NCBI GenBank assembly: GCA_916610825.1
Contig: OU744450.1
Coordinates: 4,552,578 to 4,616,577 of the forward strand
Origin: Haliclystus octoradiatus
Lineage: Eukaryota > Cnidaria > Staurozoa > Stauromedusae > Haliclystidae
Length of the DNA: 64,000 nucleotides
Direction of reading: 5' to 3'
Shown: piece by piece, positions 1 through 64,000 of the stretch
Numbering within the stretch: position 1 is the stretch's first letter
Layout of the letters: each line of letters opens with the position of its first letter
The notes under the pieces: model-generated
Databases searched by the model: none
What the model was told of the DNA's origin: nothing
What the model saw: the letters and a program-made list of their open reading frames with translations, nothing else
Translations under genes and position numbers: made by a program

Positions 1-446
1 CAACGAAAACAAACCCGCTACAGTATTATATTGCATGGGTATAATATCAAATGAAATGAAAAACATAATCATGATTAATACCTATATCATTTGTATGTCC
101 AGCTATATTATGATTTTTTATGTTTATCCAAAACGTAGCTTCATGTTTGTTTTGTATAAGTATAACTATATGTCGACAGTTATATTGGGTTAAATATAAC
201 TGTATTATTTTTCATAAATATTCTGAATAACTAAATTTTGAATAACTATAAATGTTACAGTCGATGTGAAGTACGGTGAACGGAAATGCGGGCGTTATAT
301 ATCAATATGTAATGAATGAGACTGATCAGTTTTTATCAATTATATTAAAAGAAATATCTTAGTACCAAATGGATATTTCACTATATATTAGCACTAAATT
401 GAGGTCAACATTTAATAACATTTTCTGCATACAATTGTGTACTTAC

Positions 447-546
447 CTGCAGTTGGATGTTTAGAGCAATTTGGAAACGATGTACATGATGAAACATATA
501 GCATCAGGAAGACAATTGATGTTGGCAAAAATAGTGCAGATTTCAT
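447..546 (-). CDS. Signal-peptide first exon of a paralogous Ig-family gene that leaves the window on the left
   Basis: ATG at 546-544 opens 33 codons plus one base (phase 1), then GTAAGT at the donor. The peptide starts MKSALFLPTSIVFLMLYV, a classical signal peptide with a hydrophobic core followed by small residues, and continues SSCTSFPNCS. It aligns nearly residue for residue with the first exon at 61933-62032, and the surrounding ~3 kb is paralogous too, so this is the 5' end of a neighbouring duplicate gene whose remaining exons lie beyond base 1. Reading upstream on the minus strand, a pyrimidine-rich stretch ending TTTTTATAG just before the ATG could be the acceptor of a 5' UTR intron; this is an inference. 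Confidence 0.75.
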
Positions 547-2888
<2,342 letters not shown>

Positions 2889-3150
2889 TTTTACGTCATG
2901 CCAAACTTGTTTACAAAATTCTTTGTAATCCAATACAATTATTCAGACATCTAGTGCGTTATCGCGGTTGAAATATACAGAGTGGTTGAACAGATCAGAA
3001 TTATGTGAATACAATTTTTAGCTATAAGTGACCATACGTGTTATTGCGAGCTTCATATATTGTATTCCATTATCATAGAGGCTTGAAAACACTAGTAGAA
3101 ACATTTCACTGCTTGATAAATGCTCGAAGTTGAGCAGAAGGATAAAACAA

Positions 3151-3674
3151 TGTTAAGATTACATCATCGACATGCTTGCTTTATTTCATCATAAAGTCTT
3201 CTGTGCCACTGTGATCATTGAATAACCCATGTTCAACAGCAATAAACTGGAATTCGGCTGTTGTAAAGAAAATCCGGTCGTTGCAAAGAAAGCATTTACT
3301 GTTAATAATCCTTATCATTTAATCATCCTTCAATATCCGCAGTGCGCTGTCGTGCTTTGTTCTTCACTTGCAGGCCTTATCCTTTGAATATCTCTGTTGT
3401 CAAATCCTTTCAGTGTGTGTCTATACGTTAGGTTAATAGTTGAATGTTAACCACGCCTAGCGGTGTTCAAAGATCATTCGTTCTAACTGCTCTAATGTAG
3501 CTACTTATATTTCTAAGAAGATGAATTGACGACATTGGTCATTTTTTTATTTTATAGAAACAATTATTCTTTGGTAGTGAAATTATGCTCCAGCAATCAC
3601 CTCAGCAACATTATTGATTTATAGAATATGACCCAAAAAATACATTAGGATAATGTTACTCTGATACTTACAGT
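3151..3674. other. AT-rich non-coding segment; part resembles 60720-60880
   Basis: No exon seen. The stretch ~3530-3674 (TGAAATTATGCTCC, AGCAATCACC, ACTCTGATACTTACAGTA) has a diverged counterpart at ~60745-60885. In that copy the similarity continues past the point where the putative LTR begins here, which gives an approximate empty site for the Ty3 element. Confidence 0.45.
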
Positions 3675-3884
3675 ATGACGCGTGAACGTGTTTACAGTAT
3701 TATCATCATATTGTAGTGACCATTATCAACGTCACATCTGTAATACAAATAGGAAGATAAATACCTATTGCGAAATGTATAATTATCGAGATGATGAGAT
3801 CAAAACATATATTCATTACAACTTTACCAAGCAAAACAACCGGTATTATTTGAGTATCTGTTCTCTATCCTTAACACTGCTACA
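3675..3884 (+). repeat. Putative 5' LTR of the Ty3/gypsy element
   Basis: Begins TGACGCGTGAACG exactly where similarity to 60720-60880 stops and ends GCTACA just before the primer-binding site, giving TG...CA ends and about 210 bp. No second LTR was found after the integrase remnant, so this rests on position and ends only. Confidence 0.4.
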
Positions 3885-3885
3885 T

Positions 3886-3896
3886 TGGTGACCCCG
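3886..3896 (+). promoter_or_regulatory. Primer-binding site (tRNA-Trp type) of the Ty3/gypsy element
   Basis: TGGTGACCCCG is complementary to the 3' end of tRNA-Trp, the primer known for the CsRn1-like branch of metazoan Ty3/gypsy elements. It sits one base after the putative LTR and ~80 bp before the gag-like start, the expected place. Confidence 0.6.
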
Positions 3897-3974
3897 CAAG
3901 AATACACTGTACACACACATCACATTACATTTTTAGCTTTTATACAATAATATCAATAACAATTTGTCAACAAC

Positions 3975-5945
3975 ATGTCGGTTCTTTCAGCATCAACAAA
4001 AAATAACGTCACTCCTGCTCCACTGTCTGGTACAAGTGCTGATCAAGCAGTATCGTATATTCACGCTATTGCCCACAAGTTTCATGCTTTCTGGCCAAAC
4101 GATCCTGCTCTATGGCTTATGCAAGTAGAGCCCCTTTTGCAACCTATGGAACAAGTATCGATACCACCAAGTTACAAGTATAATTACGTCGTTGCTGAAC
4201 ACTATCAATTGCTAGCGAAGTCAGAGACATTATTGCTTCTCCTCCTGCCGCTGATAAATGTAGTCCCATGCGAACATTTGGCACACAGTCCATTATTTTG
4301 CATCTTGGTCTGCCCACACCATTACCTTGGTCATTCCTTGTTGCTGAGATACAGCACCCGATCGTTGGTGCTGACTTCCTCAGTCATTATGAAAAAAGAC
4401 ACACAAAGACAAAAAGACTACCGCTACTACCCCCTTTAGCCTCTTCGAATTCACAAGATTGCCGTTTGGGCTGTGTAATGCGGCCCAAACATTTTGACGG
4501 TTCATGGATGACGCCTGCCGCCCACTCAATTTTGTCCATGTCCATCTGGATGGTATTCTCTTGGCTAGTCCAACCTTCGAACAGCATCTGGTTGACTGTC
4601 GCAGCCTTTCCACACACCTGGCGGAGTATGGTTTAATCATCAATCCTACCAAGTGCCAATTTGGTCAAACCAATCTCGAATTTCTTGCGTATAAGATTGA
4701 TGTTGCTGTAATCAGCCCATTGCCTGACGGTGTTGCTGCTATTTCACAGTATCCAGCACCGACAGATCTTCGATTTCTACGTGAATACCATGAATGGCTG
4801 AGATTCTATCGGCAGTTCATCCCAAATTGCGCCTCAATACTTCTTCAACTCTACCGTCTACTAAGTGGAAAGCCAAAAACTTTGGACTGACCTCCTTCAA
4901 AAACAGTAAAGCTGCACTCGTAACGGCTACACTCCTTACATACCCTCAACCTAACGCCCAAACAGTATCACTACTGATGCATCTGATGTCGTTGTTGGTG
5001 CAGTCCTCGAGCAATACATACAAGGGCAATGGCCCCTCTGTTTCTTTTCACGCAAGCTTCGCCCTCAAGAAACTCGATATAATGCGTTCGTGGAAGGGCG
5101 CCCACTTGATGTGTTTACTGATCATAAGCCTCTGAGGTCATTAACAAAACAAATAATCCCACACCTAAGCAGATCGGACAACTTGCTTTCATTTCAGGAT
5201 TTACTTCGCACATCAATCATCTTAGTGGAAAACACAACTTGGTGATCGACGCCTTATCCAGAATCTCCATTCAATCTATTACCGTACTAACATCTTCTGT
5301 CGAACTTTTTGATCTCGCAGAAGCTCAAACTGCTAAATAAGACTCCCTAGCATCTGCAATCAAGTCATCTCTCCATATTGTTCCAATGCCTCTTCCAGGA
5401 TCCTCCATACCATTACTTTGTGACACCTCTACCCCTCAACAACGCCCACTTGTTCCTGTTCTCAAACGGAAGGCCATTTTTGATCAGCTCCACAATTTGT
5501 ATCATCCGAGTATAAGAGCCACACGGTGTTTATTGTCCTCACTATTTATCTGGTCTGGACTGAAAAAAGATGTTGGTAACTGGGCGAAAACTTGCATCCA
5601 ATATCAACATGCACAAATTCACCGTCACATTACTCCTCTTCCAGAAGCCATTCCAATGTCACATGCTACCGCTTTGTCTTGTACCAAAGCATTAATCTAC
5701 CACTGGATATCACGTATTGGCGTGTCTTCAACAATGACTTCCGACAGGGGACGTCAATTCATATCTGATCTCTGGACTGCTCTCCGTACTCTTTTGGGTA
5801 TTCATCGACAACGCACCACATCTTATTATCCACAGCCCAATGGCCAGGTTGAGCGAATCCATCGACAACTGAAAGCTTCTCTTAGTGCTAGTCTAACAGG
5901 ACCTTGTCTTGCTGTCAAATTTGCGGTCAATGAAATCTTAATATT
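3975..5945 (+). pseudogene. Decayed Ty3/gypsy (CsRn1-like) gag-pol
   Basis: Fragments appear in order but in shifting frames. There is a gag start at 3975 with FWPNDPALWLMQVEPLL. A protease end around 4268-4390 (PIVGADFLSHY) is joined to it after a large internal deletion. RT follows at ~4440-4690 (FTRLPFGLCNAAQTF, then an in-frame TGA, then VHLDGILLAS in place of the YxDD box). RNase H and linker pieces lie at ~4690-5340. Integrase zinc-binding and core pieces lie at 5386-5945 (LYHPSIRATRCLL, TSDRGRQF, YYPQPNGQVERIHRQLK). The aspartates of the RT box are damaged and several stops and frameshifts are present, so it is dead. The 3' end stops mid-integrase. Clade assignment rests on gag wording and the tRNA-Trp primer site. 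Confidence 0.85.
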
Positions 5946-7507
5946 TTTCTGAAATGTTTGAAATAGCTATTCAAGTGTTTAGATCTATATGAAATACGAT
6001 TCCTAGAATTTGTGACGTTATATATACATATGCAAATCAAGTACTGGACTGATTTGTTGAATGAAATGAAGAAATTACAGCGATAATTTGAACATTCTAA
6101 TGCGTTGAAAACTTGAAATATGAAGTTTTTTCTTGCTAACTTACTACCATTTGTTTATATTTTCCACAAAAAACGTGAACGACTTTATTTTGAATGTTTT
6201 TTGCAAGCCAGAACATCTAACATATTTTGATGTTAACTTGGATATATTAAAGATCTCTAAAAACTGCTGACACAGATCTTTAGGCTGTTTCGGGACTGGA
6301 TTGTGAATTATGAGAGTGACCTTCATTAGGACCCACTAGTGTCCTTCCACACAATTAATTTTCTGCTTCTGCAAAAAAATGAACAACGCATGTTGCTTTG
6401 ACAAGGATGAAAAATATGAGAAATATAAGAATGAGCAACATGAGATGAAATTTGTTAATTTTAAATCAACTTCAACGAACATAGAAACATGATCAAGATT
6501 GCTTGGATTATCATGTTAATTATTTTACATGTTTTATATGCTCTTAAACTTCTAACAACCTGTATAGCAACTCCATTTTGTTGTCAAAGTCCAAACAGGC
6601 GAATTTTCAAAGATAATACAAAGGTACCCTCATTAATTGGCACCCCCGTACACTGGCCAGTTTAATTTACTAGATGTTTTTTATAGTATTTTTGCGAGTT
6701 GAATCTTGGTTTAAAGAGTAATAAATTTCTTGTTCTGAAAGATCATTGAATTTGGTCAGCTCATCGCCCTTTTCAAAACTCGTGTTCTGGCTGCAACTAT
6801 GTTGGGCTCAGACATAGATAAAACTACATAGTTATTGGGTGATGTTGACCCTACAACAGTTACAAGGAAAGAGAGAGATTACATATTATTAAAGTTGATT
6901 ATTTACATGTAGTGATAAACGGAAGTTACAATATATATAAGACAACAAACAAACCACTACAACTACATGTTGAGTTAAACATAGCTGGTTATCACGCGGT
7001 AACAATCAGTCAATCTGGACCATTGCTTATTCAGGGTGATTAATTAAAACTTATTTTACATGATTGATAACAGGCTAAAAAGAGGTCATTCATTCATTGA
7101 TATCGGAAAGTAAACACCTATAGTGCATGTGTGTGTTAATTTGTTTTGTTTTGATTCGTTACCAAAATCAGCATTTCCAGTTCGCTTAACAATATTGATA
7201 CAAACAAGTGATAGTTATGCAAGCAATCGTAGAATATGGCTATTGAGGACGCAAAAAAATATACCTGTATGGCAACTACACATATCAAAAATGTGTAATA
7301 ATAAACTCCGAAAATGATACTTAATAAGTAAAAGTAATATCTATAATATAATTTGTAATCAACTTTCGTCCAACACATTGAACAACTCAACACCGATTAA
7401 AGCCATTTGCTACCTAAAACTTTGTAACTTTACTTCTGCTGCAACAGAATATGGATGTTCCCATGAAGCTAGTGCTATTGAAGTTTATACATTGGCTATG
7501 CAGAAGT
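5946..7507. other. AT-rich non-coding stretch
   Basis: No exon, RNA gene or mobile element could be supported. Short minus-strand ORFs (for example 7136-7393, rich in Tyr/Phe/Ile) have the composition of translated AT-rich DNA. If the main gene has 3' exons they may be hidden here, but none is recognisable. Confidence 0.4.
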
Positions 7508-7649
7508 AAACAATTAGTTCATATTTTCCGTGAACTATGCTCCGATAGCACCACGAAAGGCATGTAAGGAGAAAACGAGAAGGAATCAGAAAGTGATTCG
7601 AGTGGTGCTATCAGAGCATATTTGATGGAAAGTATGAACTATTTGGTTT
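7508..7649. mobile_element. Foldback/MITE-like inverted-repeat element (~142 bp)
   Basis: Left arm 7508-7553 (ACAATTAGTTCATATTTTCC ... GATAGCACCAC) and right arm 7602-7649 (GTGGTGCTATCAGAGC ... ATGAACTATTTGGTTT) are inverted copies with a few mismatches, separated by ~48 bp. No ORF. The structure fits a miniature inverted-repeat element or a large hairpin. Confidence 0.65.
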
Positions 7650-8668
7650 AGAACATAGCCAGACCCGATTTGTGACTATTGGGCACGTTTTTTCAGAGCA
7701 TTTTCTGATCTTAAAATCCATGATCAAGTATGTAATTCTCCTATTTTCATGACGTCACAGGAAGAAAGCTGAGTCGAGAGCAGTACACTTGCCTTTTTTA
7801 AATCAACTAAAAGCTGCGAGGAAAAATTGATATCGAGACATTTATATTTCTCTTCTTGAAATTAATGGACGGATGCTTAACATCATTTTCTTACATAGTC
7901 ATGGATTTATCTTTAAAGAATATTTTCTTTTTTCTGATGTGTGTTATTCATTATGGAAATATGACTGGGAAAACTTGAAAAGGAAAGAAAATCTTTCTTA
8001 CGTATAATTTGAAGAATTTCGTAAAAAGCCGTGAACGCGAAGAAAGAAATGAAACAAAGAAAGATTAATTGGCTAAAATTTTGCTAATTGCCTATTTAAA
8101 GGGCAGATTATTGAATTTATGATAACTGTTTAGAATGTTGCTAACTTTCATTTGGAGAAAGGGTTTAATTATTTGAAATTTTAGCGGTTGATTTTGTTTA
8201 GTCTATGTTTTGGTTTTGGTAGTTTGTCGAAAGGTTTCATTTCTATGCCAGGAATTTAGTTTTTATACTTATATCTAGGAACTTGCAAAAACTGGCCATA
8301 AAAGGATAAGGGGATGTATTAATGAAATGAAGTTATGTTATCTTATGTTTTCACAATTATCAATACTGTAAAGGTTAGGCAAATTGTTTTTGAATTGTTA
8401 ATTTGTGCAAACTATTTCTATACACTTCAAACGTGCTTGTTTACTGGCTCAAATATTTCTCCTGCAAGCCATTTGATTATTTTGAATAAGTGAGAAACTG
8501 CATGAAGCAGTAACTCAATGAGATTGTATATGACTCGACAAATATTCACTGTATTTGCTTTTTACTTTTTATTACTTGCTAGTTTATAATGGCATATTTA
8601 AATATTTATCGGTTATTAACATATTACATTTACATGGGTTTTTATACTACTTCTAGGATACGCTGCAC
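7650..8668. other. AT-rich non-coding stretch
   Basis: No coding or structural signal recognised. Confidence 0.4.
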
Positions 8669-8788
8669 ATGCTGATGCAATGTTACTTTTGCTTACCACA
8701 TTTATAATATTTGCTGATACTACACTAATTTTGCTTACAAGATAATAAGATTTGCTGAAACATACAGTAATTTTGCATTGCTGTTACA
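8669..8788. repeat. Imperfect minisatellite, three ~40-bp units
   Basis: Three successive units share the pattern GCTGATRC...ACTAATTTTGCTTAC...ATTTGCTGA (near 8669, 8713 and 8754). Each differs by several bases. It is non-coding. Confidence 0.5.
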
Positions 8789-10151
8789 GTTTACTATTTC
8801 ATTACTAATTATTTAATTCTAGGTCATTATGTGTAGCTTATTATTCTGTAATGACGTCATGCTGAAAGTGAGGCTGTTCTAAATATGATCTTGTTATGTC
8901 GCCAACATGGTCAAAGTTCTTTAGAATTCTTCCAAATTCAAAGTTCTCTAGAAAGTCAAAAAGGAGAAGTAAAAAGTTCAAGAATCTGTAATTTCCTTGC
9001 AAAAAGTATTTTTCTCAGCCTAATTATGGAACCAAAACAAATGGCGTGTCCCAGTATAGCAGTCATTTGGGAGCTACCGCCGCCTTTAATTTACTTTTCT
9101 TATCGCGTTTCAAACAGACAGTGTCCTGTCCTGCTGTATATCATAAACATATGACACTATATAACTCTTTTGATTGCGCTAAAGACTGGCAACTCCGATT
9201 AACTATCGAAAACTGTTGGAAATAAGAACCTTTTTTTTGCCAGTTGTATTCTGCTACAAACTAGCCAATTCGTCATGAGGCAAACACATTTTATGGTATC
9301 GATAGAATCTCAACTTCCTAAACGAAGATCTCTAATAATTGAGCAACTATTGAAAGCGAGATATTCTCATGTTAAGAAGTTTTACTTCACATGAAAAAGG
9401 TTTCTTACAATCTGCCTACAAAAAATATGTCAGACCCTTAGTTGAAACCGATTCTCCAGTATGGCATCTGTATCTGTTGAAAGCCATCACCTTAATAGTA
9501 AATCCAGCAGCGTTTCACATAGCGCCTTCTCATTTTAAGCCATAAATACCATGTGGAAATATCACGAACGTTTACATAAATTAGCTTTAGATATTCATGA
9601 GTTATGTTGATCGAAGTCCGATTCACACATATGGTCTTTAAAAACATCTTACACAACATTGAAAATCCTCTTCTAAACGAAATGATTTGATATGATTTTG
9701 AGGGATGTTTACGATATGGATTTTGAGTTTGTTGTTAGAGAACGAATGGGTCTAAATTCCGATGGCCCACGAACAAAGAGTGATGTAATCATTTTAATAA
9801 TCATGTAACATAACCTTTGTCTGGAATATCAATTATCTCTCATCAATTTCACTACAACAATGATTTGTTTTCTAATTTAATAGGTCATTGATTTTTCATT
9901 AAATGCAATTAGAATGAAATTCTTACGAATATCATTTCAAAATATGACGCGAAGATTTCAACATAATTGTTTTTCAAACATATGTGCAATATTAAAAATA
10001 AAATAAGAGTTACATTTGATTATAGCAAGTCCCAAGTTGTTACTTTTTGAACTTCTCAAGTTGAATTTTTAATTACGGAGTATACATTTAACTTGATTTT
10101 GAAAATATTCCATCTGTCGCAGCTTGTCGCCATTTTCAAAACACATAAAAC
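8789..10151. other. AT-rich non-coding stretch
   Basis: Contains an 89-codon plus-strand ORF at 8885-9154 without recognisable domains; nothing supports its expression. No exon of the minus-strand gene was recognised. Confidence 0.35.
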
Positions 10152-10207
10152 CGTGTAGGTATAGGTCTATAACCGCACACGTGCGGGTATAGACCTATAC
10201 CTGCACG
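10152..10207. repeat. Near-perfect 56-bp palindrome
   Basis: CGTGTAGGTATAGGTCTATA pairs with TATAGACCTATACCTGCACG, and the centre is CCGCAC/ACGTGC-type GC-rich sequence. There are about 27 paired positions with two mismatches and a two-base centre. It lies ~215 bp beyond the donor of the last recognised Ig exon. Confidence 0.85.
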
Positions 10208-10421
10208 CTTTTAGTGGGTGCCATGGAATCTCGTGGGTTGTCTTGATATAACTGCTAAACACGTGGTACAAATCCACCAATCGTGACACGAGGTTTTTTC
10301 AAGTGATTATTAATAACATTTCATGCATTATACAGCAATGATGAATTCATTCCGAATATTGATGATGAAAGACATATGATGCTGACAGAATAGTAACAAT
10401 TATGAAGAATTGAATGCTTAC

Positions 10422-10667
10422 ATTGTACTGTGAGAGTTTCCTGTGCAGTCACATCGAATCCTGACCCTGTTGCAGTGCAAATAACATCTTTCCCATTGTC
10501 ATCACTTGATAATACATATGAACTAGCTATACTAGCATCCACTCCATCTATAGTAACTGTAACGGTAACATTCTCGTTAGGGATATTTGTAAGTGCAGTG
10601 CAAGTGATTCCAGGAGCATCGCCAGAATTTAGAGTATCAGGAACTGCCAAGACCACGGAATCCAGGT
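10422..10667 (-). CDS. Ig-like repeat exon 26, most divergent copy
   Basis: 246 nt (one codon shorter than all others), phase 1-1, acceptor CCTACATAG, donor GTAAGC. LDSVVLAVPDTLNSGDAPGITC, then TNIPNENVTVTVTIDGVDAS, SSDDNGKDVIC, GSGFDVTAQETLTVQ. It contains an N-V-T glycosylation sequon absent from the consensus copies. Its divergence and isolation make it the probable ancestral membrane-proximal domain. Downstream exons (membrane anchor or stop) were not found. Confidence 0.78.
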
Positions 10668-10807
10668 CTATGTAGGAAGCAAAATAATTATCAGTATATT
10701 AACTGTTTATTTATTAAAAGAGTTCGAAAGTGAATGATCCATTCAATCAATTTTGGAATCTGTGGACTATATGAGTGTCATTTTTCCCGATCCTCATTCA
10801 CATCCTC

Positions 10808-10890
10808 AGAGGATTAGCTCAGATGGCAGAGAAACCGAACTTCAGTTCGGATCATATCTGATCGACCGTGGTTCAAATCCTCCTAAGGTC
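10808..10890 (+). repeat. tRNA-like sequence with variable-arm-like hairpin
   Basis: A-box-like TTAGCTCAGATGGCAGAG, a CCGAA/TTCGG anticodon-type stem, an ATCA/TGAT variable-arm-like stem and a B-box-like GGTTCAAATCC. The anticodon loop has six rather than seven bases and the acceptor does not close, so this is a tRNA-derived repeat or pseudogene rather than a working tRNA. Confidence 0.45.
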
Positions 10891-12077
10891 AACTCAGCAT
10901 TGAATTTATCAGAAACAAATGAGTACCATCTGAGGATGGCGAATGGAATGGTCCATAGGGAATTGCATTGTGAGTAGCTGCGGCGCATCGTTGCGCATTG
11001 ACAATAAAGACCTGTAAGACCTATCTGCCATGAAATCTGTTGAAATTGATCTGCAGTGTCGCGGCTGAGATCAACAAAGAGCGTTTAAAATCATTGCTCT
11101 CAGCGAAAAATGTCACTCATCTAGAAATAGAGGAGTGGCACGGGTGCATTCGGTAGTGCGACATCGTCTACATTGCTTGTTTTATCGTCATTTAAAAATA
11201 TTATTGTTTTGATAAAAAATCAACATGTTGATGAGCAAGAAGGTTTTGAATCTGTATCTGTTAATTTTCTTGTATCCATAGGCATTCCAGGTTATAACCC
11301 TGTGTATAACTACACGTACAAAAATCCACAAAGCGTCATCATAAATAAAGAGTCATCCAAAAGACCCTATACACGAATACATTTGCATCTTTAGTGTCTT
11401 CACAATTTGCTCTCATTGAAATTTGAAAATTTATCCAGAAAATGTTCAAAAATGTTTTGAGAGTTTGGCTGAGCATAAAATTGTAAAATTGTTTGAGGCA
11501 CACATTTTTTTCTCTTTTTTTTCCAGGTTGTTGCTGTTTTGTATTTGTCAAAATATTTCAATCCAACTTTACGGAAAAAATAAATTTCCACTTATATATA
11601 TATCTTTAATTAAGTTATAATAATTTATCACAAAAGAATTAGATGATGTTATATTATTATTATTTAGTTAGAAACTCAATTTACGTGAGCTTTTCAAGCA
11701 GTGGATTCACTTGACTTGCCCAAGTCTCACTTTTACCATGACGATTTTGATATGTTGGTAAGTGAGACTTGTGTCCTTTGGCAATTCTATTGTTTTAGAA
11801 AACAAAGAAACCGCCATCAAAATCTCGTCGATGACGTAGTTTTATCTGAGTATTCCAGGGTGTCAACAGTCAACAGCGAACGAATCGTAAAATATATAAG
11901 AGCCTGAAATTTTAAAAGTGTTCAGTAAAATATTTGACAGAAATATTGGCTTGAGTCACTTGTTGTATATATACTTCAGGGTATTGGAGCTAATTAAACT
12001 GGAAAACTGATTTTATCATTCTAACTTACTGATTCTGGCGAGTCATTAATTTGCGAACGCTGCTGTTTACTGTAAAT
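10891..12077. other. Intron sequence without recognised features
   Basis: AT-rich. Overlapping short ORFs on both strands near 11340-11620 are low-complexity and have no domain character. Confidence 0.4.
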
Positions 12078-12263
12078 TTATGAGCGCTCGTTGGAGATCA
12101 AAATGCAGGTTGAAATATGATTCATTGTGGAAATGATAAACATTACACAAGAAAGGTTGCTATATTCTGAATAAATCTTTCCCAATTGCTCTTGTACACG
12201 ACGTGGAACTGCTGAATTTTTCGATGGTAACCCAAAGTATTCACAATGATACAACATTAAACA
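12078..12263 (-). pseudogene. Coding-like remnant, unrecognised
   Basis: On the minus strand an acceptor-like TTTTTACCCTTCAG is followed by an open frame beginning DCLMLYHCEYFGLPS and containing VPRRVQEQLGKIYSEYSN. Composition is that of real protein rather than AT noise. No family is recognised and no donor is evident before the stop. With 12686-13116 it may be a relic of an unrelated gene or transposon inside the giant intron. Confidence 0.3.
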
Positions 12264-12557
12264 ATCCTGAAGGGTAAAAACATTTACAGATAATTTCGCC
12301 ATCTGTATTTTGAATGATGATGTTGAAATAAGTTTGTAAGGTTTGACAAGCATCAGTTAATCGACTTGATTTAATAACTATGGTTTCCATATAGATGTAA
12401 TTCATTTTTTTTTGGCTTGCATGTTGCGTCTTTCATTAATTTACGTAATGTTGGACCCCATCTTTCCACGTACATCAAATGCGTGATAATTTGTCAGAAC
12501 AATACGATCAAACAGAATGCCGTTGTGCATAATCCTGCACAACGCTGTACGAAGGGA

Positions 12558-12609
12558 ATAAGTCCCGCTTACCGCTCGTCAAATTGCGGTATATCAAAGC
12601 GGGACTTAT
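12558..12609. repeat. Strong hairpin (13-bp perfect arms plus inner stem)
   Basis: ATAAGTCCCGCTT and AAGCGGGACTTAT are perfect inverted arms. Inside them ACCGC pairs with GCGGT, giving ~18 paired bases with a small bulge. GC content is well above the surroundings. It could be a tiny MITE or a structured RNA. Confidence 0.7.
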
Positions 12610-12685
12610 AGATCAGTCAATGGATTCACTAGCAGCAGGACACTATGGACAAAGGTAGTAAATCTGCAGTCAAACCCTTCTTAGT

Positions 12686-13116
12686 TCAAGGGAGTATAAA
12701 ATGGATGTAGAAATGAAAAATAAGATTTAGAAAGATGCTACACAATGTAGTGACATTACCAAATCGGCTTTGAGTTTTCACAGCGACAAAGTCTGGAATA
12801 TAATTACGAAGTGTTTCGAAGCCAATAAACTTCAAAGAGAGTTTTGTGATTTGCAAAGATCGTGTTCCAATGTAATTTGGAATAAAGAATTTTGTTAAAG
12901 AAAGCATAATGAAGATAACTGTCCATATTTGATACCTTTTTTCCTCTTTACGAATCTATGTATCACTGACCATTGCCCAGTCCCTCGTTTCCCTGCGTTT
13001 AAAGCATTAATGTAAAACTGTCCATATGTGTGTCCAAACTGTACAAAATGTTTTGGTTTCAGTGAATTATTATATCCATCATTCCCCAAATGTAAGACAC
13101 CTCTCTGTGTCGTCAA
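12686..13116 (-). pseudogene. Coding-like remnant in two frames, unrecognised
   Basis: Two overlapping minus-strand frames with protein-like composition. The first, from 13116, contains RGVLHLGNDGYNNSLKPKHF and GKRGTGQWSVIHRFVK. The second, from 12907, contains PNYIGTRSLQITKLSLKFIG and NYIPDFVAVKTQSRFGN. A frameshift near 12900 would join them. No domain is recognised; a degraded transposon or retrocopy is possible. Confidence 0.35.
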
Positions 13117-14027
13117 TATAATAAAGTGTTTTGTGATAGAATATTGTATTTTATATATCAGATAAAAACATCTTCAGCATATTAAATTCATTGATTAAAT
13201 ATACTTCTTAGACAGGATAGCTTTGTGAAGTAGTCGACAACAGCCGTTGTCCGTCGAATATAAAACTAGAATTAGGTATGATAAACACATTGCGTGTGTC
13301 GATTTCATCTTTCTGTAATTGTGTTTTCGTTGGAGAAACGCGTCTGCTGAAAGGCAAACAGGGGGTCATGCAATGGTTTTTCATAGCCAATCATTGAGAT
13401 TGAAGCTAACTAATCAGTGAAGCACTGACGTTAAGCTGCGGGAGATCGACCAAAATAGCGCAATGATTTTTAATTTTATAGACATTTATAGATCATCGTC
13501 CGCGGCGAAGTGCATACAAAGCGTTTTGCCGCTGTTTTAGTAGTCAACACCTTGATACATAAAAAAACTCCATCGAAGTCTAATAATACCTTTCTAAACT
13601 CTACATTTTACGTTCAATTTCAGTCATATATGGCCAACAAGGTGTCCCGAAAATATGGTAATATCTGTTCTGGAAAGTGGACAATTTCTTTTTCGCGAGA
13701 AAAAAGTTACGATCTTTTGAAGTCTAGACCTCGTTATTTTTCCATAGTGGACTCTCTTGTCATTCCGGCATGAGTTCCAGCTTTCGAAGCAGCCCTACTT
13801 CTGAAATAGGGTACTTTCAAAATGAAATATCTCCGCTTATAAGAGCCCAAATCGAAAAATTATTGCCGCCATTTCTATTTATTTTGCATGGGCTACTTGA
13901 TTCCGGAGTAAAAATTTTTGGTGTCATGTGCACTTTAACATTTTACTAAATAAAAAGTCTTCACTTTCATGACATATTGAACCGTTATTGAACCAATTCC
14001 ATTATTTGATGGTTTTATTATTATTAC
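13117..14027. other. Intron sequence without firm features
   Basis: Contains a plus-strand 87-codon ORF (13510-13773) of unknown nature and somewhat less AT-rich sequence at 13780-13960, possibly old transposon debris; no terminal repeats were seen. Confidence 0.3.
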
Positions 14028-14222
<195 letters not shown>

Positions 14223-14311
14223 CAGATAATATAGGGCTCTATGTCTTCATTTGACAGAGCGGTAAATAATAATAATATATGGCGAAAGAGTCAAAGAATA
14301 CACATTCTTTA

Positions 14312-14354
14312 CTGTTACTCAAGTTTCACGCTTTTCACAGCGATCTTCAGACAG
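14312..14354 (-). ncRNA. Hammerhead ribozyme motif (type I, minimal), left arm
   Basis: Reading the minus strand: CTGT, then core CTGAAGA, stem II CGC/GCG with an eight-base loop, GAAAC, a very short stem III, GTA, then ACAG closing stem I. Core position 7 is A, which is tolerated. The innermost stem II pair is a T-T mismatch, so activity may be reduced. Predicted cleavage follows the GTA. Exact inverted copy of 14421-14463. Confidence 0.65.
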
Positions 14355-14420
14355 ATTTTTTACTCAATCTTTGAGTAAATAATCGAGTAAAAAATCGAGT
14401 TAAATAATTGAGTAAAAAAT

Positions 14421-14463
14421 CTGTCTGAAGATCGCTGTGAAAAGCGTGAAACTTGAGTAACAG
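14421..14463 (+). ncRNA. Hammerhead ribozyme motif (type I, minimal), right arm
   Basis: CTGT + CTGAAGA + TCGC...GCGT + GAAAC + TTGA + GTA + ACAG on the plus strand, the mirror of 14312-14354. A read-through transcript would contain one sense ribozyme and one antisense copy, which would instead pair as a long hairpin. Confidence 0.65.
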
Positions 14464-14497
14464 TAAAGAATGTGTATTCTTTGACTCTTTCGCCATA

Positions 14498-15242
<745 letters not shown>

Positions 15243-15276
15243 AATAATAATGGAGTCAAAGACTACGCATTCATTT

Positions 15277-15319
15277 TCTGTAACTTAAAGTTTCTCGCTT
15301 TATGCGATCATCAGACAGA
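15277..15319 (-). ncRNA. Hammerhead ribozyme in the Penelope-like 3' terminal repeat
   Basis: On the minus strand: TCTGT, core CTGATGA, stem II TCGC-ATAAA-GCGA, GAAAC, a three-base-pair stem III with loop TTA, GTT, then ACAGA. Stem I is TCTGT/ACAGA (5 bp), and all invariant core bases are present. Predicted cleavage is between 15282 and 15281. Minimal type I hammerheads in the terminal repeats are known for Penelope-like elements and retrozymes. Confidence 0.85.
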
Positions 15320-15491
15320 TACTATTAATGAAAAATATATACCAGTTACTCTTATTTGACAATAGTGGGAAAAAATTTGAAAAAAGAGAAAAACTATTGT
15401 TATACTTACAATGGTTTTATCTTTACAATTACTAAGTTATATTGTTATGTATTGTTATTAGTTTCCTTAATTAAATGGCGCTGTTATAAGG

Positions 15492-17633
15492 CTACGTTTT
15501 TGTTTCTTTGAAATTAGATAAATAATATTTATTTTCATGCCTGCATTTTGATATGAGTTCAGATTTTTTATTTAATATGGCTTCTTTTGAGCAGATGATG
15601 TGGAATTTTTCCACTAAACATAGGTGACACTTTTTTGACATATTATTATAGGGTCTGCCGGTTGCCAGAGATGACCATTTAATCGTGTAGTCTACGTCTT
15701 TGTTTTTGAGATCCCATATATATTTTGACAATTGTGTACTTGATGATAAGTTGCTGTGTTTGAAGGTCGATATGTGCTGCGTATAACGTGTTTTAAATGT
15801 TCCTTCCGTGAGACCGATGTAGTTTTTTCCTTCTGGATTGTTCGGTGTTGAGACGTTGGCGTTGTAAATTCGACTTTTTGATTGGCATTTATTATCAAAT
15901 GGGCATTTTTCTTTATTTCGACAGTTACATAAAGCGGCGTTTGTGGCATTGTTTTCATTGCTGTTAGTAATCTTTTTGTTATGGTTCTTGATTATCGTGT
16001 TCATGTTGCTAGTGCAGCTATAACTTACCTTGACGCAGTTAAAGTTGAATATTTTGTTAAGTCTGTGGGTTTTTGGGAAATGTTTTTTGATTAAATTTAA
16101 AAATGTTCGCCCAACATTTGTTTTTACGCTTTTGTTGTACGGCGGGTTGAACCAAATAGTTTTCCGGCTTTGCGTTCTTTTGTTGCTGTTTGACTGTGAA
16201 GGGCGTGGCTTGAATGACAAGTTGGTCTGGTGTCCGCTTGCCTTCAAAGCGTCTTCGTAGATAACTTTAGATTTTTCGAAAATTGAATTGTTAGTTGATA
16301 GGTCGGAGATGCGTTGGTTGATTGCGATTGGAATTTGTTTTAGTATTACAGGTGGATGATTAGATTTCGTATTAATGTAGAGAGGCTGGTCGTTCGGTTT
16401 TCTGTACGGTTGGTAAGAGTTATTAGTTAAATTGAAGGTTAGGTCCAGGTAGTCGACCGTCTTCAGATTGGTCTTTGTTGTAATTTTAAGGCCAACATCT
16501 TTGAACAATTTTGTTAACTTTTTTCGAATTTTTTCAGCCTGTGGGCCTGACTTGTTTTTGAGGACAGCTAGACCGTCATCTCGATAAAGTCCTACTTCGT
16601 TAGCGCCATATATCTCTTTTAACTTTTCTAAAATGAATAGCCCGACCAATTCACAAACCTCCGCACCGTCGTGGCTGCCCATCGTTACGTCGAATAGATT
16701 TTCGTTGCCTCTTTTTGTCCACGCCGATCCTGAGCTGAATAGCACTGACTTCCTTGCATGCATGATTATTTTTGTGTCGCTTTCCGAGATCGATGTTAAA
16801 TTTTTAGCAAAATTAATGGCTTGAGTTAGTAGATTCTCCGATATTGTTGGATAAAAGTTCTCTATGTCAAACACCATAAATGTTAATCTGTGTTTATTTT
16901 CCAAAGATTTGAACCAATCTATGACAGATGACGTATTTCTCCATTGGTTTACTTTTGTCTTTTCTTTGACACTAAGGATAATTTTTTCTAAGATCTTTTT
17001 ACTAACAATGCCCATTTCGCTCTTTGCCGGGTTGATTAATCGGCATGTAGGATTCTGTCGAAAATTATCTTTGTGATCTTTTATTGTGATGAAAGCTTCT
17101 TGTTGGGCTATAATGTCGGTTCTATTTTCAATTTTTAATTCTTTTGCGATATCTCTCGCCTCTCTGTTGATCTTGTTTACTGTGTTCTTATTTGCCTTCT
17201 TGTAGGTAGCAGTTACGTTGTCGTGTAGTAGCTTTTCATGTTGTTCTGTGTCGACCTCGTAGAAGTTTCTGGTTTTATCTGCCGGTATAAATGCTTTCGA
17301 TGATGTCTTGATTTTGGCGATGTCTTTCTTTAACTGGCGTTGGAAGTGGTCGTTCACGTACCTAAATTGGATATTTCGTGTCATTTTCATTAAATCAGCT
17401 TCAAAACCTTCTAGCTCCGTAATTTGTGATGGGCAATTTCTTGATTTGAAACCAAAATTTTCTTTCGCTGGGCTGTCGTCTTTTTCGTTTGTTTCATTCT
17501 CCTGGAAGAAAAATGCTTTCCATCGCATCCTTTTGATAACGCTTTCTATTTTTGCAATTAGTTGAATTAGATATGTTTTTCTGGGTGGTACTGGTATATT
17601 TTTCATTGAATAGTTGAATGTTGTTTGTTCCAT
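15492..17633 (-). CDS. Penelope-like reverse transcriptase with C-terminal GIY-YIG endonuclease
   Basis: 713-codon uninterrupted frame starting at an ATG in ACCATGGAAC. The N-terminal ~160 residues have the RWKAFFF and PADKTRNFY motifs of the family. RT motif A is FDIENFYPTI (around residue 255-265) and motif C is YRDDGLAVL (around 350). A Cys-rich linker (CNCRNKEKCPFDNKC) precedes the GIY-YIG nuclease. In that domain RIYNANV stands for the GIY strand, followed by NYIGLTEGTFKTRYTQH with the catalytic Arg, and a C-terminal LVEKFH glutamate. In this family the enzyme copies its RNA by target-primed reverse transcription after nicking DNA. All key residues look intact, so the copy is recent and possibly active. 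It is in the same orientation as the host gene. Confidence 0.92.
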   Translation of the reverse strand: MEQTTFNYSMKNIPVPPRKTYLIQLIAKIESVIKRMRWKAFFFQENETNEKDDSPAKENFGFKSRNCPSQITELEGFEADLMKMTRNIQFRYVNDHFQRQLKKDIAKIKTSSKAFIPADKTRNFYEVDTEQHEKLLHDNVTATYKKANKNTVNKINREARDIAKELKIENRTDIIAQQEAFITIKDHKDNFRQNPTCRLINPAKSEMGIVSKKILEKIILSVKEKTKVNQWRNTSSVIDWFKSLENKHRLTFMVFDIENFYPTISENLLTQAINFAKNLTSISESDTKIIMHARKSVLFSSGSAWTKRGNENLFDVTMGSHDGAEVCELVGLFILEKLKEIYGANEVGLYRDDGLAVLKNKSGPQAEKIRKKLTKLFKDVGLKITTKTNLKTVDYLDLTFNLTNNSYQPYRKPNDQPLYINTKSNHPPVILKQIPIAINQRISDLSTNNSIFEKSKVIYEDALKASGHQTNLSFKPRPSQSNSNKRTQSRKTIWFNPPYNKSVKTNVGRTFLNLIKKHFPKTHRLNKIFNFNCVKVSYSCTSNMNTIIKNHNKKITNSNENNATNAALCNCRNKEKCPFDNKCQSKSRIYNANVSTPNNPEGKNYIGLTEGTFKTRYTQHISTFKHSNLSSSTQLSKYIWDLKNKDVDYTIKWSSLATGRPYNNMSKKCHLCLVEKFHIICSKEAILNKKSELISKCRHENKYYLSNFKETKT

Positions 17634-17799
17634 GGTTTTTGCAATGAGATTATAGTGCTCTACTGCAAGCAGGAGCGTTAATATAATGTAATAATAATAA
17701 TGATGATATGGTATCTAACAGCAGTTGATATAGTGCTCGATGTCATTTGACAGAGCGTGAATAATAATAATAATGGAGTCAAAGACTACGCATTCATTT

Positions 17800-17842
17800 T
17801 CTGTAACTTAAAGTTTCTCGCTTTATGCGATCATCAGACAGA
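17800..17842 (-). ncRNA. Hammerhead ribozyme in the upstream direct repeat
   Basis: Identical core and stems to 15277-15319, located 2523 bp away in the same orientation and upstream of the RT ORF. Cleavage at both sites would release an RNA of one element length starting at the ribozyme. Confidence 0.85.
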
Positions 17843-18501
17843 TACTATTAATGAAAAATATATACCAGTTACTCTTATTTGACAATAGTGGGAAAAAATT
17901 TGAAAAAAGAGAAAAACTATTGTTATACTTACAATGGTTTTATCTTTACAATTACTAAGTTATATTGTTATGTATTGTTATTAGTTTCCTTAATTAAATG
18001 GCGCTGTTATAAGGCTACGTTTTTGTTTCTTTGAAATTAGATAAATAATATTTATTTTCATGCCTGCATTTTGATATGAGTTCAGATTTTTTATTTAATA
18101 TGGCTTCTTTTGAGCAGATGATGTGGAATTTTTCCACTAAACATAGGTGACTCTGGCAACCGGCAGACCCTATAATAATATGTCAAAAAAGTGTCACCTA
18201 TGTTTAGTGGAAAAATTCCACATCATCTGCTCAAAAGAAGCCATATTAAATAAAAAATCTGAACTCATATCAAAATGCAGGCATGAAAATAAATAATATT
18301 TATCTAATTTCAAAGAAACAAAAACGTAGCCTTATAACAGCGCCATTTAATTAAGGAAACTAATAACAATACATAACAATATAACTTAGTAATTGTAAAG
18401 ATAAAACCATTGTAAGTATAACAATAGTTTTTCTCTTTTTTCAAATTTTTTCCCACTATTGTCAAATAAGAGTAACTGGTATATATTTTTCATTAATAGT
18501 A

Positions 18502-18544
18502 TCTGTCTGATGATCGCATAAAGCGAGAAACTTTAAGTTACAGA
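18502..18544 (+). ncRNA. Hammerhead ribozyme in the inverted terminal copy
   Basis: Same 43-nt motif on the plus strand: TCTGT, CTGATGA, TCGC/GCGA, GAAAC, GTT, ACAGA. Opposite orientation to the other two, so it would act only in a plus-strand transcript. Confidence 0.85.
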
Positions 18545-18660
18545 AAATGAATGCGTAGTCTTTGACTCCATTATTATTATTATTCACGCTCTGTCAAATG
18601 ACATCGAGCACTATATCAACTGCTGTTAGATACCATACCATTATTATTATTATTACATTA

Positions 18661-19050
<390 letters not shown>

Positions 19051-19343
19051 GACAGCTTCTGTATTGTTTAATTTTATATTTAATTTCTTTCAAATGCTGA
19101 TATCGCCAGACTGCAGAGTATGTAATTTGTGCTGCTAATTTATTTCTCAACTCACGTTTTAGTGCGGCTGGAAGTACCGTTTTTGTAACGTTTTCCATGT
19201 TCTGCGGCTGGATTTAGTTGAAAACATGAAAAAATTGTAAAACCAATTGAAAATGTGCGGCCAGCAAGGGCTCAGATCAATATTGAAATTCTTGTTCTGC
19301 AGCTAAGATCTTAGCCGCAGATAGCAAACTCTGAAATTTAAAG

Positions 19344-20054
19344 ATATACTTGCTTTTCTTGGTTACAGCATTTTTTGTCACTGTAAATTTGGAATAACTA
19401 GGAGATAGATCATGACTTTGTAGCTATCTGAAAGTCCGATTTGGATATGAAAAACTGTTGCTATATACAACCCAAGAGGTTTTAAATTTCAAATGAGTTT
19501 TTTCAGCTGAATCCGGCCCTACCCTGAAAGACAAAGTTACCTGCACATCATTAAGCAACATTGTTTGGTTATTTTCAACTTATATACGATTATACTTATA
19601 CAAGCTTGGTTTTGATCAATCGTCGACTTACAAGATGTATTTCATATCTAAACAAGACTGGCATCACTTTTGAATAAAAGTACATCTATGCACATATTTT
19701 TTTCTAGAATAAATAACGCGGTATCTCAAACCGACTTTTCTAACCAAATAATTTAAGGTCTCTGCCATTACATCGATACTTTATTATATCCCATATGACA
19801 TCATTAAACATTTTAATTTACGCAAATTCTATTAATATAAATGTAAACGAGAGAAATCAGAGGAGTGCAAAAATCCTGGGGTAGAGGGGTGAAGCCCCGT
19901 CCATCTAGGAGGGTGCAGGAAATTTTTGAAATTTAAAATCATTTTTCATACACAAATCAGACTTTCAGATATCTATACAGAGTCATGGTCTATCTCCTAG
20001 TTATTCCCAATATACAGCGACAAAAAATGGTGTAACCAAGAAAAGCAAGTATTA
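19344..20054. mobile_element. Inverted-repeat element with ~105-bp arms
   Basis: Left arm 19344-19455 (ACTTGCTTTTCTTGGTTACA ... AATAACTAGGAGATAGA ... CTGAAAGTCCG) and right arm ~19945-20054 are inverted copies at roughly 85-90% by eye. The ~490-bp interior has no ORF. Probably a non-autonomous DNA transposon or foldback element in the giant intron. Confidence 0.7.
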
Positions 20055-20208
20055 TACTAATGTCCTCAATTTGAGAATTCAACTGTTTTTGAAATTTCAT
20101 GTTGCTGGTCTTCTATAGCTTTAAGTCTCAATTTAAACCTTAGATATTATCAGCTTGGTGGAAAAATCATATGCTTCTTATAAAAGAAAATATACTGACA
20201 TTTAACAT

Positions 20209-20296
20209 AAAGTGTTTCTTGAATGGTCTTTGTATCAAAACCAATTAATGTTGCAGTACAAATCACGTCTTTTCCATCATCTTCTTGTGATAGCAC
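20209..20296 (-). pseudogene. Truncated Ig exon fragment (3' half only)
   Basis: About 90 bp matching the C-terminal half of a class I Ig exon (tail KTIQETL with the DDGKDVIC region), then breaking abruptly into intron-type sequence found next to palindromes elsewhere (ACGTGTCACATTG). The expected donor CTTAC on the plus strand is CTGAC here and there is no acceptor side. It is therefore a dead exon relic, probably left by an unequal exchange or deletion that removed the 5' half and neighbouring intron. Confidence 0.65.
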
Positions 20297-20614
20297 AACG
20301 TGTCACATTGATATTACAAAAAATGGACAAGCTAAAGCATTTCGACATTTGAAGAAACCAAAAAATTCGAGATGATGATGTCTAAATTAGTTTAGTTGCT
20401 TATCATTTATTCAGTATTCATTTGAATTTATCATGTAGCCACAAACCGGGTAGGTTTTCAAATATTTTCTACCGAGGTGGCTCGTGAATTCTGTTATATG
20501 ATGTCGAAGCGTTTATACGGTTAATAGCCAGAGACCCTTTCTGACGCCAGCCAATGGCGCTTCTACAATGGACCTCAAGACCTAGATTCACAAAAACAAT
20601 CAAGCAACTCTTAC
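20297..20614. other. Intron between exon 25 and the Ig relic
   Basis: Shares the block ...TTCGACATTTGAAGAAACC ... TTATTCAGTATTCATTTG ... CGAGGTGGCTCGTGAATTCTG with most class I exon flanks, so it is standard array intron rather than inserted sequence. Confidence 0.6.
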
Positions 20615-20863
20615 AATAAACAGCGAGTGTTTCTTGAATGGTCTTTGTATCAAAACCAATTGATGTCGCAGTACAAATAACGTCTTTGCCATCATCTTCT
20701 TTTGATAGCACATATGAGCTATCTGAGCTTGCATCTTCTCCATCGATAGTAATTGAAATGACAACATCTGCACTAGGAATATTTTTATCTGCTATGCAAG
20801 TGATTCCTGGAGTATCTCCAGATTTCAACAAACTTGTAATGGTGATGCTGACCGAATCCAGAT
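20615..20863 (-). CDS. Ig-like repeat exon 25 (class I)
   Basis: 249 nt, phase 1-1. SITITSLLKSGDTPGITC (Thr for the usual Pro), IADKNIPSADVV, DGEDASSDSSY, SIGFDTKTIQETLAVY. Last of the closely packed copies; a ~9.9-kb intron filled with mobile elements separates it from the final Ig exon. Confidence 0.82.
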
Positions 20864-21949
20864 CTAAGAATCAATGATAATCACATGCTAAATTATTTGT
20901 TGTTGATATAACATAACGAGAAGCTGATTGCTGACGGTCTACTATATCCGAAATGTGATACTTTGATATCCTAAGGTATTATCCCAAGATGTGGTAACTT
21001 CCATTGTAAAACTTGAGAGATTTTCGAATGCTGTTCTAGTAATTTGATTGACTTACTCCCGTGTTTGGATCACGCAAGCAAAAACAACTTAGACAACATC
21101 AGAGAAAAAACGTCTAAAATTTCTAAAGAATTGCAAATTAAAAATTGCATTATTAACACCGTTGATGATATATATATTTAATAGTACAGTATTATAATTC
21201 AAGGCATTCTTCTTCTTTGCGTCATTTGTTTGGTTATTGTGGCTATTCCGAGACAAAAATGCCCTACAAAACCGGCAAAAACTTTTGACACAGCAGAAAT
21301 GAGAAACAAGACCGCAGATCAAAATCATAGCGTTCGAAAGAATCGAAAGTGTTTCGAAAGTAGAACTCTGGGTCTGTGATTCGAAGAAAGGCAAAATATG
21401 ACGAAGACGTGAAGATTTATAGGAGAAAATTGATCTAATCAGTCAAATCATTTATGTTAAATTCGTTTAAAAATAGTAAAAATATGTTTTATTTCACAAA
21501 AGGGTTACTGCACGGCAGCCTTGTGTTTGGGTTCTCTGATACCAACAATAACCCTTTATTGCACTTAAATTAGGTTGTTCAAATACAGTTTGATCATAAA
21601 AACGTTTCACGTCATGGAAAAGATATCCTAAATTTCTCATGACGAAGAATGCCCTAAAATCTCTTTCTGAATTTTGAAAAAGGTACCTCATATATTGGAA
21701 CGTCCTCGTACAATAACAATATGAAAGTTACCAACAAGTATTAATTCTTGGATGATCAAACATTCTCTATTACCATCTTAAGCTTTTTCGATTTCTAAAA
21801 TTTCATAAATTTTCAAATACAATAATGTCATTCTCAAAACCCCACCTCATTATAAGCTGTTACCCACAAAGAAGGGCTTTTTGACAATATCTTACAATGA
21901 GCAAGAATAGACTCTCTAAATGTCTTTTTATCAAGTCCAGTTGACTTTG

Positions 21950-22638
21950 ATCAAGGCGGCGTTTACAAGACAAGTGAAATTACGAAACCCGGGGGGAATT
22001 TTAGTCTGGATCGCCCTCGCATCTAGACGTAAACAGGAAACTCGAGAGAAAATTAGTTCGCTTAGAAACGCTATCAGTACTTTTTGAAGTAAGGATAGGA
22101 AATCCGGGATTCTCAAGCCAGACTTTGCAAAATCGGGGTCTTTCTGTCGTCTAAACAGAAATTTATGGAAAACTCGAATTTACAAAAGTCCACTTTCATT
22201 TCGCGGCGATACGGCATGTAAATATTGGCAACTAGCTTGCTCTCTTTTAGGATAAAATACTATAATAAAATTTCAGTAAAACTATTCAATGAATCTGTTT
22301 ATAAAAGACACAATCATGAATAACATGTATTTAAATTATATTATTTACAAAAGCGGTGTCAATTCACGTGGAATTTAATTAGATATAAATAACAAAAGTC
22401 ATTTTGAATGATTTAAATGAAAAAAAACATATCGATTTGGAGCTACAGCATCCAAGAAGTATAAAAATCCAATTTCAATGAAAACCCGATCAGAAATAGT
22501 GGAGCTACAGCGTTTAAATTAGATTAAATAGATGAATCTAGCCTTGTGTAAACTAATACGCTATCTGAACATTTTGAAGGTGGACTTTTGAAAGACTTTT
22601 GAAAACCCGGCTTTTTTCTCTTGTGTAAACGTAGCCTA
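21950..22638. mobile_element. Non-autonomous DNA transposon with GGC-CGTTTACA ends
   Basis: Left end GGCGGCGTTTACAAGACAAG and right end CTTGTGTAAACGTAGCC are imperfect inverted repeats. The flanks (TCAAGTCCAGTTGAC on the left, AAAAATAGAATAAAA on the right) are contiguous in the paralogous intron at ~23560-23585, so this is an insertion of ~690 bp. There is no transposase ORF, and the target duplication cannot be read cleanly. The superfamily is uncertain. Confidence 0.7.
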
Positions 22639-22692
22639 AAAATAGAATAAAAACATTTCTCTTATTTCAAAGGAAATACACAAGTTTCTTAC

Positions 22693-22941
22693 ACTGTACA
22701 TCAAGTGATTGCTCCGCTGTCTTAGGGTCAAACCCATTTGATGTTGCAGTACAAGTCACATCTTTTCCATCATCTTCTTTTGATAGCTCATATGAGCTAC
22801 CTGAACTGGCATCTTGTCCATCGATAGTAATTGAAATGACAACATCTGCACTAGGAAGATTTGTATCTGCTGTGCAAGTGATTCCTGGCGCATCTCCAGC
22901 TTTCAACGAGCTAGGAATGATGATGCTGACCGAATCCACAT
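22693..22941 (-). CDS. Ig-like repeat exon 24 (mosaic, class II tail)
   Basis: 249 nt, phase 1-1. VDSVSIIIPSSLKAGDAPGITC, NLPSADVV, SSYELSKEDDGKDVTC, SNGFDPKTAEQSLDVQ. The SSSLKAGD-type head recalls exon 1 at the opposite end of the array (53363-53611), suggesting both edge exons keep an older head sequence. Confidence 0.82.
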
Positions 22942-23626
22942 CTAAGAATCAATAGGAATCACATGATAAATTAATTGTTGTTGATAGAAAATAACAAGAA
23001 ACTTGATTGCAGATGGCTTATTTCGCCCAATATGGGATACATTGATAACCTAAGGTATTATTCCAAGGGGTTGTAACTTCCATTGTGCTTCAATAAGGTT
23101 GTTCAAATACAGTTTGACCATAAAACGTTTCACCTCATGGTATAATACCCCAAAGATATTTTTACAAAGAAAAGATTCAGCAATAAAAATTGAACTACAA
23201 AATAAAATGAAGAAATTGAAAGGCGACAAAAAGTATACCTCAAAGTTTTTCATGACAACGAATACCCTAAAGTCTTGTTCTGAATTTTGAAAAAGGTACC
23301 CCGTATATTTGAACGTCTCCGTTTACTTACAATATGAAAGTAACTCTCGAGTTTTAGTTCTAGGATAATCAAACATTCTCTATATTAACATGCATCTTCA
23401 GCTTTTTCGATTTCTCAAATTTCATAAAATTTCAAATACAATTTTTTCATTTTCAAAATCCCACCTCATTATAAGTTATTACCCACAAAGAAGGGCTTTT
23501 AGACAATATCTTACAATGAGCAAGAATAGACTCTCTAATGGTCTTTTTATCAAGTCCAGTTGACGTTTAACAAAAATAGAATAAAAAAATTTATCTTACT
23601 ACAAAGGAAATACACAAGTTTCTTAC

Positions 23627-23875
23627 ACTGTACATCAAGTGATTGCTCCGCTGTCTTAGGGTCAAACCCATTTGATGTTGCAGTACAAATCACATCTTTG
23701 CCATCATCTTCTTTTGATAGCACATATGAGCTACCTGAGCTTGCATCTTGTCCATCGATAGTAATTGAAATGATAACATCTGCACTACGAATATTTGTAT
23801 CTGCTGTGCAAGTGATTCCTGGCGCATCTCCAGATTTCAAAGAACCAGGAACTATCACGGTTACTGAATCCAGAT
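23627..23875 (-). CDS. Ig-like repeat exon 23 (class II)
   Basis: 249 nt, phase 1-1. LDSVTVIVPGSLKSGDAP, NIRSADVIISITIDGQ, SNGFDPKTAEQSLDVQ. It has an Arg in NIRS and Glu in AEQ, shared with its neighbour exon 24. A 2.9-kb intron with several inserted inverted-repeat elements lies upstream in the transcript. Confidence 0.82.
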
Positions 23876-24072
23876 CTAAGGAGTAACGATAATACGATCA
23901 CATATATGTAGGAAATGATGATTTTTAGTTGGTTAAGAACAATTATATGATCAACATGCGCACTTTCACGATAATAAGGGATTCTATTGAAATAATATTT
24001 TTTCAAATTAACAATTGATTCTGATGTATGTCAATGAAATGAAAGAATTAACTGTTGAAGTCTGGAGCCTAT

Positions 24073-24141
24073 CCGATAAGAAATGACGCTTAGAATAGAC
24101 GCATCAGAACATCGATATCTATAAGCGTCATTTCTTATCGG
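24073..24141. repeat. Conserved intronic hairpin H1 (representative of nine copies)
   Basis: Perfect 20-bp arms CCGATAAGAAATGACGCTTA and its complement around a 29-base loop that includes GACGCATCAGAACATCGATA. The same structure occurs at 30873-30941, 35476-35544, 37863-37931, 40109-40177, ~42371-42449, 45845-45913, ~48077-48155 and 51550-51618, in introns just 5' of class II exons in transcript order. It is either an ancestral MITE copied with the unit or a conserved RNA structure. Confidence 0.85.
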
Positions 24142-24510
24142 GTCAGCTTCCAGCTTTTAACAATCAATGTTTCCAGTTGGTAAACACCAGAATGAGTCGC
24201 TATACTTTTAAAAATAGTTTTCAGAAGAATCTTCAAAGGTTTATATAAGAAAACATCGCTAAACTTCCAATATTCCAATGAAGATAATTCCATTATTTCT
24301 ATTATCGAGATTCGTAATCCATGTTTTTTAATGTGGTGTAATCTGTCTTACTGATTGAACATAGGAATCAATGACTATACAGCAAAGCTTTAAATGATAT
24401 ATACATTCTCTAGATTAAAAAATCAGAAAATCATGTTTGCCATTCAATCATTCAAAATTTGACACCAAAGCGATCACCGGAATAGATTGCTTATCTATTC
24501 CGGAATCTAT

Positions 24511-25285
24511 TCGGGATTAGTCGAAACCGACTAGGGTACTATTTGATGATCTGCATTCTGATTGGTTGCTCAATCGTTCACTATTTTCTCATAGTGAACG
24601 CTGGCAAGTTCCCTCGCAAAATTCTAAAGTAAACAAGCGATTCGCAAATGTTTTTGAATAAATTTTATACGAGACTCTTATAAATTCCGTGCCCGAGAAA
24701 ACAAAGCAAGCAACAAATTATGATATGAAGTTGTTTAATGTTAGGCTATGCATATTCAATTTTAATCTCATTTAAAAATCTTCTCGCAATTTTTTCGTCG
24801 CTACTTTATTGCAGATATAAATTAGTTCACTAGTCAGCATAAGTTTATAAACAACAAACGTTTATATTACAAACTGCAAACATTTATGTATTTTTAGATA
24901 CTCAATAGTTACCTTGCTCAAGTTTGCTATTTTGTTGGGCTGTAAATTTGTAGCCAGTATTAATATCCAACTATTCTTGTTTTAAAAATTAAATCTGAAT
25001 CAAGTCAAATTAAAATTCATCCTCCGAATCACGACGCTGCAGTCATCATGGATGCCTTTGATTGACGGTTGTATTAAAAATTAATTATGCAAGAAGCGAA
25101 TAAATACTTGGAATTTATTTCTTTTGATGTGTTTGGCTTGTATCACTAGTTGGTTTCTACTAAAACAATTAGACAACTCGCCCTTGTTGGCTACCGTCCT
25201 GAATAGTCACCTCGGAGGACCTCGATGACTATTCGACATTCGACGGTAGCCAACTCGGGCTCGTTGTCTAATTGTTAAATAGAGT
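24511..25285. mobile_element. Insertion splitting an H2 palindrome; contains a foldback
   Basis: The left half of palindrome H2 ends near 24510 and its right half resumes near 25285, so ~775 bp were inserted. Inside, 25164-25276 is a foldback with arms AACAATTAGACAACTCGCCC... and ...GGGCTCGTTGTCTAATTGTT plus inner AATAGTCA/TGACTATT. No ORF is visible. The element type is unknown. Confidence 0.5.
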
Positions 25286-25538
25286 GGCTGATGATCGCCT
25301 TGAACATTGGGATAGCAAACACCATTGTCTGATTTCTGACTTTTATATTTTAGATATTAGTTTATAGTTTATAAAAATATGATCGTCAATATGTTAGAAA
25401 AGCTTTAACACGATAACCAATTTAGAATAACTTTTGTTAAAATAACTTATTATTATTAGCCCAACGTGTCGCACTTATATTACAAAAAATGGGCAAGCTT
25501 TTTGACATTTGAAGAAACCAATAAAATGGAGATGATGA

Positions 25539-26542
25539 TAGCCTGCTCACAAACTCACTGTCAAAATGTAAATTTGGTAAACAGTAGAGTCTGCTAACCA
25601 GAGGACAAAAGCTTGCACTTTCTGATTCAGTACGGTGTGTGGAAAGGTGTAAAAAATATTGTCCTAGAAGGGCTGTGATTCAACGCCGAGATTTTCTGGC
25701 GACGATTCAGCGAGGAGTATTTCAAAGAGAGGCTTGGGGGGCTAGACTGCACTAACTCCCCTTAATGTTCTTTGTCAGAAAACTTCATATCTTTTGAAGT
25801 CATTTGGAACATTTGCGATAAACTTCAATGCCAAGAATTGAGAATTGATATCGTTTCCAAGACGTGTTGGAACCATTAACTGTCGTAATTGCATCAATTA
25901 TATTTAGTTATATCTCTGATTAGTCTCATAAATGTATGAAATGTTTTGGATAGCGATTTTATTCAAAAGCTATTACAGAAGTAGAGGCGCGACACGAAAA
26001 CAACATTGCAAGGAAAATTAATTCAATAAAAAAATCCCTTTAGTTCAGCCGCAGTATTTAATGGCTATAGAAAGGAAGCAATTGTCGAGCCACTGTTTTT
26101 CGTCGTCTTCCTATTTTCATTATGATTACTCTATATTTGCTTCGTTCGTTCGACAAAATAAGTCTATCACGCAGCTAATTCAAATTCGTAGCGGCTCGAG
26201 TTTACTTCCGATGAAGCATGAATTAATGCAGTAGACCATTTGATCATAACTGATGCTAAATTCGAATTTCAGATTTACTAAAATCTAGATATCTTCCCTA
26301 AAATTAATAGTGAAACTAACTGTAAATGAGTTTCAAGTAAATTAATAACGATATGGTTGGAGTCGTTGATCTTTTTCTGGGCTTGACTTTCGTGGCCAAG
26401 CACTCTTAGCGAAAGCGAGGCAGCCAATTTCCACACCCCGTGTTGATTCAGCAAAGGCAAGATTTTGTTCTCGAGATTTTGTGCAAGCAGACTCTACTGT
26501 TTATCAAGTCTACATTTTGACAGCGAGTCTGTGAGTAGGCTA
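25539..26542. mobile_element. DNA transposon (~1.0 kb) with TAGCCT...AGGCTA inverted ends and probable 9-bp target duplication
   Basis: The left end TAGCCTGCTCACAAACTC through AACAGTAGAGTCTGCT is inverted at the right end, giving ~60-bp arms. AGATGATGA before and AGATGACGA after the element look like a 9-bp (or 8-bp) target-site duplication with one later change. Paralogous introns show the site without the insert. The interior lacks a transposase, so it is non-autonomous. The duplication length would suit hAT-type elements, but the ends are not typical. Confidence 0.7.
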
Positions 26543-26785
26543 AGATGACGATGGCTAAATTAGTATAGTTTATTGTTATTTACTCAGTATTCATTTGGAT
26601 TTGTCATGTAGCCATAAACCGGGTAGATTTTAGCTATTTTCTACCGAGGTGGCTCGTGAATTCTGTTATATTATGTCGATGCGTTTGTACGGTTAATAGC
26701 CGCATTCCCTTCCTGATGCCAACCAATGGTGATTATTCCAGGACCTCCAGCCCTAGATCAACAAAAACAATCCAGCAACTCTTAC

Positions 26786-27034
26786 AATAAACAGCAACTG
26801 TTTCTGGAATGGTCTTTGTATCAAACCCAGTTGATGTTGCAGTACAAATCACATCTTTACCATCATCTTCTCTTGATAACACATATGAGCTACCTGAACT
26901 TGCATCTTGTCCATCGATAGTAATTGAAATGACAACATCTGCACTAGGAATATTTGTATCTGCTGTGCAAGTGATCCCTGGCGCATCTCCAGATTTCAAA
27001 GAACCAGGAACTATCAAGCTTATTGAATCCAGAT
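26786..27034 (-). CDS. Ig-like repeat exon 22 (class II head, class I tail)
   Basis: 249 nt, phase 1-1. Begins LDSISLIVPGSLKSGDAP (class II) and ends STGFDTKTIPETVAVY (class I), with REDDGKDVIC in the centre. A clear mosaic. The intron upstream in the transcript holds a truncated Ig fragment (27157-27247) and the LINE. Confidence 0.82.
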
Positions 27035-27156
27035 CTAAGGAGTAACCATAATACGATCACATATATGTAGGAAATGTTGATTTTCAGTTGGTTAAGAACA
27101 ATTATATGATCAAAATGCGCACTTTCACGATAATAAGGGATTCTATTGAAATTTCA

Positions 27157-27247
27157 ATAGCACATATGAGCTACCTGAGCTTGCATCTTTTCCATCGATA
27201 GTAATTGAAATGACAACATCTGCACTAGGAATATTTTTATCTGCTAT
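27157..27247 (-). pseudogene. Truncated Ig exon fragment (central part only)
   Basis: About 90 bp identical in type to the middle of the Ig exons (from NIPSADVV through SSGSSY). It starts within intronic sequence that resembles the end of a normal downstream flank and stops inside the ADKN region, running into sequence similar to the ATATGATCGTCA intron motif. No splice sites are present. It lies between exon 22 and the LINE insertion, so it marks a rearrangement breakpoint. Confidence 0.65.
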
Positions 27248-27314
27248 TGAAAATATGATCGTCATTATGTCAGAAAAGCTTCAACGCGATCACCAATTTA
27301 GAAAAACCTTTGTC

Positions 27315-29210
27315 AAAATAGAATAGAATAGAATAGAATTTTATTTCAACCACATGATAAAAAAAATATTTACAGACTAAAGAAATTGATTTATAAAATA
27401 TGATATACAGTGGAATAGTAGGATTTTATAATGTTCTTTCGTATATAGTTGATGAAAGTATTAGACGATGAATATATATTTTCAGGAAAGGTCTAAGTGA
27501 AACCATTCCAAAGTGTTGAAAATCTGTAATTTGGTAATGATTGTAGCATTTTTTTAGTTACAAAAGGAATTTCAAAAACATTCAACTTTCTGAATCTGGA
27601 TTCAAAAAACTTAAACATTGATAGTAAAAATGATGGGACAGAATCATTGGCAATTAACAATCTATGCATAAAAGAAACCACCTTCAAATTGTATAAATCT
27701 TTGAATTTCAAGATACCTAAATATTTCATCAGTGGCTCGACACGGGATAGGTACTTTGCGTTCATTATAATCCTCACACACTTTTTCTGCAACAACTCTA
27801 ACCGTGAAACATTTGCATGACCCCAAATCTCAATACAATACTCAAAGTGAGGTTTGCATTAAGAATTGAAATTTATTAATTTATGATTCAAAGTTAAGAA
27901 ATTTTTTAGACGAATTAGGGTGAAGATTGTTTTACGTAATTTGGAAGCAACAAAATTGGCATGGGCTTTCCAACTCAGATCATCATCGATCAGTACACCT
28001 ACAAATTTAATGAAATGATTCTTTTGTAGAGAACTGCAATGTTCCAGAGCATGACCATCAAGTTATAAAGATATAGATAAAAGTCTGGCATGATGGTTGA
28101 AAAGCATATATTTACATTTGTCTGGGTGTAGAGTCAAATGATTTTCGTAAAACCAATGCGCCACAGATTTCAATTCTTTGTTTATTTCAATTTCAAGGTC
28201 TTCCTTGTTATTTGAGGACCATTGTAAAGTTGTATCATCAGCAAAAAGGGTTACTTGGAATTTTGTTGAATTGGGTAAATCATTTATAAAAATCAAGAAT
28301 AATAGGGGGCCGAGAATACTACCTTGCGGTACTCCACAGGTTATTTCACAAAAACTAGATAAAGCTCCATCAAGTAAAACTGCTTGCCTCCTATTAGACA
28401 GGTAATTTGTCATTCATTCAAATTCAATCCCATGCAAACCATAATGATTCAACTTATGTAAAAGAATGTCATGAGAGACTGTATCAAAAGCTTTTTGATG
28501 TCGAGAAATATAGCACATTGATATTTTGAACGTTTTGAAGAAAAAATATTGTTGAGTAATAAAAAGTTGAGTAAGCAATGACTTGTGGAAAAATATTTAC
28601 GAAAACCAAATTGGTCTTTAGTAAGGAAAATGGTGTTTGAATAGGTATACAATTGAAAATAAACAACCTCTTCTAACTTTTTTGAAAAAGTGTACAATAG
28701 TGAAATTGGTCTATAACTAGAAAATTCTTTGCTGTTTCCTGATTTGAAAAGAGGTATTACTATAGCAATTTTGAAAGAATCTGGAAAGTAGCTGGTGCGA
28801 AGGGAAATGTTCACAAGAAATGTTAATGGTGGGATTAAAACATCTTTAACGTGTTTCAGCAATGAGCTAGATATTTCATCTATACCAGTACTGGAAATGA
28901 TTTAAGATTGGACATCAATTTTCTCCACAGCAAATTTAGTAACATGTTTGAATTTGAATGAATTACCATCGTTTTTTGGGAGATATTGTGCAAAGTTGGA
29001 AGATTCTGGAAAACTATTTGTAAGGGATTTTCCAACGTTGATTAAAAAACTGTTGAAATGCTTAGCAATCTCATGTTTTTCATGAATTTCTTTATTGTTC
29101 AAATTAAAAAAGTTTGGATATCTATTTTTGTTTTTGTTTCTACCAAGAATTTCATTTGTGGTCTTTCAAATCGATTTGATGTTGTTTTTGTTTTCATCGT
29201 AGAAAGAATT
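27315..29210 (-). pseudogene. Non-LTR retrotransposon (LINE, CR1/Jockey-like) remnant, copy 1
   Basis: Minus-strand RT pieces in order: ~29102-28902, then 28862-28449 (YRPISLL, QFGFRKYFSTSHC, IFLDIKK) and 28413-28063 (GVPQGSILGPLLFLIFINDLP, FADDTT, HLTLHPDKCKYM). A C-terminal piece follows at 27795-27493 (KKCVRIIMNAKYLSRVEPL). An in-frame stop and a frameshift after IFLDIKK break it. The 3' end carries a short (TATTC)n-type tail at ~27322-27342, as expected for a LINE. It is 5'-truncated, lacks an endonuclease domain, and is inserted in the intron between Ig exons 21 and 22 in gene orientation. Confidence 0.85.
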
Positions 29211-29498
29211 CCCAGAGCCATTTATTTACAAAGGTTGGGACACGCTTTTATGTGCCGCTATCGTCTCCAATTGCACAGATGCCAGTCACGTGATTTTTGG
29301 ACGCCGTCTTTGTTCTTTCGAAAGCAGATTCTCAATCATTTCAAGTGAAACGCGCGAAAAAATACAATACATTATGGTTGAAATAAAACACATAACATTC
29401 TCCTGCACATGCGCACTGTAAAAAACGTGCTCGGGTCCAGGTAAAAAGAAAGTAAAATGGCATGAATGTCCAAACTCTTGTAAATAGATGGCTCTGGG
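29211..29498. mobile_element. MITE (288 bp) with CCCAGAGCCAT...ATGGCTCTGGG ends, copy 1
   Basis: Terminal inverted repeats of ~30 bp with few mismatches: CCCAGAGCCATTTATTTACA on the left and the complement of CCCAGAGCCATCTATTTACA on the right. GC-richer than its surroundings, no ORF. It abuts the LINE's 5' end on one side and class I exon flank (CCTGACGGAAACAAATGG) on the other. Confidence 0.75.
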
Positions 29499-29581
29499 AT
29501 GCCCTACCTGACGGAAACAAATGGAGCATCTGCTATGGACCCCAAGACCTAGATTCACAAAAACAATCAAGAAACTCTTAC

Positions 29582-29830
29582 ATTTAACAGCAAGTGTTTC
29601 TTGAATGGTCTTTGTATCAAAACCAATCGATGTTGCAGTACAAATAACATCTTTGCCATCATCTTCTTTTGAGAGCACATATGAGCTACCTGAGCTTGCA
29701 TCTTCTCCATCGATAGTAATTGAAATGACAACATCTGAACTAGGAATATTTTTATCTGCTATGCAAGTGATTCCTGGAGTATCTCCAGATTTCAACAAAC
29801 TTGGAATGGTGATGCTGACCGAATCCAGAT
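29582..29830 (-). CDS. Ig-like repeat exon 21 (class I)
   Basis: 249 nt, phase 1-1. Class I with IADKNIPSSDVV and tail IQETLAVK. The intron downstream in the transcript is 2.5 kb and contains a 288-bp inverted-repeat element followed by a LINE remnant; the donor region is nevertheless intact. Confidence 0.83.
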
Positions 29831-30426
29831 CTAAGAATCAATGATAATCACATGCTAAATTAATTGTTTTTGATATAACATAACGAGAAGCTTGATTGCA
29901 GACGGTCTATTATATCCGATATATCCTACTTTGATAACCTAAGGTATTATCCGAAGAGGTTGTAACTTCCATTGCGCTTCAATGAGGATGTTCAAATACA
30001 GTTTGACCATAAAAACGTTTCACATCATGGAAACGATATCCTAAATTTTTCATGACAAAGATGCCCCTTAATCTTTTCTGAATTTTAAAAAAGGAACCTC
30101 GTATATTTGAAAATCCCCGTATAGTAACAATATGAAAGTTACCAACAAGTATTCGTTCTTGGATGATTAAACATTCTCTATTTCCATCTTAAGCTTTTTC
30201 TATTTCTCGAATTTCATAAATTTTCAAATCAGTTAGGTCTATTTCGAAATCCCGTCTCATTATAGTTAAGATAACCTATTCCCCACAATGAAGGGCTTTG
30301 AAACAATATCTTATTATGAGCAAGAATAGATTTTTTAATTGTCTTTTTCTCAAGTCCAGTTGACATTCAATGAAAATACAATAAAAATATTTATCTTGTT
30401 ACAGAGGAAATACAAAAGCTTCTTAC

Positions 30427-30675
30427 ACTGTACATCAAGTGATTGGTCCGCTGTCTTTGGGTCAAATCCATTGGATGTTGCAGTACAAATCACATCTTTA
30501 CCATCATCTTCTTTTGATAACACATATGAGCTACCTGAACTTGCATCTTGTCCATCGATAGTAATTGAAATGACAACATCTGCACTAGGAATATTTGTAT
30601 CTGCTGTGCAGGTGATTCCTGGTGCATCTCCAGATTTCAAAGAACCAGGAACTATCAAGCTTACTGAATCCAGAT
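30427..30675 (-). CDS. Ig-like repeat exon 20 (class II)
   Basis: 249 nt, phase 1-1, class II consensus, tail DPKTADQSLDVQ, both cysteines kept. Same protein as 35030-35278 and 39663-39911. Separated from exon 21 by a ~596-bp intron. Confidence 0.84.
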
Positions 30676-31215
30676 CTAAGGAGTAACGATAATACGATCA
30701 CATTTATGTAGGAAATGTTAATTTTCAGTTGGTTAAGAACAATTATATGATCAACAGGCGCACTTTCACGATAACAATGGATTATATTGAAATAATATTT
30801 TTTCAAAGTAACAATTGATTCTGATGTATGTCAATGAACTGAAAGAATTAACTGTTGAAGTCTGGAGCCTATCCGATAAGAAATGACGCTTAGAATAGAC
30901 GCATCAGAACATCGATATCTATAAGCGTCCTTTCTTATCGGGTCAGCTTCCAGCTTTTAACAATCAATGTTTCCAGTTGGTAAACACCAGAATGAGTCGC
31001 TATACTTTTAAAAATAGTTTTCAGTAGGATCTTCAAAGCTATATATAAGAAAACATCGCTTAACTTCCAATATTCCAATGAAGATAATTCCATTATTTCT
31101 ATTATCGAGATTCAAAATCCATGTTTTTTAATGCTGTGTAATCTGTCTTACTGATTGAACATAGGAATCAATAACTATGCAGCAGAGCTTTAAGTAATAT
31201 ATACATTTTATAGAT

Positions 31216-31240
31216 CATCATCATCATCATCATCATCATT
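31216..31240. repeat. (ATC)n microsatellite, duplicated at 35819-35843
   Basis: About eight ATC/TCA units in the intron between exons 20 and 19. Present with equal length in both copies of the 4603-bp unit, although such repeats normally change length quickly, which supports a very recent duplication or an assembly copy. It is absent from the third partial copy, where the region near 40440 reads TTTTATAGAGTAAAAAATC. Confidence 0.8.
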
Positions 31241-31879
31241 TATTCAGAACCTTTAAGTTATACAAACTTTTTTCAAAAGACTGATAAAAAAAATTCTGAT
31301 AAATAGAGTAAAAATTCAGAAAGTCATGTTTGCCATTCTAAGTTTAACGTCAAATTAACGCCAAAGCGATCACCGGGCAATCTATTCCGGAACTTATTCA
31401 TGAATAGAGTGCCTAATCATTGGCTTGAACATAGCAGTAGAAAACTTTATTGTTGGATTTCTGGCTTTTATATTTTAGATACTAATTTATGTTTTACAAA
31501 ATTATGATCGTCAATATGTCAGAAAAGATTTAACATGATAACCAATTTAGAATAACTTTTGTCAAAATAATTCATTATTATTAGCCCAACATGTCGCACT
31601 GATATTACAAAAATGGGCAAGCTAAAGCATTTCGACATGATGATGGCTAAATAAGTTTAGTTTCTTATAATTTATTCAGTATTCATTTGAATTTATCATG
31701 TAACCATAAACTGAGTAGATTTTCAAATATTTTCTAACGAGGTTTCTCGTGAATTCGGTTATATGATGTCGAAGTGTATTTACAGTTAATAGCCAGAGAC
31801 ACTTTCTGAAGCCAGCCAATGGTGCTTCTACCATGGACCTCAAGACCTAGATTCACAAAAACAATAAAGCAACCCTTAC

Positions 31880-32128
31880 AATAAACAGCGAGTGTTTCTG
31901 GAATGGTCTTTGTATCAAAACCAATCGATGTTGCAGTACAAATAACATCTTTGCCATCATCTTCTTTTGAGAGCACATATGAGCTACCTGAGCTAGCATC
32001 TTCTCCATCGATAGTAATTGAAATGACAACATCTGCACTAGGAATATTTGTATCTGCCGTGCAAATGATTCCTGGAGCATCTCCGGATTTCAACAAACTT
32101 GGAATGGTGATGCTGACCGAATCCAGAT
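31880..32128 (-). CDS. Ig-like repeat exon 19 (class I)
   Basis: 249 nt, phase 1-1. GIICTADTN, DGEDASSG, KTIPETLAVY. First copy, in plus coordinates, of the exon duplicated at 36483-36731. It is followed in transcript direction by a 1.2-kb intron with conserved hairpins, then exon 20. Confidence 0.83.
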
Positions 32129-32528
32129 CTAAGAATCAATGGGAATCACATAATACATTAATTGTTGTTGATATAAAATAACGAGAAGCTTGATTGTAGA
32201 CGGCTTATTACTTCCAATATGTGATACAGTGATATCCTAAGGTATTATCCCATGGGGATGTAACTTCCATTGCGCTTCAATAAGGTTGTTCAAATACAGC
32301 TTGACCATAAAACGTTTCACCTCATGGAATAATACCCCAAATATCTTTTCACAAAGAAAAGATTCAGCAATAGAAATTGAACTAAAATAAAATGAAGAAA
32401 TTGTAAAGCCGACAAAAAGTATACCTTAAAGTTTTTCATGACAACGAATACCCTAAAATCTTGCTCTGAATTTTGAAAAAGATTCCCCGTGGATTAGAAT
32501 GTCTCCGTTTACTTACAATAAGAAAGTA

Positions 32529-33813
32529 GTTGTTTTACGTAATTTGGAAGCAACAAAATTGGCATGGGCTTTCCAACTCAGATCATCATCGATCAGTACA
32601 CCTACAAATTTAATGAAATGATTCTTTTGTAGAGAACTGCAATGTTCCAGAGCATGACCATCAAGTTATAAAGATATAGATAAAAGTCTGGCATGATGGT
32701 TGAAAAGCATATATTTACATTTGTCTGGGTGTAGAGTCAAATGATTTTCGTAAAACCAATGCGCCACAGATTTCAATTCTTTGTTTATTTCAATTTCAAG
32801 GTCTTCCTTGTTATTTGAGGACCATTGTAAAGTTGTATCATCAGCAAAAAGGGTTACTTGGAATTTTGTTGAATTGGGTAAATCATTTATAAAAATCAAG
32901 AATAATAGGGGGCCGAGAATACTACCTTGCGGTACTCCACAGGTTATTTCACAAAAACTAGATAAAGCTCCATCAAGTAAAACTGCTTGCCTCCTATTAG
33001 ACAGGTAATTTGTCATTCATTCAAATTCAATCCCATGCAAACCATAATGATTCAACTTATGTAAAAGAATGTCATGAGAGACTGTATCAAAAGCTTTTTG
33101 ATGTCGAGAAATATAGCACATTGATATTTTGAACGTTTTGAAGAAAAAATATTGTTGAGTAATAAAAAGTTGAGTAAGCAATGACTTGTGGAAAAATATT
33201 TACGAAAACCAAATTGGTCTTTAGTAAGGAAAATGGTGTTTGAATAGGTATACAATTGAAAATAAACAACCTCTTCTAACTTTTTTGAAAAAGTGTACAA
33301 TAGTGAAATTGGTCTATAACTAGAAAATTCTTTGCTGTTTCCTGATTTGAAAAGAGGTATTACTATAGCAATTTTGAAAGAATCTGGAAAGTAGCTGGTG
33401 CGAAGGGAAATGTTCACAAGAAATGTTAATGGTGGGATTAAAACATCTTTAACGTGTTTCAGCAATGAGCTAGATATTTCATCTATACCAGTACTGGAAA
33501 TGATTTAAGATTGGACATCAATTTTCTCCACAGCAAATTTAGTAACATGTTTGAATTTGAATGAATTACCATCGTTTTTTGGGAGATATTGTGCAAAGTT
33601 GGAAGATTCTGGAAAACTATTTGTAAGGGATTTTCCAACGTTGATTAAAAAACTGTTGAAATGCTTAGCAATCTCATGTTTTTCATGAATTTCTTTATTG
33701 TTCAAATTAAAAAAGTTTGGATATCTATTTTTGTTTTTGTTTCTACCAAGAATTTCATTTGTGGTCTTTCAAATCGATTTGATGTTGTTTTTGTTTTCAT
33801 CGTAGAAAGAATT
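32529..33813 (-). pseudogene. LINE remnant, copy 2 (3' part cut off by the duplication)
   Basis: Same RT fragments as copy 1 shifted by 4603 bp, with the same stop and frameshift. The C-terminal part and tail are missing because the duplication breakpoint lies inside the element. It therefore did not arise by retrotransposition. Confidence 0.88.
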
Positions 33814-34101
33814 CCCAGAGCCATTTATTTACAAAGGTTGGGACACGCTTTTATGTGCCGCTATCGTCTCCAATTGCACAGATGCCAGTCACGTGATTTT
33901 TGGACGCCGTCTTTGTTCTTTCGAAAGCAGATTCTCAATCATTTCAAGTGAAACGCGCGAAAAAATACAATACATTATGGTTGAAATAAAACACATAACA
34001 TTCTCCTGCACATGCGCACTGTAAAAAACGTGCTCGGGTCCAGGTAAAAAGAAAGTAAAATGGCATGAATGTCCAAACTCTTGTAAATAGATGGCTCTGG
34101 G
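33814..34101. mobile_element. MITE (288 bp), copy 2
   Basis: Copy of 29211-29498 produced by the 4603-bp duplication, in the same relation to the LINE and the Ig exon. Confidence 0.75.
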
Positions 34102-34184
34102 ATGCCCTACCTGACGGAAACAAATGGAGCATCTGCTATGGACCCCAAGACCTAGATTCACAAAAACAATCAAGAAACTCTTAC

Positions 34185-34433
34185 ATTTAACAGCAAGTGT
34201 TTCTTGAATGGTCTTTGTATCAAAACCAATCGATGTTGCAGTACAAATAACATCTTTGCCATCATCTTCTTTTGAGAGCACATATGAGCTACCTGAGCTT
34301 GCATCTTCTCCATCGATAGTAATTGAAATGACAACATCTGAACTAGGAATATTTTTATCTGCTATGCAAGTGATTCCTGGAGTATCTCCAGATTTCAACA
34401 AACTTGGAATGGTGATGCTGACCGAATCCAGAT
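34185..34433 (-). CDS. Ig-like repeat exon 18 (class I)
   Basis: 249 nt, phase 1-1. Class I head, IADKNIPSSDVV, SIGFDTKTIQETLAVK. The tail ends in Lys (AAA) before the split codon. Exact copy of 29582-29830. The intron on its 3' side carries a MITE-like element and the LINE fragment. Confidence 0.83.
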
Positions 34434-35029
34434 CTAAGAATCAATGATAATCACATGCTAAATTAATTGTTTTTGATATAACATAACGAGAAGCTTGATT
34501 GCAGACGGTCTATTATATCCGATATATCCTACTTTGATAACCTAAGGTATTATCCGAAGAGGTTGTAACTTCCATTGCGCTTCAATGAGGATGTTCAAAT
34601 ACAGTTTGACCATAAAAACGTTTCACATCATGGAAACGATATCCTAAATTTTTCATGACAAAGATGCCCCTTAATCTTTTCTGAATTTTAAAAAAGGAAC
34701 CTCGTATATTTGAAAATCCCCGTATAGTAACAATATGAAAGTTACCAACAAGTATTCGTTCTTGGATGATTAAACATTCTCTATTTCCATCTTAAGCTTT
34801 TTCTATTTCTCGAATTTCATAAATTTTCAAATCAGTTAGGTCTATTTCGAAATCCCGTCTCATTATAGTTAAGATAACCTATTCCCCACAATGAAGGGCT
34901 TTGAAACAATATCTTATTATGAGCAAGAATAGATTTTTTAATTGTCTTTTTCTCAAGTCCAGTTGACATTCAATGAAAATACAATAAAAATATTTATCTT
35001 GTTACAGAGGAAATACAAAAGCTTCTTAC

Positions 35030-35278
35030 ACTGTACATCAAGTGATTGGTCCGCTGTCTTTGGGTCAAATCCATTGGATGTTGCAGTACAAATCACATCT
35101 TTACCATCATCTTCTTTTGATAACACATATGAGCTACCTGAACTTGCATCTTGTCCATCGATAGTAATTGAAATGACAACATCTGCACTAGGAATATTTG
35201 TATCTGCTGTGCAGGTGATTCCTGGTGCATCTCCAGATTTCAAAGAACCAGGAACTATCAAGCTTACTGAATCCAGAT
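35030..35278 (-). CDS. Ig-like repeat exon 17 (class II)
   Basis: 249 nt, phase 1-1, class II consensus ending DPKTADQSLDVQ. Identical in translation to 30427-30675 (4603-bp duplication partner) and to 39663-39911. A 1.2-kb intron carrying two conserved palindromes separates it from exon 16. Confidence 0.84.
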
Positions 35279-36482
35279 CTAAGGAGTAACGATAATACGA
35301 TCACATTTATGTAGGAAATGTTAATTTTCAGTTGGTTAAGAACAATTATATGATCAACAGGCGCACTTTCACGATAACAATGGATTATATTGAAATAATA
35401 TTTTTTCAAAGTAACAATTGATTCTGATGTATGTCAATGAACTGAAAGAATTAACTGTTGAAGTCTGGAGCCTATCCGATAAGAAATGACGCTTAGAATA
35501 GACGCATCAGAACATCGATATCTATAAGCGTCCTTTCTTATCGGGTCAGCTTCCAGCTTTTAACAATCAATGTTTCCAGTTGGTAAACACCAGAATGAGT
35601 CGCTATACTTTTAAAAATAGTTTTCAGTAGGATCTTCAAAGCTATATATAAGAAAACATCGCTTAACTTCCAATATTCCAATGAAGATAATTCCATTATT
35701 TCTATTATCGAGATTCAAAATCCATGTTTTTTAATGCTGTGTAATCTGTCTTACTGATTGAACATAGGAATCAATAACTATGCAGCAGAGCTTTAAGTAA
35801 TATATACATTTTATAGATCATCATCATCATCATCATCATCATTTATTCAGAACCTTTAAGTTATACAAACTTTTTTCAAAAGACTGATAAAAAAAATTCT
35901 GATAAATAGAGTAAAAATTCAGAAAGTCATGTTTGCCATTCTAAGTTTAACGTCAAATTAACGCCAACGCGATCACCGGGCAATCTATTCCGGAACTTAT
36001 TCATGAATAGAGTGCCTAATCATTGGCTTGAACATAGCAGTAGCAAACTTTATTGTAGGATTTATGGCTTTTATATTTTACATACTAATTTATGTTTTAC
36101 AAAATTATGATCGTCAATATGTCAGAAAAGATTTAACATGATAACCAATTTAGAATAACTTTTGTCAAAATAATTCATTATTATTAGCCCAACATGTCGC
36201 ACTGATATTACAAAAATGGGCAAGCTAAAGCATTTCGACATGATGATGGCTAAATAAGTTTAGTTTCTTATAATTTATTCAGTATTCATTTGAATTTATC
36301 ATGTAACCATAAACTGAGTAGATTTTCAAATATTTTCTAACGAGGTTGCTCGTGAATTCGGTTATATGATGTCGAAGTGTATTTACAGTTAATAGCCAGA
36401 GACACTTTCTGAAGCCAGCCAATGGTGCTTCTACCATGGACCTCAAGACCTAGATTCACAAAAACAATAAAGCAACCCTTAC

Positions 36483-36731
36483 AATAAACAGCGAGTGTTT
36501 CTGGAATGGTCTTTGTATCAAAACCAATCGATGTTGCAGTACAAATAACATCTTTGCCATCATCTTCTTTTGAGAGCACATATGAGCTACCTGAGCTTGC
36601 ATCTTCTCCATCGATAGTAATTGAAATGACAACATCTGCACTAGGAATATTTGTATCTGCCGTGCAAATGATTCCTGGAGCATCTCCGGATTTCAACAAA
36701 CTTGGAATGGTGATGCTGACCGAATCCAGAT
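36483..36731 (-). CDS. Ig-like repeat exon 16 (class I)
   Basis: 249 nt, phase 1-1. GDAPGIICTADTN head (Ile replaces Thr before the first Cys), DGEDASSG, SIGFDTKTIPETLAVY tail with IPET instead of IQET. It is the duplicate of 31880-32128 in the 4603-bp unit; the two exons differ by a single synonymous base seen in the Ala codon of the DAS motif. Confidence 0.83.
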
Positions 36732-37416
36732 CTAAGAATCAATGGGAATCACATAATACATTAATTGTTGTTGATATAAAATAACGAGAAGCTTGATTGT
36801 AGACGGCTTATTACTTCCAATATGTGATACAGTGATATCCTAAGGTATTATCCCATGGGGATGTAACTTCCATTGCGCTTCAATAAGGTTGTTCAAATAC
36901 AGCTTGACCATAAAACGTTTCACCTCATGGAATAATACCCCAAATATCTTTTCACAAAGAAAAGATTCAGCAATAGAAATTGAACTAAAATAAAATGAAG
37001 AAATTGTAAAGCCGACAAAAAGTATACCTTAAAGTTTTTCATGACAACGAATACCCTAAAATCTTGCTCTGAATTTTGAAAAAGATTCCCCGTGGATTAG
37101 AATGTCTCCGTTTACTTACAATAAGAAAGTAGCCCTCGAGTTTTAGTTCTAGGACAGTCAAACATTCTCTATTAACATCTTCAGCTTTTTCGATATCTCC
37201 AATTTCATAAATTTTCAAATACTATTTTGTCATTTTCAAAATCCCACCTCATTATAATTAAGATAAGCTATTTCCCACAAAGAAGGGATTTTAGACAATA
37301 TCTTACAATGAGCACGAATAGATTATTTAATTGTCTTTTTATCAATTCCAGTTGACATTGAATAAAATACTTTAAAAATCTTTATCTTATTACAAAGAAA
37401 ATGCACAGCTTCTTAC

Positions 37417-37665
37417 ACTGTACATGAAGTTCTTGATCCGCTATCTGTGTGTCAAACCCATTTGATATTGCCGTACAAATCACATCTTTGCCATCATCTT
37501 CTCTAAATAGCACATATGAGCTACCTGAGCTTGCATCTTGTTCATCGATAGTAATTGAAATGACAACATCTGCACTAGGAATATTTGTATCTGCTGTGCA
37601 AGTGATTCCTGGTGCATCTCCAGATTTCAAAGAACCAGGAACTATCAAGCTTACTGATTCCAGAT
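37417..37665 (-). CDS. Ig-like repeat exon 15 (class II variant)
   Basis: 249 nt, phase 1-1. LESVSLIVPGSLKSGDAP head, DEQDASSGSSYVLFREDD (Phe-Arg where others have Ser-Lys), AISNGFDTQIADQ and tail ELHVQ. It lies just beyond the right boundary of the 4603-bp tandem duplication and has no copy there. Confidence 0.82.
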
Positions 37666-38252
37666 CTAAGGAGTAAGGTTAATACGATCACATTTATGTA
37701 GGAAATGTTGATGTCCAGTTAGTTAACAACAATTACATGATCAACATGCGCACTTTCACGATAATAAGGGATTCTATTGAAATAATATTTTTTCAAATTA
37801 ACAATTGATTCTGATGTATGTTAATGAAATGAAAGAATTAATTGTTGAAGTCTGGAGCCTATCCGATAAGAATTGACGCTTAGAATAGACGCATCAGAAC
37901 ATCGATATCTGTAAGCGTCATTTCTTATCGGGTCAGCTTCCAAATTTCAACAGCCGATGTTTTCATTTGGTAAACACCAGAATGAATCACTATACTTTGA
38001 AAAATAATTTTTCAGTAGAATCCTGAAAGTCATTGAAAAGAATAAAACCTTCGATATTGGTTATATTTTAATCACGAAACATCCAATATTCCAACGAAGA
38101 CAATTACAATATTTCTATTGATTGAGATTCATAATCAATGTTTTATTTAATGTGATTTAAGCTGTCTGACTGATTAAACATAGGAATCAATAATTATACA
38201 GCAGAACTGTAAATAATAAATCAATTTTATAAATTCAAAATACAGACAATCA

Positions 38253-38360
38253 TGTTTGCCACTCAAAGTTTCACGCCAAGCGATCATCAGGTAATCTATT
38301 CCTGAATATATTCGTGAATAGATTGCCTAATGATCGCCTTGAGCTTTGGAGTAGCAAACA
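38253..38360. repeat. Conserved intronic palindrome H2 (representative of about nine copies)
   Basis: Arms TTTGCCACTCAAAGTTTCA...GCGATCATCAGG.AATCTATTC and GAATAGATTGCCTAATGATCGC...CTTTGGAGTAGCAAA form a ~47-bp imperfect inverted repeat around ~14 bases. Related copies lie near 31342-31440, 35945-36043, 40470-40575, 42768-42873, 46149-46255, 48474-48579 and 51927-52035. An interrupted copy lies at 24438-24510 plus 25280-25320. Confidence 0.8.
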
Positions 38361-38818
38361 CGGTTGTTTGATTTCTGGCTTTCATAATTTAGATATAAAG
38401 TTTAGGTTTTATAAAAAAGTGATCACCAATATGTCAGAAAAGCTTCAGTGCGGTAACCAATTTCAAATACATTTTGTCAAAGTAGCTTATTATTGTTAAC
38501 ACAATGTGTCGCATTGATATTACAAAAAATGGGCAAGCTAAAGCATTTCGACATTTGCAGAAACCAATAATATCGAGATCATGATGGCTAAATTTGTTTA
38601 GTTGCTTATCATTTATTCAGTATTCATTTGAATTTATCATGTAACCACAAACAGGGTAGGTTTCAGATATTTTATACAGAGGCGGCTCGTGAATTCTGTT
38701 ATATGATGTCGAAGCGTTTATACGGTTAATAGCCAGAGACCCTTTCTGAAGCCAGTCAATGGTGCTTCTACCATGGACCTCAAGACCTAGATTCACAAAA
38801 CAACCAAGCAACTCTTAC

Positions 38819-39067
38819 AATAAACTGCGAGTGTTTCTTGAATGGTCTTTGTATCGAAACCAATTGATGTTGCAGTACAAATAACATCTTTGCCATCATC
38901 TTCTTTTGATAGCACATATGAGCTACCTGAGCTTGCATCTTCTCCATCGATAGTAATTGAAATGGCAACATCTGAACTAGGAATATTTTTATCTGCTATG
39001 CAAGTGATTCCTGGAGTATCTCCAGATTTCAACAAACTTGGAATGGTGATGCTGACCGAATCCAGAT
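38819..39067 (-). CDS. Ig-like repeat exon 14 (class I)
   Basis: 249 nt, phase 1-1. Class I: IADKNIPSSDVAISITIDGE (Ala replacing the usual second Val), then SIGFDTKTIQETLAVY. Paired with exon 13 across a ~595-bp intron, the short-intron half of the two-exon unit. Confidence 0.83.
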
Positions 39068-40411
39068 CTAAGAATCAATGATAATCACATGCTAAATTAA
39101 TTGTTTTTGATATAACATAACGAGAAGCTTGATTGCAGACGGTCTATTATATCCGATATATCCTACTTTGATAACCTAAGGTATTATCCGAAGAGGTTGT
39201 AACTTCCATTGCGCTTCAATGAGGATGTTCAATACAGTTTGACCATAAAAACGTTTCACATCATGGAAACGATATCCTAAATTTTTCATGACAAAGATGC
39301 CCCTTAATCTTTTCTGAATTTTAAAAAAGGAACCTCGTATATTTGAAAATCCCCGTATAGTAACAATATGAAAGTTACCAACAAGTATTCGTTCTTGGAT
39401 GATTAAACATTCTCTATTTCCATCTTAAGCTTTTTCTATTTCTCTAATTTCATAAATTTTCAAATCAGTTAGGTCTATTTCGAAATCCCGTCTCATTATA
39501 GTTAAGATAACCTATTCCCCACAATGAAGGGCTTTGAAACAATATCTTATTATGAGCAAGAATAGATTTTTTAATTGTCTTTTTCTCAAGTCCAGTTGAC
39601 ATTCAATGAAAATACAATAAAAATATTTATCTTGTTACAGAGGAAATACAAAAGCTTCTTACACTGTACATCAAGTGATTGGTCCGCTGTCTTTGGGTCA
39701 AATCCATTGGATGTTGCAGTACAAATCACATCTTTACCATCATCTTCTTTTGATAACACATATGAGCTACCTGAACTTGCATCTTGTCCATCGATAGTAA
39801 TTGAAATGACAACATCTGCACTAGGAATATTTGTATCTGCTGTGCAGGTGATTCCTGGTGCATCTCCAGATTTCAAAGAACCAGGAACTATCAAGCTTAC
39901 TGAATCCAGATCTAAGGAGTAACGATAATACGATCACATTTATGTAGGAAATGTTAATTTTCAGTTGGTTAAGAACAATTATATGATCAACAGGCGCACT
40001 TTCACGATAACAATGGATTATATTGAAATAATATTTTTTCAAAGTAACAATTGATTCTGATGTATGTCAATGAACTGAAAGAATTAACTGTTGAAGTCTG
40101 GAGCCTATCCGATAAGAAATGACGCTTAGAATAGACGCATCAGAACATCGATATCTATAAGCGTCCTTTCTTATCGGGTCAGCTTCCAGCTTTTAACAAT
40201 CAATGTTTCCAGTTGGTAAACACCAGAATGAGTCGCTATACTTTTAAAAATAGTTTTCAGTAGGATCTTCAAAGCTATATATAAGAAAACATCGCTTAAC
40301 TTCCAATATTCCAATGAAGATAATTCCATTATTTCTATTATCGAGATTCAAAATCCATGTTTTTTAATGCTGTGTAATCTGTCTTACTGATTGAACATAG
40401 GAATCAATAAC
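38986..40411. repeat. Partial third copy of the 4.6-kb segment
   Basis: From the class I exon at 38819-39067 through exon 39663-39911 and on to ~40411, the sequence is almost the same as 34352-35778, offset ~4633. It lacks the LINE, MITE and (ATC)n insertions. It is thus an older or separately exchanged version of the two-exon unit. Confidence 0.8.
39663..39911 (-). CDS. Ig-like repeat exon 13 (class II)
   Basis: 249 nt, phase 1-1. Class II consensus: SLIVPGSLKSGDAPGITC, NIPSADVV, DGQDASSG, TATSNGFDPKTADQSLDVQ. Its translation is identical to those of 35030-35278 and 30427-30675, and much of the flanking intron also matches, marking a partial third copy of the 4.6-kb duplicated segment. Confidence 0.84.
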
Positions 40412-41032
40412 TATACAGCACAGCTTTGAATAACATATACATTTTATAGAGTAAAAAATCAGAAAGTCATGTGTGCCATTCAAAGTTTAACGCCAAAGCG
40501 ATCACCAGGCAATATATTCCGGAACTTATTCAGGAATTGATTGCCTGATGATCTCCTTAAACATAGGAGTAGCAAACAACATTGTCGGATTTCTGGCTTT
40601 TATATTTTAGATATTAATTTATGTTTTACAAAATTATGATCGTCAATATGTCAGAAAAGTTTTAACGCTATTATCAATTTAGAATAACTTTTGTCAAAAT
40701 AAATTATTATTATTAGCCCAACATGTCGCACTGATATTACAAAAATGGGCAAGCTAAAGCATTTTACATTTGAAGAAACCAATAAAATAGTGATGGTGAT
40801 GGCTGAATTATTATAGTTTATTATCATTTACTCAGTATTCATTTGGATTTATCATATAGCCACAAACCGGCTAGGTTTTCAGCTATTTTCTGCCGAGGTG
40901 GTTCGTGAATTTTATTATATGATGTCGAAGCGTTTATACGGTTAATAGGCAGAGACCCTTCCTGAAGCCAGCCAAAGGTGCTTCTACCATGGACCTCAAC
41001 TAGATTCACAAAACCAATCAAGTAACACTTAC

Positions 41033-41281
41033 AATAAACAGCAAGTGTTTCTTGAATGGTCTTTGTATCAAACCCGGTTGATGTTGCAATACAAATCACA
41101 TCTTTGCCATCATCTTCTCTTGATAACACATATGAGCTAGCTAAGCTTGCATCTTGTCCATCGATAGAAATTGAAATGACAAATTCTGCACTAGGAATAT
41201 TTGTAGCTGCTGTGCAAGTGATTGCTGGAGTATCTCCAGATTTCAACAAACTTGGAATGGTGATGCTGACCGAATCCAGAT
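41033..41281 (-). CDS. Ig-like repeat exon 12 (class I, divergent)
   Basis: 249 nt, phase 1-1. Class I head and tail, but with many private changes: GDTPAITC, TAATNIPSAEFV, SISIDGQDASLASSY, REDDGKDVICIATSTG. The cysteine pair is kept. It is one of the more diverged members in the centre of the array and has no near-identical partner in this window. Confidence 0.82.
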
Positions 41282-41934
41282 CTAAGTATCAATGATAATC
41301 ACATGCTAAATTAATTGTTGCTGATATAAAATAACGAGAAGTTTCATTGTAAGCGGTTTATTACGTCCAGTATATGATGCTTTGATATCCTAAGGTATTA
41401 TTCCAAGAGGTTTTAGCTTCCATTGCACTTCAATAAGGTTGTTCAAGTACAATCTAACCATATAAACGATTCACCTCATGGAAGATTCTCGATAAGACCA
41501 AATATATTTCTACAAAGGACAGATTCATCTATCAAAATTGAACTACAAAATAAAATGAACAAATATCTTGGCGACAAAAAGTATATCTCAAACTTTTTCA
41601 TGACAAACAATACACTAAAATCATGTTCTGAATCTTAACAAAGGTACCCCGTATATTTGAAAGTCTCTGTGTACTTACAATATGAATGTAGCTCTCGAAT
41701 TTTAGTTCTAGGATAAACAACATTCTCTATTAACATCTTCAGCAACATTATTTTGCCACTTTCAAAATCCCTACTCCTTATAAGCTATTACCCACAAAGA
41801 AAGGCTTCTAGACAATATTTTATAATGAGCATGAATAGACTCTCTAATTGTCTTTTTATCAAGTCCAGTTGACGTTTAATAAAAATAGAATAAACAAATG
41901 TATCTTTTTACAAAGAAAATGCACAGATTCTTAC

Positions 41935-42183
41935 ACTGTACTTGAAGTTCTTGATCCACTATCTGTGTGTCAAACCCATTTGACATTGCCGTACAAATTA
42001 CATATTTGCCATCATCTTCTTTTGTAAGCACATATGAGCTACCTGGGCTTGCGTCTTGTTCATCGATAGTAATTGAAATGACAACATCTGCACTAGGAAT
42101 ATTTGTATCTGCTGTGCAGGTGATTCCTGGTGCATCTCCAGATTTCAAAGAACCAGGAACTACCAAGCTCATTGCATCCAGAT
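41935..42183 (-). CDS. Ig-like repeat exon 11 (class II variant)
   Basis: 249 nt, phase 1-1. LDAMSLVVPGSLKSGDAP head, DEQDASPGSSYVLTKEDDGKYVIC (Tyr for the usual Asp before VIC), AMSNGFDTQIVDQ and tail ELQVQ. The donor lies in CTTAC on the plus strand as in the others; both cysteines are present. Partner of 47640-47888. Confidence 0.82.
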
Positions 42184-42891
42184 CTAGGTAGTAAGGATGA
42201 TAAGATTACATTATGTAGGAAATGTTGATTTGAAGTTGGTTAAGAACAATTATCTGATCAACATGCACACTTTCACGATAATAGGAATTTCCTTTGAAAA
42301 ACATTTACAAAGAAACGATTGATCCTTGTGTATATTAATTAACTGAGTATTTTATTTGTTAAAGTTTGAATCCGATCCAATAAGAAATAACGCTTAGAAT
42401 GGACGCATCAGAACATCGATATCTATAAGCGTCATTTCTTATCGGATCAGCTTACAACTTCCTTCAATCCATTGTATCAGTTGATATACATTATAATCAA
42501 TCATCACTTTAAAAAATAATTTTTCAGTAGAATTCTGCAAGTTATTTATAAGAAGACAACGTTGGATATTGTTTATATTTTTATACCGAAACTTCCAATA
42601 TTCCAATGATGATAGTTCCATTATTTGTATAGATCGATATTCATAATCAATGTTTTATATATAATGTGGTGTAAGTTGTCTCACTGATTGAACATGGGAA
42701 TCAATAGCTATACAGGAGATCTTTAAATATTGTATAAACTATAAAAAGTCAAAAATCAGACAATCATGTTTGCCATTCAAAGTTTCACGTCAAGCGATCA
42801 TCAGGCAATCTATTACGGAATATGATCGTGAATAGATTGCCTAATGATCGCCTTAAACTTTGGAGTAGCAAAACAATCAAGAAACTCTTAC

Positions 42892-43140
42892 AATAAACAG
42901 CGAGTGTTTCTTGAATGGTCTTTGTATCAAAACCAATCGATGTTGCAGTACAAATAACATCTTTGCCATCATCTTCTTTTGATAGCACATATGAGCTACC
43001 TGAGCTTGCATCTTCTCCATCGATAGTAATTGAAATGACAACATCTGAACTCGGAATATTTTTATCTGCTATGCAAGTGATTCCTGGAGTATCTCCAGAT
43101 TTCAACAAACTTGGAATGGTGATGCTGACCGAATCCAGAT
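42892..43140 (-). CDS. Ig-like repeat exon 10 (class I)
   Basis: 249 nt, phase 1-1, class I throughout (IADKNIPSSDVV, DGEDASSG, TIQETLAVY). Translation is identical to 48598-48846. Like that copy, its 3' flank joins directly to a palindrome (~42768-42869). This shows that a deletion shortening the intron happened before the ~5.7-kb duplication. Confidence 0.84.
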
Positions 43141-43486
43141 CTAAGAATCAATGATAATCACATGCTAAATTAATTGTTGTTGATATAACATAACGAGAAG
43201 CTTGATTGCAGACGGTCTATTATATCCGATATATGATACTTTGATATCCTAAGGTATTATCCCAAGAGGTGGTAACTTCCATTGCACTTCAATGAGGTTG
43301 TTAAAATACAGTTTAACCATAAAAACGTTTCTCCTCATGGATAAGATATCCTAAATTTTTCAAGACGAAGAATGCCCTAAAATCTTCTTCTGAATTTTAA
43401 AAAGGGTACCTCGTATATTTGAACGTCCCCGTATACTAACAATGTGAAAGTTACCAACGAGTATTAGTTCTTGAATGAATAAAGGT

Positions 43487-44205
43487 TTACCACACACTTG
43501 CCATATTTGTATTCATATTTACTAAACGAGAAAATGTTGGGAGACACGAGTGAAGCGCTAAAAAATCACAAGCTCCGAGCGAGTGATTAATAGATTCTCA
43601 AGTGTCTCCCAACTTTTTCGACTTTAGTAAATATGAATACAAACATTTGCAAGCGTGTGGTAACCCTTCTCTAAAATAAAACAAGCTTCGGAATTTCATT
43701 CGAGGGCGAATTATCAATTCACAATTTAAAATTCAATTTCTATTCATAAACCAAGCAAAAGAAATCCCATAGCAAGATAGATATTGTTGAATAAAGAAAG
43801 ACAAATACAAGAACGTCTGTAATAGAAGTTGTACATATAGTTCTCTAGAAGTTGATGTACTAATTGTTATCTAAATTTAAGGTTTACCTTGAAACAGCGT
43901 AGCCTATAATTGTTTTTCATTCTGTGTATTTATTTTGCATGCTGCACAACAAATAACTCATTTATGACGCTTTTCAATGAATATAAACATCTTGAGCTAA
44001 ATATTGTTTTGTAAATCGTTGCCATATTTGAGATATTTATTGAATTGTCATCGGAAAGTTATTATTTCTGCATTTTATCACAGATAAAACTTTTGAAGCT
44101 AGCGGTTTTTCCTGGTTTTTGGAGCCATGTTTTACCTTAGGATTTCATGCACGCTCTTTCGACCAATCAGATCGCAGAAAACCTTCCAGATATTTTGGAA
44201 TAAAC
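43487..44205. mobile_element. Dispersed 0.72-kb repeat with a foldback end, copy 1
   Basis: Positions 43487-43663 form a foldback: TTACCACACACTTGCCATAT...TTTACTAAACGAG and ...TTTAGTAAATATGAATAC...GTGTGGTAA, ~70-bp arms containing TGTTGGGAGACAC/GTGTCTCCCAAC. It is followed by ~540 bp (to TTCCAGATATTTTGGAATA) that is conserved with the copies at 49193 and 57700. No ORF of note. Confidence 0.75.
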
Positions 44206-44461
44206 ATTCTCTATTATCATCTTCAGCTTTTTCGATTAGTTAAATTTCATAAATTTTCAAATACAATTAGGTCATTTTCAAAATCTCGTCTCAATATGAT
44301 TAAGATAAGCTATTCCCCACAAAGAAGGGCTTTTTGAGACATTATCTTATTATGAGCAAGAATAGATTTTTTAATTGTCTTTTTCTCAAGTCCAGTTGAC
44401 ATTGAATGAAAATACAATAAAATATTTATCTTGTTACAGAGGAAATACAAAAGCTTCTTAC

Positions 44462-44710
44462 ACTGTACATCAAGTGATTGGTCCGCTGTCTTTGTGTCAA
44501 ACCCATTTGATGTTGCAGTACAAGTCACATCTTTGCCATCATCTTCTTTTGATAGCACATACGAGCTACCTGAGCTTGCCTCTTGTCCATCGATAGTAAT
44601 TGAAATGACAACATCTGAACTAGGAATATTTGTATCTGCTGTGCAAGTGATTCCTGGGGCATCTCCAGATTTCAACAAACTTGGAATGGTGATGCTGACC
44701 GAATCCAGAT
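44462..44710 (-). CDS. Ig-like repeat exon 9 (class I head, class II tail)
   Basis: 249 nt, phase 1-1. SITIPSLLKSGDAP head, NIPSSDVV, DGQEASSG, VTCTATSNGFDTKTADQ and QSLDVQ tail: the same mosaic arrangement as 50169-50417. The long intron on its 5' side ends in normal pyrimidine/AG context. The intron on its other side contains the 0.7-kb repeat element starting at 43487. Confidence 0.83.
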
Positions 44711-45398
44711 CTAAGAATCAATAGGAATCACATGATACATTAATTGTTGTTGATATAAAATAACGAGAAGCTTGATTGCAGATGGCTTATTACGTCCAAT
44801 ATGTGATACAGTGATATCCTAAGGTATTATCCCAAGAGGTTGTAACTTCCATTGTGCTTCAATAAGATTGTTCAAATACAGTTTGACCATAAAACGTTTC
44901 ACCTCATTGGAATAATACCCCAAATATCATTTAACAAAGAAAAGATTCAGCAATAAAAATTGAATTCAAAAATGAAATGAAGAAGCTGTAAGGCGACAAA
45001 AAGCATACCTCAAAGTTTTTCATGACAACGAATACCCTAAAATCTTGTTCTGAATTTTGAAAAAAGGTACCCCGTTTATTTGAATGTCTCCGTTTAATTA
45101 TAATATGAAAGTAACCCTCAAGTTTTAGTTCTAGGATAATCAAACATTCTCTATTAACATCTTCAGCTTTTTCGATATCTCCAATTTCATAAATTTTCAA
45201 ATACTATTTTATCATTTTTAGAATCCCACCTCATTATAATTAAGATAAGCTATTTCCCACAAAGAAGGGATTTTAGACAATATCTTACAATGAGCACGAA
45301 TAGATTATTTAATTGTCTTTTTATCAATTCCAGTTGACATTGAATAAATTACTTTAAAAATCTTTATGTTATTACAAAGAAAATGCACAGCTTCTTAC

Positions 45399-45647
45399 AC
45401 TGTACATGAAGTTCTTGATCCGCTATCTGTGTGTCAAACCCATTTGACATTGCCGTACAGATCACATCTTTGCCATCATCTTCTTTTGTAAGCATATATG
45501 AACTACCTGAGCTTGCATCTTGTCCAACGATAGTAATTGAAATGACAACATCTGAGCTAGGAATATTTGTATCTGCTGTGCAAGTGATTCCTGGCGCATC
45601 TCCAGATTTCAAAGAACCAGAAACTATCAAGCTTACTGAATCCAGAT
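45399..45647 (-). CDS. Ig-like repeat exon 8 (class II variant)
   Basis: 249 nt, phase 1-1. Head SLIVSGSLKSGDAP, NIPSSDVV, then ITIVGQDASSG (Val replacing the usual Asp before Gly), SSYMLTKEDD and AMSNGFDTQIADQELHVQ. The IVGQ and YML substitutions are unique in the array and fall in the putative loop between the two cysteines. Confidence 0.82.
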
Positions 45648-46713
45648 CTAAGGAGTAACCAGAATACGATCACATTTATGTAGGAATTTTTGATTTTCAG
45701 TTGGTTAAGAACAATTATATGATCAACATGCGCACTTTCACGATAATAAGGGATTCTATTGAAATAGTATTTTTTCAAAGTAACAATTGATTTTGATGTA
45801 TGTCAATGAACTGAAAGAATTAACTGTTGAAGTCTGGAGCCTATCCGATAAGAAATGACGCTTAGAATAGACGCATCAGAACATCGATATCTATAAGCGT
45901 CATTTCTTATAGGGTCAGCTTCCAACTTTCAACAGTCAATGTTATTATATTTGTTGTTTATATTTTAATTGCGAAACATCCAATATTCCAACGTAGACAA
46001 TTACAATATTTCTATTGATTGAGATTCATAATCAATATTTTATTTAATGTGATTTAAGCTGTCTTACTGATTGAACATAGGAATCAATAATTATACAGCA
46101 GAACTGTAAATAATATATAAATTTCATAAATTCAAAAAATAGACAATCATGTTTGCCATTCAAAGGTTCACCCAAAGCGATCATCAGGCAATCTATTCCG
46201 GAATATATTCATGAATAGATTGCCTAATCATTGGCTTGAACTTTGAGTAGCAAACACGTTTGTCTGATTTCTGACTTTTATATTGGAGGTATGAAGTTTA
46301 TGTTTTATAAAATTATGATCGTCAATATGTCAGAAAAGCTTCAGCGCAATAATTAATTTAGAATAACTTTTTTCAAAACAATTTATCATTATTAGCCCAA
46401 CATGTCGCATGACATTACAAAAATGAGTAAGGTAAATCCTTTTGACATTTGATGAAACCAAGAAAATAGTGATGATGGTGGCTAAATTATTATACTTTAT
46501 TATCATCTACTCAGTATTTATTTGAATTTCTCATACAGCCACAAACCGCTTAGGTTTTAGCTATTTTCTGCCGATGTGGTGTGTGAAATCTGTTATATGA
46601 TGTTGAAGCGTTTATACAGTTAATAGCCAGAGACAATTCCTGAAGCCAGCCAATGGTGCTTCTACCATGGACCTCAAGACCTAGATTCAGAAAAACAATC
46701 AAGAAACTCTTAC

Positions 46714-46962
46714 ACTTAACAGCAAGTGTTTCTTGAATGGTCTTTGTATCAAAACCAATTGATGTTGCAGTACAAATCACATCTTTGCCATCATCTTCTT
46801 TTGATAGCGCATATGAGCTACCTGAGCTTGCATCTTTTCCATCGATAGTAATTGAAATGACAATATCTGAGCTAGGAATATTTGTATCTGCTGTGCAAGT
46901 GATTCCTGGGGCATCTCCAGATTTCAACAAACTTGGAATGGTGATGCTGACCGAATCCACAT
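46714..46962 (-). CDS. Ig-like repeat exon 7 (class I with DAP head)
   Basis: 249 nt, phase 1-1. Head SITIPSLLKSGDAPGITC, NIPSSDIV, DGKDASSGSSYALSKEDD and tail KTIQETLAVK. The GDAP/TADTN segment is more typical of class II, so the N-terminal half looks converted. The tail ends in Lys rather than Tyr before the split codon, as in 34185-34433 and 29582-29830. Confidence 0.83.
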
Positions 46963-47639
46963 CTAAGAATCAACAATAATCACATGCTAAATTATTTGTT
47001 GTTGACATAAAATAACGAGAAGCTTCATTGTAAGCGGTATATTACGTCCAATATATGATACTTTGATATCCTAACGTATTATCCCAAGAGGTTGTAGCTT
47101 CCATTGCACTTCAATGAGGATATTCAAATACAATCTAACCATAAAAACGATTCACCTCATAGAAAATATACCCCAAATATATTTTTAAAAAGGACAATTT
47201 CAGCTATCAAAATTGAACTACAAAATAAAATGAACAAGTTTCTTTGCGTCAAAAGTGCACCTCAAAGTTTTTCATGACAAAGAATACACTAAAATCTTGT
47301 TCTGAATTTAAAAATGTACCCCGTATATTTGAATGTCTCAGTTTACTTACAATATGAAAGTAACCCACGAGTTTTAGTTCTAGGACGGTCAAACATTCTC
47401 TATTAACATCTTCAGCTTTTTCGATTTCTCAAATTTCATAAATTTTCAAATACTATTTTGTCACTTTCAAAATCGATACTCGTTATAAGCCATTACCAAC
47501 AAAGAAGGGCTTTTAGACAATATCTTACAATGAGCAAGAATAGACTCTCTAATTGTCTTTTTAGCAAGTCCAGTTGACGTTTAATAAAAATAGAATAAAC
47601 AAATGTATCGTTTTACAAAGAAAATGCACAGCTTCTTAC

Positions 47640-47888
47640 ACTGTACATGAAGTTCTTGATCCATTATCTGTGTGTCAAACCCATTTGACATTGCCGTACA
47701 AATCACATCTTTGCCATCATCTTCTTTTGATAACACATATGAGCTACCTGGGCTTGCATCTTGTTCATCGATAGTAATTGAAATGACAACATCTCCACTA
47801 GGAATATTTGTATCTGCTGTGCAGGTGATTCCTGGTGCATCTCCAGATTTCAAAGAACCAGGAACTACCAAGCTCATTGCATCCAGAT
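47640..47888 (-). CDS. Ig-like repeat exon 6 (class II variant)
   Basis: 249 nt, phase 1-1. Head LDAMSLVVPGSLKSGDAP, then NIPSGDVV, DEQDASPGSS, AMSNGFDTQIMDQ and tail ELHVQ. The DAM start and SPG loop are shared only with 41935-42183, its partner in the duplication. Both cysteines are conserved. Confidence 0.83.
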
Positions 47889-48597
47889 CTAGGTAGTAAG
47901 GATGATAAGATTACATTTATGTAGGAAATGTTGATTTGAAGTTGGTTAAGAACAATTATCTGATCAACATGCACACTTTCACGATAATAGGAATTTCCTT
48001 TGAAAAACATTTACAAAGAAACAATTGATCCTGGTGTATATTAATTAACTGAGTATTTTATTTGTTAAAGTTTGAATCCGATCCAATAAGAAATAACGCT
48101 TAGAATGGACGCATCAGAACATCGATATCTATAAGCGTCATTTCTTATCGGATCAGCTTACAACTTCCTTCAATCCATTGTATCAGTTGATATACATTAT
48201 AATCAATCATCACTTTAAAAAATAATTTTTCAGTAGAATTCTGCAAGTTATTTATAAGAAGACAACGTTGGATATTGTTTATATTTTTATACCGAAACTT
48301 CCAATATTCCAATGATGATAGTTCCATTATTTGTATAGATCGATATTCATAATCCATGTTTTATATATAATGTGGTGTAAGTTGTCTCACTGATTGAACA
48401 TGGGAATCAATAGCTATACAGGAGATCTTTAAATATTGTATAAACTATAAAAAGTCAAAAATCAGACAATCATGTTTGCCATTCAAAGTTTCACGTCAAG
48501 CGATCATCAGGCAATCTATTACGGAATATAATCGTGAATAGATTGCCTAATGATCGCCTTAAACTTTGGAGTAGCAAAACAATCAAGAAACTCTTAC

Positions 48598-48846
48598 AAT
48601 AAACAGCGAGTGTTTCTTGAATGGTCTTTGTATCAAAACCAATCGATGTTGCAGTACAAATAACATCTTTGCCATCATCTTCTTTTGATAGCACATATGA
48701 GCTACCTGAGCTTGCATCTTCTCCATCGATAGTAATTGAAATGACAACATCTGAACTCGGAATATTTTTATCTGCTATGCAAGTGATTCCTGGAGTATCT
48801 CCAGATTTCAACAAACTTGGAATGGTGATGCTGACCGAATCCAGAT
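48598..48846 (-). CDS. Ig-like repeat exon 5 (class I)
   Basis: 249 nt, phase 1-1. Class I consensus: SITIPSLLKSGDTPGITC, IADKNIPSSDVV, DGEDASSG, SIGFDTKTIQETLAVY. Its translation is identical to the exon at 42892-43140, its partner in the ~5.7-kb duplication. The intron on its 3' side is shortened: the palindrome at ~48474-48575 runs almost directly into the sequence beside the donor. Confidence 0.84.
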
Positions 48847-49192
48847 CTAAGAATCAATGACAATCACATGATAAATTAATTGCTGTTGATATAACATAAC
48901 GAGAAGCTTGATTGCAGACGGTCTATTATATCCGATATATGCTACTTTGATAACCTAAGGTATTATCCCAAGAGGTTGTAACTTCCATTGCACTTCAATA
49001 AGGGTGTTAAAATACAGTTTAACCATAAAAACGTTTCTCATCATGGATAAGATATCCTAAATTTTTCAAGACGAAGAATGCCCTAAAATCTTCTTCTGAA
49101 TTTTAAAAAGGGTACCTCGTATATTTGAACGTCCCCGTATACTAACAATTTGAAAGTTACCAACGAGTATTAGTTCTTGAATGAATAAAGGT

Positions 49193-49911
49193 TTACCACA
49201 CACTTGCCATATTTGTATTCATATTTACTAAACGAGAAAATGTTGTGAGACACGAGTGAAGCGCTAAAAAATCACAAGCTCCGAGCGAGTGATTATTAGA
49301 TTCTCAAGTGTCTCCCAACTTTTTCGACTTTAGTAAATATGAATACAAACATTTGCAAGCGTGTGGTAATCCTTCTCTAAAATAAAACAAGCTTCGGAAT
49401 TTCATTCGAGGGCGAATTATCAATTCACAATTTAAAATTCAATTTTTATTCATAAACCAAGCAAAAGAAATCCCATACCAAGATAGATATTGTTGAATAA
49501 AGAAAGACACATACAAGAACGTCTGTAATATAAGTTGTACATATAGTTCTCTAGAAGTTGATGTACTAATTGTTATCTAAATTTAAGGTTTACCTTGAAA
49601 CAGCGTAGCCTATAATTGTTTTTCATTCTGTGTATTTATTTTGCATGCTGCACAACAAATAACTCATTTATGACGCTTTTCAATGAATATAAACATCTTG
49701 AGCTAAATATTGTTTTGTAAATCGTTGCCATATTTGAGATATTTATTGAATTGTCATCGGAAAGTTATTATTTCTGCATTTTATCACAGATAAAACTTTT
49801 GAAGCTAGCGGTTTTTCCTGGTTTTTGGAGCCATGCTTTACCTTAGGATTTCATGCACGCTCTTTCGACCAATCAGATCGCAGAAAACCTTCCAGATATT
49901 TTGGAATAAAC
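49193..49911. mobile_element. Dispersed 0.72-kb repeat, copy 2 (within the 5.7-kb duplication)
   Basis: Copy of 43487-44205 at offset 5706 with a few substitutions (for example TGTTGTGAGACACG for TGTTGGGAGACACG). It was inserted before the duplication. Confidence 0.75.
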
Positions 49912-50168
49912 ATTCTCTATTATCATCTTCAGCTTTTTCGATTAGTTAAATTTCATAAATTTTCAAATACAATTAGGTCATTTTCAAAATCTCGTCTCAA
50001 TATGATCAAGATAAGCTATTCCCCACAAAGAAGGGCTTTTTGAGACATTATCTTATTATGAGCAAGAATAGATTTTTTAATTGTCTTTTTCTCAAGTCCA
50101 GTTGACATTGAATGAAAATACAATAAAAATATTTATCTTGTTACAGAGGAAATACAAAAGCTTCTTAC

Positions 50169-50417
50169 ACTGTACATCAAGTGATTGGTCCGCTGTCTTT
50201 GTGTCAAACCCATTTGATGTTGCAGTACAAGTCACATCTTTGCCATCATCTTCTTTTGATAGCACATACGAGCTACCTGAGCTTGCCTCTTGTCCATCGA
50301 TAGTAATTGAAATGACAACATCTGCACTACGAATATTTGTATCTGCTGTGCAAGTGATTCCTGGGGCATCTCCAGATTTCAACAAACTTGGAATGGTGAT
50401 GCTGACCGAATCCAGAT
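50169..50417 (-). CDS. Ig-like repeat exon 4 (class I head, class II tail)
   Basis: 249 nt, phase 1-1. Head SITIPSLLKSGDAP is class I and tail KTADQSLDVQ is class II. It has NIRSADVV, an Arg in place of the usual Pro, also seen in the exon at 23627-23875. The central loop reads DGQEASSG and the second cysteine context is VTCTATSNG. It is the duplicate partner of 44462-44710, from which it differs mainly around NIRSADVV versus NIPSSDVV. Confidence 0.82.
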
Positions 50418-51103
50418 CTAAGAATCAATAGGAATCACATGATACATTAATTGTTGTTGATATAAAATAACGAGAAGCTTGATTGTAGACGGCTTATTAC
50501 GTCCAATATGTGATACAGTGATATCCTAAGGTATTATCCCAAGAGGTTGTAACTTCCATTGTGCTTCAATAAGATTGTTCAAATACAGTTTGACCATAAA
50601 ACGTTTCACCTCATTGGAATAATATACCAAATATCTTTTAACAAAGAAAAGATTCAGCAATAAAAATTGAATTCAAAAATGAAATGAAGAAGCTATAAGG
50701 CGACAAAAAGCATACCTCAAAGTTTTTCATGACAACGAATACCCTAAAATCTTGTTCTGAATTTTGAAAAAAGGTACCCCGTTTATTTGAATGTCTCCGT
50801 TTATTTATAATATGAAATAACCCTCGAGTTTTAGTTCTAGGATAATCAAACATTCTCTATTAACATCTTCAGCTTTTTCGATATCTCCAATTTTATAAAT
50901 TTTCAAATACAATTTTGTCATTTTCAAAATCTCACCTCATTATAATTGAGATAAGCTATTTCCCACAAAGAAGGGCTTTTAAGAAATATCTTACAATGAG
51001 CACGAATAGATTATTTAATTGTCTTTTTATCAATCCCAGCTGACATTGAATAACAATATAATAAAAATTTATCTTATTACAAAGAAAATGCACAGCTTCT
51101 TAC

Positions 51104-51352
51104 ACTGTACATGAAGTTCTTGATCCGCTGTCTTTGTATTAAACCCATGTGACATTGCAACACAAATCACATCTTTGCCATCATCTTCTTTTGACAGAAC
51201 ATATGAGCTACCTGAGCTTGCATCTTGTTCATCGATAGTAATTGAAATGACAACATCTGCACTAGGAATATTTGTATCTGCTGTGCAGGTGATTCCTGGT
51301 GCATCTCCAGATTTCAAAGAACCAGGAACTGTCAAGCTTACTGATTCCAGAT
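51104..51352 (-). CDS. Ig-like repeat exon 3 (class II variant with ELHVQ tail)
   Basis: 249 nt, phase 1-1, acceptor AG before ATCTGGAATCAG, donor GTAAG. Starts LESVSLTVPGSLKSGDAP, carries DEQDASSG instead of the usual DGQDASSG in the central loop, and ends with ICVAMSHGFNTKTADQ then ELHVQ. The paired cysteines are conserved. It is the duplicate partner of the exon at 45399-45647 in the ~5.7-kb duplication, but the two differ at several residues, so this part has diverged. Confidence 0.82.
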
Positions 51353-52520
51353 CTAAGGAGTAACGATAATGTGATCACATATATGTAGGAAATGTTGATT
51401 TTCAGTTAGTTAACAACAATTAAATGATCAACATGCGCACTTTCACGATAATAAAGGATTCTATTGAAATAGTATTTTTTCAAAGTAACAATTGATTCTG
51501 ATGTATGTCAATGAACTGAAAGAATTAACTGTTGAGGTCTGGAGCCTATCCGATAAGAAATGACGCTTAGAATAGACGCATCAGAACATCGTTATCTATA
51601 AGCGTCATTTCTTATCGGGTCAGCTTCCAAGTCTCAACAATCAATTTTTTCAGTTGGTAAACACCAGAACGAATCACCATACTTTAAAAAATAATTTTTC
51701 AGTAGAATCCTCAAAGCTATTTAAAAGAAGACAACGTTCGATATTGGTTATATTTTAATCGCGAAACTTCCAATATTCCAATGAAGACAATTACATTATT
51801 TCTGTTGATTGAGATTCATAATCAATGTTTTATTTAATGTGGTGTAAGCCGCCTTACTGATTAAAAATAGGAATCAATAATTGTACAGCAGAACATAAAT
51901 TTCATAAATTCAAAAAACAGACAATCATGTTTGCCATTCAAACTTTCACGTCAAGCGATCATCAGGCAATCTAATCCGGAATCTATTCATGGATAGATTG
52001 CCTAATGATTGACTTTAACTTTTGAGTAGCAAACATGGTTGTCTGATTTCTGACTTTTCTATTTTAGATATGATGTTTATGTTTTATAAAAATGTGATCG
52101 TCAATATGTCAGAAATGTTTCAGTGCGATAACCAATTTAGAATAACTATTTCGAAAATAATTTATCATTATCAGCCCAACTTAATATTACGAAAAGTGGC
52201 AAAAGAGTCGCATTGATAATACAAAAAATGGGAAAGCTGAAGCATTTCGACATTTGAAGAAACCTAAAAAATCGAGATGATGATGGCTAAATTAGTATAG
52301 TATATTATTATTTATGCAGTATTAATTTGGATTTATCGTATGACCACAAACCGGGATAGGTTTTCAGCTATTTTCCAACGAGGTGGCTCGTGAATTCTGT
52401 TATATTCAGTCGAAGCGTTTGTACGGTTAATAGGCGGATGCCCTTTCTGACGTCAACCAATGGTGATTCTGCTATGGACCGCTAGACCTAGATTCAGAAA
52501 AACAATCATGCAACTCTTAC

Positions 52521-52769
52521 GATAAACAGCAAGTGTTTCTTGAAGGGTCTTTGTATCAAACCCATTTGATGCTGAAGTACAAATCACATCTTTTCCATCA
52601 TCTTCTTTTGATAGCACATATGAGCTACCTGAGCTTGCATCTTTTCCATCGATAGTAATTGAAATGACAACATCAGCACTAGGAATATTTGTATCTGCTG
52701 TGCAAGTGATCCCTGGCGCATCTCCAGATTTTAAAGAACCAGGAACTAGCAAGCTTACCAAATCCAGAT
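52521..52769 (-). CDS. Ig-like repeat exon 2 (class II head, class I tail)
   Basis: 249 nt, phase 1-1. It begins LDLVSLLVPGSLKSGDAP (class II head) and ends LQETLAVY (class I tail), so it is a mosaic. The second cysteine is followed by an unusual TSASNG. The last exon base is C instead of T (TATC before GTAAGAG), so the split codon at the next junction becomes His rather than the usual Tyr. A ~593-bp intron lies before it and a 1.17-kb intron after it. Confidence 0.8.
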
Positions 52770-53362
52770 CTAATAATCAATGATAATCACATGCTAAATT
52801 TTATATAAATAACGAGAATCTTGATTGTAGACGGTTTATTACGTCCGATATGTGATACATCATTGATAATCTAAGGTATTAGCCAAAGGGGTAGTAACTT
52901 CCATTGCGACTCAATGAGGCTGTTCAAATACTTTTTGACCATAAAAACTTTCCACCTCATGGAAAAGTTAGCCTAAGTATATTTTTTACAAAGGACAGAT
53001 TCAGCTGCCCTAAAATTTTTTTTTTAATTTTGAAAAGGCTACTCGGTATATTGAAACGTCCCCGTATACTAACAAAATAGAAGTTATCCACGAGTATTAG
53101 TTCTAGAATAATCAAAAATTCTCTATTACTTTCTTCAGCATTGTCGAATTCAGCAAGCTTCAAATGCAATTTTATTATTTTCAAAATCCCATCTCATTAT
53201 AATTAAGATACACTATTACCCACAAAGAAGGGCTTTTCGACAATATCTTACGATGAGCAAGAACAAGTTCTTTAATTGTCTTGCTATCAATTGCAGTTGA
53301 CGTTGAATGAAAATAGATAAAAATATTTATCTTATTACAAACGACATATACAAGCTTCTTAC

Positions 53363-53611
53363 ACTGTACATCTAGTGATTGGTCTGCTGTCTTTGTATCA
53401 AACCCACTTGACATTGCAGTACAAATCACATCTTTGCCATCATCTTCTTTTGATAGCACATATGAGCTACCTGAGCTTGCATCTTGTCCATCGATAGTAA
53501 TTGAAATGACAACATCTGCACTAGGAATATTTGTATCTGCTGTGCATATGATTTCTGGGGTATCTCCAGCTTTCAACGAGCTAGAAATTACAAGGTTTAC
53601 CGAGTCCAAAT
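53363..53611 (-). CDS. Ig-like repeat exon 1 (class II)
   Basis: First of the tandem series in transcript order. It is 249 nt, phase 1-1, acceptor TTTTACAG, donor GTAAG, encoding 83 residues with cysteines at about 22 and 63. It is divergent at its start (NLVISSSLKAGDTPEIIC), whereas most copies read GITC here. The rest follows the family consensus (DVVISITIDG, EDDGKDVIC) and ends in the class II tail TADQSLDVQ. This edge position of the array fits less homogenisation than the central copies. Confidence 0.82.
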
Positions 53612-54528
53612 CTGTAAAATGATAATAATTATCAATTCACGATAATTGTGACATGTATAAACTCAAATTCTGATATCGCTTTTGGGTGATTATAATCGTT
53701 TGTCTATCAACGTTCGCTTCAATTAAAACGCATATTCTTGATATTGGGAGACTGCTATTTTAATTTGATAAAAATTTTAAAAGAGATATAAGCATCTAAA
53801 GAAGAAAAAAACATGAATTTGAACTTTAAATATATTCAAGCGGCAGTAACTCTTTATGGATTAGCCTATACGGCATATTATCGCTGGATATCGTCTCTGC
53901 TCGCGCTTTCTCTATGTAGTCGACAGGGATCAAAATTACCTTTATTTAGAAAAGGTCGCAAAGAGGTGACAACCACATAAACACTTGAAAGAAGAAAAAA
54001 CAAACTAAAAACTGTTGATTTTTGTCGGACAACAGAACTTGATGTAATATGGCTCTACATATTGAGCTGAGGCTTAAAATAATCATGCTGCTTTTTAAAG
54101 ACAAATCAGTAAAATGTTTATTCTTTTTTCCAGTTTAAACCCTTTTATGAATAAGAAAAGGTAATTTCAGAAAGTGAGACACAAAAACTTTGGCTGCATG
54201 TTTGATGTAGAAGAGCAAAGTTTAAGCACAAGAACAAAATGTTTCATTGTCTAATGAAGCAAACCCCTAACATCCAGGATACGCAACTTAAGAATGACCA
54301 ACATTGTGAATTTTTTTATCTATTTTGAATCGATAAATCAAGGTTCGAGCGATCTTTTACAGCATCATTCTAAAATAGTTTGAAGTGTTTTTTTATTTTT
54401 TAAAATAATTCATGCACGCTTAAAGACTATATTCATGTTTACTACGCAAATAATGTTGGGAGGGATAAGTGAGGTGTTGAAAGAACGAGCCTACTCTTTA
54501 ATCATTTATAATTAATCAAAATACTTAC
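53612..54528. other. Intron between the first Ig exon and Ig repeat exon 1
   Basis: AT-rich. No conserved hairpin of the array is present. A TTTACTACGCAAATAATGTTGGGAGGG-like fragment near 54440 resembles the foldback arm of the 0.72-kb element; otherwise nothing is recognised. Confidence 0.5.
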
Positions 54529-54768
54529 ATTTAACGACCATATAATATCCCTGACTTGTAACTATAGCACCACCCTCGTATTCAGCCTTGCATGTAATAA
54601 CTGAAGTGTCACCTCGTATTGGTGAACCTATTGTATAAGTCGGTGAGCCTGTTGAAACTTCTTGGCCGTCTTTTTGGAATGAGAAGTTTACAACTGGTTG
54701 ACCATTATTTTCAGCGCAAGTGAATGTTGCCCCGGCGCCTTCTTGTACTGCAGCAGGAGGATAGAGAA
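54529..54768 (-). CDS. First Ig-like domain exon, distinct from the tandem repeats
   Basis: A 240-nt phase 1-1 exon with acceptor CATTTTTTTTAG and donor GTAAG, encoding 80 residues. Cysteines at about residues 18 (ATFTCAEN) and 60 (SVITCKAEY) are 41 residues apart, typical of a short Ig-like fold. There is no canonical core Trp after the first cysteine. It shares little sequence with the downstream repeated Ig exons beyond this spacing, so it probably represents an older membrane-distal domain. It is preceded by a 4.3-kb intron containing inverted-repeat elements and followed by a ~0.9-kb intron. Confidence 0.7.
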
Positions 54769-54997
54769 CTAAAAAAAATGATTAATTAACTGTCAGAAAT
54801 ATGCAACATTTGATTGATTATTTCAAACTGTTAACTCTATTAAACTGTTAGATTATTACTTGATTATTTCGCTCGTTTGTTCAGAGAAATGTTTCTTTTC
54901 CACATTTTCGTTTTAGTTCAGTAACCTTTTCATTGAAGTGTGGTTTGATGTTAGAGCAGAGAGAATAAGAAGAGTAAAACTAAGTTACAGAGCAGTT

Positions 54998-56442
54998 TTG
55001 CTACACTTTGGCAATATGTAAAATGTAAGTCCTTGAATTTAAGTTTCATTTAATTAGCTAATAACCAACAACTATTCCAAGTAATAATTTCACGTTGACA
55101 TTTGGGTTTGGCCAAGAGTTTCAATATCTCCATGCGTAATTATAGACAGACTATAATAAATATTCAAAAAGGATTTCAAATTTATTGAAATTTGTCGTGT
55201 TGGTTTATTAAGCAAAGATTGAAGATTATTACATTTACAGTACTTTTTTTTCATTACATAAAAGTACGTGCTATACCTGGATCGTGTTATTTGAATTGAC
55301 AGTTATGTGCATTAGAGTTCAGTTGTGAGCATAATAATTGCCATTGACCGAACAGATTATAAATTGAAGTAACCGTTTTCGAAGAATTAAAACTAATCAA
55401 AAATTTTGAAAAGTAATGAAATGCATTATTTTTCGTTATGACTTAAATATCTGTTAAATTTTCAAATCATTGTCTTTCTAAGCTTCAAGGTTTTATCGAG
55501 ACACAAATTTGCTTCTAATATTGTAGTATTCATTAGTATTCAATATTGCAGTATTGTAGTATTGTAGTATTATAGTATATTCTAAGTTTTATTCAATTTC
55601 ATTTTAATAATGTTTACCCTTTCACAACAATTGTTTGATTAACTCTGAATTCTGAAATGTTTACATCAATTTTTTTTCGAATGACGTCTTCATATTTCAA
55701 TAACTTCTTGCAAGCTGTTATTTTAAACCCTGCACTAATTGTTAATTTTATCATCACATATAAGCCTATCTAAATAGGCCTATATGTTATTTTAATTCAA
55801 AACACATTTTGTTTGCAATCGTGCCAACAATCGTTATAAATATGACGTAATTATATTTTTAAGGAATTAGAATTACTGGAATCATTATTAATTAATTGTT
55901 TGTAATATTTTATTTCTAGCTTTTGAAAGCAGCAACTAGTTTCAATTCAAGGAAGTAAACTCTGCATTATTTCAAAACGTTAAGTCGTTCAATGCGTTGA
56001 GGTTTGAAGACACAAATTTACATTCAAGTCAGAATATTGTAATATTTCAACCTCAATAACATTTTGCTTTTCACAGCTACTCTTTCACTGCTCACTTTAA
56101 CAACAAAACATTCAAGATTTCAAGTTGCGTTCGACTTGAATGCCCGCTCGTTTACAGATTATTAAATTGTAAGACATTCAAAATTATTTTAAGCGGTATT
56201 ATGAAATAAAATGTGAATGGAATTTGCTTTTTAAATAACATCAAGAAATCATGATTCATCTTATAACGACATGATCGACCAAGGAAGGCTATCTCGACAC
56301 ATAAAGATCATAAAAATGTCAAGTTCTAGCGAAAACAACGACGAAACAAGAAAAGTTTGTTTAGTAAATCTGCTCATGTTTTAAAAATCTTAAATTCAAG
56401 GACTTACATTTTACATTTTTACATGTTCCCAAAGTGTAGCAT
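54998..56442. mobile_element. ~1.45-kb element with ~45-bp inverted ends
   Basis: Left end TGCTACACTTTGGCAATATG...AATGTAAGTCCTTGAATTTAAG (to ~55042) is inverted at 56389-56442 (CTTAAATTCAAGGACTTACA ... CCAAAGTGTAGCA). Inside, two related blocks (55480-55560 and 55985-56050, sharing AGACACAAATTT and TATTGTAATATT-like text) suggest internal duplication. There is no transposase ORF. Probably a non-autonomous DNA transposon. Confidence 0.65.
55520..55582. repeat. Short tandem repeat (TATTGTAG)n-like
   Basis: Irregular repeats of ATTGTAGTATT within the inverted-repeat element. Confidence 0.6.
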
Positions 56443-56988
56443 TTGTTTAATGATAAATAATAAAAATAAATAATAATTTCCCAATCATTAAAATAAACAG
56501 ATCAGTTGAAGATAAATGTAAATTTTGTAAAGTTTGAAAATTGTAATATTGTAATATTGCTATAGTAAAAATATTTTTTTCATCATGCCGTTATAGAAAT
56601 TATATAACAACAACAATATCATGATATTCGTCTCTGCAACATGTTAGCTATATTTGTATAACATGTCTTCTTAACTAATTCACATGTATATACTGTACTA
56701 TAGGTGTCACATGTCATTCCCAAAAATGCATGCGTTGTCAAATCTTTTCAAACGGCTTTGTCCTTCATACTTCATTGTGAAGCTATATATGATTTCTCAA
56801 TATCAGCCAATGATTGAGTATAACATTATTCTCAAATAACATTCCTACTTTTAATATCAGCTAGGATTTGCATCACCAGCATAATTTATTCAACCCGCCT
56901 TACTTGGGAGCCGAACAATTATTTTGCTTTCTACCTCTCCCGAAAAAGGAAATGAATTTTCGGAATTTTATTAAGAATAGCTACTTCA

Positions 56989-57369
56989 ATGCACTTTTGC
57001 TGGCAAACGAATATGGGCGACCTCTTCTTTTTTAATGATATAGATAATAGATATCATTCACAGGAAATTTGCAAAAATTATTCAATCAAATATAAACAAA
57101 TTATTATAGATTTGATTGAATCACCTTGCGTGTCCAAGGTAGGTTTCCATTTCCTGATCAACAGCATCTCATATACTTTACAATCAACTTGTTGTTGTAT
57201 TGGCGTAAGCTTTTCATTCCAAGCGTACAGAGATTTTCACATCAAAAATCCAGTGAAGCAGAAATCGTACTTCACTCCTTCCGACAATGAAAATCATCGG
57301 TATGCCGCTTCTGAGTGGATGTATCATGTTTTTTCACTAGCGAAAATATGCAATATGGGGATTTACTAG
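56989..57369 (+). CDS. Unrecognised 126-codon ORF in an intron
   Basis: Plus-strand frame starting MHFCWQTNMGDLFFF, with stretches such as FSFQAYRDFHIKNPVKQ and NENHRYAASEWMYHVF that look more protein-like than random AT-rich translation. A second short frame follows at 57475-57675. No family is recognised and no splice signals or promoter are evident. It lies opposite to the host gene and may be a transposon or retrocopy remnant. Confidence 0.25.
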   Translation: MHFCWQTNMGDLFFFNDIDNRYHSQEICKNYSIKYKQIIIDLIESPCVSKVGFHFLINSISYTLQSTCCCIGVSFSFQAYRDFHIKNPVKQKSYFTPSDNENHRYAASEWMYHVFSLAKICNMGIY

Positions 57370-57699
57370 TTCCTCCTACTGCGCAATTATAAGAACTAAA
57401 AAGTCTTAAGTGGCGTAAATACTTGTGCAGCAGTTTAGTAGCGTTGACAGCTCAATCGAAGGACAAGAGATCGAGTGATAACACGGCCCGAAAAATTGCA
57501 ATATATGCCTGACGAGATTTCAACATTGGCAATGATTGTGAAAAGAAAACAGGATTTAATATCAAATTTAAAACTGAACTGCAAGTCTTCACAGCAAAAG
57601 ATTTTTAACGCGGAGACCATAGGGTCACTGCAGAGGTCATCATCTGGATTGTCAATTTCTTTTCAAATCAGTTAAATCCATATGATAATGACTAAAAGG

Positions 57700-58450
57700 T
57701 TACTACACACTTGCCATATTTGTATTCATATTTATTGAACAAGAAAATGTTGGGGATTCGAGTGAAGCACTAAAAAATCACGAGCTCCGGTTGAGTGTTT
57801 TTTCGCTTCCCGAGTGTCTCCCAACGTTTTCGAGTTTAGTAAATATGAATACAAGAATTTGCAAGCGTGTGGTAACCCTTTTTTAAAATGAAACGAACGT
57901 CGGAATCTCATTCGAGAGCGAATTCTCAATTCACGAATTCATAATTTAAAATTCAACTTCAATTCAGAAACAAAATAAAGGAAATACCACAGCAAGATAT
58001 ATATTGTCGAATGAAAAAATTCACATACAAGAACGTCTGCCATATAAATTGAACATAGAAATATAAGTAATAATAATAAGAAATACAATTTCTCTAGAAG
58101 CTGATGTATACTAATTGTTATCTAAATTTAAGGTTTACCTTGAAACAGAGTAGCCTATAATTGTCTTTCATTCTGAGTTTTTATTTTGCATGCTGCACGG
58201 TAAATAACTCGTTTACGATGTTTTTCAATAAATATAAACATCTTGAGCTAAATTTCGTTTTGTAAATCGTTGCCATAATTGAGATATTTATTGGATTGTT
58301 ATCTAAAAGTTATAATTTCTTAATTTTATCACAGATCAAACTTTTGAAGCTAGTGGTTTTTCCTGGTTTTTGGAGCCATGCATTTTACATTAGGATTTCA
58401 TGCACGCTCGTTCGACAAATCAGATCGTAGAAAACCTTCGTGATATTTTA
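57700..58450. mobile_element. Dispersed 0.72-kb repeat, copy 3 (in the intron before the first Ig exon)
   Basis: The foldback at 57700-57875 (TTACTACACACTTGCC ... GCAAGCGTGTGGTAA) and the following sequence match copies 1 and 2 with more differences. It lies outside the Ig array, so this is a mobile sequence rather than part of the array unit. A fragment resembling its foldback arm occurs at ~54430-54480. Confidence 0.7.
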
Positions 58451-59090
58451 GAATATAGTATAATCATAATATTGCACACTTAAAAATCATCATAAACATA
58501 TTTCGTATGAATTTTACAAATATAAACCGTACGGTATACATGAACTTTCTTCTCAATTCATAAGCTTCAATTATTGTAAAATCGAAGTTATTTTTTAGAT
58601 GCGTATAAATCTCTGTACATATGAAGAATAAAAATATTGATACATGGTTTGATTGGCATGCACGGTTTTTATACACTCGTTGGAGGAGAATACTTTGCAA
58701 AACCTTGTTCGTTCAATTGACATTCTGTCCCAACTCATGCATAAAAACCGTACACGCTAGTCAACCATGAAGTAATCTCTCTAAACCATTGCGTTAAGCA
58801 ATACGTTTATGTAAGTACCGGGTTGTATAAATCCAACATGCAACATGCTTTTCACAAGTCACATGCAAATAAATACACTATTCAATGCTGTTTTAGAAGT
58901 GCTACTTTTCCCTCTGTGTATGTAAGTTCATATATTATCTAATTTTAAAATCAGCTTCAAAGGGAACGCAGTTAAGATTCTCAAGAACTTGTAATAAAGT
59001 TCTAAGAAATTATATTATTTTTCAAAGAAATTATATTTATAATTCTATGAAATTGACTGACTAGAATGTTTCCACTGTTTTTAAATTTAC
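58451..59090. other. Intron sequence without recognised features
   Basis: AT-rich; no exon, repeat or RNA gene supported. Confidence 0.4.
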
Positions 59091-59270
59091 CTGGTTGTAA
59101 GCAATTTTGTCCTGAACAATGTTTTGTTTCCCATTCAAAACAACCACGATATCGAAAAAATCTTGCACGCTGCCTCATGCTTCTGAACATCACAAAATAG
59201 GTAATACTATGTACTCCACATTCCACTGTGCATACCGGATTTCTTGGGATGCTGAATCTACGAGTAAGAA
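59091..59270 (-). CDS. Cysteine-rich exon resembling a divergent thrombospondin type 1 repeat
   Basis: A 180-nt phase 1-1 exon with acceptor TTTCTTTCAG and donor GTAAAT, encoding 60 residues. Visible pattern: CTVECG near residue 14, an Arg-rich strand with RQRAR and RYRGC, then WETKHC and SGQNC. This matches the TSP1 layout (CxxxCG, RxRxC, then two closely spaced C-terminal cysteines). It has five cysteines instead of six and no clear WSxC tryptophan, so the TSP1 call is a family-level inference from the spacing. It is placed between the signal peptide and the first Ig domain. If the exon is not TSP1, it is an unassigned small disulfide-rich module. Confidence 0.55.
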
Positions 59271-60980
59271 CTGAAAGAAAGTAAAGTAAAGTTATTATAA
59301 TTAAAACAAAATTGTACGGACTGCAGTATATCAACATAAAATACAATAACAATAATAATGAGATTGTTCCACGCCATTACTTGGTACAGTATTCAATGAA
59401 AATAATCAGAGTATTTCTAGAACGACAGTGTAAGACTATAGATGGGCCTATATAGTATAGTCTATTTGTAATAAATCTTCTGATGATATGCTTATGGGTT
59501 GAAACTGGAAGTAGCGTAATCTAGCGTGTTTCAAGCTCCGACTCTCATTATATGCATATATTAAAACATTTTTGACTGCATTTTAGATAACTTGGCTATC
59601 AATTTTCCGATTTGGTAACAAAGCTAAGATTCTGAGCATAAAGAAAATAGCATATAAATGTTTGGACAAACGCTATAATTCATTAAACTGGCAAAAAAAT
59701 TATGTATATATATTAACATGCATGAATGCGTTCATAGCAAGTACTTTGGCATTTTGATGTAAAATAAATGTTCTGCATTAGTGATAGGTACGATTCATGT
59801 GAATGGATTATTTTGTATTAGATGAAAAAAATAGGATATCAGTTAGGTTATATATCCATGATAGAAAATCAAAATTGTTTCAATGGCGTAATTTGATAGA
59901 ATACTATTTTTTCAATTGATTTGATATTTTATATTCAATTTCAACGAACAAAACTTTGCTGTATCGAAATTGTCGGAGGCAAAAGTCGAACGATGTTGTA
60001 TGAGTGGACACACGACTGTTTTAAAAGTGACATCAGTGACACTTTGAGGCGACAATGATCAATTCAAATAATTCAAATAATTCAAAGACTTATAAAGCGC
60101 TAAAATTAAAAATACTCTAAAGCGCACAAATTACATTAGATATCAAAATCAATCATAGAAATTCAATGCATTACAAAAGTGGAATAAAATATTATCAAAG
60201 GATAAGAAATAAAACTTGATGATGAATTAAAACTTGTTATATATTTACAATTAAAAAAAAAAATGTCATGGTAAGTCTATATTGTTAAATCTATATGCAT
60301 AGAATATGCAATGTTTGAATGAAGTAGTTGTAATCACTACATCAGGCAAATAGTTCCATACTGGAATGATACGGTTGGTAAAAGCATGAAATGTTGAATT
60401 CGTGTGTTGCACTGCTTTAGATTCAAGTTTGTGGGTGTGTGTCCATGAATCCTATATTTATTAAGATCCTATAGGAAGATCCTTATATGTAAAAACCTTA
60501 TAGGAAGATTTACAATATTGTGCAAAGCTTTATAAACCATATGTAGATCGCACTTCAATCTACGTAACTCAAGAGTATGTAAATTGACATTATTTAAACA
60601 TTCATGATATTTCTGATATGGTATACGACATAACATGAAAAGCTGTTTCGTGAAACGATTCGTGTGAACCCATACTTGTGAAAAGACGAATCAATTACAT
60701 TGATAATTGTTTTGCTAAATGTATAAAAGAAGTAATAATATTTTGAGAGTAAAATTATGTTCCAACAATCATCACCGCGACTTGGAAAGGATGCGATTAA
60801 AATATTACGAAAAAAAATTATTTTATAATATTCACGGATGAGACATTTTGAATGATGTTATTCTGAAACTTACACTATAAGGTGATCACAAGGTGGTCTA
60901 TATGAAACTCCCAGATTTCAATTATTTGACTCTTACTTCCGTATATTTGAAAACAAAACTATACCAAATCCAGCTTGTAA
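59271..60980. other. Intron between the TSP1-like and signal-peptide exons
   Basis: AT-rich with a short AATTCAAAT tandem near 60060 and a diverged copy (60720-60885) of the sequence left of the Ty3 element. No exon was recognised. Confidence 0.45.
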
Positions 60981-61932
60981 CAAAAACAAACCCGCTACAG
61001 TATTATCTTGCATGATCACAATATCGTCTGTGACAATTTTCAAGAGTGAAAGAAGTTTTATTTTATTAATTCAACTTTTATACTATAAATAGTTAATTTA
61101 TTTCTAATTTATGACGGCAGAAAGAGTTCAGCAATTGGGAAAAATATCCAACAACACGATCAAATAATAGACGATGCAATCGATGATTTTAAAGTTTTAA
61201 AACATTGCAGATCCAAATGGGATTGCCTCGTTTACGAAATGCTATTTATTAGGGACCTACAACCGAACCTGAATGGTCAATCAGATTCAATACGATCTAA
61301 ATTACTTTAAGTCAATTTCTGATTCTATTTTATCAAACAAAAATTTTGTTTACCTGTTTTACAATTGGGTATTTTAGTAAGTTTAAGTCATAAATTAGAA
61401 ATAAATTAAATATTTATAGTATAAAAGTTAACTTAATAAAATAAAAATTTTTTCACTCTCTATATGGTCACAGACGATGGTCAAAACGTTGAGTTTTACT
61501 GACAAAACAGATTATATTACCAAGTTTAATGAGAATATATTTAAATAATTATGTTTGTATTTTATTTTATATAATCTCATATTTTGATTTTTCTATGGTT
61601 ATCCATCAAGTAGTTTAGTCATATTTGTTTCGTATAAATACGTTATACGTCGACAGTATTTTAAATCCAATTTGAGTCAAATAGTCATTATTTCTCAGAA
61701 ATATTCTGAATTACTAAATTCTGAATAACTATACATGTTACGATCATCGATGTGAACTACGGTTAACGGAATTGCAGGCGGTATATATCAATATCTAATG
61801 AATGAGACTTATCAGTTTTTATCAATTATATTAAAAGAAATATCTTAGTACCAAATGGATATTTCACTATATATTAGCACTAAATTGAAGACAACATTTA
61901 ATAATATTTTCTGCATACGATTGTGTACTTAC

Positions 61933-62032
61933 CTGCAGATGGATGCTCAGAGCAATTTGGAAACGATGTACATGATGAAACATATAGTATCAAGAAGAGA
62001 ATTGATTTTGACAAAAATAGTGCAGATTTCAT
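61933..62032 (-). CDS. Signal-peptide first exon of the main multi-Ig gene
   Basis: ATG at 62032-62030 begins 33 codons plus one base, ending at a GTAAGT donor (phase 1). The peptide begins MKSALFLSKSILFLILYV and continues SSCTSFPNCSEHPSA: basic residues, a hydrophobic core and a likely cleavage region around the Ser/Thr/Cys stretch. It differs from the paralogous exon at 447-546 at a handful of positions, mostly in the hydrophobic core and the C-terminal end. The start was chosen because it is the only ATG giving a signal peptide in frame with the donor and because it is conserved in both copies. A TTTTATAG before the ATG could be a 5' UTR splice acceptor. Confidence 0.78.
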
Positions 62033-63167
62033 ACTTCTTTCCTTCTTATCATCTATAAAACTAAATAATTGAGGTTGACATCATATATCATGAACGTATA
62101 AGTCAGTTGTAAACACGTTCACGTAGAACTAATGAGTAGTAAATACGAAAGTGAATCCAAACAAAGGATAAGGCTTTTGTATATGCTCGCATACAAAAGC
62201 TCATTGAAAGTTTGTTTCATTTTATTCTGTGCCAAAACAGCTTCTTATTTAGAGTAAAAAATTTCGATTCAGGCAAAATATAGTGTACATGTTCAAGTGT
62301 ATTTTCTTGTAAGTCCAAATCACTTGCAAATTGCTCAAAATAAATTTATTTTGCTCAAAGCAATTTGTTTTGGCGCAAAACCAGTGGTTTGCAAAAAGTG
62401 AATTAAAATTTGCTAGCACATGATTAATGGCGTTTGCGGAGCAATATACGGTTACGCTTGATTCTGATTCTGAGACAATGTCAATCGAAAGCAACATTTT
62501 CGTTTGGCCAATCATGCCAGTAAATTTTCCCGAGAATTTTCCAGAACTATCACAATATCGATACTGGAAAAAGATTTGTAGAAAACCCTAATGTGTTAGT
62601 GTCTTGTATTAGTCAACAAAAATATAACCTTACAATTACTTTTATAATTACCGTACAAATTATACAAAAAATATATCCGTACAAATACTTTTATAATTAC
62701 TGTGATGCAGTTGTGATGTTAGAGCATTTAATATTTTATTGTCAATTATGTTTCCAACAGATTTTCAAAATTCAAACTTTTTGCATCTGACATCTCCCTG
62801 CATTTGCTACAAATCTACAGAGAGTTTTTTTTAGATGAAACAATAAATAAAAAAGTAATTGCAACAAATGATAGTCACACAAAAAGGCTTATAATCAAGT
62901 GCAGCTTCAAAGTTGGATAACCGTCTTGTTTATTACTTATTGAAGCTAAATATCTCGCACTCGCGTTAGATTTGTATAGAAAACCAATGTATCAGATCCA
63001 AAAATCCATATTGACAGATATGTCGGAAAGTGAAAGTCGTCACTAGACACTTGGAAAAATGAAGTGATGTGGCACAGTAAAACTAGCAGCGCGCTGTGTG
63101 TAACTGTGCAATTTCACAGCTGACGTAGAGAGATTGACTTACAGTTATAGTAAATGTAACACAGATG

Positions 63168-63240
63168 ATCGCGTAGCTCAAAGGTTAGAGCACTGGATCA
63201 GACTTTTAGAGATAATAGGTTCGTCTCCCACGCTAGGACA
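63168..63240 (+). repeat. tRNA-like sequence (paralogue of the one at 1909-1980)
   Basis: A-box TAGCTCAAAGGTTAGAGCA is a good match, with the CTGG that follows it also kept. The B-box reads GGTTCGTCTCC (one position off the usual GGTTCGANTCC). Acceptor ends GATCGCG and CGCTAGG pair poorly. It travelled with the segmental duplication. Either a decayed tRNA gene or a SINE head. Confidence 0.5.
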
Positions 63241-64000
63241 TGCTTTTCTGCTTCACAGCATTTTTCTTGATTTGAACGAGATAGAGCAGAAATTAAAAAC
63301 CCAAATTAAAGGCATTCATACATATTTGCGTGACGTACTATCTTGAACTGGACCCTATTATTTTAAATTTTTACCCCGCAAGCTAGAAAAATTTGGAAAA
63401 AGCATATAATAGGATAAATGGTCAAGAAATTTGTAATAATAATATTCAGTATGAAATTGTACTATGCCACTACTCAGAATGCTTTAGTCAAAGACCATGT
63501 AAACTTTCAGAGAATAACTTTTTTGAGATTTAGAGATATGCTATGTCAGTAGTACATGCCTCTACCTGCAGATGGATACTATAAAGATTGCAGAACAAGT
63601 TTTAATTACCCATCAAGTAACGCTCTGCCGCTGAGCAAAGCAAAATATTTACAGAGCATTTAAATTAGTAGAATTTGAGGGCATTTGAATTAGAGGAAGC
63701 TTGACAAGCTTGAACTTTATGGATTAGATTTTAAATATTATATTTGAGGATTGCTCAATAATGTAGGCAATAACAGATTTACGTCATGCCAAACATGTTT
63801 ACAAAACTCTTTAAAATTCGTTACATTTATTCCAACATCTAGCGCGCTATCGCGGTTGAGATTTACGGAGAGGTTGAACAGATCAGATTTATGTGAATAC
63901 AATTTTTAGCTAAGTGATCATGCGTGTCATTGCGAGCTTCATATATTGTAGATTATTACTGAGAGGCATAAAACACTAGTGGGAAAATATTTGACAGGAT

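Follow-up and report, generated by a model that had tools for sequence, protein, structure and literature searches.

The window, i.e., the 64,000 nt of Haliclystus octoradiatus (Staurozoa) DNA analyzed here, lies on chromosome 5 and carries a long array of immunoglobulin (Ig) exons on its minus strand (coordinates without prefix are window positions; the prefixes C6 and C2 denote genome contigs). A tunicate source was considered and discarded, as COX1 reads under mitochondrial code 4 and cox1 and cox2 lie on opposite strands; the cellulose-synthase-linked GH6 family yielded no match, but neither did its control genomes, and the 18S match was to a degenerate-looking, uninformative copy. A repeat search of the window yielded 26 copies in register, and a splice-site scan of the minus strand delimited 26 exons, of which 25 measure 249 nt and the remaining one 246 nt (10667–10422), with overlapping alternative boundaries also given for five of them. 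All 26 are preceded by AG and followed by GT, are in phase 1 at both ends, and contain no stop codon, as an earlier note on this DNA had described; the symmetric phase also confirms its statement that the exons can be joined in frame. The cysteine pair, placed there about 41 residues apart, corresponds to unit residues 22 and 63 (spacing 41) and is invariant across 27 aligned rows.

Based on the splice-site scan and an analysis of exon ends, the 25 array exons, all on the minus strand, are U1 (53363..53611), U2 (52521..52769), U3 (51104..51352), U4 (50169..50417), U5 (48598..48846), U6 (47640..47888), U7 (46714..46962), U8 (45399..45647), U9 (44462..44710), U10 (42892..43140), U11 (41935..42183), U12 (41033..41281), U13 (39663..39911), U14 (38819..39067), U15 (37417..37665), U16 (36483..36731), U17 (35030..35278), U18 (34185..34433), U19 (31880..32128), U20 (30427..30675), U21 (29582..29830), U22 (26786..27034), U23 (23627..23875), U24 (22693..22941), and U25 (20615..20863). 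They comprise 21 different sequences at the DNA level and 20 at the protein level. Five units are chimeric, marked by n/c type labels, which applies to U2 and U22 (n1c2), U4 and U9 (n2c1), and, by a narrow margin, U24 (n2c1). Within the earlier count of 26 exons, the 246-nt exon (10422..10667, minus strand), the last gene A exon found, is a distinct C-type with 59–68% protein identity to the array exons and a distance of ~10 kb from them. Two truncated copies on the same strand have to be added to the 26 complete exons: one of ~35 codons, unusable as an exon (27152..27256), and the 3' part of an Ig unit with 33 codons (20198..20296).

Three further minus-strand exons complete the model of gene A: exon 1 with the start codon and a signal peptide, ending in phase 1 (61933..62032), a cysteine-rich exon 2 of 180 nt (59091..59270), and exon 3 of 240 nt, encoding a distinct Ig domain, IgN (54529..54768; Ig_2, E 6.7e-5, below cut-off), the latter two in phase 1-1. 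The resulting 29 exons have good splice sites throughout, no internal stop, and 2,330 codons. Only two signal-peptide exons were detected in 134 kb, those of gene A and of its sister gene B; a single one thus serves the whole array, in agreement with the earlier assignment to one gene. We take the cysteine spacing of exon 2 to resemble that of a thrombospondin type 1 repeat; however, Pfam lent no support to the TSP1-like module proposed earlier, since exon 2 had no match up to E 10, alone or joined to its neighbors, and the rows for the joined exons were Ig families only. The profile search of the 83-residue unit that had been suggested gave a divided answer: Pfam did not recognize the unit (best Ig-type row ICAM D2, E 0.21), whereas its PDB profile matches were Ig proteins, and a fold comparison also matched Ig. 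The AlphaFold model was of moderate quality (pLDDT 75.5; the other four models 45–50), and Foldseek returned no match for the predicted model at E ≤ 0.001. The array units belong to the immunoglobulin superfamily, with an Ig-like beta sandwich and its cysteine pair.

The array exons sort into two mostly alternating types, and one matching rule holds at 22 of the 24 junctions between neighboring exons; linkage by itself can produce this rule, since an intron is duplicated along with the exon ends that flank it. Furthermore, the array contains two block duplications, neither assigned to a strand. The first (27927..37132) consists of two 4,603-bp blocks arranged head to tail (27927–32529 and 32530–37132), which are 99.85% identical and hold three Ig exons each. 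The second, older one (41749..51645) comprises the blocks 41749–45940 and 47454–51645, which are 97.2% identical and hold four Ig exons each. The near-identity of the head-to-tail copy suggests that the array grows by unequal exchange, which would both lengthen and shuffle it, with crossovers partly inside exons, so that domain number should differ among individuals while neighboring domain ends stay matched. Given the recent segmental duplication, exon copy number probably varies between individuals, as judged from one haplotype of one individual.

None of the 25 array units carries a stop codon, compared with a mean of 10.95 of 25 and a minimum of 4 in 2,000 simulation runs, in which the observed number of substitutions was scattered randomly over the two type consensuses; the simulation is rough because copies were treated as independent. 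With a dN/dS of ~0.43, the array exons are under purifying selection. Both observations, as well as the intact splice sites, speak against gene A being a decaying or unexpressed duplicate in which the array arose as a side effect of repeat expansion. We regard this explanation as very improbable, even though the missing 3' end, the two truncated copies, and transposable element insertions in introns would fit it.

No terminal stop was found in the 29-exon model, and no lamin tail domain (LTD) module was found for gene A. The region 546–10420 contains eight stop-free stretches with hydrophobic segments, which are indistinguishable from AT-rich chance and by which gene A may have a membrane exon; its part 546–8914 consists mostly of repeats and retroelement pieces. 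A conserved stretch past the C-type exon (9695–8914) was considered as a common last exon and rejected, as indels between A and B break the frame (by eye). A codon scan, trained on a small set of 7,518 nt, leaves room for a short 3' exon of gene A, because it also missed control exons, namely the signal-peptide and cysteine-rich exons of both genes and two of three gene B units.

Gene B adjoins gene A, starts inside the window at 546 with its signal-peptide exon (447..546, minus strand), and continues outside. Its predicted model is complete and comprises the signal peptide, a cysteine-rich exon, eight Ig domains, and an LTD-like end of two exons (C6:4509996–4509749 and 4507668–4507375); four of its exons are homologous to the C-type exon. 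The predicted product of 934 aa has no transmembrane segment, none of the exons received an FNIII label, and the protein is predicted to be secreted. The two genes remain homologous for ~3 kb ahead of their signal-peptide exons. Their cysteine-rich exons differ at 16 of 183 nt, compared with 10 of 428 in the upstream intron (p 0.0007), and every one of the 13 differing codons changes the amino acid, a hint at diversifying selection on this exon.

Dscam and sDscam carry FNIII domains together with transmembrane and cytoplasmic exons, and Dscam-type splicing relies on base pairing between docking and selector sequences. In a k-mer test against shuffles that keep pairs of bases only roughly, no convincing docking signature of mutually exclusive splicing was found, with one weak exception: an AT-rich 12-mer located upstream of the C-type exon has complementary sites in 10 of 24 introns, against 8 and 6 of 15 for the top shuffles. 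The other candidate docking regions were not clearly above shuffles. This 12-mer and the interchangeable phase 1 exons would suit mutually exclusive or combinatorial splicing with one or few Ig exons per transcript. However, 249-nt exons permit multiple inclusion, introns measure at least 593 nt with GT-AG sites throughout, and the ends of neighboring exons are matched in order, so that consecutive splicing is favored, the simplest reading being that every exon is joined in genomic order. Dscam-like choice therefore appears improbable, and the diversification by splicing proposed earlier finds no support. Gene A further differs from arthropod Dscam1 in that its repeats form two alternating types instead of single-choice variants, and no membrane segment is present in its complete sister gene.

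Genes A and B could also be alternative 5' cassettes, driven by separate promoters and provided with separate signal peptides, that share one LTD end, comparable to sDscam and clustered protocadherins. In favor of this, a single LTD was detected in 184 kb (one further row, E 0.28), the homology of A and B includes the region upstream of both signal peptides, A to LTD and A via B to LTD both read in frame to the stop, and the A side offers mainly repeats and retroelement pieces. Yet splicing would have to skip gene B and bridge a minimum of 53 kb, and other TSP-IgN cassettes on C6 are not followed by an LTD match, which leaves a common end possible but unlikely. According to PMC4835542, chelicerate sDscam genes have tandem 5' Ig cassettes with promoters, in which skipping or multiple inclusion keeps the frame, and which contribute one or two Ig domains to Ig-FNIII-transmembrane exons. 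Measured against that description, the cassettes of A and B are likewise tandem, 5', and frame-neutral, but they carry 27 or 8 Ig domains, and no end was found other than the LTD-like one, which has no membrane segment and the sharing of which is putative. A transmembrane recognition receptor of the Alr type would be compatible with the cnidarian host, the tandem family, Ig domains that are faint in Pfam as in Alr, the open end of gene A, and the differences in the cysteine-rich exon. It is doubtful to a similar degree as Dscam-like splicing, as gene B lacks a transmembrane segment and purifying selection acts on the array exons themselves. According to PMC11067881, Hydractinia Alr genes are tandem-clustered Ig-superfamily genes with domains recognized mainly by structure, and Alr1 and Alr2 are single-pass transmembrane and highly polymorphic. 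The H. octoradiatus family shares the cnidarian host, the superfamily, the tandem arrangement, and the recognition mainly by structure, but differs from what is described there by a complete member predicted to be secreted, a long Ig array, and an LTD end.

We therefore consider it reasonably probable that gene A is an extracellular member of an Ig family, expressed from consecutive exons, grown by unequal exchange, and secreted in its family form like gene B. The 25 array exons and the C-type exon would encode a long chain of ~27 Ig domains behind the signal peptide and the cysteine-rich exon, forming an adhesive or ligand-binding rod in the extracellular space; gene B would show the whole protein of this family, a secreted product with an LTD-like C-terminus, and gene A may splice into the LTD of gene B or end differently. 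The variable receptor proposed earlier is supported in part, by its probably varying copy number, whereas nothing found here backs splicing diversity or a membrane location; a receptor is without support because gene B has an LTD-like end and no transmembrane segment. More tentatively still, the locus might use promoter choice, with A and B sharing a bacterial-type LTD, copy-number change of matched Ig pairs, and crossovers within Ig exons to diversify a secreted Ig protein, although we would not count this as likely. The locus provides a non-bilaterian example of a very long Ig exon array with recent duplication, whose two types, matched junctions, and crossover products are directly readable. 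Should exon number prove variable in populations, or should two cassettes have one end in common, diversified Ig proteins would have been reached independently outside bilaterians.

At other loci, too, Ig exons precede LTD exons, which suggests a secreted Ig-LTD family in this genome. No LTD match was found shortly downstream of the TSP/IgN relatives at C6:8.149 and 8.21 Mb or of the C6 Ig matches at 9.88–9.92 and 10.01 Mb, so the LTD may not be general. Relatives at C6:8.12–8.22 Mb and arrays on C2 are known as coordinates alone. Ig domains paired with a bacterial-like LTD end were not found in the papers searched, which were from open-licence PMC. The gene B end matches Pfam LTD at E 0.0011, below the curated cut-off, and four of 80 bacterial relatives reach E 2.7e-5 to 5.2e-8, likewise below it. 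It resembles bacterial extracellular LTD modules, with 43–53% identity over ~165 aa to the 80 bacterial loci kept, H. octoradiatus being the one animal genome compared. In a tree of 30 rows, it groups with bacterial rows and away from two paralogs, with 21 of 27 inner branches weak, a midpoint root, and a long gene B row. The LTD may have been transferred from bacteria to the jellyfish. In the jellyfish, an intron interrupts the module, which comes after Ig exons; the bacterial counterparts were compared for the LTD alone.

Gene A, the Ig-array gene of the window, is encoded on the minus strand and extends from 62032 to at least 10422. A splice model placed its signal peptide exon at 62032-61933, a cysteine-rich exon (previously described as TSP1-like) at 59270-59091, and the distinct N-terminal Ig exon IgN at 54768-54529. 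These are followed by 25 Ig units of 249 nt each (U1-U25, numbered 5′ to 3′; 53611 to 20615) and the distinct C-type Ig exon of 246 nt (10667-10422), all identified by a splice-site scan. The joined exons comprise 6,991 nt with GT/AG at every splice site and no internal stop, which bears out the earlier note's description of the array. Two further unit copies are truncated, and the only two signal-peptide exons in 134 kb are those of the array and of the adjoining sister gene, gene B. The Ig exon array of gene A is genuine, looks functional, and has expanded recently. The 10-kb last intron contains an open frame of 740 codons (17714-15492, minus strand), which matched nothing in Pfam at E up to 10; by eye it resembles a Penelope-type reverse transcriptase that ends in GIY-YIG. 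Very long tracts of ATT/TAA trinucleotide repeats, the largest reaching ~0.8 kb, occur at 14457-15359, 2499-2954, 18559-19213, and 13935-14254.

The window contains no N and covers 4552578-4616577 of contig C6 (27,810,455 bases) in a genome of 33 contigs and 261.9 Mb; the genome publication lists 262 Mb (span 261,898,343 bp, 36.5 kb off the contig total), 33 scaffolds, and a chromosome 5 of 27.81 Mb (PMC9975415). In the mitochondrial contig, TGA encodes tryptophan, and COX1 and COX2 lie on opposite strands.

The 25 units share a mean DNA identity of 87.3%. Pairwise dN/dS was 0.43 within unit type X (n = 78), 0.42 within type Y (n = 66), and 0.44 between them (n = 156), and reached 0.46 with the three gene B units added (372 of 378 pairs usable). 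A head-to-tail block duplication of 4,603 bp, with three exons per copy, shows 7 mismatches between copies; a second (~4.2 kb, four exons per copy) shows 97.2% identity. Diversification by copy number, as proposed earlier, is thus likely from the sequence. LINE-like reverse transcriptase fragments (29165-27493 and 33768-32666, minus strand) sit within the duplicated 4,603-bp block and were copied together with it.

At the N-terminus units are of type n1 or n2, and at the C-terminus of type c1 or c2, assigned with references picked after inspection of the alignment; the N end of U1 is untyped and that of U24 a narrow call. The junction rule c1 to n2 and c2 to n1 is kept at 22 of 24 junctions (exceptions: U1-U2 and U18-U19), compared to a maximum of 21 in 20,000 randomised unit orders. 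Intron ends split into the same two classes (last 200 nt, 87% identity within vs. 66% between). Linkage through introns accounts for the rule, and it follows from the rule that splicing in consecutive order always pairs matched ends. Five units (U2, U4, U9, U22, and U24) are chimeric, as crossovers inside exons would make them. A docking-site test remained mostly at shuffle level, with one weak exception. The proposal of a receptor varied by splicing found no support.

In the cysteine-rich exon, 13 codons differ between genes A and B (16 nt of 183), every one amino-acid-changing, whereas the intron upstream shows 10 mismatches in 428 nt (p = 0.0007 vs. the exon). NG86 estimates were dN 0.105 and dS 0.052 for this exon, 0.083 and 0.121 for IgN, and 0.083 each for the signal peptide. 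The comparison hints at diversifying selection at the N-terminus or else at gene conversion in the intron.

Gene B starts with exon 1 at 546-447, its remaining exons lying outside the window: a cysteine-rich exon, IgN, three units, four C-type exons encoding identical proteins, and two final exons (C6:4509996-4509749 and 4507668-4507375, minus strand; splice model) forming a lamin-tail-like domain (LTD; Pfam E 0.0011, below cut-off). The 12-exon model yields 934 aa and contains one stop codon, at its end; 287 nt farther on lies a poly(A) signal. No membrane-like segment was found in the predicted protein beyond the signal peptide; gene A's family is probably secreted. The C-type exon of gene B is amplified with a 1,975-bp period within C6:4522578-4532577, in three intervals, one enlarged by insertion, which is a second, independent exon expansion.

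No LTD was found between 10420 and 546, downstream of gene A's C-type exon. Homology between the two genes extends beyond this exon as far as 8914 and, on the other side, from gene B's signal peptide up to 3628; the stretch between consists mostly of repeats and a Gypsy-like element, with pieces at ~3960-5950 (plus strand) in several broken frames, as read by eye. Gene A would end either by read-through to gene B's LTD, a join that stays in frame, or in a further exon that escaped detection. Ig exons followed by LTD exons, with gene B's phase-1 entry and phase-0 inner junction, were read in the sequence itself at C6:13.65 and 13.83 Mb, and coordinates alone give this order at C1:9.19-9.20, C6:8.94-8.96, and C6:9.03-9.04 Mb. 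However, no LTD match was found shortly downstream of the cysteine-rich/IgN cassettes at C6:8.149 and 8.21 Mb or of the Ig matches at 9.88-9.92 and 10.01 Mb, which counts against a general Ig-LTD order.

Three LTD ends used as queries against prokaryote genomes gave at least 588 pattern matches, at least 389 of them confirmed. The best 80 of these span many phyla at 43-53% identity; the LTD-like ends at C6:4509996-4507375 and other loci resemble these bacterial modules about as closely as they do two paralogs from the same genome (42-43% for gene B). Four of the 80 were scanned against Pfam and matched LTD, all below cut-off. In Alteromonas genovensis, the module is N-terminal in a long protein whose sequence reads like an extracellular nuclease; LTD-bearing extracellular nucleases have been published (PMC6085458).

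Within open-licence PMC literature, we found no description of an Ig-LTD array, and a search for Haliclystus and immunoglobulin returned only a ctenophore paper and no such genes. Outside the window, two Ig-like exon arrays lie in opposite orientation at C2:3291005-3320541 (minus strand) and C2:3355919-3403104 (plus strand). Their period is 333 bp, so that unbroken arrays would hold about 90 and 140 periods, and they share 42-45% identity with the unit among the matches listed (150 of 496 candidates scored).
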